This document shows, one piece after another, positions 1 to 64,000 of a DNA stretch of 64,000 nucleotides. The notes under the pieces are model-generated. The model saw nothing but the letters and a program-made list of their open reading frames with translations, did not search any database and had not been told where the DNA came from. This stretch comes from Erinaceus europaeus (lineage: Eukaryota > Chordata > Mammalia > Eulipotyphla > Erinaceidae), in assembly GCF_950295315.1 (NCBI RefSeq), contig NC_080181.1:35183375-35247374 (forward strand), given 5' to 3'. Position 1 is the stretch's first letter. Each line of letters begins with the position of its first letter. Position numbers and translations under genes: made by a program.

Positions 1-420
1 GATTAAAAAAAAGAGATAGAGAGAGATAAGAGAGAGAAAAGGGAGAAGATAAGAAGAAGGGTTGTAATTAAAGAGCAGTGTGAGGAACTTCCCAAATATG
101 TATCAGTGAATTTAAAAAAAAAAAAACAACCCTGTTTGGTGGTATGGGGTATCCTGCTAGTAGCTGGTCCCAGGCACTGCTTATGGGGGGGGGGGCGGCG
201 GGAAGGATGTATGCTTGAAAATTAAAAGGAAGAAAAAAAGAATTTTTTTCCCCTACTCTAATTCTTAACCCAAATTAAGTTGTAGACACCTCCTTGGTGT
301 CACCGCTATGGCCCCTTATTGGCTGGCCTGCTAAAGGCAGAAAATCCTATTGTTTACACGAGATGTGTCCGGAGCTCAAAGTCTAGCCACTTCTCAGTCC
401 GCCATCTTCCGGGAACCCCC
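1..420 (-). mobile_element. L1 5' UTR, 5' end at about 420
   Basis: The segment ends in a CCGCCATCTTCC block (399-410) followed by GGGAACCCCC. Read on the minus strand this is a GGAAGATGGCGG start, the YY1-type signature found at the 5' end of mammalian L1 elements. The same sequence recurs at 9208-9238, and the preceding stretch (tctaattcttaacccaaatt, ggctggcctgctaaaggcag) recurs at 718-800 and 9078-9155. The element would run leftward out of the window, so only its 5' UTR is visible. It includes A-rich purine runs (1-60) and a G-run at 185-196. Confidence 0.7.
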
Positions 421-868
421 ACCTCCAGACTTTTTTAAAGGATTTCTCAGAAATGAAAACTAGCTCCAAGTCCTTTGATCCAATGAGAGCTATACTCAAG
501 AAGTCTTTGGATCCGCTCTCAGAGTCGCAGTGGACCCTGGAGACCCCCAAGAGGAAGCCCCTGAGCTAAAGTGCTCTCTCCGGGTCCTCTGCCCGCCGCG
601 CTCTGCAACCGGTGGAGGAGCCGCCTTCCTGGGTGGGCGGAGGACAATGCCCGGTGCACTCACCTTGCCCGACGCCGCCTGGGAATTCTGGAGCCCCGCT
701 AGTCCGTGTCACTTTTACTCTAATTCTTAACCCAAATTAAATTGTAATCACTTTTTGGTGTCACCCCTTATTGACTGGCCTGCTAAAGGCAGAAAATTCT
801 ACCATTGCCGACGATGCGATCAGAGCGCTCGCTGTTAGCGACTTCTCAGTCAGCCATCTTCCTCAATT
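421..868 (-). mobile_element. second L1 5' UTR copy with CpG-rich insert
   Basis: Positions 718-862 repeat the L1 5' end seen at 240-412 (tctaattcttaacccaaatt, then actggcctgctaaaggcag, then cagccatcttcc). Between the two copies lies 421-717, which has no counterpart in the other L1 5' ends of the window. Its stretch 500-690 is rich in CG dinucleotides (cgccgcgctc, gacgccgcc). It could be an older L1 leader or a captured CpG-rich fragment. The L1 call is firm for 718-862 only. Confidence 0.5.
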
Positions 869-954
869 CTCAATCCTTTAAAGATATGTTGATATATTTA
901 TGTTATTGACCATAGCATAACTCTTTCCTGCATCTCTAGCCAGTGTCAGAGATA

Positions 955-1432
955 GAAGAAGAGTCCCGTACATCCAAGTCCTATGCTCTGCCTACTGAGC
1001 TGCTTCCCTGGCTACTAAGTAAAAATTTTATTAAGTTAGAATACTTTTTGATTTATTGTACTCAAGATGACTAAATTGGTACGCATGACACATTTTTTAA
1101 TTCATTTGCTTGGAAATAGTTACATTATTCTTTTTACTGGGGGATTAATGGTTTATAGTAAATGCAGTTTTTATATGTGTGAAAATTCTCAATTTTCTAG
1201 AAGACACTCTCACCCCTAACCTAGGTTCTCCTCCACTATCATGCACCAGGATCTGAAGCTTCTCCCCTAGAGTCCTTTATTTTGGTGCAATATATATTTT
1301 AAACATTTGTCTATACCAGTAATACACATAAAATTGATTTATTTAGTGAAACAGGACTAATGCTGCACCTGTGCAGTGCTAGAATCCCAGGCTTCATACT
1401 CAAGCCATTGAGCCACATCACTGGCCACTGCT
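955..1432 (-). repeat. two degraded antisense SINE ends
   Basis: At 955-1015 and 1350-1432 the text resembles the antisense head of the local tRNA-derived SINE (an agtcctatgctctgcctac-type string, and ctcaagccattgagccacat followed by cactggcc). Both are diverged and incomplete. The 330 bases between them are AT-rich with nothing I can assign. Confidence 0.35.
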
Positions 1433-1472
1433 TTTAATGACTTTTAAGTAAATGTGTCAACTGAAAGTTCTT

Positions 1473-1724
1473 TTTTATTTTTTATATTTATTTATCTTCC
1501 TTTTTTTGACCTTTTTATTGTTGTTGAAGTTATTATTCTTGTTATCATCATTGTTAGGACAGCAAGAGATAGAGAGGAGAGGGGAAGACAGGGAGAGAAA
1601 GATGGACACCTGCTTCACCACCTGTGAAGTGACTCCTCTGAAGGTGGGCATCCAGGGGTTGGAACTGGTATCCTTACGCCAGTCCTTGTGCTTCAAACCA
1701 TGTGTGCTTAACCAGCTGACTCCC
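1473..1724 (-). mobile_element. ERI-type SINE, full length, antisense
   Basis: A poly-T and tta-rich tail comes first, then the gacagcaagagatagagagg body, then cacctgcttcaccacctgtg, then the tRNA-like head (gtgtgcttaaccagctgac). This is the order expected for a minus-strand copy of the SINE seen in plus orientation at 5631. It is flanked by a 16-bp target-site duplication with one mismatch (tcaac-c/t-gaaagttctt) at 1457-1472 and 1725-1740, so the insertion boundaries are well defined. Confidence 0.85.
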
Positions 1725-1740
1725 TCAACCGAAAGTTCTT

Positions 1741-1906
1741 TATGCCAGTACCCATTATTATCTGAAAGTAAGAGAGGACACATCTAGTATATGTTTATTT
1801 GTTTATAGATTACTGCTTAATTTACAGCCAAATTGCATATGTTTTTTGAGGCTTGCAACTATATTTAATGGAAACCTTGGTATCTGCTAACAGGGACCAG
1901 CTCTAG
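1741..1906 (+). other. AT-rich flank of exon A, no repeat seen
   Basis: The stretch from the SINE end to exon A, and likewise 1983-2344 after it, is AT-rich and single-copy within the window. I see no gene, RNA or repeat apart from the exon candidate. Confidence 0.3.
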
Positions 1907-1976
1907 TATAACTTTGATCCATTCTATGTTCCAGAATTGTTGTTATGGAAACATAAAATATTTGTGAAACTTTGTG
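1907..1976 (+). CDS. candidate exon A of an unrecognised membrane protein gene
   Basis: This 70-base segment follows CTCTAG and ends at GTAAGT (1977-1982), a consensus splice donor. Read from its first base it is open for 23 codons plus one base. The product begins YNFDPFYVPELLLW and continues with a basic/hydrophobic stretch (KHKIFVKLC). An in-frame TAG directly precedes it, so translation must enter by splicing; the acceptor tract is only moderately pyrimidine-rich, and another AG at 1933-1934 could serve. It is not inside any repeat I recognise. Its phase (one base left over) fits the start of candidate exon B at 9687. I do not recognise the protein. Confidence 0.45.
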
Positions 1977-2344
1977 GTAAGTCCTGTTAACTGAATAATG
2001 TGAATTTTATTAGTGGGGTGCAGGATTTTAGAAAACATTTCATAAGTAATTTGGGTTGAAGGAAAATTACATTATAAGATTACATAAAGTCTTAGTTGTG
2101 CACCCTTAGAAATCAATATCTATATACATTACATTAAGGTTTCTAGAATTCTATCTTTCAACATCCATCTTTTACTTGATTTACCTTCCCTTTTTCTCAT
2201 TTTTCTCTCTCCATAAATTTTATCCTAGTCTAAAAGTTTGTTTTATTAAGTTTGTTCACTGGTTTCTCTGTAAACTACCTATGAATGAAATAGGCAATTT
2301 ATCTTTTCTTTCCCCATTTGATTTACTGCTGTGGTATATATATT

Positions 2345-3130
2345 TGCTTTTGTAATTTTTTTTCATTTATGAAAAGGAAACATTGACAAAACCGTAGGCT
2401 AAGAAGGGTACAACTTCACACAGTTCTCACCACCAGAACTCCATATCCCATCCCTTCCCCTCCCTTGATAGCTTTCCTATTCTTTAACCTTCTGGGAGTA
2501 TGGACCCAAGACCATTCTGGGATACAGAAGGTGGAAGATCTGGCTTCTGTAATTGCTTCCCCACTGAACATGAGTGTTGACAGGTCGACCAAACTCCCAG
2601 CCTGACTCTCTCTTTCCCTAATGGGGCAGGGCTCTGGAGAATCAGAGCTCCAGGACACATTGGTGGGTTTGTCTGTCCAGGGAAGTCTGGGTGGCACCAT
2701 GCTAGCATCAGGAACCTGGTGCCTGAAAAGAGAGTTGACATATAAAACCAAACAAATTGTTGACTAATTATGAACTTAAAGGCTGGAATAGTTCAGATGA
2801 AGAGTTGGAGGGGTGTCTCCATTTTGTAGGTAGTTAGTAGGCATGTTTTAGGTATAGGCCAAAGGGTCTGTGGCTATACTAGTTTTTTTTTTCCCTGAGA
2901 TCCTGAAATCTGAAATGTGGGTGGATCCAAGTTATTGTCTGGAGAGATAATGTCTTGGCTGGTAAAAGGACCTACTGCTGTGATTTTCTTTTTTTCTGTG
3001 TTAACATCTCACTTCAATACAAGAGTCCTGGTTTACTCTTCATTTTTCTTAAGCAGAGCAGACTGTGCCCAGACCCAACAGCAGAGAATCTCAGAATATA
3101 GATTCTGTTCACAAAAATGACCATGAGAAA
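2345..3130 (-). mobile_element. L1 3' UTR, antisense
   Basis: It starts with a T-rich tail and tttatgaaaaggaaacattg, then the motif complementary to ggagttgtacccttctta and to ggtccatactcccagaaggt. The plus-strand equivalent stands at 5990-6170, and a third, shorter antisense copy stands at 24,055-24,185. The block 2760-2880 (gaatagttcagatgaagag, then ctccattttgtag) continues the same 3' UTR. The short ORFs here are incidental. Confidence 0.65.
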
Positions 3131-3210
3131 TGCCAGGTAGAGTACAAGTGCTGTGATTTTCACATTCTGGTCCCCTACCTTAAAGCATAACATTGACCTT
3201 CTTAGAAATG

Positions 3211-3412
3211 GACAGGGTCAGGTGGTGGCACACCTGGTGGAACACACATGTACAAGGACCCAATTTCAAGCCCCTGTTCCCCACATGCAAGCGGAGAACT
3301 TCACGAGTAGTGAAGCAGTGTTACAAGTGACTTTTTGTCTCTCTCCTTCTCGGTCACCCCCTTCCCTTTCATTTCTGGCTGTCTGTATCCAGTAAAAATA
3401 ATAAAAAGAAAA
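3211..3412 (+). mobile_element. ERI-type SINE, sense, short form
   Basis: The head ggtcaggtggtggcacacct is followed by caaggacccaatttcaagcc (B-box-like), gtgaagcagtgttacaagtg, a ctctctccttctc stretch and an A-rich tail (aataataaaaagaaaaaac). This matches the order of the plus-strand copies at 20,907 and 23,054. Confidence 0.75.
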
Positions 3413-3603
3413 AACTGGACAAATGGGACTATCCCATATGTGGAGGAATTACTTTGATAATTGATAATGCTATTTAGACTTCCAGATATCAGAATATCAT
3501 GAGTCTTACAGTAATCAAATAAAAAGAATTGATATCTTTTACGTTCCTATTGGCTGACCTCTTTTGCACATAGTTCTGAACTTTTTGTTAAATATTTTTG
3601 GCA

Positions 3604-4463
3604 TGGAGCTTGGCAGTGGCAACTTAGCTGAATGCACACATTACTATGCACAAGGACCCAGGTTCAAATCCCTGGTCTCCATGTGAAGGGGGATGCCGGC
3701 ACTCACATGGGGTGACTCCCATCCAGGAAAGATAAACTACTAGTTCCCCTCACTAGCACAGGGACTCAGCGATAAAGACAAGAGACATTGGGGAACATTT
3801 TGATGAGTCAACTCATTTATTGGGGGTGGGTTTGGGTTAATATAGAAGATTAAACAAAGAACAGTTTTCACATACGTCAGAATTCACAGGTTTCTTAAAG
3901 GTCAGCATGCCCCTATGGCAGGGGGCAGGTAATACAAGTGTTGATATATAAAGATCAAAACAGTCTCCTGATGCAGGCATTTAATGATCTAAAGGTGTTT
4001 GAGAGAAGAATAGAGGTTGAACCAGTAAGGTGAGATAGAGAAGGAAGAACAAGGCTTTAAGCACATCAAAAGGGCTCCACTAAATAAGGTTTTGGGGGCT
4101 TTTCACTTGTCCAGTATTAGGAGTGTGTGACAGGATGTGTTCTTCCTTTGTGATCAAAAGGGGAAGTAGAATGAGTGCACTTTGAGTGAGTGAATTCTAA
4201 AGCAGGCAACCATTTGGCTGACAGCAGGGGGAACTAAGAGAGAGAGGGTGTAGGCCTATTGTGAATTTGGGAGTCTAATAAGGGCAAGCTGAGTCTGATA
4301 GACTTTTCTCTCTTAGCTCATCTCTGTGGAGAGAGGCTAATAAGAGAGGTGTCTTTTCAGACCTCCATCTGACAATGTGGGGAGCTCCCCCTAGGCTCTA
4401 CCAAGCTTTCACATAGTCCCACAGGGGGAATGCTTCATAAGCAGTGAAGCAGTGCTGTAGTTA

Positions 4464-4502
<39 letters not shown>

Positions 4503-4556
4503 ATATATATCCCCTTCCCCTCAATTTATTTCTGTTCTGTCAAACAAAAAATAAAA
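3604..4556 (+). mobile_element. ERI-type SINE split by an LTR-like insertion
   Basis: The SINE head lies at 3604-3681 (tgcacaaggacccaggttca, ccctggtctcca). Its remainder resumes at 4414 (tagtcccacagggggaatgc, then gcagtgaagcagtgctg), with a CT microsatellite (4465-4501) and an A-rich end near 4556. Read across the interruption, the parts make one normal SINE of about 220 bp. Confidence 0.7.
3682..4413. mobile_element. solo-LTR-like element inside a SINE
   Basis: These 732 bases begin TGTGAA and end TTCACA, giving perfect 6-bp inverted ends of the TG...CA type. They sit inside a SINE that is otherwise continuous. A TATATAAA box lies at 3945-3952 on the plus strand, and an AATAAA signal reads on the minus strand at 3816-3821, so orientation is ambiguous; the polyadenylation signal favours minus. 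No retroviral internal sequence is present, so it looks like a solo LTR left by recombination. The target duplication is short and imperfect. Confidence 0.6.
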
Positions 4557-4861
4557 ACCATACTTTTAAAAATATTCTTTGGCATTACTATAGTGAAATT
4601 TCTCTAGACTTATGGTACATTTTTTTTTCCAGGTTACTTTCAGGGGTAAAGAAGTTATTTATATTTCAGTTGATAGATGGGAAAGTAACTGTGAGAAATA
4701 ATGTTATTGTAACTCATTTGACATGGGTAAGTCATTTATGTTATAAATGAAATAACAGTAGATGTAAATGTGGTTAGAATATCTTTAGATTTTTTCATTA
4801 TTAAAATAAACTTAAATATAGTTAAGATCTTAAAAGCATGTTGTTTAACTTAGAGTATTTA
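4557..4861. other. AT-rich unique stretch
   Basis: AT-rich, with no repeat family, RNA or splice-bounded open frame that I can support. Confidence 0.3.
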
Positions 4862-5127
4862 GGTTTTTAAAATATTTATTATCTTTTGTTGCCCTTTTTA
4901 TTATTGTAGTTATTGTTATTGATTTTGTTGTTGGATAGGACAGAGAGAAATGGAGAGAGGAAGGAAAGATAGGGGGGAGAGAAAGATAGACACCTGCAGA
5001 CCTGCTTCACTGCTTGTGAAGCAACCCCCCTGTAGGGGGAGAGCTGGAGGCTCAAACTTGGATCCTTACTCCAGTCCTTGTGCTATTCACTACCTGTGCT
5101 TAACCCATTGAACTACCTCCTGACACC
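4862..5127 (-). mobile_element. ERI-type SINE, antisense
   Basis: Order: tttattatcttttgttgccc tail, gttgttggataggacagaga, agacctgcttcactgcttgt, ggatccttactccagtcctt, and the head gtgcttaacccattgaacta. It is a full-length diverged copy. Confidence 0.8.
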
Positions 5128-5630
5128 ATGTTTTTAGTTTTGTAATTTTATTTATGACATTCACACTTAGTTTAGACTAGTGTCTTCTGTTTTTTTTTAA
5201 TTCTTGTTTTTCTGTCTTAAGAAAGATGTGTACAGTGTATATTTAACTTACATATGGTTTTTAAAGTATAAATTCTACATGCTATACAAATCAATACTAA
5301 TATTACACTATTTCCTTTGAATATAAAGCTAAGTATATGTTTTATTATGTTGTTTTCCATTTAACATACTGTTTAGAATGATCACAAAAATCATTTACAG
5401 TGGGAGGTAAGGATTACAGAGAACTGACTTTTAAATAATTGCAGTTTGCTTCTGTTGTGGAGCTGCCTACAAGTGGTACTAGATTAGATAGCTGCATATG
5501 GCCAGGTTGTGTTTAGGCTTCAGGAGTTCATTGATGAAGTCATGGGTCATAACCCTGAAAACATGTTACCTGGAAATGGTTTCATTCCTAAGAAGTCAAT
5601 TGAAGCTCCCATTAGAACATACCAGTGTTG

Positions 5631-5906
5631 GGAGTCAGGCTGTAGCACAGCGGGTTAAGCGCAGGTGGCGCTAAACTCAAGGACCGGCGTCAGGATCCCG
5701 GTTCGAGCCCCCGGCTACCCACCTGCAGGCAGGTCCCTTCACAGGCAGTGAAGTAGGTCTGCAGGTATCTGTCTTTCTCTCCCCCTCTCTGTCTTCCCCT
5801 CCTCTCTCCATTTCTATCTGTCCTATCCAACAACAACGACATCAATAATAACTACAACAATAAAACAACAAGGGCAACAAAAAGGGAATAAATAAATAAA
5901 TAAAAA
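5631..5906 (+). mobile_element. ERI-type SINE, full length, sense
   Basis: This is the best-preserved sense copy in the window. It has a tRNA-like head with an A-box-like segment (gtagcacagcgggttaagcg) and a B box (ggttcgagccc at 5700-5710), then gcaggcaggtcccttcacag, a pyrimidine-rich body, a caacaacaacgac stretch and an (AAAT)n tail. A perfect 17-bp target-site duplication (agaacataccagtgttg) stands at 5614-5630 and 5907-5923. That duplication includes the first bases of the neighbouring L1 piece, so the SINE landed after the L1. Confidence 0.92.
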
Positions 5907-5918
5907 AGAACATACCAG

Positions 5919-6176
5919 TGTTGTCATTCCACTCCTGAAGTCTCTGGACACAGTCTGAAGTGAAGCATGCTGGGGTTGCACTCGTGTTGATTAGGTTGCG
6001 ATCAGTGAACCCACAATGACGCTGGGTCCATACTCCCAGAGGGATAGAGAATGCGAAAGCTATTGGGAGGGGAGGGGATATGGAGATCGGTAGTGGGAGT
6101 TGTGTGGAGTTGTACCCCTCCTATCCTACAATTTTGTTAATGTCTCCTATCTTCAATAAATAAACAAAGAAAAAAA
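5919..6176 (+). mobile_element. 5'-truncated L1 3' end, sense
   Basis: It contains ctgggtccatactcccagag, ggggatatggagatcggtag, gtggagttgtacccctccta and an A-rich tail (caataaataaacaaag). It is bounded by the 12-bp repeat agaacataccag at 5907-5918 and 6177-6188, the target duplication made when this L1 fragment inserted into the TUBGCP5-like exon. Confidence 0.85.
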
Positions 6177-6342
6177 AGAACATACCAGGCTTTCATGTGG
6201 GCCCTGTACAAATATTTTATTAGTTTCAAAGATGAATTGACAGAAATTGAAAAGTGCATCATCAATAATTGTATTTATTTTTTTTCTTTTAAGGACAGTG
6301 TTATTCACATTTCTGGGCAGTGTTGTAATTATTTAAAATTTA

Positions 6343-6385
6343 ACAATGAAAACAGCAAGGGCAACAAAAGGAAATAACTAAATAC
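6343..6385 (+). repeat. SINE tail fragment
   Basis: The string acagcaagggcaacaaaagg followed by aaataactaaatac matches the 3' tail of sense ERI-type SINEs. No head is present. Confidence 0.4.
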
Positions 6386-7298
6386 TAAGAAAATTAAGTC
6401 ATGGTTTTTGAGTTAACCTTAGTTTTTAAAATTGTATTTCAGAAGCTAATCTCCTACCTCTTTAAAGTGTATTGCCACACCTCACCTCCTACTAAAGTGC
6501 TAATATTCTTCCACCAAAGTCTACTGGACACCCTATCCCCTTCCAAAACACTCCTTTCACCACAGTCTTTTGTGATAATCTCAGTTTCAAACAAAACAGT
6601 TGTCTTCATTTGGTTTTGCTTATTCCCTTATTTTATTTATAGTCACCAAGTGAAAGAGAGCTGTTGTTTTGTCCTTTTATATATTTTTCCTTTGGTATTT
6701 CTTGCAGGGTTGATTTTCTTGGTAGTAAATTCCTTTATCTCTTGGTTGTGTGAAAAGCTTAACATTACTCCTTCAAACCTGACTGATAACCTAGCTGGAT
6801 ACCATATTATTAGGTGGACGTCTGTTCCATTAATGATTTTGAATTTGTTGTGCCAGTTCTTTCTTGCCTTTAGAGTTTCTGTTGAGAAGCTAGCTGGCAG
6901 TATTAATGGGATTTTCCCTATAGGTGATTCTTTGCTTTTTGTTAGCTGCTATTGATATTCTCTGTTTATATTTGATCTTGACCAGTTTAATTACTGTGTG
7001 TCTTGGTAAGTGTAGGATTGGATTTTTTTTTTCTCTTCAAGGTTCTAGGATCTGAAGTTCTGTTTCCTTCAGTTTGGGATAATTCTTGGCTAATCTTTTT
7101 TCAATTAAAAGTTCTCTCTGTTTCTTTTCTCTGTCTAGCCCCCTAGTAATGCAAATGTTGTTCCCCTTAGTGGTGTCCCATAACTCTTTTGTTTTTTCCT
7201 CCATTTTTTAAACAATTTATTTTGTGTTGCTGATTTTTGTGAATCTCTTCCACTACCCTTTCCTAATGCTCACCACTCTGACCTTCAGCTTCTGTTTT

Positions 7299-7649
7299 TT
7301 AATTGTTTGCAGATAGACTCCACTCATCCTCTGTGTGACTAATTCTATTTTCTGCTTCTGTTAGTCTACTTTCCCTTGCCTCAGCTTCTTTCTTCATTAC
7401 AGCTATTTCAGCTTTCAGTTCTTTAATTGCCTCAAGATAATCAGTATTTATGTTTGGGGTCTCAACTGTTGTTTCCTTAATACTGCAATTCCTTTCCTCC
7501 AAGATTGTTTTCATTTCTGTGATTAATATGTCTATTATAGCTTGCATACTTTTATTATCTATGGTTACTTCTGGCTGATTTGTAGTTTCTTCTGGGCTCT
7601 TGTCTTCATTCATGGCAGTAGCAGTTTTATTTGTTTTTGATCTACCCAT
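7299..7649 (-). pseudogene. L1 ORF1 N-terminal fragment
   Basis: From the ATG at 7649 the minus strand is open for about 117 codons. The product starts MGRSKTNKTATAMNE and continues into an acidic/lysine-rich heptad stretch (YLEAIKELKAEIAVMKKEAE, then SRLTEAENRI), the coiled-coil pattern of L1 ORF1p, the RNA-binding chaperone of L1 particles. Family members are roughly 300 residues or more; here the frame ends inside the coiled coil and later parts are out of frame. A longer in-frame extension upstream (to 7754) is 5' UTR sequence; the MGR start is preferred because L1 ORF1 proteins usually begin M-G-(K/R). Confidence 0.7.
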
Positions 7650-7901
7650 TTTTTTATTTATGTGTTTCTTTTTTATGCTCTTGTTCATCAGTTGTTGTCT
7701 CTTGAGTACAAGCAACACTGGACTAAGTACCTTTATGACAATTGCACTCACCAACCTCAGGAATTACAGTAGCAACTGAAGCAAGTATTGTAGCAGTTTA
7801 ATCACTACCAGTTAGCCAAACCATGTCTGCAGCCCGTGAAAAAATAGTAAACAAATCCCAGTGAAGAAGAAAGAGAAAAGAAAGAAGGGATAGCAAGAAT
7901 A

Positions 7902-8860
7902 GACAGTTATGCAAATCTACTATCCACTGTATATTCTAGGGGTAACAAGAGGGGAAAGGGAAGTAGAGCAGAGATACACAGATAGATATTCCACTCTGAG
8001 TCAGATTTCTTCCCCAAAATAATTCACAAATTCAGAAAGGCAATGAAGAAGGAAGGAAGAAGTGTATGACAAGATAAAAAAAAAAGAAAAAAGAAATGAG
8101 AGATAAGAGAAAAGATAAGAAAAAGAGCTGTAATTAAAGAGCAGTGAAAGGAAAGTTTTTTGATTAATTTATTTTAAATTTAATTTAATTTAATTTTTTA
8201 ATTAGCTAGGAGGTGGAGGCAGGGAGAGTCTGTAGAGGAGGTAGGAGTAATGAGACAAGTTCCTCCCACAATAGATAAAATGCCCACTACCCTAGCAATG
8301 AAAGATACCCTAAGAGTTAATTCTGATCAACCTAAAGGGGGGAGGAAGATATATGCCTTTATATAATATTAATAATAAAATAGAGCAGGGTAAAAAAAAA
8401 AAACCCTGTCCCAGATTACCTCAAACCTCATGATCAGAGGCAGCTGGTTGTTAAGAAGAGAAAAATCCTCAGGACTAGACAAGGATAGCTGAAAGAGACA
8501 GTTATGCAAATCTACTATCCACTGTATATTCTAGGGGTAGCTAAAGGAGGAAGGGAAGTTGAGCAGAGATACTCGCAGTGAGAGTCCACTCTGAGTCAGA
8601 ATTCTTCCCCAAAATAATTCCCAAATGTGTATCAGTGAATTCAAAAAAGCACACTGTTTCATGGTGTGGGGGATGGGGCTTGTGGTTTTGGAAGCTGTAG
8701 GATTAAGGAAGAAATTATGACAAGAATTAGAAAAATAAAAAAAAGAAAGAGAGAGAGAAAAGAAAAAGATAAGAGAAAGAACAGTAATAAAAGAGCAATG
8801 AAAGAAAGGTGTTTTTATTTATTTATTTTTAATTATTTAGTTAGCTATGCGGGGTGGGGT
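7902..8860 (-). repeat. tandemly duplicated L1 5' UTR segment, about 600-640 bp
   Basis: The string gacagttatgcaaatctact, with its downstream context through ccactgtatattctaggggt, occurs at 7902 and again at 8497. Next comes ccactctgagtcaga in both, then a purine-rich block ending near gagcagtgaaag / gagcaatgaaag (about 8140 and 8795) and a ttatttta-rich block with tagttagcta / attagctagg. The spacing grows from 595 to about 640 bp because of length changes in A-rich runs. A third piece of the same series lies at 60-165. Confidence 0.7.
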
Positions 8861-9207
8861 GGTGCGGTTGGCTATTTAGAAAGAAAAAAAGGCCAGAGGT
8901 TTCAGAAGGGGATAGACTTAGAATGAATGATACTCCCTCGTGGGATAGGAATCTTGGTAAAGAAAGAAGCTCAGCAAGGAGCCTGCTGAGGGACTGGTTA
9001 TGGGGGAGGGAGGGAGAGGAGGTGTGCTTTGGGATTAATAATTTAAAAGAAAAAATTTTCCCTTTTTTTTCTACTCTATTTTTTAACCCAAATTAAGTTA
9101 TAGTCACCTCCTTGGTGTTACTACTAGGACCCCTTATTGATTGGCTTACTAAAGGCAGAAAATCCTACCGTATCCAGAGATGTGGTCAGAACTCAAGCCA
9201 CTAGTAG

Positions 9208-9238
9208 CTTCTCAGTCCGCCATCTTCCGGGAACCCCC
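9208..9238 (-). promoter_or_regulatory. YY1-type L1 start element
   Basis: CCGCCATCTTCC on the plus strand (minus: GGAAGATGGCGG) lies at the L1 5' terminus. In well-studied L1s a YY1 site at this place sets the transcription start. The same block is at 399-410 and, with one change, at 851-862. Confidence 0.55.
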
Positions 9239-9239
9239 T

Positions 9240-9686
9240 GTCTGTCTCTTTCTAACTGAAAAAGTCATCCTAGTGCAATGAAGGCCTGGTTGGAAAAAAA
9301 AAAAAAAAGAAAATACAGCCTTTCACTAGAAATGATACTTAAAATTTCCATTCAAATACATTTATTTACTCAAAGCATTGAGGCCCTTTGACACGGAATG
9401 AGACTTGCTAGGAATTATAAAAAGACTTGCTTTGTTTCTTCTCATGTTATTGGAATAATAGATATTACCTGTGATTTTTTATCTGGGTCTTTTATTTTCA
9501 CACTTAAAAACAAGACACACAGGGTTTTTTTCTGTGAAAGAGGACTTTCTGGATTTCTTTAGCTATGTTCACCCGATAATTTTAAGATGACCATAATTTT
9601 CAATTTCAGGAATTCCTCAGTTTTTTTTCTCTTTTCTTTAATACGTCATATCTACTTGTGTTTCATGATTTCATTTTCTTCTTCAG
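9240..9686. other. AT-rich unique stretch before exon B
   Basis: It contains an A-run (9294-9308). Otherwise I see no repeat or gene; the pyrimidine-rich end (tttcattttcttcttcag) is the proposed acceptor of exon B. Confidence 0.3.
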
Positions 9687-9777
9687 TAAATGTTACCTAT
9701 TCCTTGATGAGTTACATACATAGATATTTGCTAATGAATTTGATCTGGATGATTGCCTTAGTATTTACATTTCTTTG
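9687..9777 (+). CDS. candidate exon B, transmembrane-coding
   Basis: This 91-base segment lies between a strong acceptor (tcattttcttcttcag, ending at 9686) and a consensus donor GTAAGT (9778-9783). Only one frame is open: two bases complete a codon begun in the previous exon, then 29 codons, then two bases over. The product includes NVTYSLMSYIHRY (with an N-x-T glycosylation-type triplet) followed by a hydrophobic run LLMNLIWMIALVFTFL, long enough for a membrane helix. The entry phase fits exon A and the exit phase fits exon C. No repeat covers it. AT-rich DNA can give hydrophobic frames by chance, so the case rests on the splice sites and phase agreement. Protein not recognised. Confidence 0.5.
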
Positions 9778-9882
9778 GTAAGTAACCAGCTTATCAAGTT
9801 ATATTAAAGTTATTTTTCCCACTTTGTCAATAAAATAATCATAGAGCATCTAGATACATTAACTATTTTAAAATGTTTTGTC

Positions 9883-10003
9883 CAGGGCAGGGAGATAGCA
9901 TAGTGGTTATGCAAAGACTCTTATGGCTGAGGCTCTAAACTCTCCGATTCAATCCCAGCCACCACCGTAAACCAGAGCTCTGCAGTGCTCTGGGAAAAAA
10001 ATA
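9883..10003 (+). mobile_element. second SINE family, sense
   Basis: It has the pattern gggagatagcatagtggtta, atgcaaagactcttatggct, gattcaatcccagccaccac, agctctgcagtgctctggg and an A-rich tail. A diverged relative is at 21,935-22,050. It is tRNA-derived by its A/B-box-like spacing but distinct from the ERI-type copies elsewhere. Confidence 0.65.
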
Positions 10004-10202
10004 CAATTCAAAAATGTTTTGTCCAACATTGTTGTCTTGGAGGTGTTGAGGGGAGTGATTATATGTCAAATTAATAATGCTGCTTTAATTAAAAATCTCA
10101 AATATAAATATATATTAAATTTAATTCATTATTATGTTTTGCTCCCCCAAATTATTGCTGAGACTTCATGTATGCACTATCCTCTATTCCAGAAATGGCT
10201 AA

Positions 10203-10204
10203 TA

Positions 10205-10236
<32 letters not shown>
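10203..10236 (+). repeat. (CT)n microsatellite
   Basis: An uninterrupted CT run immediately precedes the antisense SINE at 10,255. Confidence 0.85.
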
Positions 10237-10244
<8 letters not shown>

Positions 10245-10254
10245 ACCTCTCTCT

Positions 10255-10581
10255 TTGCCTCCAGGGTTATTGATGGAGCTTGGTGCCTATACTAGGAATC
10301 CACTGCTCCTGGCAGCCATTTTTTAGCTTTTTTTTTTTTTTGGTGTTGTGGTTATTGTTGTTCTGTTCCTACTATTGTTGTTGATAGGCCAGAGAGAAAT
10401 AGAGAGAGGAGGGGAAGACAGAGGGGGGAGAGAAAGATAGACTCCTGCAGACCTGCTTCACCAATTGCAAAGCGACCCCCCTTCCTTGGTAGAGAGCTGG
10501 TGCTTGACCTAGGATCGTTGTGCTGGTCCTTGTGCCCCCTACTATGTACACTTAATCTGGTGCACTATTACCTAGCCCCCC
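10255..10581 (-). mobile_element. ERI-type SINE, long form, antisense
   Basis: It starts with a gcctccagggttattgatgg / gcttggtgcctatactaggaatccactgctcc module, then ttgttgataggccagagaga, cagacctgcttcaccaattg, ggatcgttgtgctggtcctt and a degraded head. The first module is the same as the one opening SINE-a of every macrosatellite unit (gcctcaaggtgttatagcc, cagtgcctgcgccacgaata), so that unit SINE belongs to this long form. Confidence 0.75.
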
Positions 10582-10599
10582 CCAATTTTTCATATAGAA

Positions 10600-11205
10600 G
10601 TTGACAGAGAGGGAGAGATTAAGGCTGTTGACCTATTCATTTTCATGAGTTATTTCCTTATTGATTGCCATATTTTTTTTGTAATTCTTTGGATATGAGT
10701 CCTTGATGAGCAGTGTGTGTCTTTTGAAAATACTTTCTCTGGTCTGTGGTTTAATCTTCTGTTCCTTGGATAGCATTCTTCGAAGAAGAGGCACTTTTTA
10801 ATTTCAATGGAGCCCAGCTCAACACTTCTTTATGAGTTTTGCCTATGGGGCAACACTCAAGGTTACGTTGAGTTCCTCTTAACATTTAGGAGTTTTATAG
10901 TTTTGGAATTTCACATTGAGGTCCATAGTACATTTCTGAGTTGATTTCTAGGAAGTGTGTGACTCTGTGTCTAGATTTATCTTCTTCACGTCTGTATGCC
11001 TAGTAGTTTCAGCACCACTTGTCAAAGAGACTACCTTTGGTCCATTATACGACCTCTGTTCTTTCACCAAAAAAAAAAAATAGTTGGTACTATTTTTGTC
11101 AGGGATCTCTATTCTATACTGAAATATTCTGCTCTAGTCTATTGACTTTTTTACCCCATCAATGCCACACTGTATTAATCATTACTGCTGTATAAATCAC
11201 TTTTT
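10600..11205 (-). mobile_element. L1 ORF2 3' region, antisense, degraded
   Basis: The run attctttggatatgagtcct, gttttgcctatggggcaac, ttgagttgatttctaggaag, agcaccacttgtcaaagaga, then tctattctatactg and the ending cactgtattaatcattactg is the familiar antisense text of the mammalian L1 ORF2 3' region. Frames are broken throughout. Confidence 0.7.
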
Positions 11206-11633
11206 TCCCATTTGAATATTTATTGTCACTGGGGCTTCATGCCTACATAACTCCATCACTCCCAAGCAGCCTCCTCTCCCTCTCCCTCTCCCTCTCTGCC
11301 TCTCTCCTCTCTTTCTACATATAGAGCACAAAAGATGTTTCAGACTAAAATCAAACATGGGAAGTTACTAGTTAACATATAGTCAAGATCATTTGAAATG
11401 ACAGGCACAGGGACATACAGACATCAGCCCTACCAGACTGTTCATTTCAACAAAATAACCAGCTTTCACATTCGAACTAAGAAGCAGCAAATGACACAAG
11501 TATTCAAGAAAATAGTTTGGAGAGAAGGTCAGTTGATAGAAAATACTGTTAATCTGGGTGGCTGAACCCTAAAACTTATTTTACTTTGCCACCTTGCCTT
11601 TCTTTGGAAGTCAGCACCTGCATGAGTCCACTG
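11206..11633. other. SINE-like fragment then unique sequence
   Basis: 11,206-11,330 resembles the start module of a long-form antisense SINE (cactggggcttcatgcctac) followed by a CTCCCT tract (11,271-11,297). 11,335-11,633 has nothing I can assign. Confidence 0.35.
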
Positions 11634-11653
11634 CTCTCATGGACACTTTGTTT

Positions 11654-11697
11654 TCCTAATTTTTATTTACTGAATTTAGACAGCCAGAAATCAAGAT

Positions 11698-11740
<43 letters not shown>

Positions 11741-11871
11741 AGAGAGATACCTGCATCCCTGTTCTACTGTTTGTGAAGCTTTCCCCTTGCAGGAAGGTGA
11801 CTCGGGGCTCAAACCTGGGTCCTTGTGCATTGTACTGTGTGTACTCAACCAGGTGCACCACCACCCAGTCC
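11654..11871 (-). mobile_element. ERI-type SINE, antisense, with GA microsatellite
   Basis: A perfect 20-bp target duplication (ctctcatggacactttgttt) stands at 11,634-11,653 and 11,872-11,891. Inside are a (GA)n run (11,701-11,738), cccttgcaggaaggtgactc, caaacctgggtccttgtgca and the head accaggtgcaccaccaccca. Confidence 0.92.
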
Positions 11872-12104
11872 CTCTCATGGACACTTTGTTTAAGACACAG
11901 GTGAAGAGAGCAGTAAAGAGGGAGTGACAGAAATAGGAGAGAAACCACAGCACCGCTCCTCTCCTCCTGAAGCTGCACCAGGTGCTACTGTTAGGGAAAG
12001 AGACCATCCTGGGTCCTCTTGGGTTAACTGCTGACAAACCTCCACAGCTGAGTCCTGCAACCAAGGTCGAGCTACCAGCTGCTTGAATCTGATCATCAAG
12101 GTGA

Positions 12105-12650
12105 ACAGATAAGGTCAAACACTTATCCATAAGGACATATGCTCCTCCGCATTCAGAGCTGAGTTATTCATAGTAGCCAAGGAATGGAAGCAGCCTAAAT
12201 GCCCCAAAACAGGTGACTGGCTAAAGAAGTCATGGGTTCCATATTCAAAGGGAGACTACTCTGTAATCCAAAAAGATGATATTGTATCCTTTGGGATACA
12301 ATGGATGGAACTGGAAGTGATTATGCTCAGTAAAGTAACTACTGGAGAGTTTCACTCGTAGGTGGTAACTAAAGGACTGATGCACATGAAGAAGTAGAAG
12401 GAGAAGGAGACAGAGATGGAGAAGGAGAAGGAGGAGGGTAGGAGGAGGAGGAGGAGAAGGAGGAGAAGGAGAAGAAGAAAACAGAAGCCAACCGTTTCTA
12501 AGACTTGCGAGAGATCTATGATGGTTATCGTCAGGAGGCAGGACACAGAACTTGGATGGTGCATGTGACATGGAACTAGACCTTGTAATCTTACCATCTT
12601 GTAACATACTATTAGAGACAGGGAGAGAGAGCAGTCAAAACTATCTGACA
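12105..12650 (+). mobile_element. L1 3' end, sense, with internal GAAGGA tract
   Basis: 12,150-12,360 reads gttattcatagtagccaagg, gcctaaatgccccaaaacag, then gggatacaatggatggaact and tatgctcagtaaagtaact, the well-known sense L1 text at the end of ORF2. 12,485-12,605 (cgagagatctatgatggtta, then catggaactagaccttgtaa) resembles a L1 3' UTR. A purine tract of gaagga repeats fills 12,371-12,480. Confidence 0.65.
12371..12480 (+). repeat. (GAAGGA/GGAGGA)n purine tract
   Basis: About 110 bases of almost pure purine lie within the L1 3' end. The plus-strand purine and minus-strand pyrimidine bias could adopt triplex structures. Confidence 0.8.
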
Positions 12651-12657
12651 AAAACAA

Positions 12658-12811
12658 CCACTCATCCTTGTGAAAGGAGCAGTCCTGAGTCTTAACCAAA
12701 TATAGCCTCACACCAAAGACTAGTTGCTTTTTTGTTTTGTTTTTAGTTCTGGCACTTTTAACACTTAGAAGCATAATGTATTCACTCTCAAACCCTAGAG
12801 CAAAGAGAGAA

Positions 12812-12851
<40 letters not shown>

Positions 12852-13392
12852 GACTTGATTGGATGACTCCCGGTTAGTCACCTTGAGGTTACTTTTCTGA
12901 CAGTTTCCTTCTGATAAAGTCTTTTAAGTTTTTTGTTTGTTTGTTTGTTTGTTTGTTTAGCATTAGAGGATGGAAAGGGTCTTTAGTGGAGCTGCACCTC
13001 AGCCAAGTGGCAAGTGCTGATTTTATTGTATAGTTGATTCACCTCATCACTCAAAAAGCCAAGTACCCCCCACCCACCAAAAAAAGAACATGGTTAGAAA
13101 GAACACAGGAAGAACCTGCAGGAGCTGTGTGGAAGCCCCGCCCTCCACCCCCAGCAGCTGCTCTTCAAGCTTTTCAAATACTAGCATCTGCCTTGAACTC
13201 TACCTCAACCTTCTGGGAGCTCACTTCCTATGCCTGACTCTCAGCTACCAGAGATTCACAATGCCTGTGGTTATGTTGATTCATTGCCTCATGGCCAGAA
13301 TGCAGTCAACTTTCTGGCTGGAGCAGAATTTAGTATGAAACCCCATATTATCCATTCAGACATATTTAATCAATGGCTAAAAAACATTTTTT
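12658..13392. other. mostly unique sequence with two microsatellites
   Basis: It holds (AAAT)n at 12,811-12,850 and (GTTT)n at 12,932-12,958. The remaining DNA has no supported gene; short frames at 13,034-13,424 overlap in three phases and lack splice or start support. Confidence 0.4.
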
Positions 13393-13702
13393 TACCTCAC
13401 TGGAGCTTGGTGCTGACACTATAAATCCATTGCTGCTGGCAGACATTTTTTTATGTTTTATTGAACAGGAGAGAGTAACTGAGGAAGGAGGATAAAATAT
13501 AGAGGAAGAAAGAAAGATAGAAACACCTGCAGAGGTGTGTCTTGTGTATCATCCTTCCTGCAGTTGAGGAACATCCTTCCTGCAGTTGAGGAACATCCTT
13601 CCTGCAGTTGAGGAGCTGGGGGCTTGAACCCGGATCCTTCCACAGAACCTTAAATTTAGTACTGTGTGCACTTAACCAAGTCCACCATTGCAAAGCCCCC
13701 CA
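13393..13702 (-). mobile_element. ERI-type SINE, long form, antisense, with internal triplication
   Basis: It opens with cctcactggagcttggtgct and ccattgctgctggcagacat, then a body with aaagatagaaacacctgcag, then gggggcttgaacccggatcc and the head cacttaaccaagtccacca. Within it catccttcctgcagttgagg occurs three times with a 22-bp spacing (13,551-13,616), where other copies have the motif once. Confidence 0.8.
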
Positions 13703-13860
13703 AAAGAAATTTTAAGAGCAAAAGATACAAGGAGATGATTTTAGAGAAATGAACCATATATAAATGACTAACAGCTTTGTCATAAAATACCCCCTTTAAC
13801 ATTCGGTTAAGTAAGCTGGACTATACCCATACAGTGAAATCCTACTAAGAAATACTCCCC

Positions 13861-14143
13861 AGGGAGTTGTGCAGTAGCACAGCAGGTTAAGCACACGTGG
13901 TGCAAAGCACAAGGACTGGTGTAAGGATCCCGGTTTGAGCCCCCAGCCTCCCCACCAGCAGATGAGTAGCTTCACAAGCGGTGAATCTGGTCTGCGGGTG
14001 TCCATCTATCTCTACCCCTCTCTGCCTTCCCCTCGTCTCTCCATTTCTCTCTGTCCTATCCAACAATGATGACAACAATAATAACTACAACAAGAAAACA
14101 ACAAGGGAAACAAAAGGGAATAAGTAAATAAATAAATTTTTTT
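13861..14143 (+). mobile_element. ERI-type SINE, sense
   Basis: The order is gggagttgtgcagtagcaca, gcaggttaagcacacgtggt, ggatcccggtttgagccccc, agcttcacaagcggtgaatc, ctgtcctatccaacaatgat and an (AAAT)n tail. It is a slightly diverged sibling of the copy at 5631. Confidence 0.88.
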
Positions 14144-15237
14144 AAAAAGAAAAGGAATACCACCCAAAGTAAGTATTAACACCCACAGCTATCTATGTTT
14201 CCAATTATGTAAAGGATGGTAATTTTTAAAAAAAATCCTAAAAGGTCAGGTGCAGATACCATATGAACCCCTTTATATAATATTCTTGAAGTACAGAATT
14301 ATAATGATGAAGATGGTTGTCAAAGGTGATGCAGTAAGAAAGGTGGCAAGGGATTCTGGGTGGTAAGATGGTAATGTGAGCTTCCTTATGTGAACAGAAA
14401 TGTTGTGAGTCTGACTATCTCTCTGTGAATCACCTCATCGGTAGATACATACTATGTTTCAGTTTGGAGAGTTATCACCATGGGATCAAATAGGGCACAA
14501 GTCTTATGAAATCACTGTGGTTTCCTAAAAACTACATGTGAGTCCACAGTTACTTCCTAAGAAAATGATTGTTTTTTTTAGAAAATCAACAGCCGTCTAG
14601 GAAGCCAGTCTGCCAATTGGTCAGTTAGGGCAGGGCATGAGCCTTAGAATGTTGCCATCGCAGATCGGTGACCATGACTACTGTGGAATCCTCAGAGTAA
14701 GTGAGTGAGTTGGCAGGGTTTGGAGTGCCTTACTCAACTTTCAAGTCAGTGTCAAAGATTGAAGAGCAAAGTATGTCTGCATCCTCTCGAAAGCCTTCCA
14801 GGCATTCAGGGTGTTTTAGTTGGTTGGCCAGGCTGAGGTAGGTAGTCTTACTACATACTTCTGGATGTGGTCATCAGAGAAGGAGGGCAGGTTGAGGAAG
14901 TCCTCTGGTCCTGAAGTTCAGCACTTGCTTCATGGACAGTTCCTCATGGGGCTAAGATATCTTTAGCTCTGCTGAATACTCTAGAGCAGGATCTCCATTC
15001 TGTTATCTAAATCCTCACAGCCTGTGATTATTTCTTTACAAATTTATGTATCATTTTGTCTGCTATAGGAGACCACACACTGACTTGTTTTTTCCAACCC
15101 TCTTGCAGTCCTCCCATTTCTTCCTAGTTGTCCCCCTTCCTACAGGTTCTTGAGTGGTAGGTAGCTTTCTTGCTTTCTTTTTCCCTTTTTTAAAAAAAAT
15201 TACTTTTATTTATTGGATAAAGATAACCATAAATTAA
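14144..15237. other. mostly unassigned stretch
   Basis: 14,144-14,640 and 15,000-15,237 show nothing recognisable apart from A- and T-runs. 14,640-14,990 carries a possible minus-strand pseudogene, listed separately. Confidence 0.35.
14640..14990 (-). pseudogene. possible processed pseudogene, parent unknown
   Basis: On the minus strand two consecutive frames read like protein: DFLNLPSFSDDHIQKYV (from about 14,910 downward), then in another frame YLSLANQLKHPECLEGFRED and DADILCSSIFDTDLKVE. One frameshift would connect them, and stops follow. Composition is unlike the SINE and L1 DNA around it. I do not recognise the parent gene, and the call could be wrong. Confidence 0.25.
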
Positions 15238-15697
15238 TGTTGTTTTTGACAGGTTAGCTTGTTTTCGCCGGGCTGGCTTCACAGGCGGGTAACAGATGAC
15301 CAAGGACTCATGGTTGAGCTGTAGGCAGTATCTCTTTATTCATGCAGGACACAGCACAATCTAAGATGAGCTAAGCTAAACTCAAGTACTGTAAAACTCA
15401 CAATGCTGTCTTTATATATACTTGCCAAGTAGGGTGGAAACAGGATGTGACATAGAGAGGGTGGAGAGAAAAGTGACTGGTGAAAATCAGAGTGTGACAA
15501 GGAGGGGATCAGGGTGTGACAAGGAGGGGGCGGAGCAGGTGAGAATCCTATCACTGAACCACCAATGCCCTGGAGGGAGGGTGGTACTTGTTAACAGTGG
15601 TTATGTAAATAGAATGAAGTGGTTATGTAAATAGAATAGTGTTAAGCAGGGGGGATTTAAACCAAATGAAACAGAAGGGGTCTCATGCATACCAACA
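15238..15697 (-). mobile_element. retroviral LTR, antisense (3' LTR of a minus-strand ERV)
   Basis: The 460 bases are bounded by TGTTG (15,238) and CAACA (15,697). On the minus strand a polypurine tract (complement of ttccccctttctttttaa, 15,699-15,716) lies just upstream, as required before a 3' LTR. A TATATATAAAG-type box reads on the minus strand near 15,411-15,421, and a polyadenylation signal (complement of tttatt, 15,332-15,337) lies about 80 bases further on. The parts are in the right order and spacing for U3-R-U5. Short direct repeats inside U3 (gtgacaaggaggggatcagg / gtgacaaggagggggcgg; ggttatgtaaatagaatgaa / ggttatgtaaatagaatag) resemble enhancer duplications. Confidence 0.8.
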
Positions 15698-15884
15698 ATT
15701 CCCCCTTTCTTTTTAACTAATGGCCATTGTGGGGTGAACAGAAACCTATATCGTATAGGCGTTTTCAAAAGAACTGGCATAAGACATGGATAACAAAATA
15801 GGCGAGCAGCAATAACCAATGTAATGTCAAGGGGAACGTTTCTTGCCTCAAAGAGCAAGGCCTAGCAGGCAAAATGACATTTCT

Positions 15885-15998
15885 TGCCTCTAGGAATGCT
15901 TCATGCCTCTGGGAGCATCTCTTGCCTCAAAGGGCGTTTCCTGCCTCTGTGGGCATCTCTTGCCTCTTGGGGCGCTTCATGCCTCTGTGGGCATAACC
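15885..15998 (-). repeat. 19-bp minisatellite in ERV
   Basis: The core TGCCTC recurs at 15,885, 15,904, 15,923, 15,942, 15,961 and 15,980, exactly 19 bases apart, with the variable filler (t)ctgggagcatctct / aaagggcgtttcc. Single copies also stand outside phase at 15,844 and 16,020. Confidence 0.85.
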
Positions 15999-17047
15999 TT
16001 ATAAGGAGGGGGAGTTTTCTGCCTCTGGGGAAGAGCCTGCAGGTGAGGGGACATGGTCTATAAAGTCTCAAGGCAATTGTCTGAAGTTAGTCTTTGAGAA
16101 ACACAGCAGCATGTACCAGTAAGTCCGATGGAGGTGTCAGTCCAAAGTAGCTGACCACAGAAGAAAATTCCAGAGGATGAAAAGCTGCACGTCTGTCTCG
16201 ATGGGGAATGTCGGCCACCAGAGTTCTGCTTTTCTGTAGAGAGTGAGCTTTGGAGTCTGTGAATCTGTTTCTTCAGGTGTCAGGTCTCATCATTGGTTTC
16301 CGGGGGCGATGTCAGAGAACAGGATCCAAATGGATTTCCAGGAATTCCATTTGAGTAGGTGTTTTTTCATGTGAGGACTTTGACAGCTGAAATTCACTTA
16401 CTTGTCAAACAAAACTTGTAGCAGATTAGAAGTTTACTATAATTGATAACTCCATTATAATTGGAAGTCCTTTCTAGTATGATTTTAAGGTTGTTTAAAC
16501 AGTTTAAACTCAATAAAATGTGGAAAGGTAAACAGAAGAACCACGGTTAAAAGCCTCAGGTATGGGAATAATTAACATAATCATTGTACTATCTGCCCCA
16601 CCCATAACTCATACAGTTTTCAGGATTAAACGTTTCAGATTCATGTCAAGACGTAAAAGAGAAATCAAAGGAGGGAAAAAACCATTTTTGGATTGTTTCT
16701 GGATGTCTCTAGAAATCATGGCTGTGTAGAAATCAGCATTTTTTTAAAAGTCAATGTCAAACAAAAATTCAGTCATTCAAATCATTCTCTTATGAAACGC
16801 AACTTGAACCAGATTATCAAGATCTCACCATGTAGGATTAAGAATCCCCGGAGGGCGTCCGAGTCCAAAAAGCTCCTCGAAATTCCATTTAGGGTGTTTC
16901 TGACTGTTCCTGCTGGATTGCTTCAGGCACCCATTTTTAAAAGCGTCTTCCCATTGAAGAAAGAATCCAATCAGGAGAATAGAACTAACCACGTGTCTCC
17001 ATACTTGGGAACTGCCAGGGTACTGGAGAATGCTCCTCAAACTAGAG

Positions 17048-17295
17048 TAGTCCTTCTCCATGGGAAACATTCGAGAAGAAGTCCAGAAAGTCCCAGTGGA
17101 AATCCCCATGCATATCCCAAGGTCTACGATCACGGTCATAAAGAACCAAACTGTGGCCCAGAGCAAAATGTAGTCCTTTTCCTCAGAAAACATGAGAGAG
17201 GGAATCCAGAAAGTCCAAGGAGAAATCTCCGTGCATCTCCCAAGCAAGGGGGTGTAGAGGATGGAGTTAAGAATCCAAAAACCAAAGCAGTTTTT
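17048..17295 (-). repeat. imperfect 122-bp tandem duplication in ERV open frame
   Basis: gtagtccttctccatgggaa at 17,048 recurs as gtagtccttttcctcagaaa at 17,170, and both are followed by ccagaaagtcc and then catgcatatccca / cgtgcatctccca. On the minus strand the duplication gives two related hydrophobic modules in one frame (G-T-F-W...EKDY and W-T-F-W...EKDY). Function unknown. Confidence 0.7.
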
Positions 17296-17744
17296 CAAAG
17301 GGAAAATTTTCCTTTCACTAAGAATGTATGTTTTAAGTCTGTGCTAACCTTGTTTTCATTAATGTGTGTTAACCCCTAAGTAACTAAAGTTTGTTTTAAG
17401 TTTTAAATAAGATTTAGTTAAGCTAAATGTGGTTTTAAAGATCCAGACTCATAGAGTTGGCACACCTTTACCAGAGTAAAATATAAGACAGTTTCATTCT
17501 TCTGATAGCTAATATCAACATCAATTCATTAATTAAAAGATTTTCTGAGATATCTAGGCATGGTAAAATGCCTCTGTAGTCTCTCTCACTCTTGTGAAAA
17601 TTGTAGATATTACCAGCACCTCAATATCAACTGCCACTGTTTGTTAATTTAATTCCATGCTTGAACTGACTTTCTAATAACCCAGTCAATGTAGAGCAGT
17701 GGCCTTGCAGGAAAAAAAAAAGGGTTAAACATATTCCTGGCCTG

Positions 17745-18400
17745 ATAAAAAATTTTTTTTTTCAACAGATGTGATTCAACAAAATTATTTAGTGTAAAAT
17801 GGTCATCTAAAAGAAATGTTAACAGTAAAAAATTTATTTTAACATTTCAGCTATAAGGTTTATCTTAGCTTTTTAAGTTACCTATCCAAATCAAAGTGAA
17901 AGATCAGTTAAGTTGTGTACCCACCCTTGTTCATAGCTGCCCTAAGGGTGTGATAGCTTTGTGATAAACAAAGGTCCTAGCAAACAAAGTTTAACATTTT
18001 ACTTAAAATTGTTTTAAGACTGGCTTGGGTTAGTAAAAGATAACACAATAGTTATGTTAATTATTTACATGCCAGAGGCTCTTGCGCTGGTTTTCCTCTT
18101 TATATCTTTCTGCTTTTAAAAATTATCCGGTTTGTTTTAAGACACTGCCAGAGGTTTATTCTTGATAAATTAAGGTAATACATTGTGTTTTTGGTCTGAT
18201 AGAAATTCGTTTTGGCAAATCCTGATTTAACAAAATTAATATTTTGAACATTTAAACTATGAGGTTTTATTTTAGTCTTTTAAGTTGTCATATTAGAGTT
18301 CTAAAGAGTAAAATCTATTTATATCTATGCTTACTCATGATAGCCTTGTGATGAGTAAAGATCTTAATAAACTAAAGGTATAATAGTGTGCTTAAACTGT
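17745..18400. repeat. diverged tandem pair of AT-rich ERV-associated segments
   Basis: Copy one (about 17,745-17,990) and copy two (about 18,195-18,400) share cctgataaaa / tctgatagaa, gattcaacaaaatta / gatttaacaaaatta, aacattt...ctataaggttt / aacatttaaactatgaggttt, ttttaagtt and gatagctttgtgat / gatagccttgtgat. The spacing shrinks from about 450 to 390 through small deletions. The pair lies between the two ERV remnants, and its parent element is not clear. Confidence 0.55.
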
Positions 18401-18719
18401 CTAATCAGTTTAAAATAATGCCAAAAAAATGGTAAAGATTTTATCGTGTCAACACATTAGGTATTGACTTTCTATAACATATTGGTATATTCTAATAAAG
18501 AGCCTTCTAAAATCATAGAAAAAACCTCAAGTCAATTCTAACCCTTAGATCATCAATTAACTTGGTACAAGTTCTCCCCCTAAGTAAATAATTATAGGTA
18601 CATCTGCACATGAAGAACTGACTGCTCATATGGTAAGATTTAAAACTAAACATTTTTAATTTTTTATTTATGGGTGTGTGATGACTCCTAAAGTCACTCA
18701 TATCCTAAATTTTTTCTCA

Positions 18720-18997
18720 TTTTTTTACAAGCCTCTTAAAAAAATATTTTAACGCTTGACCTGCCATAGTGAGAGCACTTTACTGGCTCCTACATTGTTT
18801 AATTAAGATCTTGCTATTCAGACTTTTAAGATTAATCTCCATTGATAAAAGCCAATGCTCTCTGACAGATTGATGTAATTCACCTGCCCATGTTTAGTAA
18901 ACAAAAAAAAACTTTTTTTCTCTCAGTTGATATTTTTTCTAAATTTATATGGGCTACAGCTCAAACAAGAATAACTAAAACCCTTAAGCTCAATTAA
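18720..18997 (+). pseudogene. ERV integrase core relic
   Basis: From 18,866 the plus strand is open for 44 codons that match the start of a retroviral integrase catalytic core, the enzyme that joins proviral DNA to the host chromosome. The first catalytic Asp (third residue) and the second Asp (in a V-D-x-F-S context) are visible, followed by the I-W-A-T-A-Q-T block typical of betaretrovirus-like (class II) integrases. The codon just before the core is TGA where the family has tryptophan, and TAA TAA follows, so the third catalytic residue is lost. The preceding 140 bases are degraded zinc-binding-domain sequence. Confidence 0.7.
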
Positions 18998-19099
18998 TAA
19001 AAAAGAAGGAGAATGCACCCCCCAGTATTCAGTTGGCTAAAGTGTCAATGAAGTAACATACTAAATCTTTTTAATATTTACAAAAATTCTAATAGTCCA

Positions 19100-19996
19100 T
19101 TTATTATATCTCATTGACAAAGCCACCCACTTTTCCAGTCATAGAGACATATTCTTTTTCTCTTTTTTCAACACTGGATGTCCATGTTTGCTTTCCTTTT
19201 ATTATGGTGGATGACATTATTGCTCTTGCAAAATCCACAGAGTCCCTGTTGGCAAGTCCTTACCACAAAGGACGCCATGGCAGTATATACTCCAGCTAAC
19301 CTCACCAGCTTATCCAAGTCTTCTCTTTCTGCTGACCTACCACTGCTGACTTCATCTTTGCATGTTTATTGACTGCTCACTTTTCTCAAAATATTCCTCG
19401 ATGTTCAAGGAACCTCACCTTAACTTCTAATGTGTATGCACCTCCTCTGTGTTTTGGTACAACACCATCCTATATTTTCATGTCAATTCTTCTCTACCTG
19501 GTCTTTGCCTCCTAGATTTGCTTGTTCCACAGCTGACCCTCTATGAAGAAGGAAAATTTCATCAGTTGGCACTGACCAGACCAGATGTGCTGTTTCTTCC
19601 CCTGGACATCACATCCACTGACTGCTTCCCTTAGACTTGCTGGTGGCATGCTAGGACACTCTATATATTCCTCCCATAAATTTTCTGACAAATTACAACA
19701 GGTTATAGACTCCACCACAAATAGTCTTGAGTCACTACAGAGCCCCTTATGAGACCCTTATTAGTCTTTTGTTAATGATTACCTTAAGGCCCTTTATTTT
19801 TAATAAGATTACTGATTTTATAAAACGGCAAATTGACTCCTTGGCATTAAAACCTTTGCAAATACATTATCACAGACTTGATTTGGCTGACAGAGGCCTG
19901 GCTGAACCTGAGGATGACAGAACCCTTTTCGGATGGCATAAAACTCAGAATTATGCATCGAGACATCCAACCATGGCAGGGCAAGGACACCAGTAA
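19100..19996 (+). pseudogene. ERV envelope relic, transmembrane subunit and tail
   Basis: 19,520-19,740 contains, in broken frames, a fusion-peptide-like hydrophobic stretch and a heptad-repeat stretch of a transmembrane envelope subunit. 19,727-19,996 is open for 89 codons and reads as the membrane anchor plus cytoplasmic tail of a gamma/D-type retroviral envelope. Several stops separate the parts, so no functional product is expected. The part 19,100-19,500 is likely surface-subunit or leader debris. Assignment is by overall pattern. Confidence 0.5.
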
Positions 19997-20285
19997 GGGG
20001 TGCAAGGCAAAGCACTTGAGTCCCCCGTGAAGAAAACCTGATTTGCATGGAGGTTGGTGTCAGCAACAAAAATTGTTTCCCTAGAAACTGTGGCTCTGGC
20101 TGCCCTCCCCAAAACGACACCGAGAGCCTTATAAGATGTGGGAAGGTTGGTTTTGCACCCACCCCGTGGGAGGAATCAGGTCAATACTTCCCTCCTCTGG
20201 TTATGCCCACCAAACCTGCTGTTAGGGTCTCTGCTCCTCACCCATATTGCCTGCCTCAATTTTAAATTATAACAAAGGGAGGATA

Positions 20286-20558
20286 TGCCAGGAGCCATTT
20301 CTCTGCTTTATAGATGATAAGCTTTGAGACACGGAACCCCTCAAGACAAATGTTAATTCCCCCCTGGGCAGGCCATTTCCCCTTAGGTAAACCATTTATC
20401 AGTAATCAAGTGAGTCAACACAAGTGAGTCAACACACAGTTTGGTTCCTGCCATTTGTTGCAAGGAACATTCTGCTTTGAAGTTTTCTCCCCCTTCCCCT
20501 CCTCCAGCATTCTCTCTCCTTCCCCAAAGCCTTATAGTGCCTGTGTTCTCAGGCATTA

Positions 20559-20593
<35 letters not shown>

Positions 20594-20707
20594 AATTTAC
20601 AGCTTGATCAGAAACTTGACTTGCTGTCATTCTTCGTGTCTCATGTTCCTCCATTTCAGGTTTCATTGGGTTCCTATCCCCTGTTCACCACCCTGCTGGT
20701 TGGGGCA
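20286..20707 (+). mobile_element. retroviral 3' LTR, sense
   Basis: A polypurine tract (aacaaagggaggata, 20,271-20,285) precedes TGCCAGGAGCC, the expected 3' LTR start. TATAAA is at 20,557 and AATAAA signals lie in an (AAAT)n expansion (20,561-20,595). A gcttgatcagaaacttgact stretch follows, characteristic of class II ERV R/U5 regions. The end at ggttggggca (20,707) is inferred from the terminal CA. A direct repeat aagtgagtcaacacaagtga occurs in U3 (20,408-20,436). No matching 5' LTR is in the window. Confidence 0.7.
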
Positions 20708-20906
20708 CTGTGATCGGTTTCTGCTCCGCTGCACGGTCAAGGTCAAAAAGGGCTGCAGGAGGCAGATGAGAGAACTGTTTCTCTGCTCCAACTTGCTGTT
20801 CATTTCAAATACCAAGTAGGTGGACACTTCATGCTCTGTCCTTGGTCCTGAAGTTACCTCTTTACTGCACCTTTCTGGGAGAACATCAGAGGGAAACTTA
20901 AATCTG

Positions 20907-21100
20907 GGGGCCAGGCGGTGATGCACCTGGTTAAATGTATACATTGCAATGCACAAGAACCTGAGTTCAAGTCCCTGGTCCCCACTTGCAGGGAGAAAGC
21001 TTCATGAATGTTGAAATAGGATTGCAGGTGTCTCTCTGTCTCTCGCCTTTTCTCAATTTTTTTTATAGATCAAATAAAAATTTTAAAAAAGGAAAGAAAA
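20907..21100 (+). mobile_element. ERI-type SINE, sense, short form
   Basis: Head ggggccaggcggtgatgcac, then tgcacaagaacctgagttca, ggtccccacttgcagggaga, ttgcaggtgtctctctgtct and an A-rich tail. Confidence 0.82.
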
Positions 21101-21109
21101 AAAAGAAAT

Positions 21110-21930
21110 TTGAATCTGCAAGAGGTTTGGTCTTTTATTTCTCCACCAAGTGATCAAGGGAGGCCTTGTTCTGGGTCAGGGTTCAGAGCAGAGAAGAACA
21201 GCTAGACAGGTCTCCTGGGCTTGGGGTTCCTAGTTAGAGTAAAGATGAGGGGAGAGGACAGGCTGTAATCAGAGCTTAAAAGAAGAGAAGGACTAGGTTC
21301 CCAGGGGAGAACATGGAAGTTATCATACAGGGCGTCTTTGATGAGTGGGGCTCTAGTCTGAGCCCCAGAATGACAGAGGCCCCACTCCTAGAGGAGGTGG
21401 CCCAAACCTTCTGGGATACCGGTTTGGAGGCCTCATCAGATGTTATTTGCCCTCCCACTTCTGAAGTCCCCTTGGAGTGAGACAGGTGACTGCAATCTAC
21501 AGCACAGATGTGACAGTAGAATGATACTGTGGTCAGAGATCCAGACTCCCCAGGTCTCCATGATCCACAGGAGAAAAGAGGGGTCTTTGAGAGGGAGGTC
21601 CCCTACCTGCCTGTTTTCACTGTAGCACAATATATGGACAAACCAAGAAATGGTATTTTTCCATGTGAGAAAGCAAAGCTGATTGAGCAGGCATTTCCCC
21701 AAAGCACTTTCACTACTGATGAATCTACTCCCTCTGATTTTCCTAAGATAAGAGATTTTCCTCTCTTACTCCTAAGCCCTCCAAGCCACTGGTCTGGGCT
21801 TGCTTGACTGACTGATTGAATGACTACTTTGGTTTTTCTTTTTAGATGGAAATAATATGTAGGCAAACTGTTTTTCACTTTTAGCCAGAATCTAAGTGAA
21901 ATGGCATTAATAAAGTCTTAAGAAAGTTAA
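21110..21930. other. unique sequence, no gene supported
   Basis: Balanced base composition. Short frames occur on both strands in shadow pairs without start or splice support. I see no repeat family. Confidence 0.3.
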
Positions 21931-21934
21931 TTTA

Positions 21935-22112
21935 GGGATGGAGAAAGCAGCACAGTGATTTAAGAAGCAGACTTTCATGTCTCAGGCATAAGAAGTCTCA
22001 GGTTTACTTCTCAGCCTCCTTATAAGCCAGAAGTGATAAATGCTATTGTAAGAAAAGAAAGAAAGGAAGGAAGGAAGGAAGGAAGGAAGAAGAAAGGAAG
22101 AGAGAGAGAAAA
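21935..22112 (+). mobile_element. diverged second-family SINE and (GGAA)n tail
   Basis: ggagaaagcagcacagtgat, ttaagaagcagactttcatg, ctcagcctccttataagcca and agaagtgataaatgctattg follow the order of the copy at 9883. The tail has become a ggaa/aaag microsatellite (22,052-22,112). Confidence 0.55.
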
Positions 22113-23053
22113 AAAATCACATTGCCTTAAATAGTAGAAATTGAATTTTTTTAACTGAGGCTGAAAGACAAATTTTAGTCCCTTTCATCTAAGCCTAATT
22201 TAGTAGCTCTTTTAAGAAAAAATGTATTTAAATACTTTTATGAATCATGTGTCATTTCTCTCATTAAGATCCTTAAATACTTTCCCAAACTGGAAAGCAT
22301 GAATTAAAGAATGCATCATTTCTATCTGTTGTAAAATTAATATACAAACTATATAATTACCTATAACGAAATACAACAAATTTAGCAACAAGAAAGGAAT
22401 GCTTTAATGAATGGGTCTCTGAAGGTTATTTGCAAAGACTGTAAAATGCAGAGGATGGTCCAGGATGAAAACACATCCAAGAAAAGGCAGTTGGCTGCCA
22501 GGGGTGAAGTGTTTCCAGGACCTTCTTGGGCTGGGTGGGCTTCAGTCAGTGCACACAGTGCACGGGACCCTCTTCCCTTCCCTGTCCTGAGCTGTGCAAA
22601 TGAGGACAGAAATGGAGGAGAATCTGGTCATCAGCTCAGCTGCTCCCCCTGACAGCGGGCATACCAAGTGACAAATGTGATTATCTTTCTAGATGTGAAG
22701 ACAGATTCAAGATTAAGTATTCAGTGCCCCCTGAAACCCTGTGGGTGTCTGACTGCCTGGAGAAGACTGGGAGAGCCAACAGCAGGGCTAGGAGATCCCT
22801 AGTTCTAGGCTGGCCTAATTGCAGCATCGTGATCTCCTTTTAGTAAGACCTCTAGCTTGTTGGTCCTGTTCTTTGTACAGTCTTTCCACTAGGAAACATT
22901 TTCATCTGATTGTAAAATTAAATCAGTGACTCATTTTTCACCTATAGCAATAACACTTCTGTACGTCTCCCTTCCTTCCAGAAGGTTCTTGCATGCAGAA
23001 GTTTCCTTTAACCAAAAAATTAAAGTCCCAAAGAAATCAAGAATAAGTTTTCA
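22113..23053. other. unique sequence, no gene supported
   Basis: AT-rich to 22,400, then more balanced. No repeat, RNA gene or splice-bounded open frame that I can defend. Confidence 0.3.
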
Positions 23054-23136
23054 GGGGCTACGTGGTGGTGTACCTGGTTAAACACACAAACACACACACA
23101 CACATAAACACACACACAATCTCACACACACACACA

Positions 23137-23185
<49 letters not shown>

Positions 23186-23334
23186 CAATGCACAAGGACC
23201 TGGGCTCAAGCCCCTGGTTGCCACCTGTGGGTGGAGAGGCTTCATGAGTGCTGAAATAGAGCTTCAGGTGTGTGTCTGTTTTTCTCCCTCTCTACCTGCT
23301 CCTCCCCTCTCAATTTCTCTCTGTCTCTACCCAA
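23054..23334 (+). mobile_element. ERI-type SINE, sense, expanded by (CA)n
   Basis: Head ggggctacgtggtggtgtac and acctggttaaacacac, then about 100 bases of CA repeat (23,082-23,183), then the rest of the SINE: tacaatgcacaaggacctgg, gctcaagcccctggttgcca, ggcttcatgagtgctgaaat and a ctctctctgtc tail. The CA run sits where other copies have a short aacacacatg, so the microsatellite was born inside the element. Confidence 0.88.
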
Positions 23335-23820
23335 TAATATATAAGAACAAGTTTTCTAGACTCAAACTAGTATATTCAATATGTCCTCTGTATAAAGAAA
23401 GTACTGTGGGAATTTTTTTTTCTAAATAGTCTTAAGTCTGTGCCAAGATAGGTGCACTCATCCAAATGTTCTTTACTGCATAGAACTCCCAGCTGTAGGA
23501 ACATTCTGGGGTGTCATGTACCCTCTCTCCTTTTGGGAATGGAAGCTCTGAGAATGAAGTGATGAAATGAGAATCACCTAGTTTGCATCACGTAGTTTCC
23601 AAGCAGTACTCTGATTCCAAACTAACTTCTCCTACACTGGAAAGTCTCCTTTCCACCCCACCATGCAGCCTGTGAAAGAGCAGTGTCCCACACAAGCCCA
23701 GTTAGGAGAGGGTCCACTTGTCACACACAGCCCTACCACTAACTACGGTCCTGGAGTAGCAGATTAATATACTAATAGAAGCATTTTGTGTGTTTGACTT
23801 TCTTCTTTTTTTCCTTGCAG
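23335..23820. other. unique sequence upstream of exon C
   Basis: No repeat recognised. It ends in a long pyrimidine-rich acceptor-like tract (gactttcttctttttttcct then tgcag). Confidence 0.35.
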
Positions 23821-23862
23821 TTCTCTTCGAGATAAGGAGGAATGGCTTTTTTGTCTGCGCAG
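23821..23862 (+). CDS. candidate exon C, 42-base micro-exon
   Basis: A very strong acceptor (ttcttctttttttccttgcag) ends at 23,820, and a donor of the form CAG/GTATCT starts at 23,863 (good core, weak +4/+5). After one base that completes exon B's last codon as Cys, 13 codons are open: SLRDKEEWLFCLR, with two bases over. The charged stretch right after exon B's hydrophobic run is what one expects for a loop following a membrane helix. A second frame is also open, so the phase agreement is the main evidence. It lies about 0.4 kb before the macrosatellite. Protein not recognised. Confidence 0.42.
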
Positions 23863-24054
23863 GTATCTGATCAGTATTACATATTGTTACATCTTTAACC
23901 GGTACTGGTAGAATGCAGATACATAGAAAGCATCCCCCACATGCCCTCCCAACTGTTCTCCTTCTCCTCAGAAAAAAAAAGGTTAAACTTGTTTCTCATT
24001 CCCATGAAGATTCTAGTATTTATCATTGAGGAAGTTCTGGCTAGTTCATTCTTA

Positions 24055-24185
24055 AAATTTTATTTTTTTATTTATAAAATGGAAACATTGACAAGACTGT
24101 AAGAGAAGAGGGATACATTTCCACACATTGCCCATCCGCAGAGCTCCATATCCAATCCCCTCTCTTGATAGCTTCCGTATTCTTT
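24055..24185 (-). mobile_element. L1 3' end fragment at array border, antisense
   Basis: tttataaaatggaaacattg, agaagagggatacatttcc, then gcagagctccatatccaatc and cttgatagcttccgtattct match the L1 3' UTR at 2360-2490. The match stops abruptly where macrosatellite-derived sequence begins. Confidence 0.7.
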
Positions 24186-24267
24186 AGAAAAGGAGAGAGG
24201 AGGGGAAATACAGAGTGGGGGAGAAAGATATAAAAAAAAATAAATAAAATAAAATAAATAAATAAAA
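24186..24267. other. left junction of the macrosatellite
   Basis: 24,186-24,230 is a 45-base remnant identical to the SINE-a interior of units 2-12 (agaaaaggagagagg to gggggagaaagata). It differs from unit 1, which reads ggaattacag where the remnant and the other units read ggaaatacag. An A-rich (AAAT)n bridge (24,231-24,263) then leads into unit 1. The junction therefore carries a piece of an additional, mostly lost unit. Confidence 0.7.
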
Positions 24268-24349
24268 GTGCATTGACATTAACTCAGTGGAAAGATACAG
24301 GGACATATACATGTCTGTTATCTATATTACTAAGTCATTTATTGATTGA

Positions 24350-24690
24350 TTGCCTCAAGGTGTTATAGCCACAGCTCAGTGCCTGCGCCACGAATAGCAC
24401 TCCATATGTTCCCCTTCCGCTGCCCTTGTTGCTTGGTCACTGTGGTGGTTATTGTTCTTGTTGTTGTTGTTGAAGTTCCTGACCTTGCATCGGACAGAGA
24501 GAAAAGGAGAGAGGAGGGGAATTACAGAGTGGGGGAGAAAGATAGAGCCCCTAAAGACCTGCTTCACCCGCTGTAAAGCGACTCCCCTGCAGGTGGCTGT
24601 CTGGGGCCCAGAGCCCAGATCCTTCCAACTGTCCCCTCTTTTCTCGAGCGCCACAAGCCCTTAACCCTCTGACATACCGCCAAACATCCC
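24350..24690 (-). mobile_element. SINE-a of unit 1 (one in every unit)
   Basis: A long-form antisense ERI-type SINE: gcctcaaggtgttatagcc, cgccacgaatagcactccat, a gttgttgttgttgaag stretch, cggacagagagaaaaggaga, agacctgcttcacccgctgt, ctgcaggtggctgtctgggg and the head ttaaccctctgacataccgc. It recurs at the same place in all twelve units, so it was in the founder before amplification. Confidence 0.85.
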
Positions 24691-24952
24691 TGGATTTACT
24701 TTTTAAAGCAATATGACCTGCCTTGTTTTGAATCCTCATTATCCTGAGGATCAGTCCTGGAGACAGTGTCATGACAGGACACACGGAGATCTCTGGTATC
24801 AGAGAGCACCTGGAACAGCAGCTGGGACTCTATTGCCAGGGCAGGAGCAACTTCCCATCCACCCTCTATGGAGTCCACCTGCCTGCACTTTGGTCCTTTT
24901 CCCTCCAAAAAGTAGAAGACACTGACAGCAGACAGGTTACCCAGGCAGGGGG

Positions 24953-24993
24953 AAAAAAAATAATAATAAAAAGCCTTTTTTTTTTTTTTTTTT
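24953..24993. repeat. facing A and T tracts (potential hairpin)
   Basis: An A-run with taataa interruptions, aaaaagcc, then an uninterrupted T-run. The arms could pair as a hairpin around AAAAAGCCTTTTT. Tract length differs in nearly every unit, one of the main sources of unit length variation. Confidence 0.75.
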
Positions 24994-25595
24994 ACACCGT
25001 ACTGAATGACCATCTTCTGGGAAGTACAAGCTTTGAACCTGAAAACTCTGTCTGTCTGTCTGTCTGTCTCCTAGTCCACAGAAGGAGCCATTAGGCCAGC
25101 CAGGTCTCATGCTCAGACTGTGGTGTTTTCGCCAGTCATACGCCTGCACTGCGCACTAGGGATTGGGCGGCCTGAGACGCAAATGTTACATTGTAGATGG
25201 ATTGTTCGCACTTCTTGCTCCCCAGGACATTGGACACTCTCAACTCCCCTACAGCAAGAAAAAAAAGACTCTTGACAACCTTAGAGCAAACGGAGTGGCG
25301 GGGAGGGAGAGTGTTGCATGTGTGGGCTGCTCATGCGCAGGTGTCTGTGGGGGGCCGTGGCAGAGACTGTAAGGGGGCTAGGGAGCCAATGGAGACTGTT
25401 TGAGAGGCAGGCTGCAGGCAGGGGAGCCCCTGAGTGTTTGCAGGGCTGTGTGTGGGTGTGGTGGCAGGGGGTTAGGGCAGGTCCCCCTGCTGGATGGTGA
25501 GATGGTGGCTGGGCTGGCCCAGGACCCCCAGGGCTGAAGGGCAGCAGCAGGGTGGCAGGAAAGTAGCGCAGAGAGGCACACAGTAGATGTTAGTT

Positions 25596-25623
25596 GGGGA
25601 GCTGGGGGACAGGGGGTAAGGGG
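25596..25623 (+). promoter_or_regulatory. canonical G-quadruplex motif (one in every unit)
   Basis: Four G-runs of 4, 5, 5 and 4 (25,596-25,599; 25,604-25,608; 25,612-25,616; 25,620-25,623) are separated by loops AGCT, ACA and TAA. The same four runs are unchanged in every unit I read (for example 28,932-28,959 and 62,224-62,251). Quadruplex formation is predicted, not shown. Confidence 0.75.
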
Positions 25624-25804
25624 AGAGAGGGTTTGCTTGAGGAGGTGTCTGGACTAGATAGTGGGGGGAGCTGCAGGCATAGAAGGTCCCAGGAATCAGG
25701 GACTGACAGGACAAGATACCTGCACCCACCCACTGGATAGAAGCTGCAGCAGCCAGAACAGCAGCCCTGGCTGGCCTAGGCCAAGGGCCTGAGTGCGTCC
25801 CTCG

Positions 25805-25909
25805 GAGGATGAGGAAGAGGAGGAGGAGTTGGAGGACGAGGAGGAGGACGAGGACGAGGACGAGGAGGAGGAGGAGGAGGAGGAGGGAAGGTGGAGGAGG
25901 GGAAGGAGG
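25805..25909 (+). repeat. GAG/GAC purine minisatellite of unit 1
   Basis: A run of gagga and gacga triplets encodes a Glu/Asp stretch in one frame, but a TGA lies just upstream in most units and there is no ATG. It varies most between units and has two structural forms: one ending ggagggaaggtggaggagggg (units 1, 3, 5-9, 12) and one ending gacgaggaggaggggaagg (units 2, 4, 10, 11). Confidence 0.9.
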
Positions 25910-26609
25910 GCAGCTGTCAGTAGGCAATGGGATTAATAGAGACCTCCACTAAGGAGGCATGTGTCCAGGCAGGCACCCACCAAACCACAGGGGCAGCTCA
26001 GGGCACCCAGGGACCTAGTGGGGGTATCTCTGGGGCGGGGACTGTCAGTCAGTCTGCAAGACTGTGTGTCATTGCACATGGTAGGACAGGTGCCTGGCGG
26101 CCCGTGGCCCCCAGCCCTGGGATGGCAGATGCCAGCCCCGTGCCGAGACACACCCCACTCTGCCCATAGCCCCTTGGCCCATCTCACCTGCACCTGCGTT
26201 GGCCTGGGGCTGTGGCTCTGGTGGCTGGCCATCACCCCTCAGGTCATGTGCAGCGTGGGGGTCATGGCTGCTGGTCAACTGGATGGGCGTGGTCCCCGTG
26301 GCCTAGCAACCACAGGAGCCCTCTGTGATGTCCTAGCCCCTGGCATTCTGTGCTGGCCACACTGGCACTGGGCAGCCCAACTGCCCTGCCACTAGGTCAG
26401 GCAGCAGCGCCCAGATGCCAGGGCCCTGGCACAGAGGGAAGGAAGGATGGGAAGACAGTGCTGACCGACGAGGGACCTAAGGGCTGGCAGCCAAGAGAAG
26501 AAAGGAGGAGGTGCGCCCGGGATCCAGGGAGCCCAGGCCAGAGCTGCCTGCATGCCTGCCTGCCTCCCTGGATGTCTGTATGCTGCCTTTGTCCAGGTAG
26601 GTTTCTCAG

Positions 26610-26669
26610 GTCCCCTCCACTCCTGTCCTCTCCTCTCCTCTCCATCCTCTCCCCTCTCCTCTCCTCTCT
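26610..26669 (+). repeat. CTCC/TCCT polypyrimidine tract
   Basis: tcctgtcctctcctctcctc and ctctcccctctcctctcctc flank ccat. Units 1, 2 and 4 lack a ten-base tgtcctctcc repeat that the other units carry. Near mirror symmetry makes triplex (H-DNA) possible. Confidence 0.8.
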
Positions 26670-26954
26670 GCACCTTGATTCTATCCTCTTGTCTGGCCCC
26701 TCTTCCGGGTGCCCTGCTTACGAGCTCCAGCACATGTTCTCCAGTGACAGCTGCTCGCAACCACATCCACCCCCTCCCTTCCCCTGAGCTGACCCAGCTC
26801 ACCCCACCCACACCCACACCTCCCAACACATTCGCTGGTGCAGCCCCTCTGCCCTTTTCAGCCGAACTGGCCCCTTTGCCACCTACCTGTGCAGCATTGA
26901 TTGTCTTCATCATTCAAGGAGAGATCTCCTTTTGTACTTAGCTTGGTTGACTGG

Positions 26955-27020
26955 TGGATGAATGGATGGATGGATGGTGGATGGATGGATGGATGGATGG
27001 ATGGATGGATGGATGAATGG
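26955..27020 (+). repeat. (ATGG)n microsatellite of unit 1
   Basis: gatgaatggatggatgg, a tgg interruption, then an uninterrupted ATGG run ending gatgaatggac. Copy number after the interruption differs between units; unit 12 (63,608-63,674) is among the longest. Confidence 0.92.
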
Positions 27021-27285
27021 ACAGGTCAATGGATTGGTTTTGTAGAGGCAGAGCAACATCTAGGGGTAGTTGAGACCGCTGGCGTCAGAGCTCTAGTCTG
27101 CTGTCAAATGTAATACATTAATTCATCAATAACAAAATTGAATAAGTACATAAATAAATAAATCTAAAAACTGGGTTAAAACATACATGGCGTCTTTGCC
27201 TTTCTGCATATGGTATGCTCTGAGGATCTTAACAAGGAAAGCATTGTCCTCAGTAGGCCCTTGAAATAGTGGAATATTTCATTTC

Positions 27286-27530
27286 CCTTTCTTTTTTTCT
27301 TTTTCTTTTTTTACTTTCTATTTTCTTGATTATTTATTGGAAAAAATCGTCAGGAGTTGAGAGGGAAGGGAGGGGTAGAGATTTTGAGACACAGAGAGAC
27401 ACCTGCAGCACTTGTGCACCACTTGTAAAGATTTCCCCCCGGCAGGTGGGGACCAGGGTCTTGAACCCCGGTCCTCCTGCACTGTCACATGAGTGCTTAA
27501 CTGGGTGTGGCACCACCTGGTACCCTTGAT
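27286..27530 (-). mobile_element. SINE-b of unit 1 (one in every unit)
   Basis: A short-form antisense ERI-type SINE: T-rich tail (ttttctttttttactttcta), ggggtagagattttgagaca, gcacttgtgcaccacttgta, ggtcttgaaccccggtcctc and the head gagtgcttaactgggtgtgg caccacctgg. Same place in all units. The T-rich tail is shorter in units 6-8. Confidence 0.85.
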
Positions 27531-27603
27531 GGGACACTTTTTTTTTAGCAATGAAAAGAAATTCTCGTGGCAAGGTGATAAATAAATGAAGAAATAAATA
27601 AAA

Positions 27604-30600
27604 GTGCATTGACATTAACTCAGTGGAAAGACACAGGGACATATACATGTCTGTTATCTATATTACTAAGTCATTTATTGATTGATTGCCTCAAGGTGTT
27701 ATCGCCACAGCTCAGTGCCTGCGCCACGAATAGCACTCCATATGTTCCCCTTCCGCTGCCCTTGTTGCTTGGTCACTGTGGTGGTTATTGTTCTTGTTGT
27801 TGTTGTTGAAGTTCCTGACCTTGCATCGGACAGAGAGAAAAGGAGAGAGGAGGGGAAATACAGAGTGGGGGAGAAAGATAGAGCCCCTAAAGACCTGCTT
27901 CACCCGCTGTAAAGCGACTCCCCTGCAGGTGGCTGTCTGGGGCCCAGAGCCCAGATCCTTCCACCTGTCCCCTCTTTTCTCGAGCGCCACAAGCCCTTAA
28001 CCCTCTGACATACCGCCAAACATCCCTGGATTTACTTTTTAAAGCAATATGACCTGCCTTGTTTTGAATCCTCATTATCCTGAGGATCAGTCCTGGAGAC
28101 AGTGTCATGACAGGACACACGGAGATCTCTGGTATCAGAGAGCACCTGGAACAGCAGCTGGGACTCTATTGCCAGGGCAGGAGCAACTTCCCATCCACCC
28201 TCTATGGAGTCCACCTGCCTGCACTTTGGTCCTTTTCCCTCCAAAAAGTAGAAGACACTGACAGCAGACAGGTTACCCAGGCAGGGGGAAAAAAAATAAT
28301 AATAAAAAGCCTTTTTTTTTTTTTTTTTTTACACCGTACTGAATGACCATCTTCTGGGAAGTACAAGCTTTGAACCTGAAAACTCTGTCTGTCTGTCTGT
28401 CTGTCTCCTAGTCCACAGAAGGAGCCATTAGGCCAGCCAGGTCTCATGCTCAGACTGGGGTGTTTTCGCCAGTCATACGCCTGCACTGCGCACTAGGGAT
28501 TGGGCGGCCTGAGACGCAAATGTTACATTGTAGATGGATTGTTCGCACTTCTTGCTCCCCAGGACATTGGACACTCTCAACTCCCCTACAGCAAGAAAAA
28601 AAAGACTCTTGACAACCTTAGAGCAAACGGAGTGGCGGGGAGGGAGAGTGTTGCATGTGTGGGCTGCTCATGCGCAGGTGTCTGTGGGGGGCCGTGGCAG
28701 AGACTGTAAGGGGGCTAGGGAGCCAATGGAGACTGTTTGAGAGGCAGGCTGCAGGCAGGGGAGCCCCTGAGTGTTTGCAGGGCTGTGTGTGGGTGTGGTG
28801 GCAGGGGGTTAGGGCAGGTCCCCCTGCTGGATGGTGAGATGGTGGCTGGGCTGGCCCAGGACCCCCAGGGCTGAAGGGCAGCAGCAGGGTGGCAGGAAAG
28901 TAGCGCAGGGAGGCACACAGTAGATGTTAGTTGGGGAGCTGGGGGACAGGGGGTAAGGGGAGAGAGGGTTTGCTTGAGGAGGTGTCTGGACTAGATAGTG
29001 GGGGGAGCTGCAGGCATAGAAGGTCCAGGAATCAGGGACTGACAGGACAAGATACCTGCACCCACACACTGGATAGAAGCTGCAGCAGCCAGAACAGCAG
29101 CCCTGGCTGGCCTAGGCCAAGGGCCTGAGTGAGTCCCTCGGAGGATGAGGAAGAGGAGGAGGAGTTGGAGGACGAGGACGAGGAGGAGGAGGAGGAGGAG
29201 GACGAGGAGGACGAGGAGGACGAGGAGGAGGGGAAGGAGGGCAGCTGTCAGTAGGCAATGGGATTAATAGAGACCTCCACTAAGGAGGCATGTGTCCAGG
29301 CAGGCACCCACCAAACCACAGGGGCAGCTCAGGGCACCCAGGGACCTAGTGGGGGTATCTCTGGGGCGGGGACTGTTAGTCAGTCTGCAAGACTGTGTGT
29401 CATTGCACATGGTAGGACAGGTGCCTGGCGGCCCGTGGCCCCCAGCCCTGGGATGGCAGATGCCAGCCCCGTGCCGAGACACACCCCACTCTGCCCATAG
29501 CTCCTTGGCCCATCTCACCTGCAGCTGCGTTGGCCTGGGGCTGTGGCTCTGGTGGCTGGCCACCACCCCTCAGGTCATGTGCAGCGTGGGGGTCATGGCT
29601 GCTGGTCAACTGGATGGGCGTGGTCCCCGTGGCCTAGCAACCACAGGAGCCCTCTGTGATGTCCTAGCCCCCGGCATTCTGTGCTGGCCACACTGGCACT
29701 GGGCAGCCCAACTGCCCTGCCACTAGGTCAGGCAGCAGCGCCCAGATGCCAGGGCCCTGGCACAGAGGGAAGGAAGGATGGGAAGACAGTGCTGACCGAC
29801 GAGGGACCTAAGGGCTGGCAGCCAAGAGAAGAAAGGAGGAGGTGCGCCCGGGATCCAGGGAGCCCAGGCCAGAGCTGCCTGCATGCCTGCCTGCCTCCCT
29901 GGATGTCTGTATGCTGCCTTTGTCCAGGTAGGTTTCTCAGGTCCCCTCCACTCCTGTCCTCTCCTCTCCTCTCCATCCTCTCCCCTCTCCTCTCCTCTCT
30001 GCACCTTGATTCTATCCTCTTGTCTGGCCCCTCTTCCGGGTGCCCTGCTTACGAGCTCCAGCACATGTTCTCCAGTGACAGCTGCTCGCAACCACATCCA
30101 CCCCCTCCCTTCCCCTGAGGTGACCCAGCTCACCCCACCCACACCCACACCTCCCAACACATTCGCTGGTGCAGCCCCTCTGCCCTTTTCAGCCGAACTG
30201 GCCCCTTTGCCACCTACCTGTGCAGCATTGATTGTCTTCATCATTCAAGGAGAGATCTCCTTTTGTACTTAGCTTGGTTGACTGGTGGATGAATGGATGG
30301 ATGGATGGATGGTGGATGGATGGATGGATGGATGGATGGATGAATGGACAGGTCAATGGATTGGTTTTGTAGAGGCAGAGCAACATCTAGGGGTAGTTGA
30401 GACCTCTGGCGTCAGAGCTCTAGTATGCTGTCAAATGTAATACATTAATTCATCAATAACAAAATTGAATAAGTACATAAATAAATAAATCTAAAAACTG
30501 GGTTAAAACATACATGGCGTCTTTGCCTTTCTGCATATGGTATGCTCTGAGGATCTTAACAAGGAAAGCATTGTCCTCAGTAGGCCCTTGAAATAGTGGA

Positions 30601-30930
30601 ATATTTCATTTCCCTTTCTTTTTTTCTTTTTCTTTTTTTACTTTCTATTTTCTTGATTATTTATTGGAAAAAATCGTCAGGAGTTGAGAGGGAAGGGAGG
30701 GGTAGAGATTTTGAGACACAGAGAGACACCTGCAGCACTTGTGCACCACTTGTAAAGATTTCCCCCCGGCAGGTGGGGACCAGGGTCTTGAACCCCGGTT
30801 CTCCTGCACTGTCACATGAGTGCTTAACTGGGTGTGGCACCACCTGGTACCCTTGATGGGACACTTTTTTTTTAGCAATGAAAAGAAATTCTCGTGGCAA
30901 GGTAATAAATAAATGAAGAAATAAATAAAA
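27604..30930 (+). repeat. macrosatellite unit 2 (3327 bp)
   Basis: It carries gttatcgccac instead of gttatagccac in SINE-a, gactgttagtcag, gagacctctggcg, ctagtatgctg and the second GAG/GAC form. All are shared with unit 4, 6660 bases away. Confidence 0.97.
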
Positions 30931-33900
30931 GTGCATTGACATTAACTCAGTGGAAAGACACAGGGACATATACATGTCTGTTATCTATATTACTAAGTCA
31001 TTTATTGATTGATTGCCTCAAGGTGTTATAGCCACAGCTCAGTGCCTGCGCCACGAATAGCACTCCATATGTTCCCCTTCCGCTGCCCTTGTTGCTTGGT
31101 CACTGTGGTGGTTATTGTTCTTGTTGTTGTTGTTGAAGTTCCTGACCTTGCATCGGACAGAGAGAAAAGGAGAGAGGAGGGGAAATACAGAGTGGGGGAG
31201 AAAGATAGAGCCCCTAAAGACCTGCTTCACCCGCTGTAAAGCGACTCCCCTGCAGGTGGCTGTCTGGGGCCCAGAGCCCAGATCCTTCCACCTGTCCCCT
31301 CTTTTCTCGAGCGCCACAAGCCCTTAACCCTCTGACATACCGCCAAACATCCCTGGATTTACTTTTTAAAGCAATATGACCTGCCTTGTTTTGAATCCTC
31401 ATTATCCTGAGGATCAGTCCTGGAGACAGTGTCATGACAGGACACACGGAGATCTCTGGTATCAGAGAGCACCTGGAACAGCAGCTGGGACTCTATTGCC
31501 AGGGCAGGAGCAACTTCCCATCCACCCTCTATGGAGTCCACCTGCCTGCACTTTGGTCCTTTTCCCTCCAAAAAGTAGAAGACACTGACAGCAGACAGGT
31601 TACCCAGGCAGGGGGAAAAAAAAAATAATAAAAAGCCTTTTTTTTTTTTTTTTTTTACACCGTACTGAATGACCATCTTCTGGGAAGTACAAGCTTTGAA
31701 CCTGAAAACTCTGTCTGTCTGTCTGTCTCTCTCCTAGTCCACAGAAGGAGCCATTAGGCCAGCCAGGTCTCATGCTCAGACTGGGGTGTTTTCGCCAGTC
31801 ATACGCCTGCACTGCGCACTAGGGATTGGGCGGCCTGAGACGCAAATGTTACATTGTAGATGGATTGTTCGCACTTCTTGCTCCCCAGGACATTGGACAC
31901 TCTCAACTCCCCTACAGCAAGAAAAAAACGACTCTTGACAACCTTAGAGCAAACGGAGTGGCGGGGAGGGAGAGTGTTGCATGTGTGGGCTGCTCATGCG
32001 CAGGTGTCTGTGGGGGGCCATGGCAGAGACTGTAAGGGGGCTAGGGAGCCAATGGAGACTGTTTGAGAGGCAGGCTGCAGGCAGGGGAGCCCCTGAGTGT
32101 TTGCAGGGCTGTGTGTGGGTGTGGTGGCAGGGGGTTAGGGCAGGTCCCCCTGCTGGATGGTGAGATGGTGGCTGGGCTGGCCCAGGACCCCCAGGGCTGA
32201 AGGGCAGCAGCAGGGTGGCAGGAAAGTAGCGCAGGGAGGCACACAGTAGATGTTAGTTGGGGAGCTGGGGGACAGGGGGTAAGGGGAGAGAGGGTTTGCT
32301 TGAGGAGGTGTCTGGACTAGATAGTGGGGGGAGCTGCAGGCATAGAAGGTCCAGGAATCAGGGACTGACAGGACAAGATACCTGCACCCACACACTGGAT
32401 AGAAGCTGCAGCAGCCAGAACAGCAGCCCTGGCTGGCCTAGGCCAAGGGCCTGAGTGAGTCCCTCGGAGGATGAGGAAGAGGAGGAGGAGTTGTAGGACG
32501 AGGAGGAGGACGAGGACGAGAAGGAGGAGGAGGAGGAGGAGGAGGAGGGAAGGTGGAGGAGGGGAAGGAGGGCAGCTGTCAGTAGGCAATGGGATTAATA
32601 GAGACCTCCACTAAGGAGGCATGTGTCCAGGCAGGCACCCACCAAACCACAGGGGCAGCTCAGGGCACCCAGGGACCTAGTGGGGGTATCTCTGGGGCGG
32701 GGACTGTCAGTCAGTCTGCAAGACTGTGTGTCATTGCACATGGTAGGACAGGTGCCTGGCGGCCCGTGGCCCCCAGCCCTGGGATGGCAGATGCCAGCCC
32801 CGTGCCGAGACACACCCCACTCTGCCCATAGCTCCTTGGCCCATCTCACCTGCAGCTGCGTTGGCCTGGGGCTGTGGCTCTGGTGGCTGGCCACCACCCC
32901 TCAGGTCATGTGCAGCGTGGGGGTCATGGCTGCTGGTCAACTGGATGGGCGTGGTCCCCGTGGCCTAGCAACCACAGGAGCCCTCTGTGATGTCCTAGCC
33001 CCCGGCATTCTGTGCTGGCCACACTGGCACTGGGCAGCCCAACTGCCCTGCCACTAGGTCAGGCAGCAGCGCCCAGATGCCAGGGCCCTGGCACAGAGGG
33101 AAGGAAGGATGGGAAGACAGTGCTGACCGACGAGGGACCTAAGGGCTGGCAGCCAAGAGAAGAAAGGAGGAGGTGCGCCCGGGATCCAGGGAGCCCAGGC
33201 CAGAGCTGCCTGCATGCCTGCATGCCTCCCTGGATGTCTGTATGCTGCCTTTGTCCAGGTAGGTTTCTCAAGTCCCCTCCACTCCTGTCCTCTCCTGTCC
33301 TCTCCTCTCCTCTCCATCCTCTCCCCTCTCCTCTCCTCTCTGCACCTTGATTCTATCCTCTTGTCTGGCCCCTCTTCCGGGTGCCCTGCTTATGAGCTCC
33401 AGCACATGTTCTCCAGTGACAGCTGCTCGCAACCACATCCACCCCCTCCCTTCCCCTGAGGTGACCCAGCTCACCCCACCCACACCCACACCTCCCAACA
33501 CATTCGCTGGTGCAGCCCCTCTGCCCTTTTCAGCTGAACTGGCCCCTTTGCCACCTACCTGTGCAGCATTGATTGTCTTCATCATTCAAGGAGAGATCTC
33601 CTTTTGTACTTAGCTTGGTTGACTGGTGGATGAATGGATGGATGGATGGTGGATGGATGGATGGATGGATGGATGAATGGACAGGTCAATGGATTGGTTT
33701 TGTAGAGGCAGAGCAACATCTAGGGGTAGTTGAGACCGCTGGCGTCAGAGCTCTAGTCTGCTGTCAAATGTAATACATTAATTCATCAATAACAAAATTG
33801 AATAAGTACATAAATAAATAAATCTAAAAACTGGGTTAAAACATACATGGCGTCTTTGCCTTTCTGCATATGGTATGCTCTGAGGATCTTAACAAGGAAA

Positions 33901-34263
33901 GCATTGTCCTCAGTAGGCCCTTGAAATAGTGGAATATTTCATTTCCCTTTCTTTTTTTCTTTTTCTTTTTTTACTTTCTATTTTCTTGATTATTTATTGG
34001 AAAAAATCGTCAGGAGTTGAGAGGGAAGGGAGGGGTAGAGATTTTGAGACACAGAGAGACACCTGCAGCACTTGTGCACCACTTGTAAAGATTTCCCCCC
34101 GGCAGGTGGGGACCAGGGTCTTGAACCCCGGTCCTCCTGCACTGTCACATGAGTGCTTAACTGGGTGTGGCACCACCTGGTACCCTTGATGGGACACTTT
34201 TTTTTTAGCAATGAAAAGAAATTCTCGTGGCAAGGTGATAAATAAATGAAGAAATAAATAAAA
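30931..34263 (+). repeat. macrosatellite unit 3 (3333 bp)
   Basis: Marked by gtctgtctctctcctag, aaaaaacgactc, gggccatggcag, gttgtaggacg, cctgcatgcctgcatgcc, tctcaagtcc, gcttatgagc and cagctgaactgg. All are shared with unit 5. Confidence 0.97.
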
Positions 34264-37200
34264 GTGCATTGACATTAACTCAGTGGAAAGACACAGGGAC
34301 ATATACATGTCTGTTATCTATATTACTAAGTCATTTATTGATTGATTGCCTCAAGGTGTTATCGCCACAGCTCAGTGCCTGCGCCACGAATAGCACTCCA
34401 TATGTTCCCCTTCCGCTGCCCTTGTTGCTTGGTCACTGTGGTGGTTATTGTTCTTGTTGTTGTTGTTGAAGTTCCTGACCTTGCATCGGACAGAGAGAAA
34501 AGGAGAGAGGAGGGGAAATACAGAGTGGGGGAGAAAGATAGAGCCCCTAAAGACCTGCTTCACCCGCTGTAAAGCGACTCCCCTGCAGGTGGCTGTCTGG
34601 GGCCCAGAGCCCAGATCCTTCCACCTGTCCCCTCTTTTCTCGAGCGCCACAAGCCCTTAACCCTCTGACATACCGCCAAACATCCCTGGATTTACTTTTT
34701 AAAGCAATATGACCTGCCTTGTTTTGAATCCTCATTATCCTGAGGATCAGTCCTGGAGACAGTGTCATGACAGGACACACGGAGATCTCTGGTATCAGAG
34801 AGCACCTGGAACAGCAGCTGGGACTCTATTGCCAGGGCAGGAGCAACTTCCCATCCACCCTCTATGGAGTCCACCTGCCTGCACTTTGGTCCTTTTCCCT
34901 CCAAAAAGTAGAAGACACTGACAGCAGACAGGTTACCCAGGCAGGGGGAAAAAAAATAATAATAAAAAGCCTTTTTTTTTTTTTTTTTTTACACCGTACT
35001 GAATGACCATCTTCTGGGAAGTACAAGCTTTGAACCTGAAAACTCTGTCTGTCTGTCTGTCTGTCTCCTAGTCCACAGAAGGAGCCATTAGGCCAGCCAG
35101 GTCTCATGCTCAGACTGGGGTGTTTTCGCCAGTCATACGCCTGCACTGCGCACTAGGGATTGGGCGGCCTGAGACGCAAATGTTACATTGTAGATGGATT
35201 GTTCGCACTTCTTGCTCCCCAGGACATTGGACACTCTCAACTCCCCTACAGCAAGAAAAAAAAGACTCTTGACAACCTTAGAGCAAACGGAGTGGCGGGG
35301 AGGGAGAGTGTTGCATGTGTGGGCTGCTCATGCGCAGGTGTCTGTGGGGGGCCGTGGCAGAGACTGTAAGGGGGCTAGGGAGCCAATGGAGACTGTTTGA
35401 GAGGCAGGCTGCAGGCAGGGGAGCCCCTGAGTGTTTGCAGGGCTGTGTGTGGGTGTGGTGGCAGGGGGTTAGGGCAGGTCCCCCTGCTGGATGGTGAGAT
35501 GGTGGCTGGGCTGGCCCAGGACCCCCAGGGCTGAAGGGCAGCAGCAGGGTGGCAGGAAAGTAGCGCAGGGAGGCACACAGTAGATGTTAGTTGGGGAGCT
35601 GGGGGACAGGGGGTAAGGGGAGAGAGGGTTTGCTTGAGGAGGTGTCTGGACTAGATAGTGGGGGGAGCTGCAGGCATAGAAGGTCCAGGAATCAGGGACT
35701 GACAGGACAAGATACCTGCACCCACACACTGGATAGAAGCTGCAGCAGCCAGAACAGCAGCCCTGGCTGGCCTAGGCCAAGGGCCTGAGTGAGTCCCTCG
35801 GAGGATGAGGAAGAGGAGGAGGAGTTGGAGGACGAGGACGAGGAGGAGGAGGAGGAGGAGGACGAGGAGGACGAGGAGGACGAGGAGGAGGGGAAGGAGG
35901 GCAGCTGTCAGTAGGCAATGGGATTAATAGAGACCTCCACTAAGGAGGCATGTGTCCAGGCAGGCACCCACCAAACCACAGGGGCAGCTCAGGGCACCCA
36001 GGGACCTAGTGGGGGTATCTCTGGGGCGGGGACTGTTAGTCAGTCTGCAAGACTGTGTGTCATTGCACATGGTAGGACAGGTGCCTGGCGGCCCGTGGCC
36101 CCCAGCCCTGGGATGGCAGATGCCAGCCCCGTGCCGAGACACACCCCACTCTGCCCATAGCTCCTTGGCCCATCTCACCTGCAGCTGCGTTGGCCTGGGG
36201 CTGTGGCTCTGGTGGCTGGCCACCACCCCTCAGGTCATGTGCAGCGTGGGGGTCATGGCTGCTGGTCAACTGGATGGGCGTGGTCCCCGTGGCCTAGCAA
36301 CCACAGGAGCCCTCTGTGATGTCCTAGCCCCCGGCATTCTGTGCTGGCCACACTGGCACTGGGCAGCCCAACTGCCCTGCCACTAGGTCAGGCAGCAGCG
36401 CCCAGATGCCAGGGCCCTGGCACAGAGGGAAGGAAGGATGGGAAGACAGTGCTGACCGACGAGGGACCTAAGGGCTGGCAGCCAAGAGAAGAAAGGAGGA
36501 GGTGCGCCCGGGATCCAGGGAGCCCAGGCCAGAGCTGCCTGCATGCCTGCCTGCCTCCCTGGATGTCTGTATGCTGCCTTTGTCCAGGTAGGTTTCTCAG
36601 GTCCCCTCCACTCCTGTCCTCTCCTCTCCTCTCCATCCTCTCCCCTCTCCTCTCCTCTCTGCACCTTGATTCTATCCTCTTGTCTGGCCCCTCTTCCGGG
36701 TGCCCTGCTTACGAGCTCCAGCACATGTTCTCCAGTGACAGCTGCTCGCAACCACATCCACCCCCTCCCTTCCCCTGAGCTGACCCAGCTCACCCCACCC
36801 ACACCCACACCTCCCAACACATTCGCTGGTGCAGCCCCTCTGCCCTTTTCAGCCGAACTGGCCCCTTTGCCACCTACCTGTGCAGCATTGATTGTCTTCA
36901 TCATTCAAGGAGAGATCTCCTTTTGTACTTAGCTTGGTTGACTGGTGGATGAATGGATGGATGGATGGATGGTGGATGGATGGATGGATGGATGGATGGA
37001 TGAATGGACAGGTCAATGGATTGGTTTTGTAGAGGCAGAGCAACATCTAGGGGTAGTTGAGACCTCTGGCGTCAGAGCTCTAGTATGCTGTCAAATGTAA
37101 TACATTAATTCATCAATAACAAAATTGAATAAGTACATAAATAAATAAATCTAAAAACTGGGTTAAAACATACATGGCGTCTTTGCCTTTCTGCATATGG

Positions 37201-37590
37201 TATGCTCTGAGGATCTTAACAAGGAAAGCATTGTCCTCAGTAGGCCCTTGAAATAGTGGAATATTTCATTTCCCTTTCTTTTTTTCTTTTTCTTTTTTTA
37301 CTTTCTATTTTCTTGATTATTTATTGGAAAAAATCGTCAGGAGTTGAGAGGGAAGGGAGGGGTAGAGATTTTGAGACACAGAGAGACACCTGCAGCACTT
37401 GTGCACCACTTGTAAAGATTTCCCCCCGGCAGGTGGGGACCAGGGTCTTGAACCCCGGTTCTCCTGCACTGTCACATGAGTGCTTAACTGGGTGTGGCAC
37501 CACCTGGTACCCTTGATGGGACACTTTTTTTTTAGCAATGAAAAGAAATTCTCGTGGCAAGGTAATAAATAAATGAAGAAATAAATAAAA
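34264..37590 (+). repeat. macrosatellite unit 4 (3327 bp), near copy of unit 2
   Basis: Same length and markers as unit 2. One difference I see is cccctgagctgac (36,778) against cccctgaggtgac in unit 2. Confidence 0.97.
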
Positions 37591-40500
37591 GTGCATTGAC
37601 ATTAACTCAGTGGAAAGACACAGGGACATATACATGTCTGTTATCTATATTACTAAGTCATTTATTGATTGATTGCCTCAAGGTGTTATAGCCACAGCTC
37701 AGTGCCTGCGCCACGAATAGCACTCCATATGTTCCCCTTCCGCTGCCCTTGTTGCTTGGTCACTGTGGTGGTTATTGTTCTTGTTGTTGTTGTTGAAGTT
37801 CCTGACCTTGCATCGGACAGAGAGAAAAGGAGAGAGGAGGGGAAATACAGAGTGGGGGAGAAAGATAGAGCCCCTAAAGACCTGCTTCACCCGCTGTAAA
37901 GCGACTCCCCTGCAGGTGGCTGTCTGGGGCCCAGAGCCCAGATCCTTCCACCTGTCCCCTCTTTTCTCGAGCGCCACAAGCCCTTAACCCTCTGACATAC
38001 CGCCAAACATCCCTGGATTTACTTTTTAAAGCAATATGACCTGCCTTGTTTTGAATCCTCATTATCCTGAGGATCAGTCCTGGAGACAGTGTCATGACAG
38101 GACACACGGAGATCTCTGGTATCAGAGAGCACCTGGAACAGCAGCTGGGACTCTATTGCCAGGGCAGGAGCAACTTCCCATCCACCCTCTATGGAGTCCA
38201 CCTGCCTGCACTTTGGTCCTTTTCCCTCCAAAAAGTAGAAGACACTGACAGCAGACAGGTTACCCAGGCAGGGGGAAAAAAAAAATAATAAAAAGCCTTT
38301 TTTTTTTTTTTTTTTTTACACCGTACTGAATGACCATCTTCTGGGAAGTACAAGCTTTGAACCTGAAAACTCTGTCTGTCTGTCTGTCTCTCTCCTAGTC
38401 CACAGAAGGAGCCATTAGGCCAGCCAGGTCTCATGCTCAGACTGGGGTGTTTTCGCCAGTCATACGCCTGCACTGCGCACTAGGGATTGGGCGGCCTGAG
38501 ACGCAAATGTTACATTGTAGATGGATTGTTCGCACTTCTTGCTCCCCAGGACATTGGACACTCTCAACTCCCCTACAGCAAGAAAAAAACGACTCTTGAC
38601 AACCTTAGAGCAAACGGAGTGGCGGGGAGGGAGAGTGTTGCATGTGTGGGCTGCTCATGCGCAGGTGTCTGTGGGGGGCCATGGCAGAGACTGTAAGGGG
38701 GCTAGGGAGCCAATGGAGACTGTTTGAGAGGCAGGCTGCAGGCAGGGGAGCCCCTGAGTGTTTGCAGGGCTGTGTGTGGGTGTGGTGGCAGGGGGTTAGG
38801 GCAGGTCCCCCTGCTGGATGGTGAGATGGTGGCTGGGCTGGCCCAGGACCCCCAGGGCTGAAGGGCAGCAGCAGGGTGGCAGGAAAGTAGCGCAGGGAGG
38901 CACACAGTAGATGTTAGTTGGGGAGCTGGGGGACAGGGGGTAAGGGGAGAGAGGGTTTGCTTGAGGAGGTGTCTGGACTAGATAGTGGGGGGAGCTGCAG
39001 GCATAGAAGGTCCAGGAATCAGGGACTGACAGGACAAGATACCTGCACCCACACACTGGATAGAAGCTGCAGCAGCCAGAACAGCAGCCCTGGCTGGCCT
39101 AGGCCAAGGGCCTGAGTGAGTCCCTCGGAGGATGAGGAAGAGGAGGAGGAGTTGTAGGACGAGGAGGAGGACGAGGACGAGAAGGAGGAGGAGGAGGAGG
39201 AGGAGGAGGGAAGGTGGAGGAGGGGAAGGAGGGCAGCTGTCAGTAGGCAATGGGATTAATAGAGACCTCCACTAAGGAGGCATGTGTCCAGGCAGGCACC
39301 CACCAAACCACAGGGGCAGCTCAGGGCACCCAGGGACCTAGTGGGGGTATCTCTGGGGCGGGGACTGTCAGTCAGTCTGCAAGACTGTGTGTCATTGCAC
39401 ATGGTAGGACAGGTGCCTGGCGGCCCGTGGCCCCCAGCCCTGGGATGGCAGATGCCAGCCCCGTGCCGAGACACACCCCACTCTGCCCATAGCTCCTTGG
39501 CCCATCTCACCTGCAGCTGCGTTGGCCTGGGGCTGTGGCTCTGGTGGCTGGCCACCACCCCTCAGGTCATGTGCAGCGTGGGGGTCATGGCTGCTGGTCA
39601 ACTGGATGGGCGTGGTCCCCGTGGCCTAGCAACCACAGGAGCCCTCTGTGATGTCCTAGCCCCCGGCATTCTGTGCTGGCCACACTGGCACTGGGCAGCC
39701 CAACTGCCCTGCCACTAGGTCAGGCAGCAGCGCCCAGATGCCAGGGCCCTGGCACAGAGGGAAGGAAGGATGGGAAGACAGTGCTGACCGACGAGGGACC
39801 TAAGGGCTGGCAGCCAAGAGAAGAAAGGAGGAGGTGCGCCCGGGATCCAGGGAGCCCAGGCCAGAGCTGCCTGCATGCCTGCATGCCTCCCTGGATGTCT
39901 GTATGCTGCCTTTGTCCAGGTAGGTTTCTCAAGTCCCCTCCACTCCTGTCCTCTCCTGTCCTCTCCTCTCCTCTCCATCCTCTCCCCTCTCCTCTCCTCT
40001 CTGCACCTTGATTCTATCCTCTTGTCTGGCCCCTCTTCCGGGTGCCCTGCTTATGAGCTCCAGCACATGTTCTCCAGTGACAGCTGCTCGCAACCACATC
40101 CACCCCCTCCCTTCCCCTGAGGTGACCCAGCTCACCCCACCCACACCCACACCTCCCAACACATTCGCTGGTGCAGCCCCTCTGCCCTTTTCAGCTGAAC
40201 TGGCCCCTTTGCCACCTACCTGTGCAGCATTGATTGTCTTCATCATTCAAGGAGAGATCTCCTTTTGTACTTAGCTTGGTTGACTGGTGGATGAATGGAT
40301 GGATGGATGGTGGATGGATGGATGGATGGATGGATGAATGGACAGGTCAATGGATTGGTTTTGTAGAGGCAGAGCAACATCTAGGGGTAGTTGAGACCGC
40401 TGGCGTCAGAGCTCTAGTCTGCTGTCAAATGTAATACATTAATTCATCAATAACAAAATTGAATAAGTACATAAATAAATAAATCTAAAAACTGGGTTAA

Positions 40501-40924
40501 AACATACATGGCGTCTTTGCCTTTCTGCATATGGTATGCTCTGAGGATCTTAACAAGGAAAGCATTGTCCTCAGTAGGCCCTTGAAATAGTGGAATATTT
40601 CATTTCCCTTTCTTTTTTTCTTTTTCTTTTTTTACTTTCTATTTTCTTGATTATTTATTGGAAAAAATCATCAGGAGTTGAGAGGGAAGGGAGGGGTAGA
40701 GATTTTGAGACACAGAGAGACACCTGCAGCACTTGTGCACCACTTGTAAAGATTTCCCCCCGGCAGGTGGGGACCAGGGTCTTGAACCCCGGTTCTCCTG
40801 CACTGTCACATGAGTGCTTAACTGGGTGTGGCACCACCTGGTACCCTTGATGGGACACTTTTTTTTTAGCAATGAAAAGAAATTCTCGTGGCAAGGTAAT
40901 AAATAAATGAAGAAATAAATAAAA
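37591..40924 (+). repeat. macrosatellite unit 5 (3334 bp), near copy of unit 3
   Basis: Carries all unit 3 markers with one extra T in the T-run. Its last part departs from unit 3: aaatcatcagg, ccggttctcc and aaggtaataa, placing the end of the duplicated block between about 40,434 and 40,670. Confidence 0.97.
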
Positions 40925-43900
40925 GTGCATTGACATTAACTCAGTGGAAAGACACAGGGACATATACATGTCTGTTATCTATATTACTAAGTCATTTATT
41001 GATTGATTGCCTCAAGGTGTTATAGCCACAGCTCAGTGCCTGCGCCACGAATAGCACTCCATATGTTCCCCTTCCGCTGCCCTTGTTGCTTGGTCACTGT
41101 GGTGGTTATTGTTCTTGTTGTTGTTGTTGAAGTTCCTGACCTTGCATCGGACAGAGAGAAAAGGAGAGAGGAGGGGAAATACAGAGTGGGGGAGAAAGAT
41201 AGAGCCCCTAAAGACCTGCTTCACCCGCTGTAAAGCGACTCCCCTGCAGGTGGCTGTCTGGGGCCCAGAGCCCAGATCCTTCCACCTGTCCCCTCTTTTC
41301 TCGAGCGCCACAAGCCCTTAACCCTCTGACATACCGCCAAACATCCCTGGATTTACTTTTTAAAGCAATATGACCTGCCTTGTTTTGAATCCTCATTATC
41401 CTGAGGATCAGTCCTGGAGACAGTGTCATGACAGGACACACGGAGATCTCTGGTATCAGAGAGCACCTGGAACAGCAGCTGGGACTCTATTGCCAGGGCA
41501 GGAGCAACTTCCCATCCACCCTCTATGGAGTCCACCTGCCTGCACTTTGGTCCTTTTCCCTCCAAAAAGTAGAAGACACTGACAGCAGACAGGTTACCCA
41601 GGCAGGGGGAAAAAAAAAAATAATAAAAAGCCTTTTTTTTTTTTTTTTACACCGTACTGAATGACCATCTTCTGGGAAGTACAAGCTTTGAACCTGAAAA
41701 CTCTGTCTGTCTGTCTGTCTCCTAGTCCACAGAAGGAGCCATTAGGCCAGCCAGGTCTCATGCTCAGACTGGGGTGTTTTCGCCAGTCATACGCCTGCAC
41801 TGCGCACTAGGGATTGGGCGGCCTGAGACGCAAATGTTACATTGTAGATGGATTGTTCGCACTTCTTGCTCCCCAGGACATTGGACACTCTCAACTCCCC
41901 TACAGCAAGAAAAAAAAGACTCTTGACAACCTTAGAGCAAACGGAGTGGCGGGGAGGGAGAGTGTTGCATGTGTGGGCTGCTCATGCGCAGGTGTCTGTG
42001 GGGGGCCGTGGCAGAGACTGTAAGGGGGCTAGGGAGCCAATGGAGACTGTTTGAGAGGCAGGCTGCAGGCAGGGGAGCCCCTGAGTGTTTGCAGGGCTGT
42101 GTGTGGGTGTGGTGGCAGGGGGTTAGGGCAGGTCCCCCTGCTGGATGGTGAGATGGTGGCTGGGCTGGCCCAGGACCCCCAGGGCTGAAGGGCAGCAGCA
42201 GGGTGGCAGGAAAGTAGCGCAGGGAGGCACACAGTAGATGTTAGTTGGGGAGCTGGGGGACAGGGGGTAAGGGGAGAGAGGGTTTGCTTGAGGAGGTGTC
42301 TGGACTAGATAGTGGGGGGAGCTGCAGGCATAGAAGGTCCAGGAATCAGGGACTGACAGGACAAGATACCTGCACCCACACACTGGATAGAAGCTGCAGC
42401 AGCCAGAACAGCAGCCCTGGCTGGCCTAGGCCAAGGGCCTGAGTGAGTCCCTCGGAGGATGAGGAAGAGGAGGAGGAGTTGGAGGACGAGGAGGAGGACG
42501 AGGACGAGGAGGAGGAGGAGGAGGAGGAGGAGGAGGAGGAGGAGGAGGAGGGAAGGTGGAGGAGGGGAAGGAGGGCAGCTGTCAGTAGGCAATGGGATTA
42601 ATAGAGACCTCCACTAAGGAGGCATGTGTCCAGGCAGGCACCCACCAAACCACAGGGGCAGCTCAGGGCACCCAGGGACCTAGTGGGGGTATCTCTGGGG
42701 CGGGGACTGTCAGTCAGTCTGCAAGACTGTGTGTCATTGCACATGGTAGGACAGGTGCCTGGCGGCCCGTGGCCCCCAGCCCTGGGATGGCAGATGCCAG
42801 CCCCGTGCCGAGACACACCCCACTCTGCCCATAGCTCCTTGGCCCATCTCACCTGCACCTGCGTTGGCCTGGGGCTGTGGCTCTGGTGGCTGGCCACCAC
42901 CCCTCAGGTCATGTGCAGCGTGGGGGTCATGGCTGCTGGTCAACTGGATGGGCGTGGTCCCCGTGGCCTAGCAACCACAGGAGCCCTCTGTGATGTCCTA
43001 GCCCCCGGCATTCTGTGCTGGCCACACTGGCACTGGGCAGCCCAACTGCCCTGCCACTAGGTCAGGCAGCAGCGCCCAGATGCCAGGGCCCTGGCACAGA
43101 GGGAAGGAAGGATGGGAAGACAGTGCTGACCGACGAGGGACCTAAGGGCTGGCAGCCAAGAGAAGAAAGGAGGAGGTGCGCCCGGGATCCAGGGAGCCCA
43201 GGCCAGAGCTGCCTGCATGCCTGCCTGCCTCCCTGGATATCTGTATGCTGCCTTTGTCCAGGTAGGTTTCTCAGGTCCCCTCCACTCCTGTCCTCTCCTG
43301 TCCTCTCCTCTCCTCTCCATCCTCTCCCCTCTCCTCTCCTCTCTGCACCTTGATTCTATCCTCTTGTCTGGCCCCTCTTCCGGGTGCCCTGCTTACGAGC
43401 TCCAGCACATGTTCTCCAGTGACAGCTGCTCGCAACCACATCCACCCCCTCCCTTCCCCTGAGCTGACCCAGCTCACCCCACCCACACCCACACCTCCCA
43501 ACACATTCGCTGGTGCAGCCCCTCTGCCCTTTTCAGCCGAACTGGCCCCTTTGCCACCTACCTGTGCAGCCTTCATCATTCAAGGAGAGATCTCCTTTTG
43601 TACTTAGCTTGGTTGACTGGTGGATGAATGGATGGATGGATGGTGGATGGATGGATGGATGGATGGATGGATGAATGGACAGGTCAATGGATTGTTTTTG
43701 TAGAGGCAGAGCAACATCTAGGGGTAGTTGAGACCGCTGGCGTCAGAGCTCTAGTCTGCTGTCAAATGTAATACATTAATTCATCAATAACAAAATTGAA
43801 TAAGTACATAAATAAATAAATCTAAAAACTGGGTTAAAACATACATGGCGTCTTTGTCTTTCTGCATATGGTATGCTCTGAGGATCTTAACAAGGAAAGC

Positions 43901-44253
43901 ATTGTCCTCAGTAGGCCCTTGAAATAGTGGAATATTTCATTTCCCTTTCTTTTTCTTTTTTTACTTTCTATTTTCTTGATTATTTATTGGAAAAAATCGT
44001 CAGGAATTGAGAGGGAAGGGAGGGGTAGAGATTTTGAGACACAGAGAGACACCTGCAGCACTTGTGCACCACTTGTAAAGATTTCCCCCCGGCAGGTGGG
44101 GACCAGGGTCTTGAACCCCGGTCCTCCTGCACTGTCACATGAGTGCTTAACTGGGTGTGGCACCACCTGGTACCCTTGATGGGACACTTTTTTTTTAGCA
44201 ATGAAAAGAAATTCTCGTGGCAAGGTAATAAATAAATGAAGAAATAAATAAAA
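40925..44253 (+). repeat. macrosatellite unit 6 (3329 bp)
   Basis: First unit with the nine-base loss in gtgcagc(attgattgt)cttcatc (43,565-43,577), with gattgtttttgtag and with the shortened T-rich SINE-b tail. Private: ctggatatctg and aggaattgag. Confidence 0.97.
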
Positions 44254-47200
44254 GTGCATTGACATTAACTCAGTGGAAAGACACAGGGACATATACATGT
44301 CTGTTATCTACATTACTAAGTCATTTATTGATTGATTGCCTCAAGGTGTTATAGCCACAGCTCAGTGCCTGCGCCACGAATAGCACTCCATATGTTCCCC
44401 TTCCGCTGCCCTTGTTGCTTGGTCACTGTGGTGGTTATTGTTCTTGTTGTTGTTGTTGAAGTTCCTGACCTTGCATCGGACAGAGAGAAAAGGAGAGAGG
44501 AGGGGAAATACAGAGTGGGGGAGAAAGATAGAGCCCCTAAAGACCTGCTTCACCCGCTGTAAAGCGACTCCCCTGCAGGTGGCTGTCTGGGGCCCAGAGC
44601 CCAGATCCTTCCACCTGTCCCCTCTTTTCTCGAGCGCCACAAGCCCTTAACCCTCTGACATACCGCCAAACATCCCTGGATTTACTTTTTAAAGCAATAT
44701 GACCTGCCTTGTTTTGAATCCTCATTATCCTGAGGATCAGTCCTGGAGACAGTGTCATGACAGGACACACGGAGATCTCTGGTATCAGAGAGCACCTGGA
44801 ACAGCAGCTGGGACTCTATTGCCAGGGCAGGAGCAACTTCCCATCCACCCTCTATGGAGTCCACCTGCCTGCACTTTGGTCCTTTTCCCTCCAAAAAGTA
44901 GAAGACACTGACAGCAGACAGGTTACCCAGGCAGGGGGAAAAAAAAATAATAAAAAGCCTTTTTTTTTTTTTTTTTACACCGTACTGAATGACCATCTTC
45001 TGGGAAGTACAAGCTTTGAACCTGAAAACTCTGTCTGTCTGTCTGTCTCCTAGTCCACAGAAGGAGCCATTAGGCCAGCCAGGTCTCATGCTCAGACTGG
45101 GGTGTTTTCGCCAGTCATACGCCTGCACTGCGCACTAGGGATTGGGCGGCCTGAGACGCAAATGTTACATTGTAGATGGATTGTTCGCACTTCTTGCTCC
45201 CCAGGACATTGGACACTCTCAACTCCCCTACAGCAAGAAAAAAAAGACTCTTGACAACCTTAGAGCAAACGGAGTGGCGGGGAGGGAGAGTGTTGCATGT
45301 GTGGGCTGCTCATGCGCAGGTGTCTGTGGGGGGCCGTGGCAGAGACTGTAAGGGGGCTAGGGAGCCAATGGAGACTGTTTGAGAGGCAGGCTGCAGGCAG
45401 GGGAGCCCCTGAGTGTTTGCAGGGCTGTGTGTGGGTGTGGTGGCAGGGGGTTAGGGCAGGTCCCCCTGCTGGATGGTGAGATGGTGGCTGGGCTGGCCCA
45501 GGACCCCCAGGGCTGAAGGGCAGCAGCAGGGTGGCAGGAAAGTAGCGCAGGGAGGCACACAGTAGATGTTAGTTGGGGAGCTGGGGGACAGGGGGTAAGG
45601 GGAGAGAGGGTTTGCTTGAGGAGGTGTCTGGACTAGATAGTGGGGGGAGCTGCAGGCATAGAAGGTCCAGGAATCAGGGACTGACAGGACAAGATACCTG
45701 CACCCACACACTGGATAGAAGCTGCAGCAGCCAGAACAGCAGCCCTGGCTGGCCTAGGCCAAGGGCCTGAGTGAGTCCCTCGGAGGATGAGGAAGAGGAG
45801 GAGGAGTTGGAGGACGAGGAGGAGGACGAGGACGAGGAGGAGGAGGAGGAGGAGGAGGAGGAGGAGGAGGAGGGAAGGTGGAGGAGGGGAAGGAGGGCAG
45901 CTGTCAGTAGGCAATGGGATTAATAGAGACCTCCACTAAGGAGGCATGTGTCCAGGCAGGCACCCACCAAACCACAGGGGCAGCTCAGGGCACCCAGGGA
46001 CCTAGTGGGCGTATCTCTGGGGCGGGGACTGTCAGTCAGTCTGCAAGACTGTGTGTCATTGCACATGGTAGGACAGGTGCCTGGCGGCCCGTGGCCCCCA
46101 GCCCTGGGATGGCAGATGCCAGCCCCGTGCCGAGACACACCCCACTCTGCCCATAGCTCCTTGGCCCATCTCACCTGCAGCTGCGTTGGCCTGGGGCTGT
46201 GGCTCTGGTGGCTGGCCACCACCCCTCAGGTCATGTGCAGCGTGGGGGTCATGGCTGCTGGTCAACTGGATGGGCGTGGTCCCCGTGGCCTAGCAACCAC
46301 AGGAGCCCTCTGTGATGTCCTAGCCCCCGGCATTCTGTGCTGGCCACACTGGCACTGGGCAGCCCAACTGCCCTGCCACTAGGTCAGGCAGCAGCGCCCA
46401 GATGCCAGGGCCCTGGCACAGAGGGAAGGAAGGATGGGAAGACAGTGCTGACCGACGAGGGACCTAAGGGCTGGCAGCCAAGAGAAGAAAGGAGGAGGTG
46501 CGCCCGGGATCCAGGGAGCCCAGGCCAGAGCTGCCTGCATGCCTGCCTGCCTCCCTGGATGTCTGTATGCTGCCTTTGTCCAGGTAGGTTTCTCAGGTCC
46601 CCTCCACTCCTGTCCTCTCCTGTCCTCTCCTCTCCTCTCCATCCTCTCCCCTCTCCTCTCCTCTCTGCACCTTGATTCTATCCTCTTGTCTGGCCCCTCT
46701 TCCGGGTGCCCTGCTTACGAGCTCCAGCACATGTTCTCCAGTGACAGCTGCTCGCAACCACATCCACCCCCTCCCTTCCCCTGAGGTGACCCAGCTCACC
46801 CCACCCACACCCACACCTCCCAACACATTCGCTGGTGCAGCCCCTCTGCCCTTTTCAGCCGAACTGGCCCCTTTGCCACCTACCTGTGCAGCCTTCATCA
46901 TTCAAGGAGAGATCTCCTTTTGTACTTAGCTTGGTTGACTGGTGGATGAATGGATGGATGGATGGTGGATGGATGGATGGATGGATGGATGGATGAATGG
47001 ACAGGTCAATGGATTGTTTTTGTAGAGGCAGAGCAACATCTAGGGGTAGTTGAGACCGCTGGCGTCAGAGCTCTAGTCTGCTGTCAAATGTAATACATTA
47101 ATTCATCAATAACAAAATTGAATAAGTACATAAATAAATAAATCTAAAAACTGGGTTAAAACATACATGGCGTCTTTGTCTTTCTGCATATGGTATGCTC

Positions 47201-47575
47201 TGAGGATCTTAACAAGGAAAGCATTGTCCTCAGTAGGCCCTTGAAATAGTGGAATATTTCATTTCCCTTTCTTTTTCTTTTTTTACTTTCTATTTTCTTG
47301 ATTATTTATTGGAAAAAATCGTCAGGAGTTGAGAGGGAAGGGAGGGGTAGAGATTTTGAGACACAGAGAGACACCTGCAGCACTTGTGCACCACTTGTAA
47401 AGATTTCCCCCCGGCAGGTGGGGACCAGGGTCTTGAACCCCGGTCCTCCTGCACTGTCACATGAGTGCTTAACTGGGTGTGGCACCACCTGGTACCCTTG
47501 ATGGGACACTTTTTTTTTAGCAATGAAAAGAAATTCTCGTGGCAAGGTAATAAATAAATGAAGAAATAAATAAAA
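44254..47575 (+). repeat. macrosatellite unit 7 (3322 bp)
   Basis: Shares tctacattac, gggcgtatctc, the nine-base deletion and the short T tract with unit 8; both are exactly 3322 bases. Confidence 0.97.
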
Positions 47576-50500
47576 GTGCATTGACATTAACTCAGTGGAA
47601 AGACACAGGGACATATACATGTCTGTTATCTACATTACTAAGTCATTTATTGATTGATTGCCTCAAGGTGTTATAGCCACAGCTCAGTGCCTGCGCCACG
47701 AATAGCACTCCATATGTTCCCCTTCCGCTGCCCTTGTTGCTTGGTCACTGTGGTGGTTATTGTTCTTGTTGTTGTTGTTGAAGTTCCTGACCTTGCATCG
47801 GACAGAGAGAAAAGGAGAGAGGAGGGGAAATACAGAGTGGGGGAGAAAGATAGAGCCCCTAAAGACCTGCTTCACCCGCTGTAAAGCGACTCCCCTGCAG
47901 GTGGCTGTCTGGGGCCCAGAGCCCAGATCCTTCCACCTGTCCCCTCTTTTCTCGAGCGCCACAAGCCCTTAACCCTCTGACATACCGCCAAACATCCCTG
48001 GATTTACTTTTTAAAGCAATATGACCTGCCTTGTTTTGAATCCTCATTATCCTGAGGATCAGTCCTGGAGACAGTGTCATGACAGGACACACGGAGATCT
48101 CTGGTATCAGAGAGCACCTGGAACAGCAGCTGGGACTCTATTGCCAGGGCAGGAGCAACTTCCCATCCACCCTCTATGGAGTCCACCTGCCTGCACTTTG
48201 GTCCTTTTCCCTCCAAAAAGTAGAAGACACTGACAGCAGACAGGTTACCCAGGCAGGGGGAAAAAAAAATAATAAAAAGCCTTTTTTTTTTTTTTTTTAC
48301 ACCGTACTGAATGACCATCTTCTGGGAAGTACAAGCTTTGAACCTGAAAACTCTGTCTGTCTGTCTGTCTCCTAGTCCACAGAAGGAGCCATTAGGCCAG
48401 CCAGGTCTCATGCTCAGACTGGGGTGTTTTCGCCAGTCATACGCCTGCACTGCGCACTAGGGATTGGGCGGCCTGAGACGCAAATGTTACATTGTAGATG
48501 GATTGTTCGCACTTCTTGCTCCCCAGGACATTGGACACTCTCAACTCCCCTACAGCAAGAAAAAAAAGACTCTTGACAACCTTAGAGCAAACGGAGTGGC
48601 GGGGAGGGAGAGTGTTGCATGTGTGGGCTGCTCATGCGCAGGTGTCTGTGGGGGGCCGTGGCAGAGACTGTAAGGGGGCTAGGGAGCCAATGGAGACTGT
48701 TTGAGAGGCAGGCTGCAGGCAGGGGAGCCCCTGAGTGTTTGCAGGGCTGTGTGTGGGTGTGGTGGCAGGGGGTTAGGGCAGGTCCCCCTGCTGGATGGTG
48801 AGATGGTGGCTGGGCTGGCCCAGGACCCCCAGGGCTGAAGGGCAGCAGCAGGGTGGCAGGAAAGTAGCGCAGGGAGGCACACAGTAGATGTTAGTTGGGG
48901 AGCTGGGGGACAGGGGGTAAGGGGAGAGAGGGTTTGCTTGAGGAGGTGTCTGGACTAGATAGTGGGGGGAGCTGCAGGCATAGAAGGTCCAGGAATCAGG
49001 GACTGACAGGACAAGATACCTGCACCCACACACTGGATAGAAGCTGCAGCAGCCAGAACAGCAGCCCTGGCTGGCCTAGGCCAAGGGCCTGAGTGAGTCC
49101 CTCGGAGGATGAGGAAGAGGAGGAGGAGTTGGAGGACGAGGAGGAGGACGAGGACGAGGAGGAGGAGGAGGAGGAGGAGGAGGAGGAGGAGGAGGGAAGG
49201 TGGAGGAGGGGAAGGAGGGCAGCTGTCAGTAGGCAATGGGATTAATAGAGACCTCCACTAAGGAGGCATGTGTCCAGGCAGGCACCCACCAAACCACAGG
49301 GGCAGCTCAGGGCACCCAGGGACCTAGTGGGCGTATCTCTGGGGCGGGGACTGTCAGTCAGTCTGCAAGACTGTGTGTCATTGCACATGGTAGGACAGGT
49401 GCCTGGCGGCCCGTGGCCCCCAGCCCTGGGATGGCAGATGCCAGCCCCGTGCCGAGACACACCCCACTCTGCCCATAGCTCCTTGGCCCATCTCACCTGC
49501 AGCTGCGTTGGCCTGGGGCTGTGGCTCTGGTGGCTGGCCACCACCCCTCAGGTCATGTGCAGCGTGGGGGTCATGGCTGCTGGTCAACTGGATGGGCGTG
49601 GTCCCCGTGGCCTAGCAACCACAGGAGCCCTCTGTGATGTCCTAGCCCCCGGCATTCTGTGCTGGCCACACTGGCACTGGGCAGCCCAACTGCCCTGCCA
49701 CTAGGTCAGGCAGCAGCGCCCAGATGCCAGGGCCCTGGCACAGAGGGAAGGAAGGATGGGAAGACAGTGCTGACCGACGAGGGACCTAAGGGCTGGCAGC
49801 CAAGAGAAGAAAGGAGGAGGTGCGCCCGGGATCCAGGGAGCCCAGGCCAGAGCTGCCTGCATGCCTGCCTGCCTCCCTGGATGTCTGTATGCTGCCTTTG
49901 TCCAGGTAGGTTTCTCAGGTCCCCTCCACTCCTGTCCTCTCCTGTCCTCTCCTCTCCTCTCCATCCTCTCCCCTCTCCTCTCCTCTCTGCACCTTGATTC
50001 TATCCTCTTGTCTGGCCCCTCTTCCGGGTGCCCTGCTTACGAGCTCCAGCACATGTTCTCCAGTGACAGCTGCTCGCAACCACATCCACCCCCTCCCTTC
50101 CCCTGAGGTGACCCAGCTCACCCCACCCACACCCACACCTCCCAACACATTCGCTGGTGCAGCCCCTCTGCCCTTTTCAGCCGAACTGGCCCCTTTGCCA
50201 CCTACCTGTGCAGCCTTCATCATTCAAGGAGAGATCTCCTTTTGTACTTAGCTTGGTTGACTGGTGGATGAATGGATGGATGGATGGTGGATGGATGGAT
50301 GGATGGATGGATGGATGAATGGACAGGTCAATGGATTGTTTTTGTAGAGGCAGAGCAACATCTAGGGGTAGTTGAGACCGCTGGCGTCAGAGCTCTAGTC
50401 TGCTGTCAAATGTAATACATTAATTCATCAATAACAAAATTGAATAAGTACATAAATAAATAAATCTAAAAACTGGGTTAAAACATACATGGCGTCTTTG

Positions 50501-50897
50501 TCTTTCTGCATATGGTATGCTCTGAGGATCTTAACAAGGAAAGCATTGTCCTCAGTAGGCCCTTGAAATAGTGGAATATTTCATTTCCCTTTCTTTTTCT
50601 TTTTTTACTTTCTATTTTCTTGATTATTTATTGGAAAAAATCGTCAGGAGTTGAGAGGGAAGGGAGGGGTAGAGATTTTGAGACACAGAGAGACACCTGC
50701 AGCACTTGTGCACCACTTGTAAAGATTTCCCCCCGGCAGGTGGGGACCAGGGTCTTGAACCCCGGTCCTCCTGCACTGTCACATGAGTGCTTAACTGGGT
50801 GTGGCACCACCTGGTACCCTTGATGGGACACTTTTTTTTTAGCAATGAAAAGAAATTCTCGTGGCAAGGTAATAAATAAATGAAGAAATAAATAAAA
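47576..50897 (+). repeat. macrosatellite unit 8 (3322 bp)
   Basis: I found no difference from unit 7 at any marker I compared. Probably the most recent duplication in the array. Confidence 0.97.
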
Positions 50898-53800
50898 GTG
50901 CATTGACATTAACTCAGTGGAAAGACACAGGGACATATACATGTCTGTTATCTACATTACTAAGTCATTTATTGATTGATTGCCTCAAGGTGTTATAGCC
51001 ACAGCTCAGTGCCTGCGCCACGAATAGCACTCCATATGTTCCCCTTCCGCTGCCCTTGTTGCTTGGTCACTGTGGTGGTTATTGTTCTTGTTGTTGTTGT
51101 TGAAGTTCCTGACCTTGCATCGGACAGAGAGAAAAGGAGAGAGGAGGGGAAATACAGAGTGGGGGAGAAAGATAGAGCCCCTAAAGACCTGCTTCACCCG
51201 CTGTAAAGCGACTCCCCTGCAGGTGGCTGTCTGGGGCCCAGAGCCCAGATCCTTCCACCTGTCCCCTCTTTTCTCGAGCGCCACAAGCCCTTAACCCTCT
51301 GACATACCGCCAAACATCCCTGGATTTACTTTTTAAAGCAATATGACCTGCCTTGTTTTGAATCCTCATTATCCTGAGGATCAGTCCTGGAGACAGTGTC
51401 ATGACAGGACACACGGAGATCTCTGGTATCAGAGAGCACCTGGAACAGCAGCTGGGACTCTATTGCCAGGGCAGGAGCAACTTCCCATCCACCCTCTATG
51501 GAGTCCACCTGCCTGCACTTTGGTCCTTTTCCCTCCAAAAAGTAGAAGACACTGACAGCAGACAGGTTACCCAGGCAGGGGGAAAAAAAAATAATAAAAA
51601 GCCTTTTTTTTTTTTTTTTTACACCGTACTGAATGACCATCTTCTGGGAAGTACAAGCTTTGAACCTGAAAACTCTGTCTGTCTGTCTGTCTCCTAGTCC
51701 ACAGAAGGAGCCATTAGGCCAGCCAGGTCTCATGCTCAGACTGGGGTGTTTTCGCCAGTCATACGCCTGCACTGCGCACTAGGGATTGGGCGGCCTGAGA
51801 CGCAAATGTTACATTGTAGATGGATTGTTCGCACTTCTTGCTCCCCAGGACATTGGACACTCTCAACTCCCCTACAGCAAGAAAAAAAAGACTCTTGACA
51901 ACCTTAGAGCAAACGGAGTGGCGGGGAGGGAGAGTGTTGCATGTGTGGGCTGCTCATGCGCAGGTGTCTGTGGGGGGCCGTGGCAGAGACTGTAAGGGGG
52001 CTAGGGAGCCAATGGAGACTGTTTGAGAGGCAGGCTGCAGGCAGGGGAGCCCCTGAGTGTTTGCAGGGCTGTGTGTGGGTGTGGTGGCAGGGGGTTAGGG
52101 CAGGTCCCCCTGCTGGATGGTGAGATGGTGGCTGGGCTGGCCCAGGACCCCCAGGGCTGAAGGGCAGCAGCAGGGTGGCAGGAAAGTAGCGCAGGGAGGC
52201 ACACAGTAGATGTTAGTTGGGGAGCTGGGGGACAGGGGGTAAGGGGAGAGAGGGTTTGCTTGAGGAGGTGTCTGGACTAGATAGTGGGGGGAGCTGCAGG
52301 CATAGAAGGTCCAGGAATCAGGGACTGACAGGACAAGATACCTGCACCCACACACTGGATAGAAGCTGCAGCAGCCAGAACAGCAGCCCTGGCTGGCCTA
52401 GGCCAAGGGCCTGAGTGAGTCCCTCGGAGGATGAGGAAGAGGAGGAGGAGTTGGAGGACGAGGAGGAGGACGAGGACGAGGAGGAGGAGGAGGAGGAGGA
52501 GGAGGAGGAGGAGGAGGGAAGGTGGAGGAGGGGAAGGAGGGCAGCTGTCAGTAGGCAATGGGATTAATAGAGACCTCCACTAAGGAGGCATGTGTCCAGG
52601 CAGGCACCCACCAAACCACAGGGGCAGCTCAGGGCACCCAGGGACCTAGTGGGCGTATCTCTGGGGCGGGGACTGTCAGTCAGTCTGCAAGACTGTGTGT
52701 CATTGCACATGGTAGGACAGGTGCCTGGCGGCCCGTGGCCCCCAGCCCTGGGATGGCAGATGCCAGCCCCGTGCCGAGACACACCCCACTCTGCCCATAG
52801 CTCCTTGGCCCATCTCACCTGCAGCTGCGTTGGCCTGGGGCTGTGGCTCTGGTGGCTGGCCACCACCCCTCAGGTCATGTGCAGCGTGGGGGTCATGGCT
52901 GCTGGTCAACTGGATGGGCGTGGTCCCCGTGGCCTAGCAACCACAGGAGCCCTCTGTGATGTCCTAGCCCCCGGCATTCTGTGCTGGCCACACTGGCACT
53001 GGGCAGCCCAACTGCCCTGCCACTAGGTCAGGCAGCAGCGCCCAGATGCCAGGGCCCTGGCACAGAGGGAAGGAAGGATGGGAAGACAGTGCTGACCGAC
53101 GAGGGACCTAAGGGCTGGCAGCCAAGAGAAGAAAGGAGGAGGTGCGCCCGGGATCCAGGGAGCCCAGGCCAGAGCTGCCTGCATGCCTGCCTGCCTCCCT
53201 GGATGTCTGTATGCTGCCTTTGTCCAGGTAGGTTTCTCAGGTCCCCTCCACTCCTGTCCTCTCCTGTCCTCTCCTCTCCTCTCCATCCTCTCCCCTCTCC
53301 TCTCCTCTCTGCACCTTGATTCTATCCTCTTGTCTGGCCCCTCTTCCGGGTGCCCTGCTTACGAGCTCCAGCACATGTTCTCCAGTGACAGCTGCTCGCA
53401 ACCACATCCACCCCCTCCCTTCCCCTGAGGTGACCCAGCTCACCCCACCCACACCCACACCTCCCAACACATTCGCTGGTGCAGCCCCTCTGCCCTTTTC
53501 AGCCGAACTGGCCCCTTTGCCACCTACCTGTGCAGCATTGATTGTCTTCATCATTCAAGGAGAGATCTCCTTTTGTACTTAGCTTGGTTGACTGGTGGAT
53601 GAATGGATGGATGGATGGTGGATGGATGGATGGATGGATGGATGGATGAATGAATGGACAGGTCAATGGATTGGTTTTGTAGAGGCAGAGCAACATCTAG
53701 GGGTAGTTGAGACCGCTGGCGTCAGAGCTCTAGTCTGCTGTCAAATGTAATACATTAATTCATCAATAACAAAATTGAATAAGTACATAAATAAATAAAT

Positions 53801-54240
53801 CTAAAAACTGGGTTAAAACATACATGGCGTCTTTGTCTTTCTGCATATGGTATGCTCTGAGGATCTTAACAAGGAAAGCATTGTCCTCAGTAGGCCCTTG
53901 AAATAGTGGAATATTTCATTTCCCTTTCTTTTTTTCTTTTTCTTTTTTTACTTTCTATTTTCTTGATTATTTATTGGAAAAAATCGTCAGGAGTTGAGAG
54001 GGAAGGGAGGGGTAGAGATTTTGAGACACAGAGAGACACCTGCAGCACTTGTGCACCACTTGTAAAGATTTCCCCCCGGCAGGTGGGGACCAGGGTCTTG
54101 AACCCCGGTCCTCCTGCACTGTCACATGAGTGCTTAACTGGGTGTGGCACCACCTGGTACCCTTGATGGGACACTTTTTTTTTAGCAATGAAAAGAAATT
54201 CTCGTGGCAAGGTAATAAATAAATGAAGAAATAAATAAAA
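50898..54240 (+). repeat. macrosatellite unit 9 (3343 bp), hybrid
   Basis: The left two thirds match units 7-8 (tctacattac, gggcgtatctc). After about 53,536 it reverts to the undeleted attgattgt form, the long T-rich tail and gattggttttgtag, with a private gatgaatgaatgg. This marks a recombination boundary. Confidence 0.97.
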
Positions 54241-57200
54241 GTGCATTGACATTAACTCAGTGGAAAGACACAGGGACATATACATGTCTGTTATCTACAT
54301 TACTAAGTCATTTATTGATTGATTGCCTCAAGGTGTTATAGCCACAGCTCAGTGCCTGCGCCACGAATAGCACTCCATATGTTCCCCTTCCGCTGCCCTT
54401 GTTGCTTGGTCACTGTGGTGGTTATTGTTCTTGTTGTTGTTGTTGAAGTTCCTGACCTTGCATCGGACAGAGAGAAAAGGAGAGAGGAGGGGAAATACAG
54501 AGTGGGGGAGAAAGATAGAGCCCCTAAAGACCTGCTTCACCCGCTGTAAAGCGACTCCCCTGCAGGTGGCTGTCTGGGGCCCAGAGCCCAGATCCTTCCA
54601 CCTGTCCCCTCTTTTCTCGAGCGCCACAAGCCCTTAACCCTCTGACATACCGCCAAACATCCCTGGATTTACTTTTTAAAGCAATATGACCTGCCTTGTT
54701 TTGAATCCTCATTATCCTGAGGATCAGTCCTGGAGACAGTGTCATGACAGGACACACGGAGATCTCTGGTATCAGAGAGCACCTGGAACAGCAGCTGGGA
54801 CTCTATTGCCAGGGCAGGAGCAACTTCCCATCCACCCTCTATGGAGTCCACCTGCCTGCACTTTGGTCCTTTTCCCTCCAAAAAGTAGAAGACACTGACA
54901 GCAGACAGGTTACCCAGGCAGGGGGAAAAAAAAAATAATAAAAAGCCTTTTTTTTTTTTTTTTTTACACCGTACTGAATGACCATCTTCTGGAAGTACAA
55001 GCTTTGAACCTGAAAACTCTGTCTGTCTGTCTGTCTCCTAGTCCACAGAAGGAGCCATTAGGCCAGCCAGGTCTCATGCTCAGACTGGGGTGTTTTCGCC
55101 AGTCATACGCCTGCACTGCGCACTAGGGATTGGGCGGCCTGAGACGCAAATGTTACATTGTAGATGGATTGTTCGCACTTCTTGCTCCCCAGGACATTGG
55201 ACACTCTCAACTCCCCTACAGCAAGAAAAAAAAGACTCTTGACAACCTTAGAGCAAACGGAGTGGCGGGGAGGGAGAGTGTTGCATGTGTGGGCTGCTCA
55301 TGCGCAGGTGTCTGTGGGGGGCCGTGGCAGAGACTGTAAGGGGGCTAGGGAGCCAATGGAGACTGTTTGAGAGGCAGGCTGCAGGCAGGGGAGCCCCTGA
55401 GTGTTTGCAGGGCTGTGTGTGGGTGTGGTGGCAGGGGGTTAGGGCAGGTCCCCCTGCTGGATGGTGAGATGGTGGCTGGGCTGGCCCAGGACCCCCAGGG
55501 CTGAAGGGCAGCAGCAGGGTGGCAGGAAAGTAGCGCAGGGAGGCACACAGTAGATGTTAGTTGGGGAGCTGGGGGACAGGGGGTAAGGGGAGAGAGGGTT
55601 TGCTTGAGGAGGTGTCTGGACTAGATAGTGGGGGGAGCTGCAGGCATAGAAGGTCCAGGAATCAGGGACTGACAGGACAAGATACCTGCACCCACACACT
55701 GGATAGAAGCTGCAGCAGCCAGAACAGCAGCCCTGGCTGGCCTAGGCCAAGGGCCTGAGTGAGTCCCTCGGAGGATGAGGAAGAGGAGGAGGAGTTGGAG
55801 GACGAGGAGGAGGACGAGGACGAGGAGGAGGAGGAGGAGGAGGAGGAGGAGGAGGACGAGGAGGAGGGGAAGGAGGGCAGCTGTCAGTAGGCAATGGGAT
55901 TAATAGAGACCTCCACTAAGGAGGCATGTGTCCAGGCAGGCACCCACCAAACCACAGGGGCAGCTCAGGGCACCCAGGGACCTAGTGGGGGTATCTCTGG
56001 GGCGGGGACTGTCAGTCAGTCTGCAAGACTGTGTGTCATTGCACATGGTAGGACAGGTGCCTGGCGGCCCGTGGCCCCCAGCCCTGGGATGGCAGATGCC
56101 AGCCCCGTGTCCAGACACACCCCACTCTTCCCATAGCTCCTTGGCCCATCTCACCTGCACCTGCGTTGGCCTGGGGCTGTGGCTCTGGTGGCTGGCCACC
56201 ACCCCTCAGGTCATGTGCAGCGTGGGGGTCATGGCTGCTGGTCAACTGGATGGGCGTGGTCCCCATGGCCTAGCAACCACAGGAGCCCTCTGTGATGTCC
56301 TAGCCCCCGGCATTCTGTGCTGGCCACACTGGCACTGGGCAGCCCAACTGCCCTGCCACTAGGTCAGGCAGCAGCGCCCAGATGCCAGGGCCCTGGCACA
56401 GAGGGAAGGAAGGATGGGAAGACAGTGCTGACCGACGAGGGACCTAAGGGCTGGCAGCCAAGAGAAGAAAGGAGGAGGTGCGCCCGGGATCCAGGGAGCC
56501 CAGGCCAGAGCTGCCTGCATGCCTGCCTGCCTCCCTGGATGTCTGTATGCTGCCTTTGTCCAGGTAGGTTTCTCAGGTCCCTTCCACTCCTGTCCTCTCC
56601 TGTCCTCTCCTCTCCTCTCCATCCTCTCCCCTCTCCTCTCCTCTCTGCACCTTGATTCTATCCTCTTGTCTGGCCCCTCTTCCGGGTGCCCTGCTTAGGA
56701 GCTCCAGCACATGTTCTCCAGTGACAGCTGCTCGCAACCACATCCACCCCCTCCCTTCCCCTGAGGTGACCCAGCTCACCCCACCCACACCCACACCTCC
56801 CAACACATTCGCTGGTGCAGCCCCTCTGCCCTTTTCAGCCGAACAGGCCCCTTTGCCACCTACCTGTGCAGCATTGATTGTCTTCATCATTCAAGGAGAG
56901 ATCTCCTTTTGTACTTAGCTTGGTTGACTGGTGGATGAATGGATGGATGGATGGTGGATGGATGGATGGATGGATGGATGAATGGACAGGTCAATGGATT
57001 GGTTTTGTAGAGGCAGAGCAACATCTAGGGGTAGTTGAGACCGCTGGCGTCAGAGCTCTAGTCTGCTGTCAAATGTAATACATTAATTCATCAATAACAA
57101 AATTGAATAAGTACATAAATAAATAAATCTAAAAACTGGGTTAAAACATACATGGCGTCTTTGCCTTTCTGCATATGGTATGCTCTGAGGATCTTAACAA

Positions 57201-57568
57201 GGAAAGCATTGTCCTCAGTAGGCCCTTGAAATAGTGGAATATTTCATTTCCCTTTCTTTTTTTCTTTTTCTTTTTTTACTTTCTATTTTCTTGATTATTT
57301 ATTGGAAAAAATCATCAGGAGTTGAGAGGGAAGGGAGGGGTAGAGATTTTGAGACACAGAGAGACACCTGCAGCACTTGTGCACCACTTGTAAAGATTTC
57401 CCCCCGGCAGGTGGGGACCAGGGTCTTGAACCCCGGTCCTCCTGCACTGTCACATGAGTGCTTAACTGGGTGTGGCACCACCTGGTACCCTTGATGGGAC
57501 ACTTTTTTTTTAGCAATGAAAAGAAATTCTCGTGGCAAGGTAATAAATAAATGAAGAAATAAATAAAA
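54241..57568 (+). repeat. macrosatellite unit 10 (3328 bp)
   Basis: Private one-base loss cttctggaagtac (54,989) and gtgtccagacac, actcttccc and gaacaggcc. It shares ccccatggcc with units 11-12 and gcttaggagc with unit 12 only, and has the second GAG/GAC form. Confidence 0.97.
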
Positions 57569-60500
57569 GTGCATTGACATTAACTCAGTGGAAAGACACA
57601 GGGACATATACATGTCTGTTATCTACATTACTAAGTCATTTATTGATTGATTGCCTCAAGGTGTTATAGCCACAGCTCAGTGCCTGCGCCACGAATAGCA
57701 CTCCATATGTTCCCCTTCCGCTGCCCTTGTTGCTTGGTCACTGTGGTGGTTATTGTTCTTGTTGTTGTTGTTGAAGTTCCTGACCTTGCATCGGACAGAG
57801 AGAAAAGGAGAGAGGAGGGGAAATACAGAGTGGGGGAGAAAGATAGAGCCCCTAAAGACCTGCTTCACCCGCTGTAAAGCGACTCCCCTGCAGGTGGCTG
57901 TCTGGGGCCCAGAGCCCAGATCCTTCCACCTGTCCCCTCTTTTCTCGAGCGCCACAAGCCCTTAACCCTCTGACATACCGCCAAACATCCCTGGATTTAC
58001 TTTTTAAAGCAATATGACCTGCCTTGTTTTGAATCCTCATTATCCTGAGGATCAGTCCTAGAGACAGTGTCATGACAGGACACACGGAGATCTCTGGTAT
58101 CAGAGAGCACCTGGAACAGCAGCTGGGACTCTATTGCCAGGGCAGGAGCAACTTCCCATCCACCCTCTATGGAGTCCACCTGCCTGCACTTTGGTCCTTT
58201 TCCCTCCAAAAAGTAGAAGACACTGACAGCAGACAGGTTACCCAGGCAGGGGGAAAAAAAAAAATAATAAAAAGCCTTTTTTTTTTTTTTTTTACACCGT
58301 ACTGAATGACCATCTTCTGGGAAGTACAAGCTTTGAACCTGAAAACTCTGTCTGTCTGTCTGTCTGTCTCCTAGTCCACAGAAGGAGCCATTAGGCCAGC
58401 CAGGTCTCATGCTCAGACTGGGGTGTTTTCGCCAGTCATACGCCTGCACTGCGCACTAGGGATTGGGCGGCCTGAGACGCAAATGTTACATTGTAGATGG
58501 ATTGTTCGCACTTCTTGCTCCCCAGGACATTGGACACTCTCAACTCCCCTACAGCAAGAAAAAAAAGACTCTTGACAACCTTAGAGCAAACGGAGTGGCG
58601 GGGAGGGAGAGTGTTGCATGTGTGGGCTGCTCATGCGCAGGTGTCTGTGGGGGGCCGTGGCAGAGACTGTAAGGGGGCTAGGGAGCCAATGGAGACTGTT
58701 TGAGAGGCAGGCTGCAGGCAGGGGAGCCCCTGAGTGTTTGCAGGGCTGTGTGTGGGTGTGGTGGCAGGGGGTTAGGGCAGGTCCCCCTGCTGGATGGTGA
58801 GATGGTGGCTGGGCTGGCCCAGGACCCCCAGGGCTGAAGGGCAGCAGCAGGGTGGCAGGAAAGTAGCGCAGGGAGGCACACAGTAGATGTTAGTTGGGGA
58901 GCTGGGGGACAGGGGGTAAGGGGAGAGAGGGTTTGCTTGAGGAGGTGTCTGGACTAGATAGTGGGGGGAGCTGCAGGCATAGAAGGTCCAGGAATCAGGG
59001 ACTGACAGGACAAGATACCTGCACCCACACACTGGATAGAAGCTGCAGCAGCCAGAACAGCAGCCCTGGCTGGCCTAGGCCAAGGGCCTGAGTGAGTCCC
59101 TTGGAGGATGAGGAAGAGGAGGAGGAGTTGGAGGACGAGGAGGAGGACGAGGACGAGGAGGAGGAGGAGGAGGAGGAGGAGGAGGAGGACGAGGAGGAGG
59201 GGAAGGAGGGCAGCTGTCAGTAGGCAATGGGATTAATAGAGACCTCCACTAAGGAGGCATGTGTCTAGGCAGGCACCCACCAAACCACAGGGGCAGCTCA
59301 GGGCACCCAGGGACCTAGTGGGGGTATCTCTGGGGCGGGGACTGTCAGTCAGTCTGCAAGACTGTGTGTCATTGCACATGGTAGGACAGGTGCCTGGCGG
59401 CCCGTGGCCCCCAGCCCTGGGATGGCAGATGCCAGCCCCGTGCCGAGACACACCCCACTCTGCCCATAGCTCCTTGGCCCATCTCACCTGCACCTGCGTT
59501 GGCCTGGGGCTGTGGCTCTGGTGGCTGGCCACCACCCCTCAGGTCATGTGCAGCGTGGGGGTCATGGCTGCTGGTCAACTGGATGGGCGTGGTCCCCATG
59601 GCCTAGCAACCACAGGAGCCCTCTGTGATGTCCTAGCCCCCGGCATTCTGTGCTGGCCACACTGGCACTGGGCAGCCCAACTGCCCTGCCACTAGGTCAG
59701 GCAGCAGCGCCCAGATGCCAGGGCCCTGGCACAGAGGGAAGGAAGGATGGGAAGACAGTGCTGACCGACGAGGGACCTAAGGGCTGGCAGCCAAGAGAAG
59801 AAAGGAGGAGGTGCGCCCGGGATCCAGGGAGCCCAGGCCAGAGCTGCCTGCATGCCTGCCTGCCTCCCTGGATGTCTGTATGCTGCCTTTGTCCAGGTAG
59901 GTTTCTCAGGTCCCCTCCACTCCTGTCCTCTCCTGTCCTCTCCTCTCCTCTCCATCCTCTCCCCTCTCCTCTCCTCTCTGCACCTTGATTCTATCCTCTT
60001 GTCTGGCCCCTCTTCCGGGTGCCCTGCTTACGAGCTCCAGCACATGTTCTCCAGTGACAGCTGCTCGCAACCACATCCACCCCCTCCCTTCCCCTGAGGT
60101 GACCCAGCTCACCCCACCCACACCCACACCTCCCAACACATTCGCTGGTGCAGCCCCTCTGCCCTTTTCAGCCGAACTGGCCCCTTTGCCACCTACCTGT
60201 GCAGCATTGATTGTCTTCATCATTCAAGGAGAGATCTCCTTTTGTACTTAGCTTGGTTGACTGGTGGATGAATGGATGGATGGATGGTGGATGGATGGAT
60301 GGATGGATGGATGAATGGACAGGTCAATGGATTGGTTTTGTAGAGGCAGAGCAACATCTAGGGGTAGCTGAGACCGCTGGCGTCAGAGCTCTAGTCTGCT
60401 GTCAAATGTAATACATTAATTCATCAATAACAAAATTGAATAAGTACATAAATAAATAAATCTAAAAACTGGGTTAAAACATACATGGCGTCTTTGTCTT

Positions 60501-60902
60501 TCTGCATATGGTATGCTCTGAGGATCTTAACAAGGAAAGCATTGTCCTCAGTAGGCCCTTGAAATAGTGGAATATTTCATTTCCCTTTCTTTTTTTCTTT
60601 TTCTTTTTTTACTTTCTATTTTCTTGATTATTTATTGGAAAAAATCGTCAGGAGTTGAGAGGGAAGGGAGGGGTAGAGATTTTGAGACACAGAGAGACAC
60701 CTGCAGCACTTGTGCACCACTTGAAAAGATTTCCCCCCGGCAGGTGGGGACCAGGGTCTTGAACCCCGGTCCTCCTGCACTGTCACATGAGTGCTTAACT
60801 GGGTGTGGCACCACCTGGTACCCTTGATGGGACACTTTTTTTTTTAGCAATGAAAAGAAATTCTCGTGGCAAGGTAATAAATAAATGAAGAAATATATAA
60901 AA
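57569..60902 (+). repeat. macrosatellite unit 11 (3334 bp)
   Basis: Private tcctagagacag, gtcccttggagg, tgtctaggcagg, ggtagctgag and cttgaaaagat. Second GAG/GAC form. Confidence 0.97.
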
Positions 60903-63900
60903 GTGCATTGACATTAACTCAGTGGAAAGACACAGGGACATATACATGTCTGTTATCTATATTACTAAGTCATTTATTGATTGATTGCCTCAAGGTGTTA
61001 TAGCCACAGCTCAGTGCCTGCGCCACGAATAGCACTCCATATGTTCCCCTTCCGCTGCCCTTGTTGCTTGGTCACTGTGGTGGTTATTGTTCTTGTTGTT
61101 GTTGTTGAAGTTCCTGACCTTGCATCGGACAGAGAGAAAAGGAGAGAGGAGGGGAAATACAGAGTGGGGGAGAAAGATAGAGCCCCTAAAGACCTGCTTC
61201 ACCTGCTGTAAAGCGACTCCCCTGCAGGTGGCTGTCTGGGGCCCAGAGCCCAGATCCTTCCACCTGTCCCCTCTTTTCTCGAGCGCCACAAGCCCTTAAC
61301 CCTCTGACATACCGCCAAACATGCCTGGATTTACTTTTTAAAGCAATATGACCTGCCTTGTTTTGAATCCTCATTATCCTGAGGAACAGTCCTGGAGACA
61401 ATGTCATGACAGGACACACGGAGATCTCTGGTATCAGAGAGCACCTGGAACAGCAGCTGGGACTCTATTGCCAGGGCAGGAGCAACTTCCCATCCACCCT
61501 CTATGGAGTCCACCTGCCTGCACTTTGGTCCTTTTCCCTCCAAAAAGTAGAAGACACTGACAGCAGACAGGTTACCCAGGCAGGGGGAAAAAAAAAATAA
61601 TAAAAAGCCTTTTTTTTTTTTTCTTTACACCGTACTGAATGACCATCTTCTGGGAAGTACAAGCTTTGAACCTGAAAACTCTGTCTGTCTGTCTGTCTCC
61701 TAGTCCACAGAAGGAGCCATTAGGCCAGCCAGGTCTCATGCTCAGACTGGGGTGTTTTCGCCAGTCATACGCCTGCACTGCGCACTAGGGATTGGGCGGC
61801 CTGAGACGCAAATGTTACATTGTAGATGGATTGTTTGCACTTCTTGCTCCCCAGGACATTGGACACTCTCAACTCCCCTACAGCAAGAAAAAAAAGACTC
61901 TTGACAACCTTAGAGCAAACGGAGTGGCGGGGAGGGAGAGTGTTGCATGTGTGGGCTGCTCATGCGCAGGTGTCTGTGGGGGGCCGTGGCAGAGACTGTA
62001 AGGGGGCTAGGGAGCCAATGGAGACTGTTTGAGAGGCAGGCTGCAGGCAGGGGAGCCCCTGAGTGTTTGCAGGGCTGTGTGTGGGTGTGGTGGCAGGGGG
62101 TTAGGGCAGGTCCCCCTGCTGGATGGTGAGATGGTGGCTGGGCTGGCCCAGGACCCCCAGGGCTGAAGGGCAGCAGCAGGGTGGCAGGAAAGTAGCGCAG
62201 GGAGGCACACAGTAGATGTTAGTTGGGGAGCTGGGGGACAGGGGGTAAGGGGAGAGAGGGTTTGCTTGAGGAGGTGTCTGGACTAGATAGTGGGGGGAGC
62301 TGCAGGCATAGAAGGTCCAGGAATCAGGGACTGACAGGACAAGATACCTGCACCCACACACTGGATAGAAGCTGCAGCAGCCAGAACAGCAGCCCTGGCT
62401 AGCCTAGGCCAAGGGCCTGAGTGAGTCCCTCGGAGGATGAGGAAGAGGAGGAGGAGTTGGAGGACGAGGAGGAGGATGAGGACGAGGAGGAGGAGGAGGA
62501 GGAGGAGGAGGAGGAGGAGGAGGAGGAGGGAAGGTGGAGGAGGGGAAGGAGGGCAGCTGTCAGTAGGCAATGGGATTAATAGAGACCTCCACTAAGGAGG
62601 CATGTGTCCAGGCAGGCACCCACCAAACCACAGGGGCAGCTCAGGGCACCCAGGGACCTAGTGGGGGTATCTCTGGGGCGGGGACTGTCAGTCAGTCTGC
62701 AAGACTGTGTGTCATTGCACATGGTAGGACAGGTGCCTGGCGGCCCGTGGCCCCCAGCCCTGGGATGGCAGATGCCAGCCCCGTGCCCAGACACACCCCA
62801 CTCTGCCCATAGCTCCTTGGCCCATCTCACCTGCACCTGCGTTGGCCTGGGGCTGTGGCTCTGGTGGCTGGCCACCACCCCTCAGGTCATGTGCAGCGTG
62901 GGGGTCATGGCTGCTGGTCAACTGGATGGGCGTGGTCCCCATGGCCTAGCAACCACAGGAGCCCTCTGTGATGTCCTAGCCCCCGGCATTCTGTGCTGGC
63001 CACACTGGCACTGGGCAGCCCAACTGCCCTGCCACTAGGTCAGGCAGCAGCGCCCAGATGCCAGGGCCCTGGCACAGAGGGAAGGAAGGATGGGAAGACA
63101 GTGCTGACCGACGAGGGACCTAAGGGCTGGCAGCCAAGAGAAGAAAGGAGGAGGTGCGCCCGGGATCCAGGGAGCCCAGGCCAGAGCTGCCTGCATGCCT
63201 GCCTGCCTCCCTGGATGTCTGTATGCTGCCTTTGTCCAGGTAGGTTTCTCAGGTCCCCTCCACTCCTGTCCTCTCCTGTCCTCTCCTCTCCTCTCCATCC
63301 TCTCCCCTCTCCTCTCCTCTCTGCACCTTGATTCTATCCTCTTGTCTGGCCCCTCTTCCGGGTGCCCTGCTTAGGAGCTCCAGCACATGTTCTCCAGTGA
63401 CAGCTGCTCGCAACCACATCCACCCCCTCCCTTCCCCTGAGGTGACCCAGCTCACCCCACCCACACCCACACCTCCCAACACATTCGCTGGTGCAGCCCC
63501 TCTGCCCTTTTCAGCCGAACTGGCCCCTTTGCCACCTACCTGTGCAGCATTGATTGTCTTCATCATTCAAGGAGAGATCTCCTTTTGTACTTAGCTTGGT
63601 TGACTGGTGGATGAATGGATGGATGGATGGTGGATGGATGGATGGATGGATGGATGGATGGATGGATGGATGAATGGACAGGTCAATGGATTGGTTTTGT
63701 AGAGGCAGAGCAACATCTAGGGGTAGTTGAGACCGCTGGCGTCAGAGCTCTAGTCTGCTGTCAAATGTAATACATTAATTCATCAATAACAAAATTGAAT
63801 AAGTACATAAATAAATCTAAAAACTGGGTTAAAACATACATGGCGTCTTTGCCTTTCTGCATATGGTATGCTCTGAGGATCTTAACAAGGAAAGCATTGT

Positions 63901-64000
63901 CCTCAGTAGGCCCTTGAAATAGTGGAATATTTCATTTCCCTTTCTTTTTTTCTTTTTCTTTTTTTACTTTCTATTTTCTTGATTATTTATTGGAAAAAAT
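60903..64000 (+). repeat. macrosatellite unit 12, cut by window end
   Basis: 3098 bases, ending inside SINE-b. Private aaatatataaaag, cacctgctgta, catgcctgg, gaggaacagtc, a T-run broken by C (ttctttacacc), gattgtttgc, ggctagcc and gaggatgagg. It shares gcttaggagc with unit 10. The array continues beyond the window. Confidence 0.95.

Follow-up and report, generated by a model that had tools for sequence, protein, structure and literature searches.

The stretch of Erinaceus europaeus DNA analysed here (64,000 bp, in the following called the window) consists of a left flank, in which three exons of an ARHGAP20-like gene were predicted, and a tandem array of 3.3-kb units (u1 to u12). The following features were recognized:

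20660..20815, + strand: predicted exon A, PH domain (profile positions 1-34), with AG/GT borders and an open frame
22693..22842, + strand: predicted exon B, PH domain (profile positions 33-83); its unjoined frame matched RHG20_PH with E 5.2e-8 and 33.4 bits
23821..23862, + strand: predicted exon C, end of the PH domain, with a donor GT at 23,863
24063..24185, no strand assigned: old dispersed repeat, interrupted by the array, with two further copies in the flank
24186..24267, + strand: truncated unit 0, made up of 45 bp of the unit (24,186-24,230) and 37 bp of A-rich DNA similar to the end of the unit
24268..64000, + strand: tandem array with 11 complete units (3,322-3,343 bp) and a twelfth that is truncated at 3,098 bp by the end of the window
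27604..40924, + strand: duplicated two-unit block, u2-u3 (27,604-34,263) and u4-u5 (34,264-40,924)
37772..37994, - strand: SINE-like stretch 1 of unit 5 (unit positions 182-404), with five similar sites in the flank (67-83%)
38600..40200, no strand assigned: GC-rich core of unit 5 containing GGA and TCCTC runs; the GC content is 56-68% in steps of 200 bp
40636..40865, - strand: SINE-like stretch 2 of unit 5 (about unit positions 3046-3275), with four similar sites in the flank (68-77%)
44254..54240, + strand: near-identical trio u7, u8 and u9

The initial annotation had claimed at least twelve units of about 3.33 kb in head-to-tail order, which was confirmed by our analysis. All twelve proposed starts (24,268, 27,604, 30,931, 34,264, 37,591, 40,925, 44,254, 47,576, 50,898, 54,241, 57,569 and 60,903) begin with the same 28 bases and lie 3,322 to 3,343 bp apart (eleven spacings). 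Spacings of about 3.32-3.34 kb also dominate among the repeated 24-mers of the whole window, and a 26-base pattern of the unit core was found exactly in nine of the twelve units (0.00 expected, 100 shuffles). The order of the repeats is unbroken up to the window end, where the array runs off the window. Pairwise identities of the twelve units (66 pairs) amounted to 99.15-100% in ungapped columns, to which length differences have to be added; the latter reside mostly in simple repeats (GGA, TGGA, A runs and T runs). The GC content of the 11 full units is 53.5-54.0%, and the part of the array seen contains no XbaI site; in the left flank, XbaI cuts at 23,355. By its size, head-to-tail order and homogeneity, the 3.3-kb array is a macrosatellite; it looks like an ordinary sort of large repeat in an unusual location. 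A plasmid search gave no match and one 26-base pattern had no exact match among the IMG/VR contigs, both of which were expected for mammalian DNA.

Eight types of units could be distinguished (u1; u2/u4; u3/u5; u6; u7-u9; u10; u11; u12). Substitutions were counted only in columns that are gap-free in all twelve units, so that the part absent from u12 and most columns in simple repeats are not counted. Identities of 99.97% and 99.91% were determined for u2/u4 and u3/u5, respectively, and the rarer base was exclusive to u2 and u4 in 12 of these columns and to u3 and u5 in eight. Units u7 and u8 do not differ in any of their 3,322 bp, while u9 agrees with them to 99.97% by substitutions, yet is 21 bp longer via indels. 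These three are the most recent copies seen. The repetition of u2-u3 as u4-u5 and the near identity of u7-u9 indicate that copies spread as whole units or unit pairs. Besides, the block duplication is compatible with copy-number variation between individuals. The notion that the edge units are the most diverged was rejected: u1 has 11 private substitutions, but with 12 and eight shared by the pairs u2/u4 and u3/u5 there is no clean gradient. The identity of u7 and u8 might point to an assembly artefact, in which one or few units were wrongly repeated. However, eight unit types in an ordered block pattern are unlike the mistaken copying of one unit, making an artefact highly improbable.

At the left edge, positions 24,186-24,230 correspond to unit positions 233-277 with 45 of 45 matches in eleven units and 44 of 45 in u1, compared to 34 of 45 (ungapped) for the best rival match of this piece across positions 1-24,180. 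Because of this unit piece and the A-rich DNA in front of u1, the start of the array moves 82 bp to the left. The other two copies of the adjoining dispersed repeat (from 2358 and, on the opposite strand, from 6168) run past the breakpoint into different sequence. At its left edge, the array interrupts an old dispersed repeat and begins with a deleted unit. In the first reading of the window, this partial unit had been overlooked, as had the ARHGAP20-like exons beside the array.

Predicted exon C ends 323 bp before the truncated unit and 405 bp before u1, its donor facing the array. The phases of exons A, B and C agree, and the exons contain no stop, possess AG/GT borders and are open over 115 codons. 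The joined peptide matched RHG20_PH (PF22286) over profile positions 1-92 of 93 with 84.1 bits (cut-off 27.7) and an E-value of 8.2e-24, which flatters since the Pfam profile was consulted when the exons were joined. To a stretch of human ARHGAP20 the peptide was 35% identical (34/96). Judged by sequence, the gene would be a divergent ARHGAP20 paralogue, possibly a still-open pseudogene. Among the literature matches listed for ARHGAP20 copies, the name 'ARHGAP20' was absent. For an open frame of 240 codons (16,657-17,379) elsewhere in the left flank, no related protein was found at E up to 0.01, and its Shugoshin_N match was below the cut-off.

In the ARHGAP20 family, the RA and RhoGAP domains come after the PH domain. 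Neither was detected by Pfam in the left flank or unit 5; they would sit beyond position 64,000. When the human ARHGAP20 stretch was compared with the whole window, it matched the PH exons alone (next best match E 0.16). As no later exons were found within the window, the gene may be a truncated copy, and the array probably either occupies an intron of the divergent ARHGAP20-like gene or forms the end of such a copy. In the latter case, a duplicated 5' part of the gene would have broken off at this point, separated from unrelated sequence by the array or by a larger satellite block. Apart from the intron, this overlaps with the explanation we prefer. The missing later exons, the edge that interrupts an old repeat and starts with a deleted unit, and the divergence of the gene are consistent with truncation, but the three exons have retained frame, phases and splice borders, which dead copies lose over time. 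We regard a truncated copy as possible, if rather unlikely.

The content of the units was studied using unit 5. Its two SINE-like stretches, which we take to be tRNA-type hedgehog SINEs in the orientation given above, account for about 0.22 and 0.23 kb of the 3.33 kb. SINE-like DNA is thus present, but a unit 'built around hedgehog-type SINEs', as initially described, overstates its share. The GC-rich core of unit 5 is CpG-poor, the full units contain 50-55 CpG each (n = 11), and the CpG o/e of unit 5 is 0.21. A Pfam scan, which covered all six frames of this unit and its junction (one of the twelve units), revealed no family at E up to 0.1. The longest ATG frame comprises 105 aa, compared to a mean of 127 for a first-order Markov chain, and was reached in 151 of 200 simulations. 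With neither a Pfam domain nor an ATG frame above chance in unit 5, a protein-coding unit was rejected. The same applies to an array of RNA genes, as a tRNA search of the window found none and no Rfam family reached the gathering score; matches below it (MIR815, E 0.16; MIR1507, E 0.26) were taken as chance.

Attempts were also made to identify regulatory signals. In unit 5, 36 windows of 200 bp reached a GC content of 0.5 and a CpG o/e of 0.6, with a maximum of 0.68 at unit position 858, yet this criterion is loose and the clustering of CpG was matched by 452 of 1000 null placements at 200 bp and by 802 of 1000 at 300 bp, so that a CpG-island promoter was rejected. All twelve units carry ATTGGGCGG and, about 170 bp on, CATGCGCA, neither of which occurs on either strand of the flank. 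We assume that the former is an NF-Y/GC-box-like and the latter an NRF1-like word. A YY1-like word was present in two of the twelve units. The best CTCF-like score in unit 5, obtained with an approximate motif, was equalled by 51 of 100 shuffles moving two-base blocks, and the core of the DXZ4-type CTCF motif (23 bases; PMC8662614) was absent from the whole window at up to 3 mismatches. A regulatory macrosatellite acting like DXZ4 or D4Z4, by an internal promoter or as a CTCF boundary, would agree with the comparable size and homogeneity of the array, with the two words confined to the units and with the 36 windows. However, CpG clustering and CTCF-like score are both within chance, the DXZ4 motif core is lacking, and conservation of words is little informative at 99% unit identity, the YY1-like word being confined to a minority of units. 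Such a function is therefore very unlikely.

The array might also be the border of a far larger satellite, e.g., a centromeric or heterochromatic one, since it runs off the window. In the part of the text considered, a survey of tandem repeats reported that their abundance is low in Erinaceus europaeus and suggested that the repeat units are too large for Sanger reads, which a unit of 3.3 kb would suit (PMC4053949). On the other hand, the border is sharp and lies 0.3 kb from an open gene exon, and no CENP-B box was found in unit 5, although with a single locus seen this is a weak test of the larger satellite. A larger satellite thus appears distinctly unlikely.

We consider it fairly probable that the array is a non-coding macrosatellite of local occurrence that expanded by unequal exchange, most likely within an intron of the ARHGAP20-like gene. 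An ancestral single 3.3-kb stretch, in which old SINE-like elements and simple repeats were already present, would have given rise to head-to-tail copies, and the array would then have grown and become homogeneous as misaligned units underwent unequal exchange. Residing in the intron after the exon that ends the PH domain, the array would be copied into the pre-mRNA and then spliced out. The exchange process, the placement in an intron and the confinement of the array to this locus are inferred. A sequence-specific function of the array is presumably lacking; any effect it has would most likely stem from its length or from CpG-poor silent chromatin. That a polymorphic array of at least 40 kb in a fast-evolving ARHGAP20-like gene tunes the dose of full-length protein by its size, its length setting transcription and splicing from the PH exons through to the RA and RhoGAP exons, is very doubtful.

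A 3.3-kb array in the hedgehog would fit the suggestion that tandem repeats with long units were missed (PMC4053949, part of the text). The macrosatellite literature among the matches listed deals mostly with primates, plus mouse and cat. In a further set of papers, the term 'macrosatellite' was absent among the matches listed, a weak test of the initial annotation's statement that no description of the unit is known. A clean hedgehog array beside, and probably inside, a gene would be an independent example of the origin of macrosatellites and would allow a natural test for an effect of array length on the host gene.

In the sections of PMC3018141 drawn on here, macrosatellites are defined as tandem units of several kb in one orientation, typically restricted to one or two chromosomal places; the hedgehog array consists of tandem several-kb units in the same orientation. 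Its likeness to D4Z4 and DXZ4, proposed in the initial annotation, holds for size and order; no homeobox, CpG richness or CTCF-like site above chance was found in unit 5. With D4Z4 (human 4q35, 3.3 kb) the array shares unit size and head-to-tail order. D4Z4, however, encodes the double homeobox gene DUX4 (PMC4965136, PMC3334996, both in part), whereas no homeobox was found by Pfam in the six frames and junction of unit 5. DXZ4 (primate X, 3 kb) is similar in unit size, internal simple repeats and tandem order. As far as PMC3218863 was considered, DXZ4 of seven primates has 61-65% GC and 154-192 CpG per unit, contains a CTCF site and adjoins PLS3, whereas the hedgehog units, with 53.5-54.0% GC and 50-55 CpG, are not CpG-rich, and the neighbour in the 24-kb left flank is the set of ARHGAP20-like exons. 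SST1 (human 4q28.3 and 19q13.12) resembles the array by kb-scale tandem units (2.4-2.5 kb), high identity (97-100% on chromosome 4) and, in its own case, occurrence at few places; according to the same sections of PMC3018141, it has 64% GC, a CpG island, few simple repeats and otherwise no dispersed ones, whereas the hedgehog unit contains SINE-like DNA and is CpG-poor. The TAF11-Like array at human 5p15.1 consists of 3.4-kb head-to-tail units of 99.3-99.7% identity and 49.6% GC, with unit fragments some kb off the array edges and complete units devoid of XbaI sites (PMC3018141, same sections). Its units contain an ORF that is conserved among primates and comprises 198 aa in great apes (PMC3018141), while unit 5 of the hedgehog has neither a Pfam domain nor an ATG frame beyond chance. 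Unit size, order, identity, moderate GC content, the occurrence of unit fragments and the lack of XbaI sites are common to both arrays.

The twelve unit starts proposed in the initial annotation proved to be exact, the first 28 bases being identical in 12/12 units. The eleven spacings between them measured 3,322-3,343 bp, and unit 12 (3,098 bp) was ended by the window boundary. In a multiple alignment, the pairwise identity of the 12 units amounted to 99.15-100% over ungapped columns. Unit length varied chiefly in simple repeats (GGA, TGGA, A and T runs); other indels were few, e.g., a 9-bp gap in units 6-8. Since a 26-base pattern of the unit core occurred exactly in 9/12 units against 0.00 expected, the array lies far above chance.

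The alignment also bears on the history of the array. At 12 gap-free columns a rarer base was common only to units 2 and 4, and at eight only to units 3 and 5. Thus, we concluded that the pair of units 2-3 was copied as a block to units 4-5, or the reverse. Units 7 and 8 did not disclose any difference; unit 9 showed 99.97% identity to them by substitutions and was 21 bp longer. From this pattern of whole-unit and two-unit blocks in a fixed register we infer unequal exchange between misaligned copies. Unit 1 carried 11 private substitutions; this is no clean edge effect, because the unit 2/4 and unit 3/5 types were about as distinct as unit 1.

At the left edge, 24,186-24,230 corresponded to unit positions 233-277 (45/45 in 11/12 units, 44/45 in unit 1); elsewhere within 1-24,180, no ungapped match to this 45-bp piece exceeded 34/45. 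Between the piece and unit position 1 stood 37 bp of A-rich DNA. Nucleotides 24,063-24,185 are part of an old dispersed repeat. As two further flank copies of this repeat continue beyond the cut point with other sequence, the array cuts the older repeat at approximately 24,185/24,186. Judged by this match, the first unit of the array is one with most of its body lost. The A-rich 37 bp resemble the unit end, which would fit an internal deletion of this truncated unit.

For the content of the repeat we scanned unit 5 (start at 37,591), which harbored two stretches resembling dispersed elements of the flank (approximately 67-83%):

Unit 5 positions 182-404, minus strand (probable orientation), SINE-like stretch
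Unit 5 positions approximately 3046-3275, minus strand (probable orientation), SINE-like stretch

Both are probably tRNA-type hedgehog SINEs in minus orientation. The middle 1.6 kb of the unit had a GC content of 56-68%, yet was CpG-poor; CpG o/e was 0.21 in unit 5 and 0.17 in the flank, and each full unit contained 50-55 CpGs (n=11). With E up to 0.1 allowed, all six frames of unit 5 and its junction (1/12 units) lacked a Pfam match; Rfam gave no family at gathering score, and a tRNA search no tRNA. For the longest listed frame (144 aa, GTG start), a protein search with E up to 0.01 retrieved no relative; at 105 aa, the longest frame opened by ATG was below the mean of a Markov null.

Pfam profiles were also scanned in six frames of the 24-kb left flank. 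Only the ARHGAP20 PH domain (PF22286) exceeded its curated cut-off (E 5.2e-8, frame at 22,691-22,843); the beginning of the profile was met in a different frame at 20,718-20,819 (E 0.015). Three exons were predicted:

20,660-20,815, plus strand, predicted exon A, AG before and GT after
22,693-22,842, plus strand, predicted exon B, AG before and GT after
23,821-23,862, plus strand, predicted exon C, AG before and GT after

Their phases agreed without a stop. The joined peptide (115 residues) covered PF22286 positions 1-92 of 93 at E 8.2e-24, a value that flatters, as the exons were joined with the profile in view; the E of 5.2e-8 for exon B in its own frame is free of this. Against a presumed stretch of human ARHGAP20, 34/96 residues were identical without gaps. 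Because this identity was judged too low for an orthologue, we call the gene ARHGAP20-like, and judge the PH exons at 20,660-23,862 to belong to a divergent ARHGAP20 paralogue. No solved structure matched the joined peptide at E up to 1.

From the end of exon C, whose donor is directed into the array, 323 bp remain to the truncated unit. In ARHGAP20, RA and RhoGAP domains come after the PH domain; neither was found in the left flank or unit 5. A search of the rest of the window with the presumed human stretch gave nothing convincing (best E 0.16). Either the array would lie inside the next intron of the ARHGAP20-like gene, or this gene copy would be truncated at the array.

Elsewhere in the flank, a 240-codon open frame (16,657-17,379, plus strand) contained an internal duplication (17,047-17,121 and 17,170-17,244, 79% alike) and a Shugoshin_N match below cut-off; no protein relative was found. 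A gag p24-like match opposite this frame (16858-17001, minus strand, E 0.007, below cut-off) is doubtful and probably due to chance. An L1 fragment resided at 6715-6879 on the minus strand (Tnp_22_dsRBD, E 3e-4, 21.2 bits, cut-off 22.2).

Functional readings modelled on DXZ4 gained no support from tests for CTCF motifs and CpG clusters. The core of the DXZ4-type CTCF motif was absent at up to 3 mismatches, the best CTCF-like score in unit 5 (approximate motif) was equalled by 51/100 shuffles, and a weak cluster of CpGs around unit position 858 by 452/1000 null placements. Two words were tentatively classed as promoter-like:

25,162 and 25,332, and corresponding places in the other 11 units, promoter-like words ATTGGGCGG and CATGCGCA

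CATGCGCA followed ATTGGGCGG by approximately 170 bp in 12/12 units, and neither word occurred on either strand of the flank; the units being 99% identical, this recurrence carries little weight. Most likely, the array is a passive local macrosatellite, which unequal exchange would have made and would keep uniform, and which may be transcribed as an intron at most.

A literature search of narrow extent yielded no prior description of the array. According to a tandem-repeat survey, Erinaceus europaeus ranks among the species of low tandem repeat abundance, for which units too long for Sanger reads are suggested (PMC4053949). The present array, with its 3.3-kb units, would be of this long-unit kind; we draw no link to centromeres. 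The initial annotation had likened the array to D4Z4 and DXZ4. Its layout is indeed that of a macrosatellite, but its content matches neither. D4Z4 encodes DUX4 (PMC4965136, PMC3334996); DXZ4 of seven primates has 154-192 CpGs per unit and 61-65% GC and adjoins PLS3 (PMC3218863), and feline DXZ4 is likewise CpG-island enriched (PMC8662614). The human TAF11-Like array consists of 3.4-kb units with 99.3-99.7% identity and 49.6% GC, and pieces of the unit lie at a distance of some kb from the array ends; it differs from the hedgehog array by a primate-conserved ORF in its unit, 198 aa in great apes (PMC3018141).
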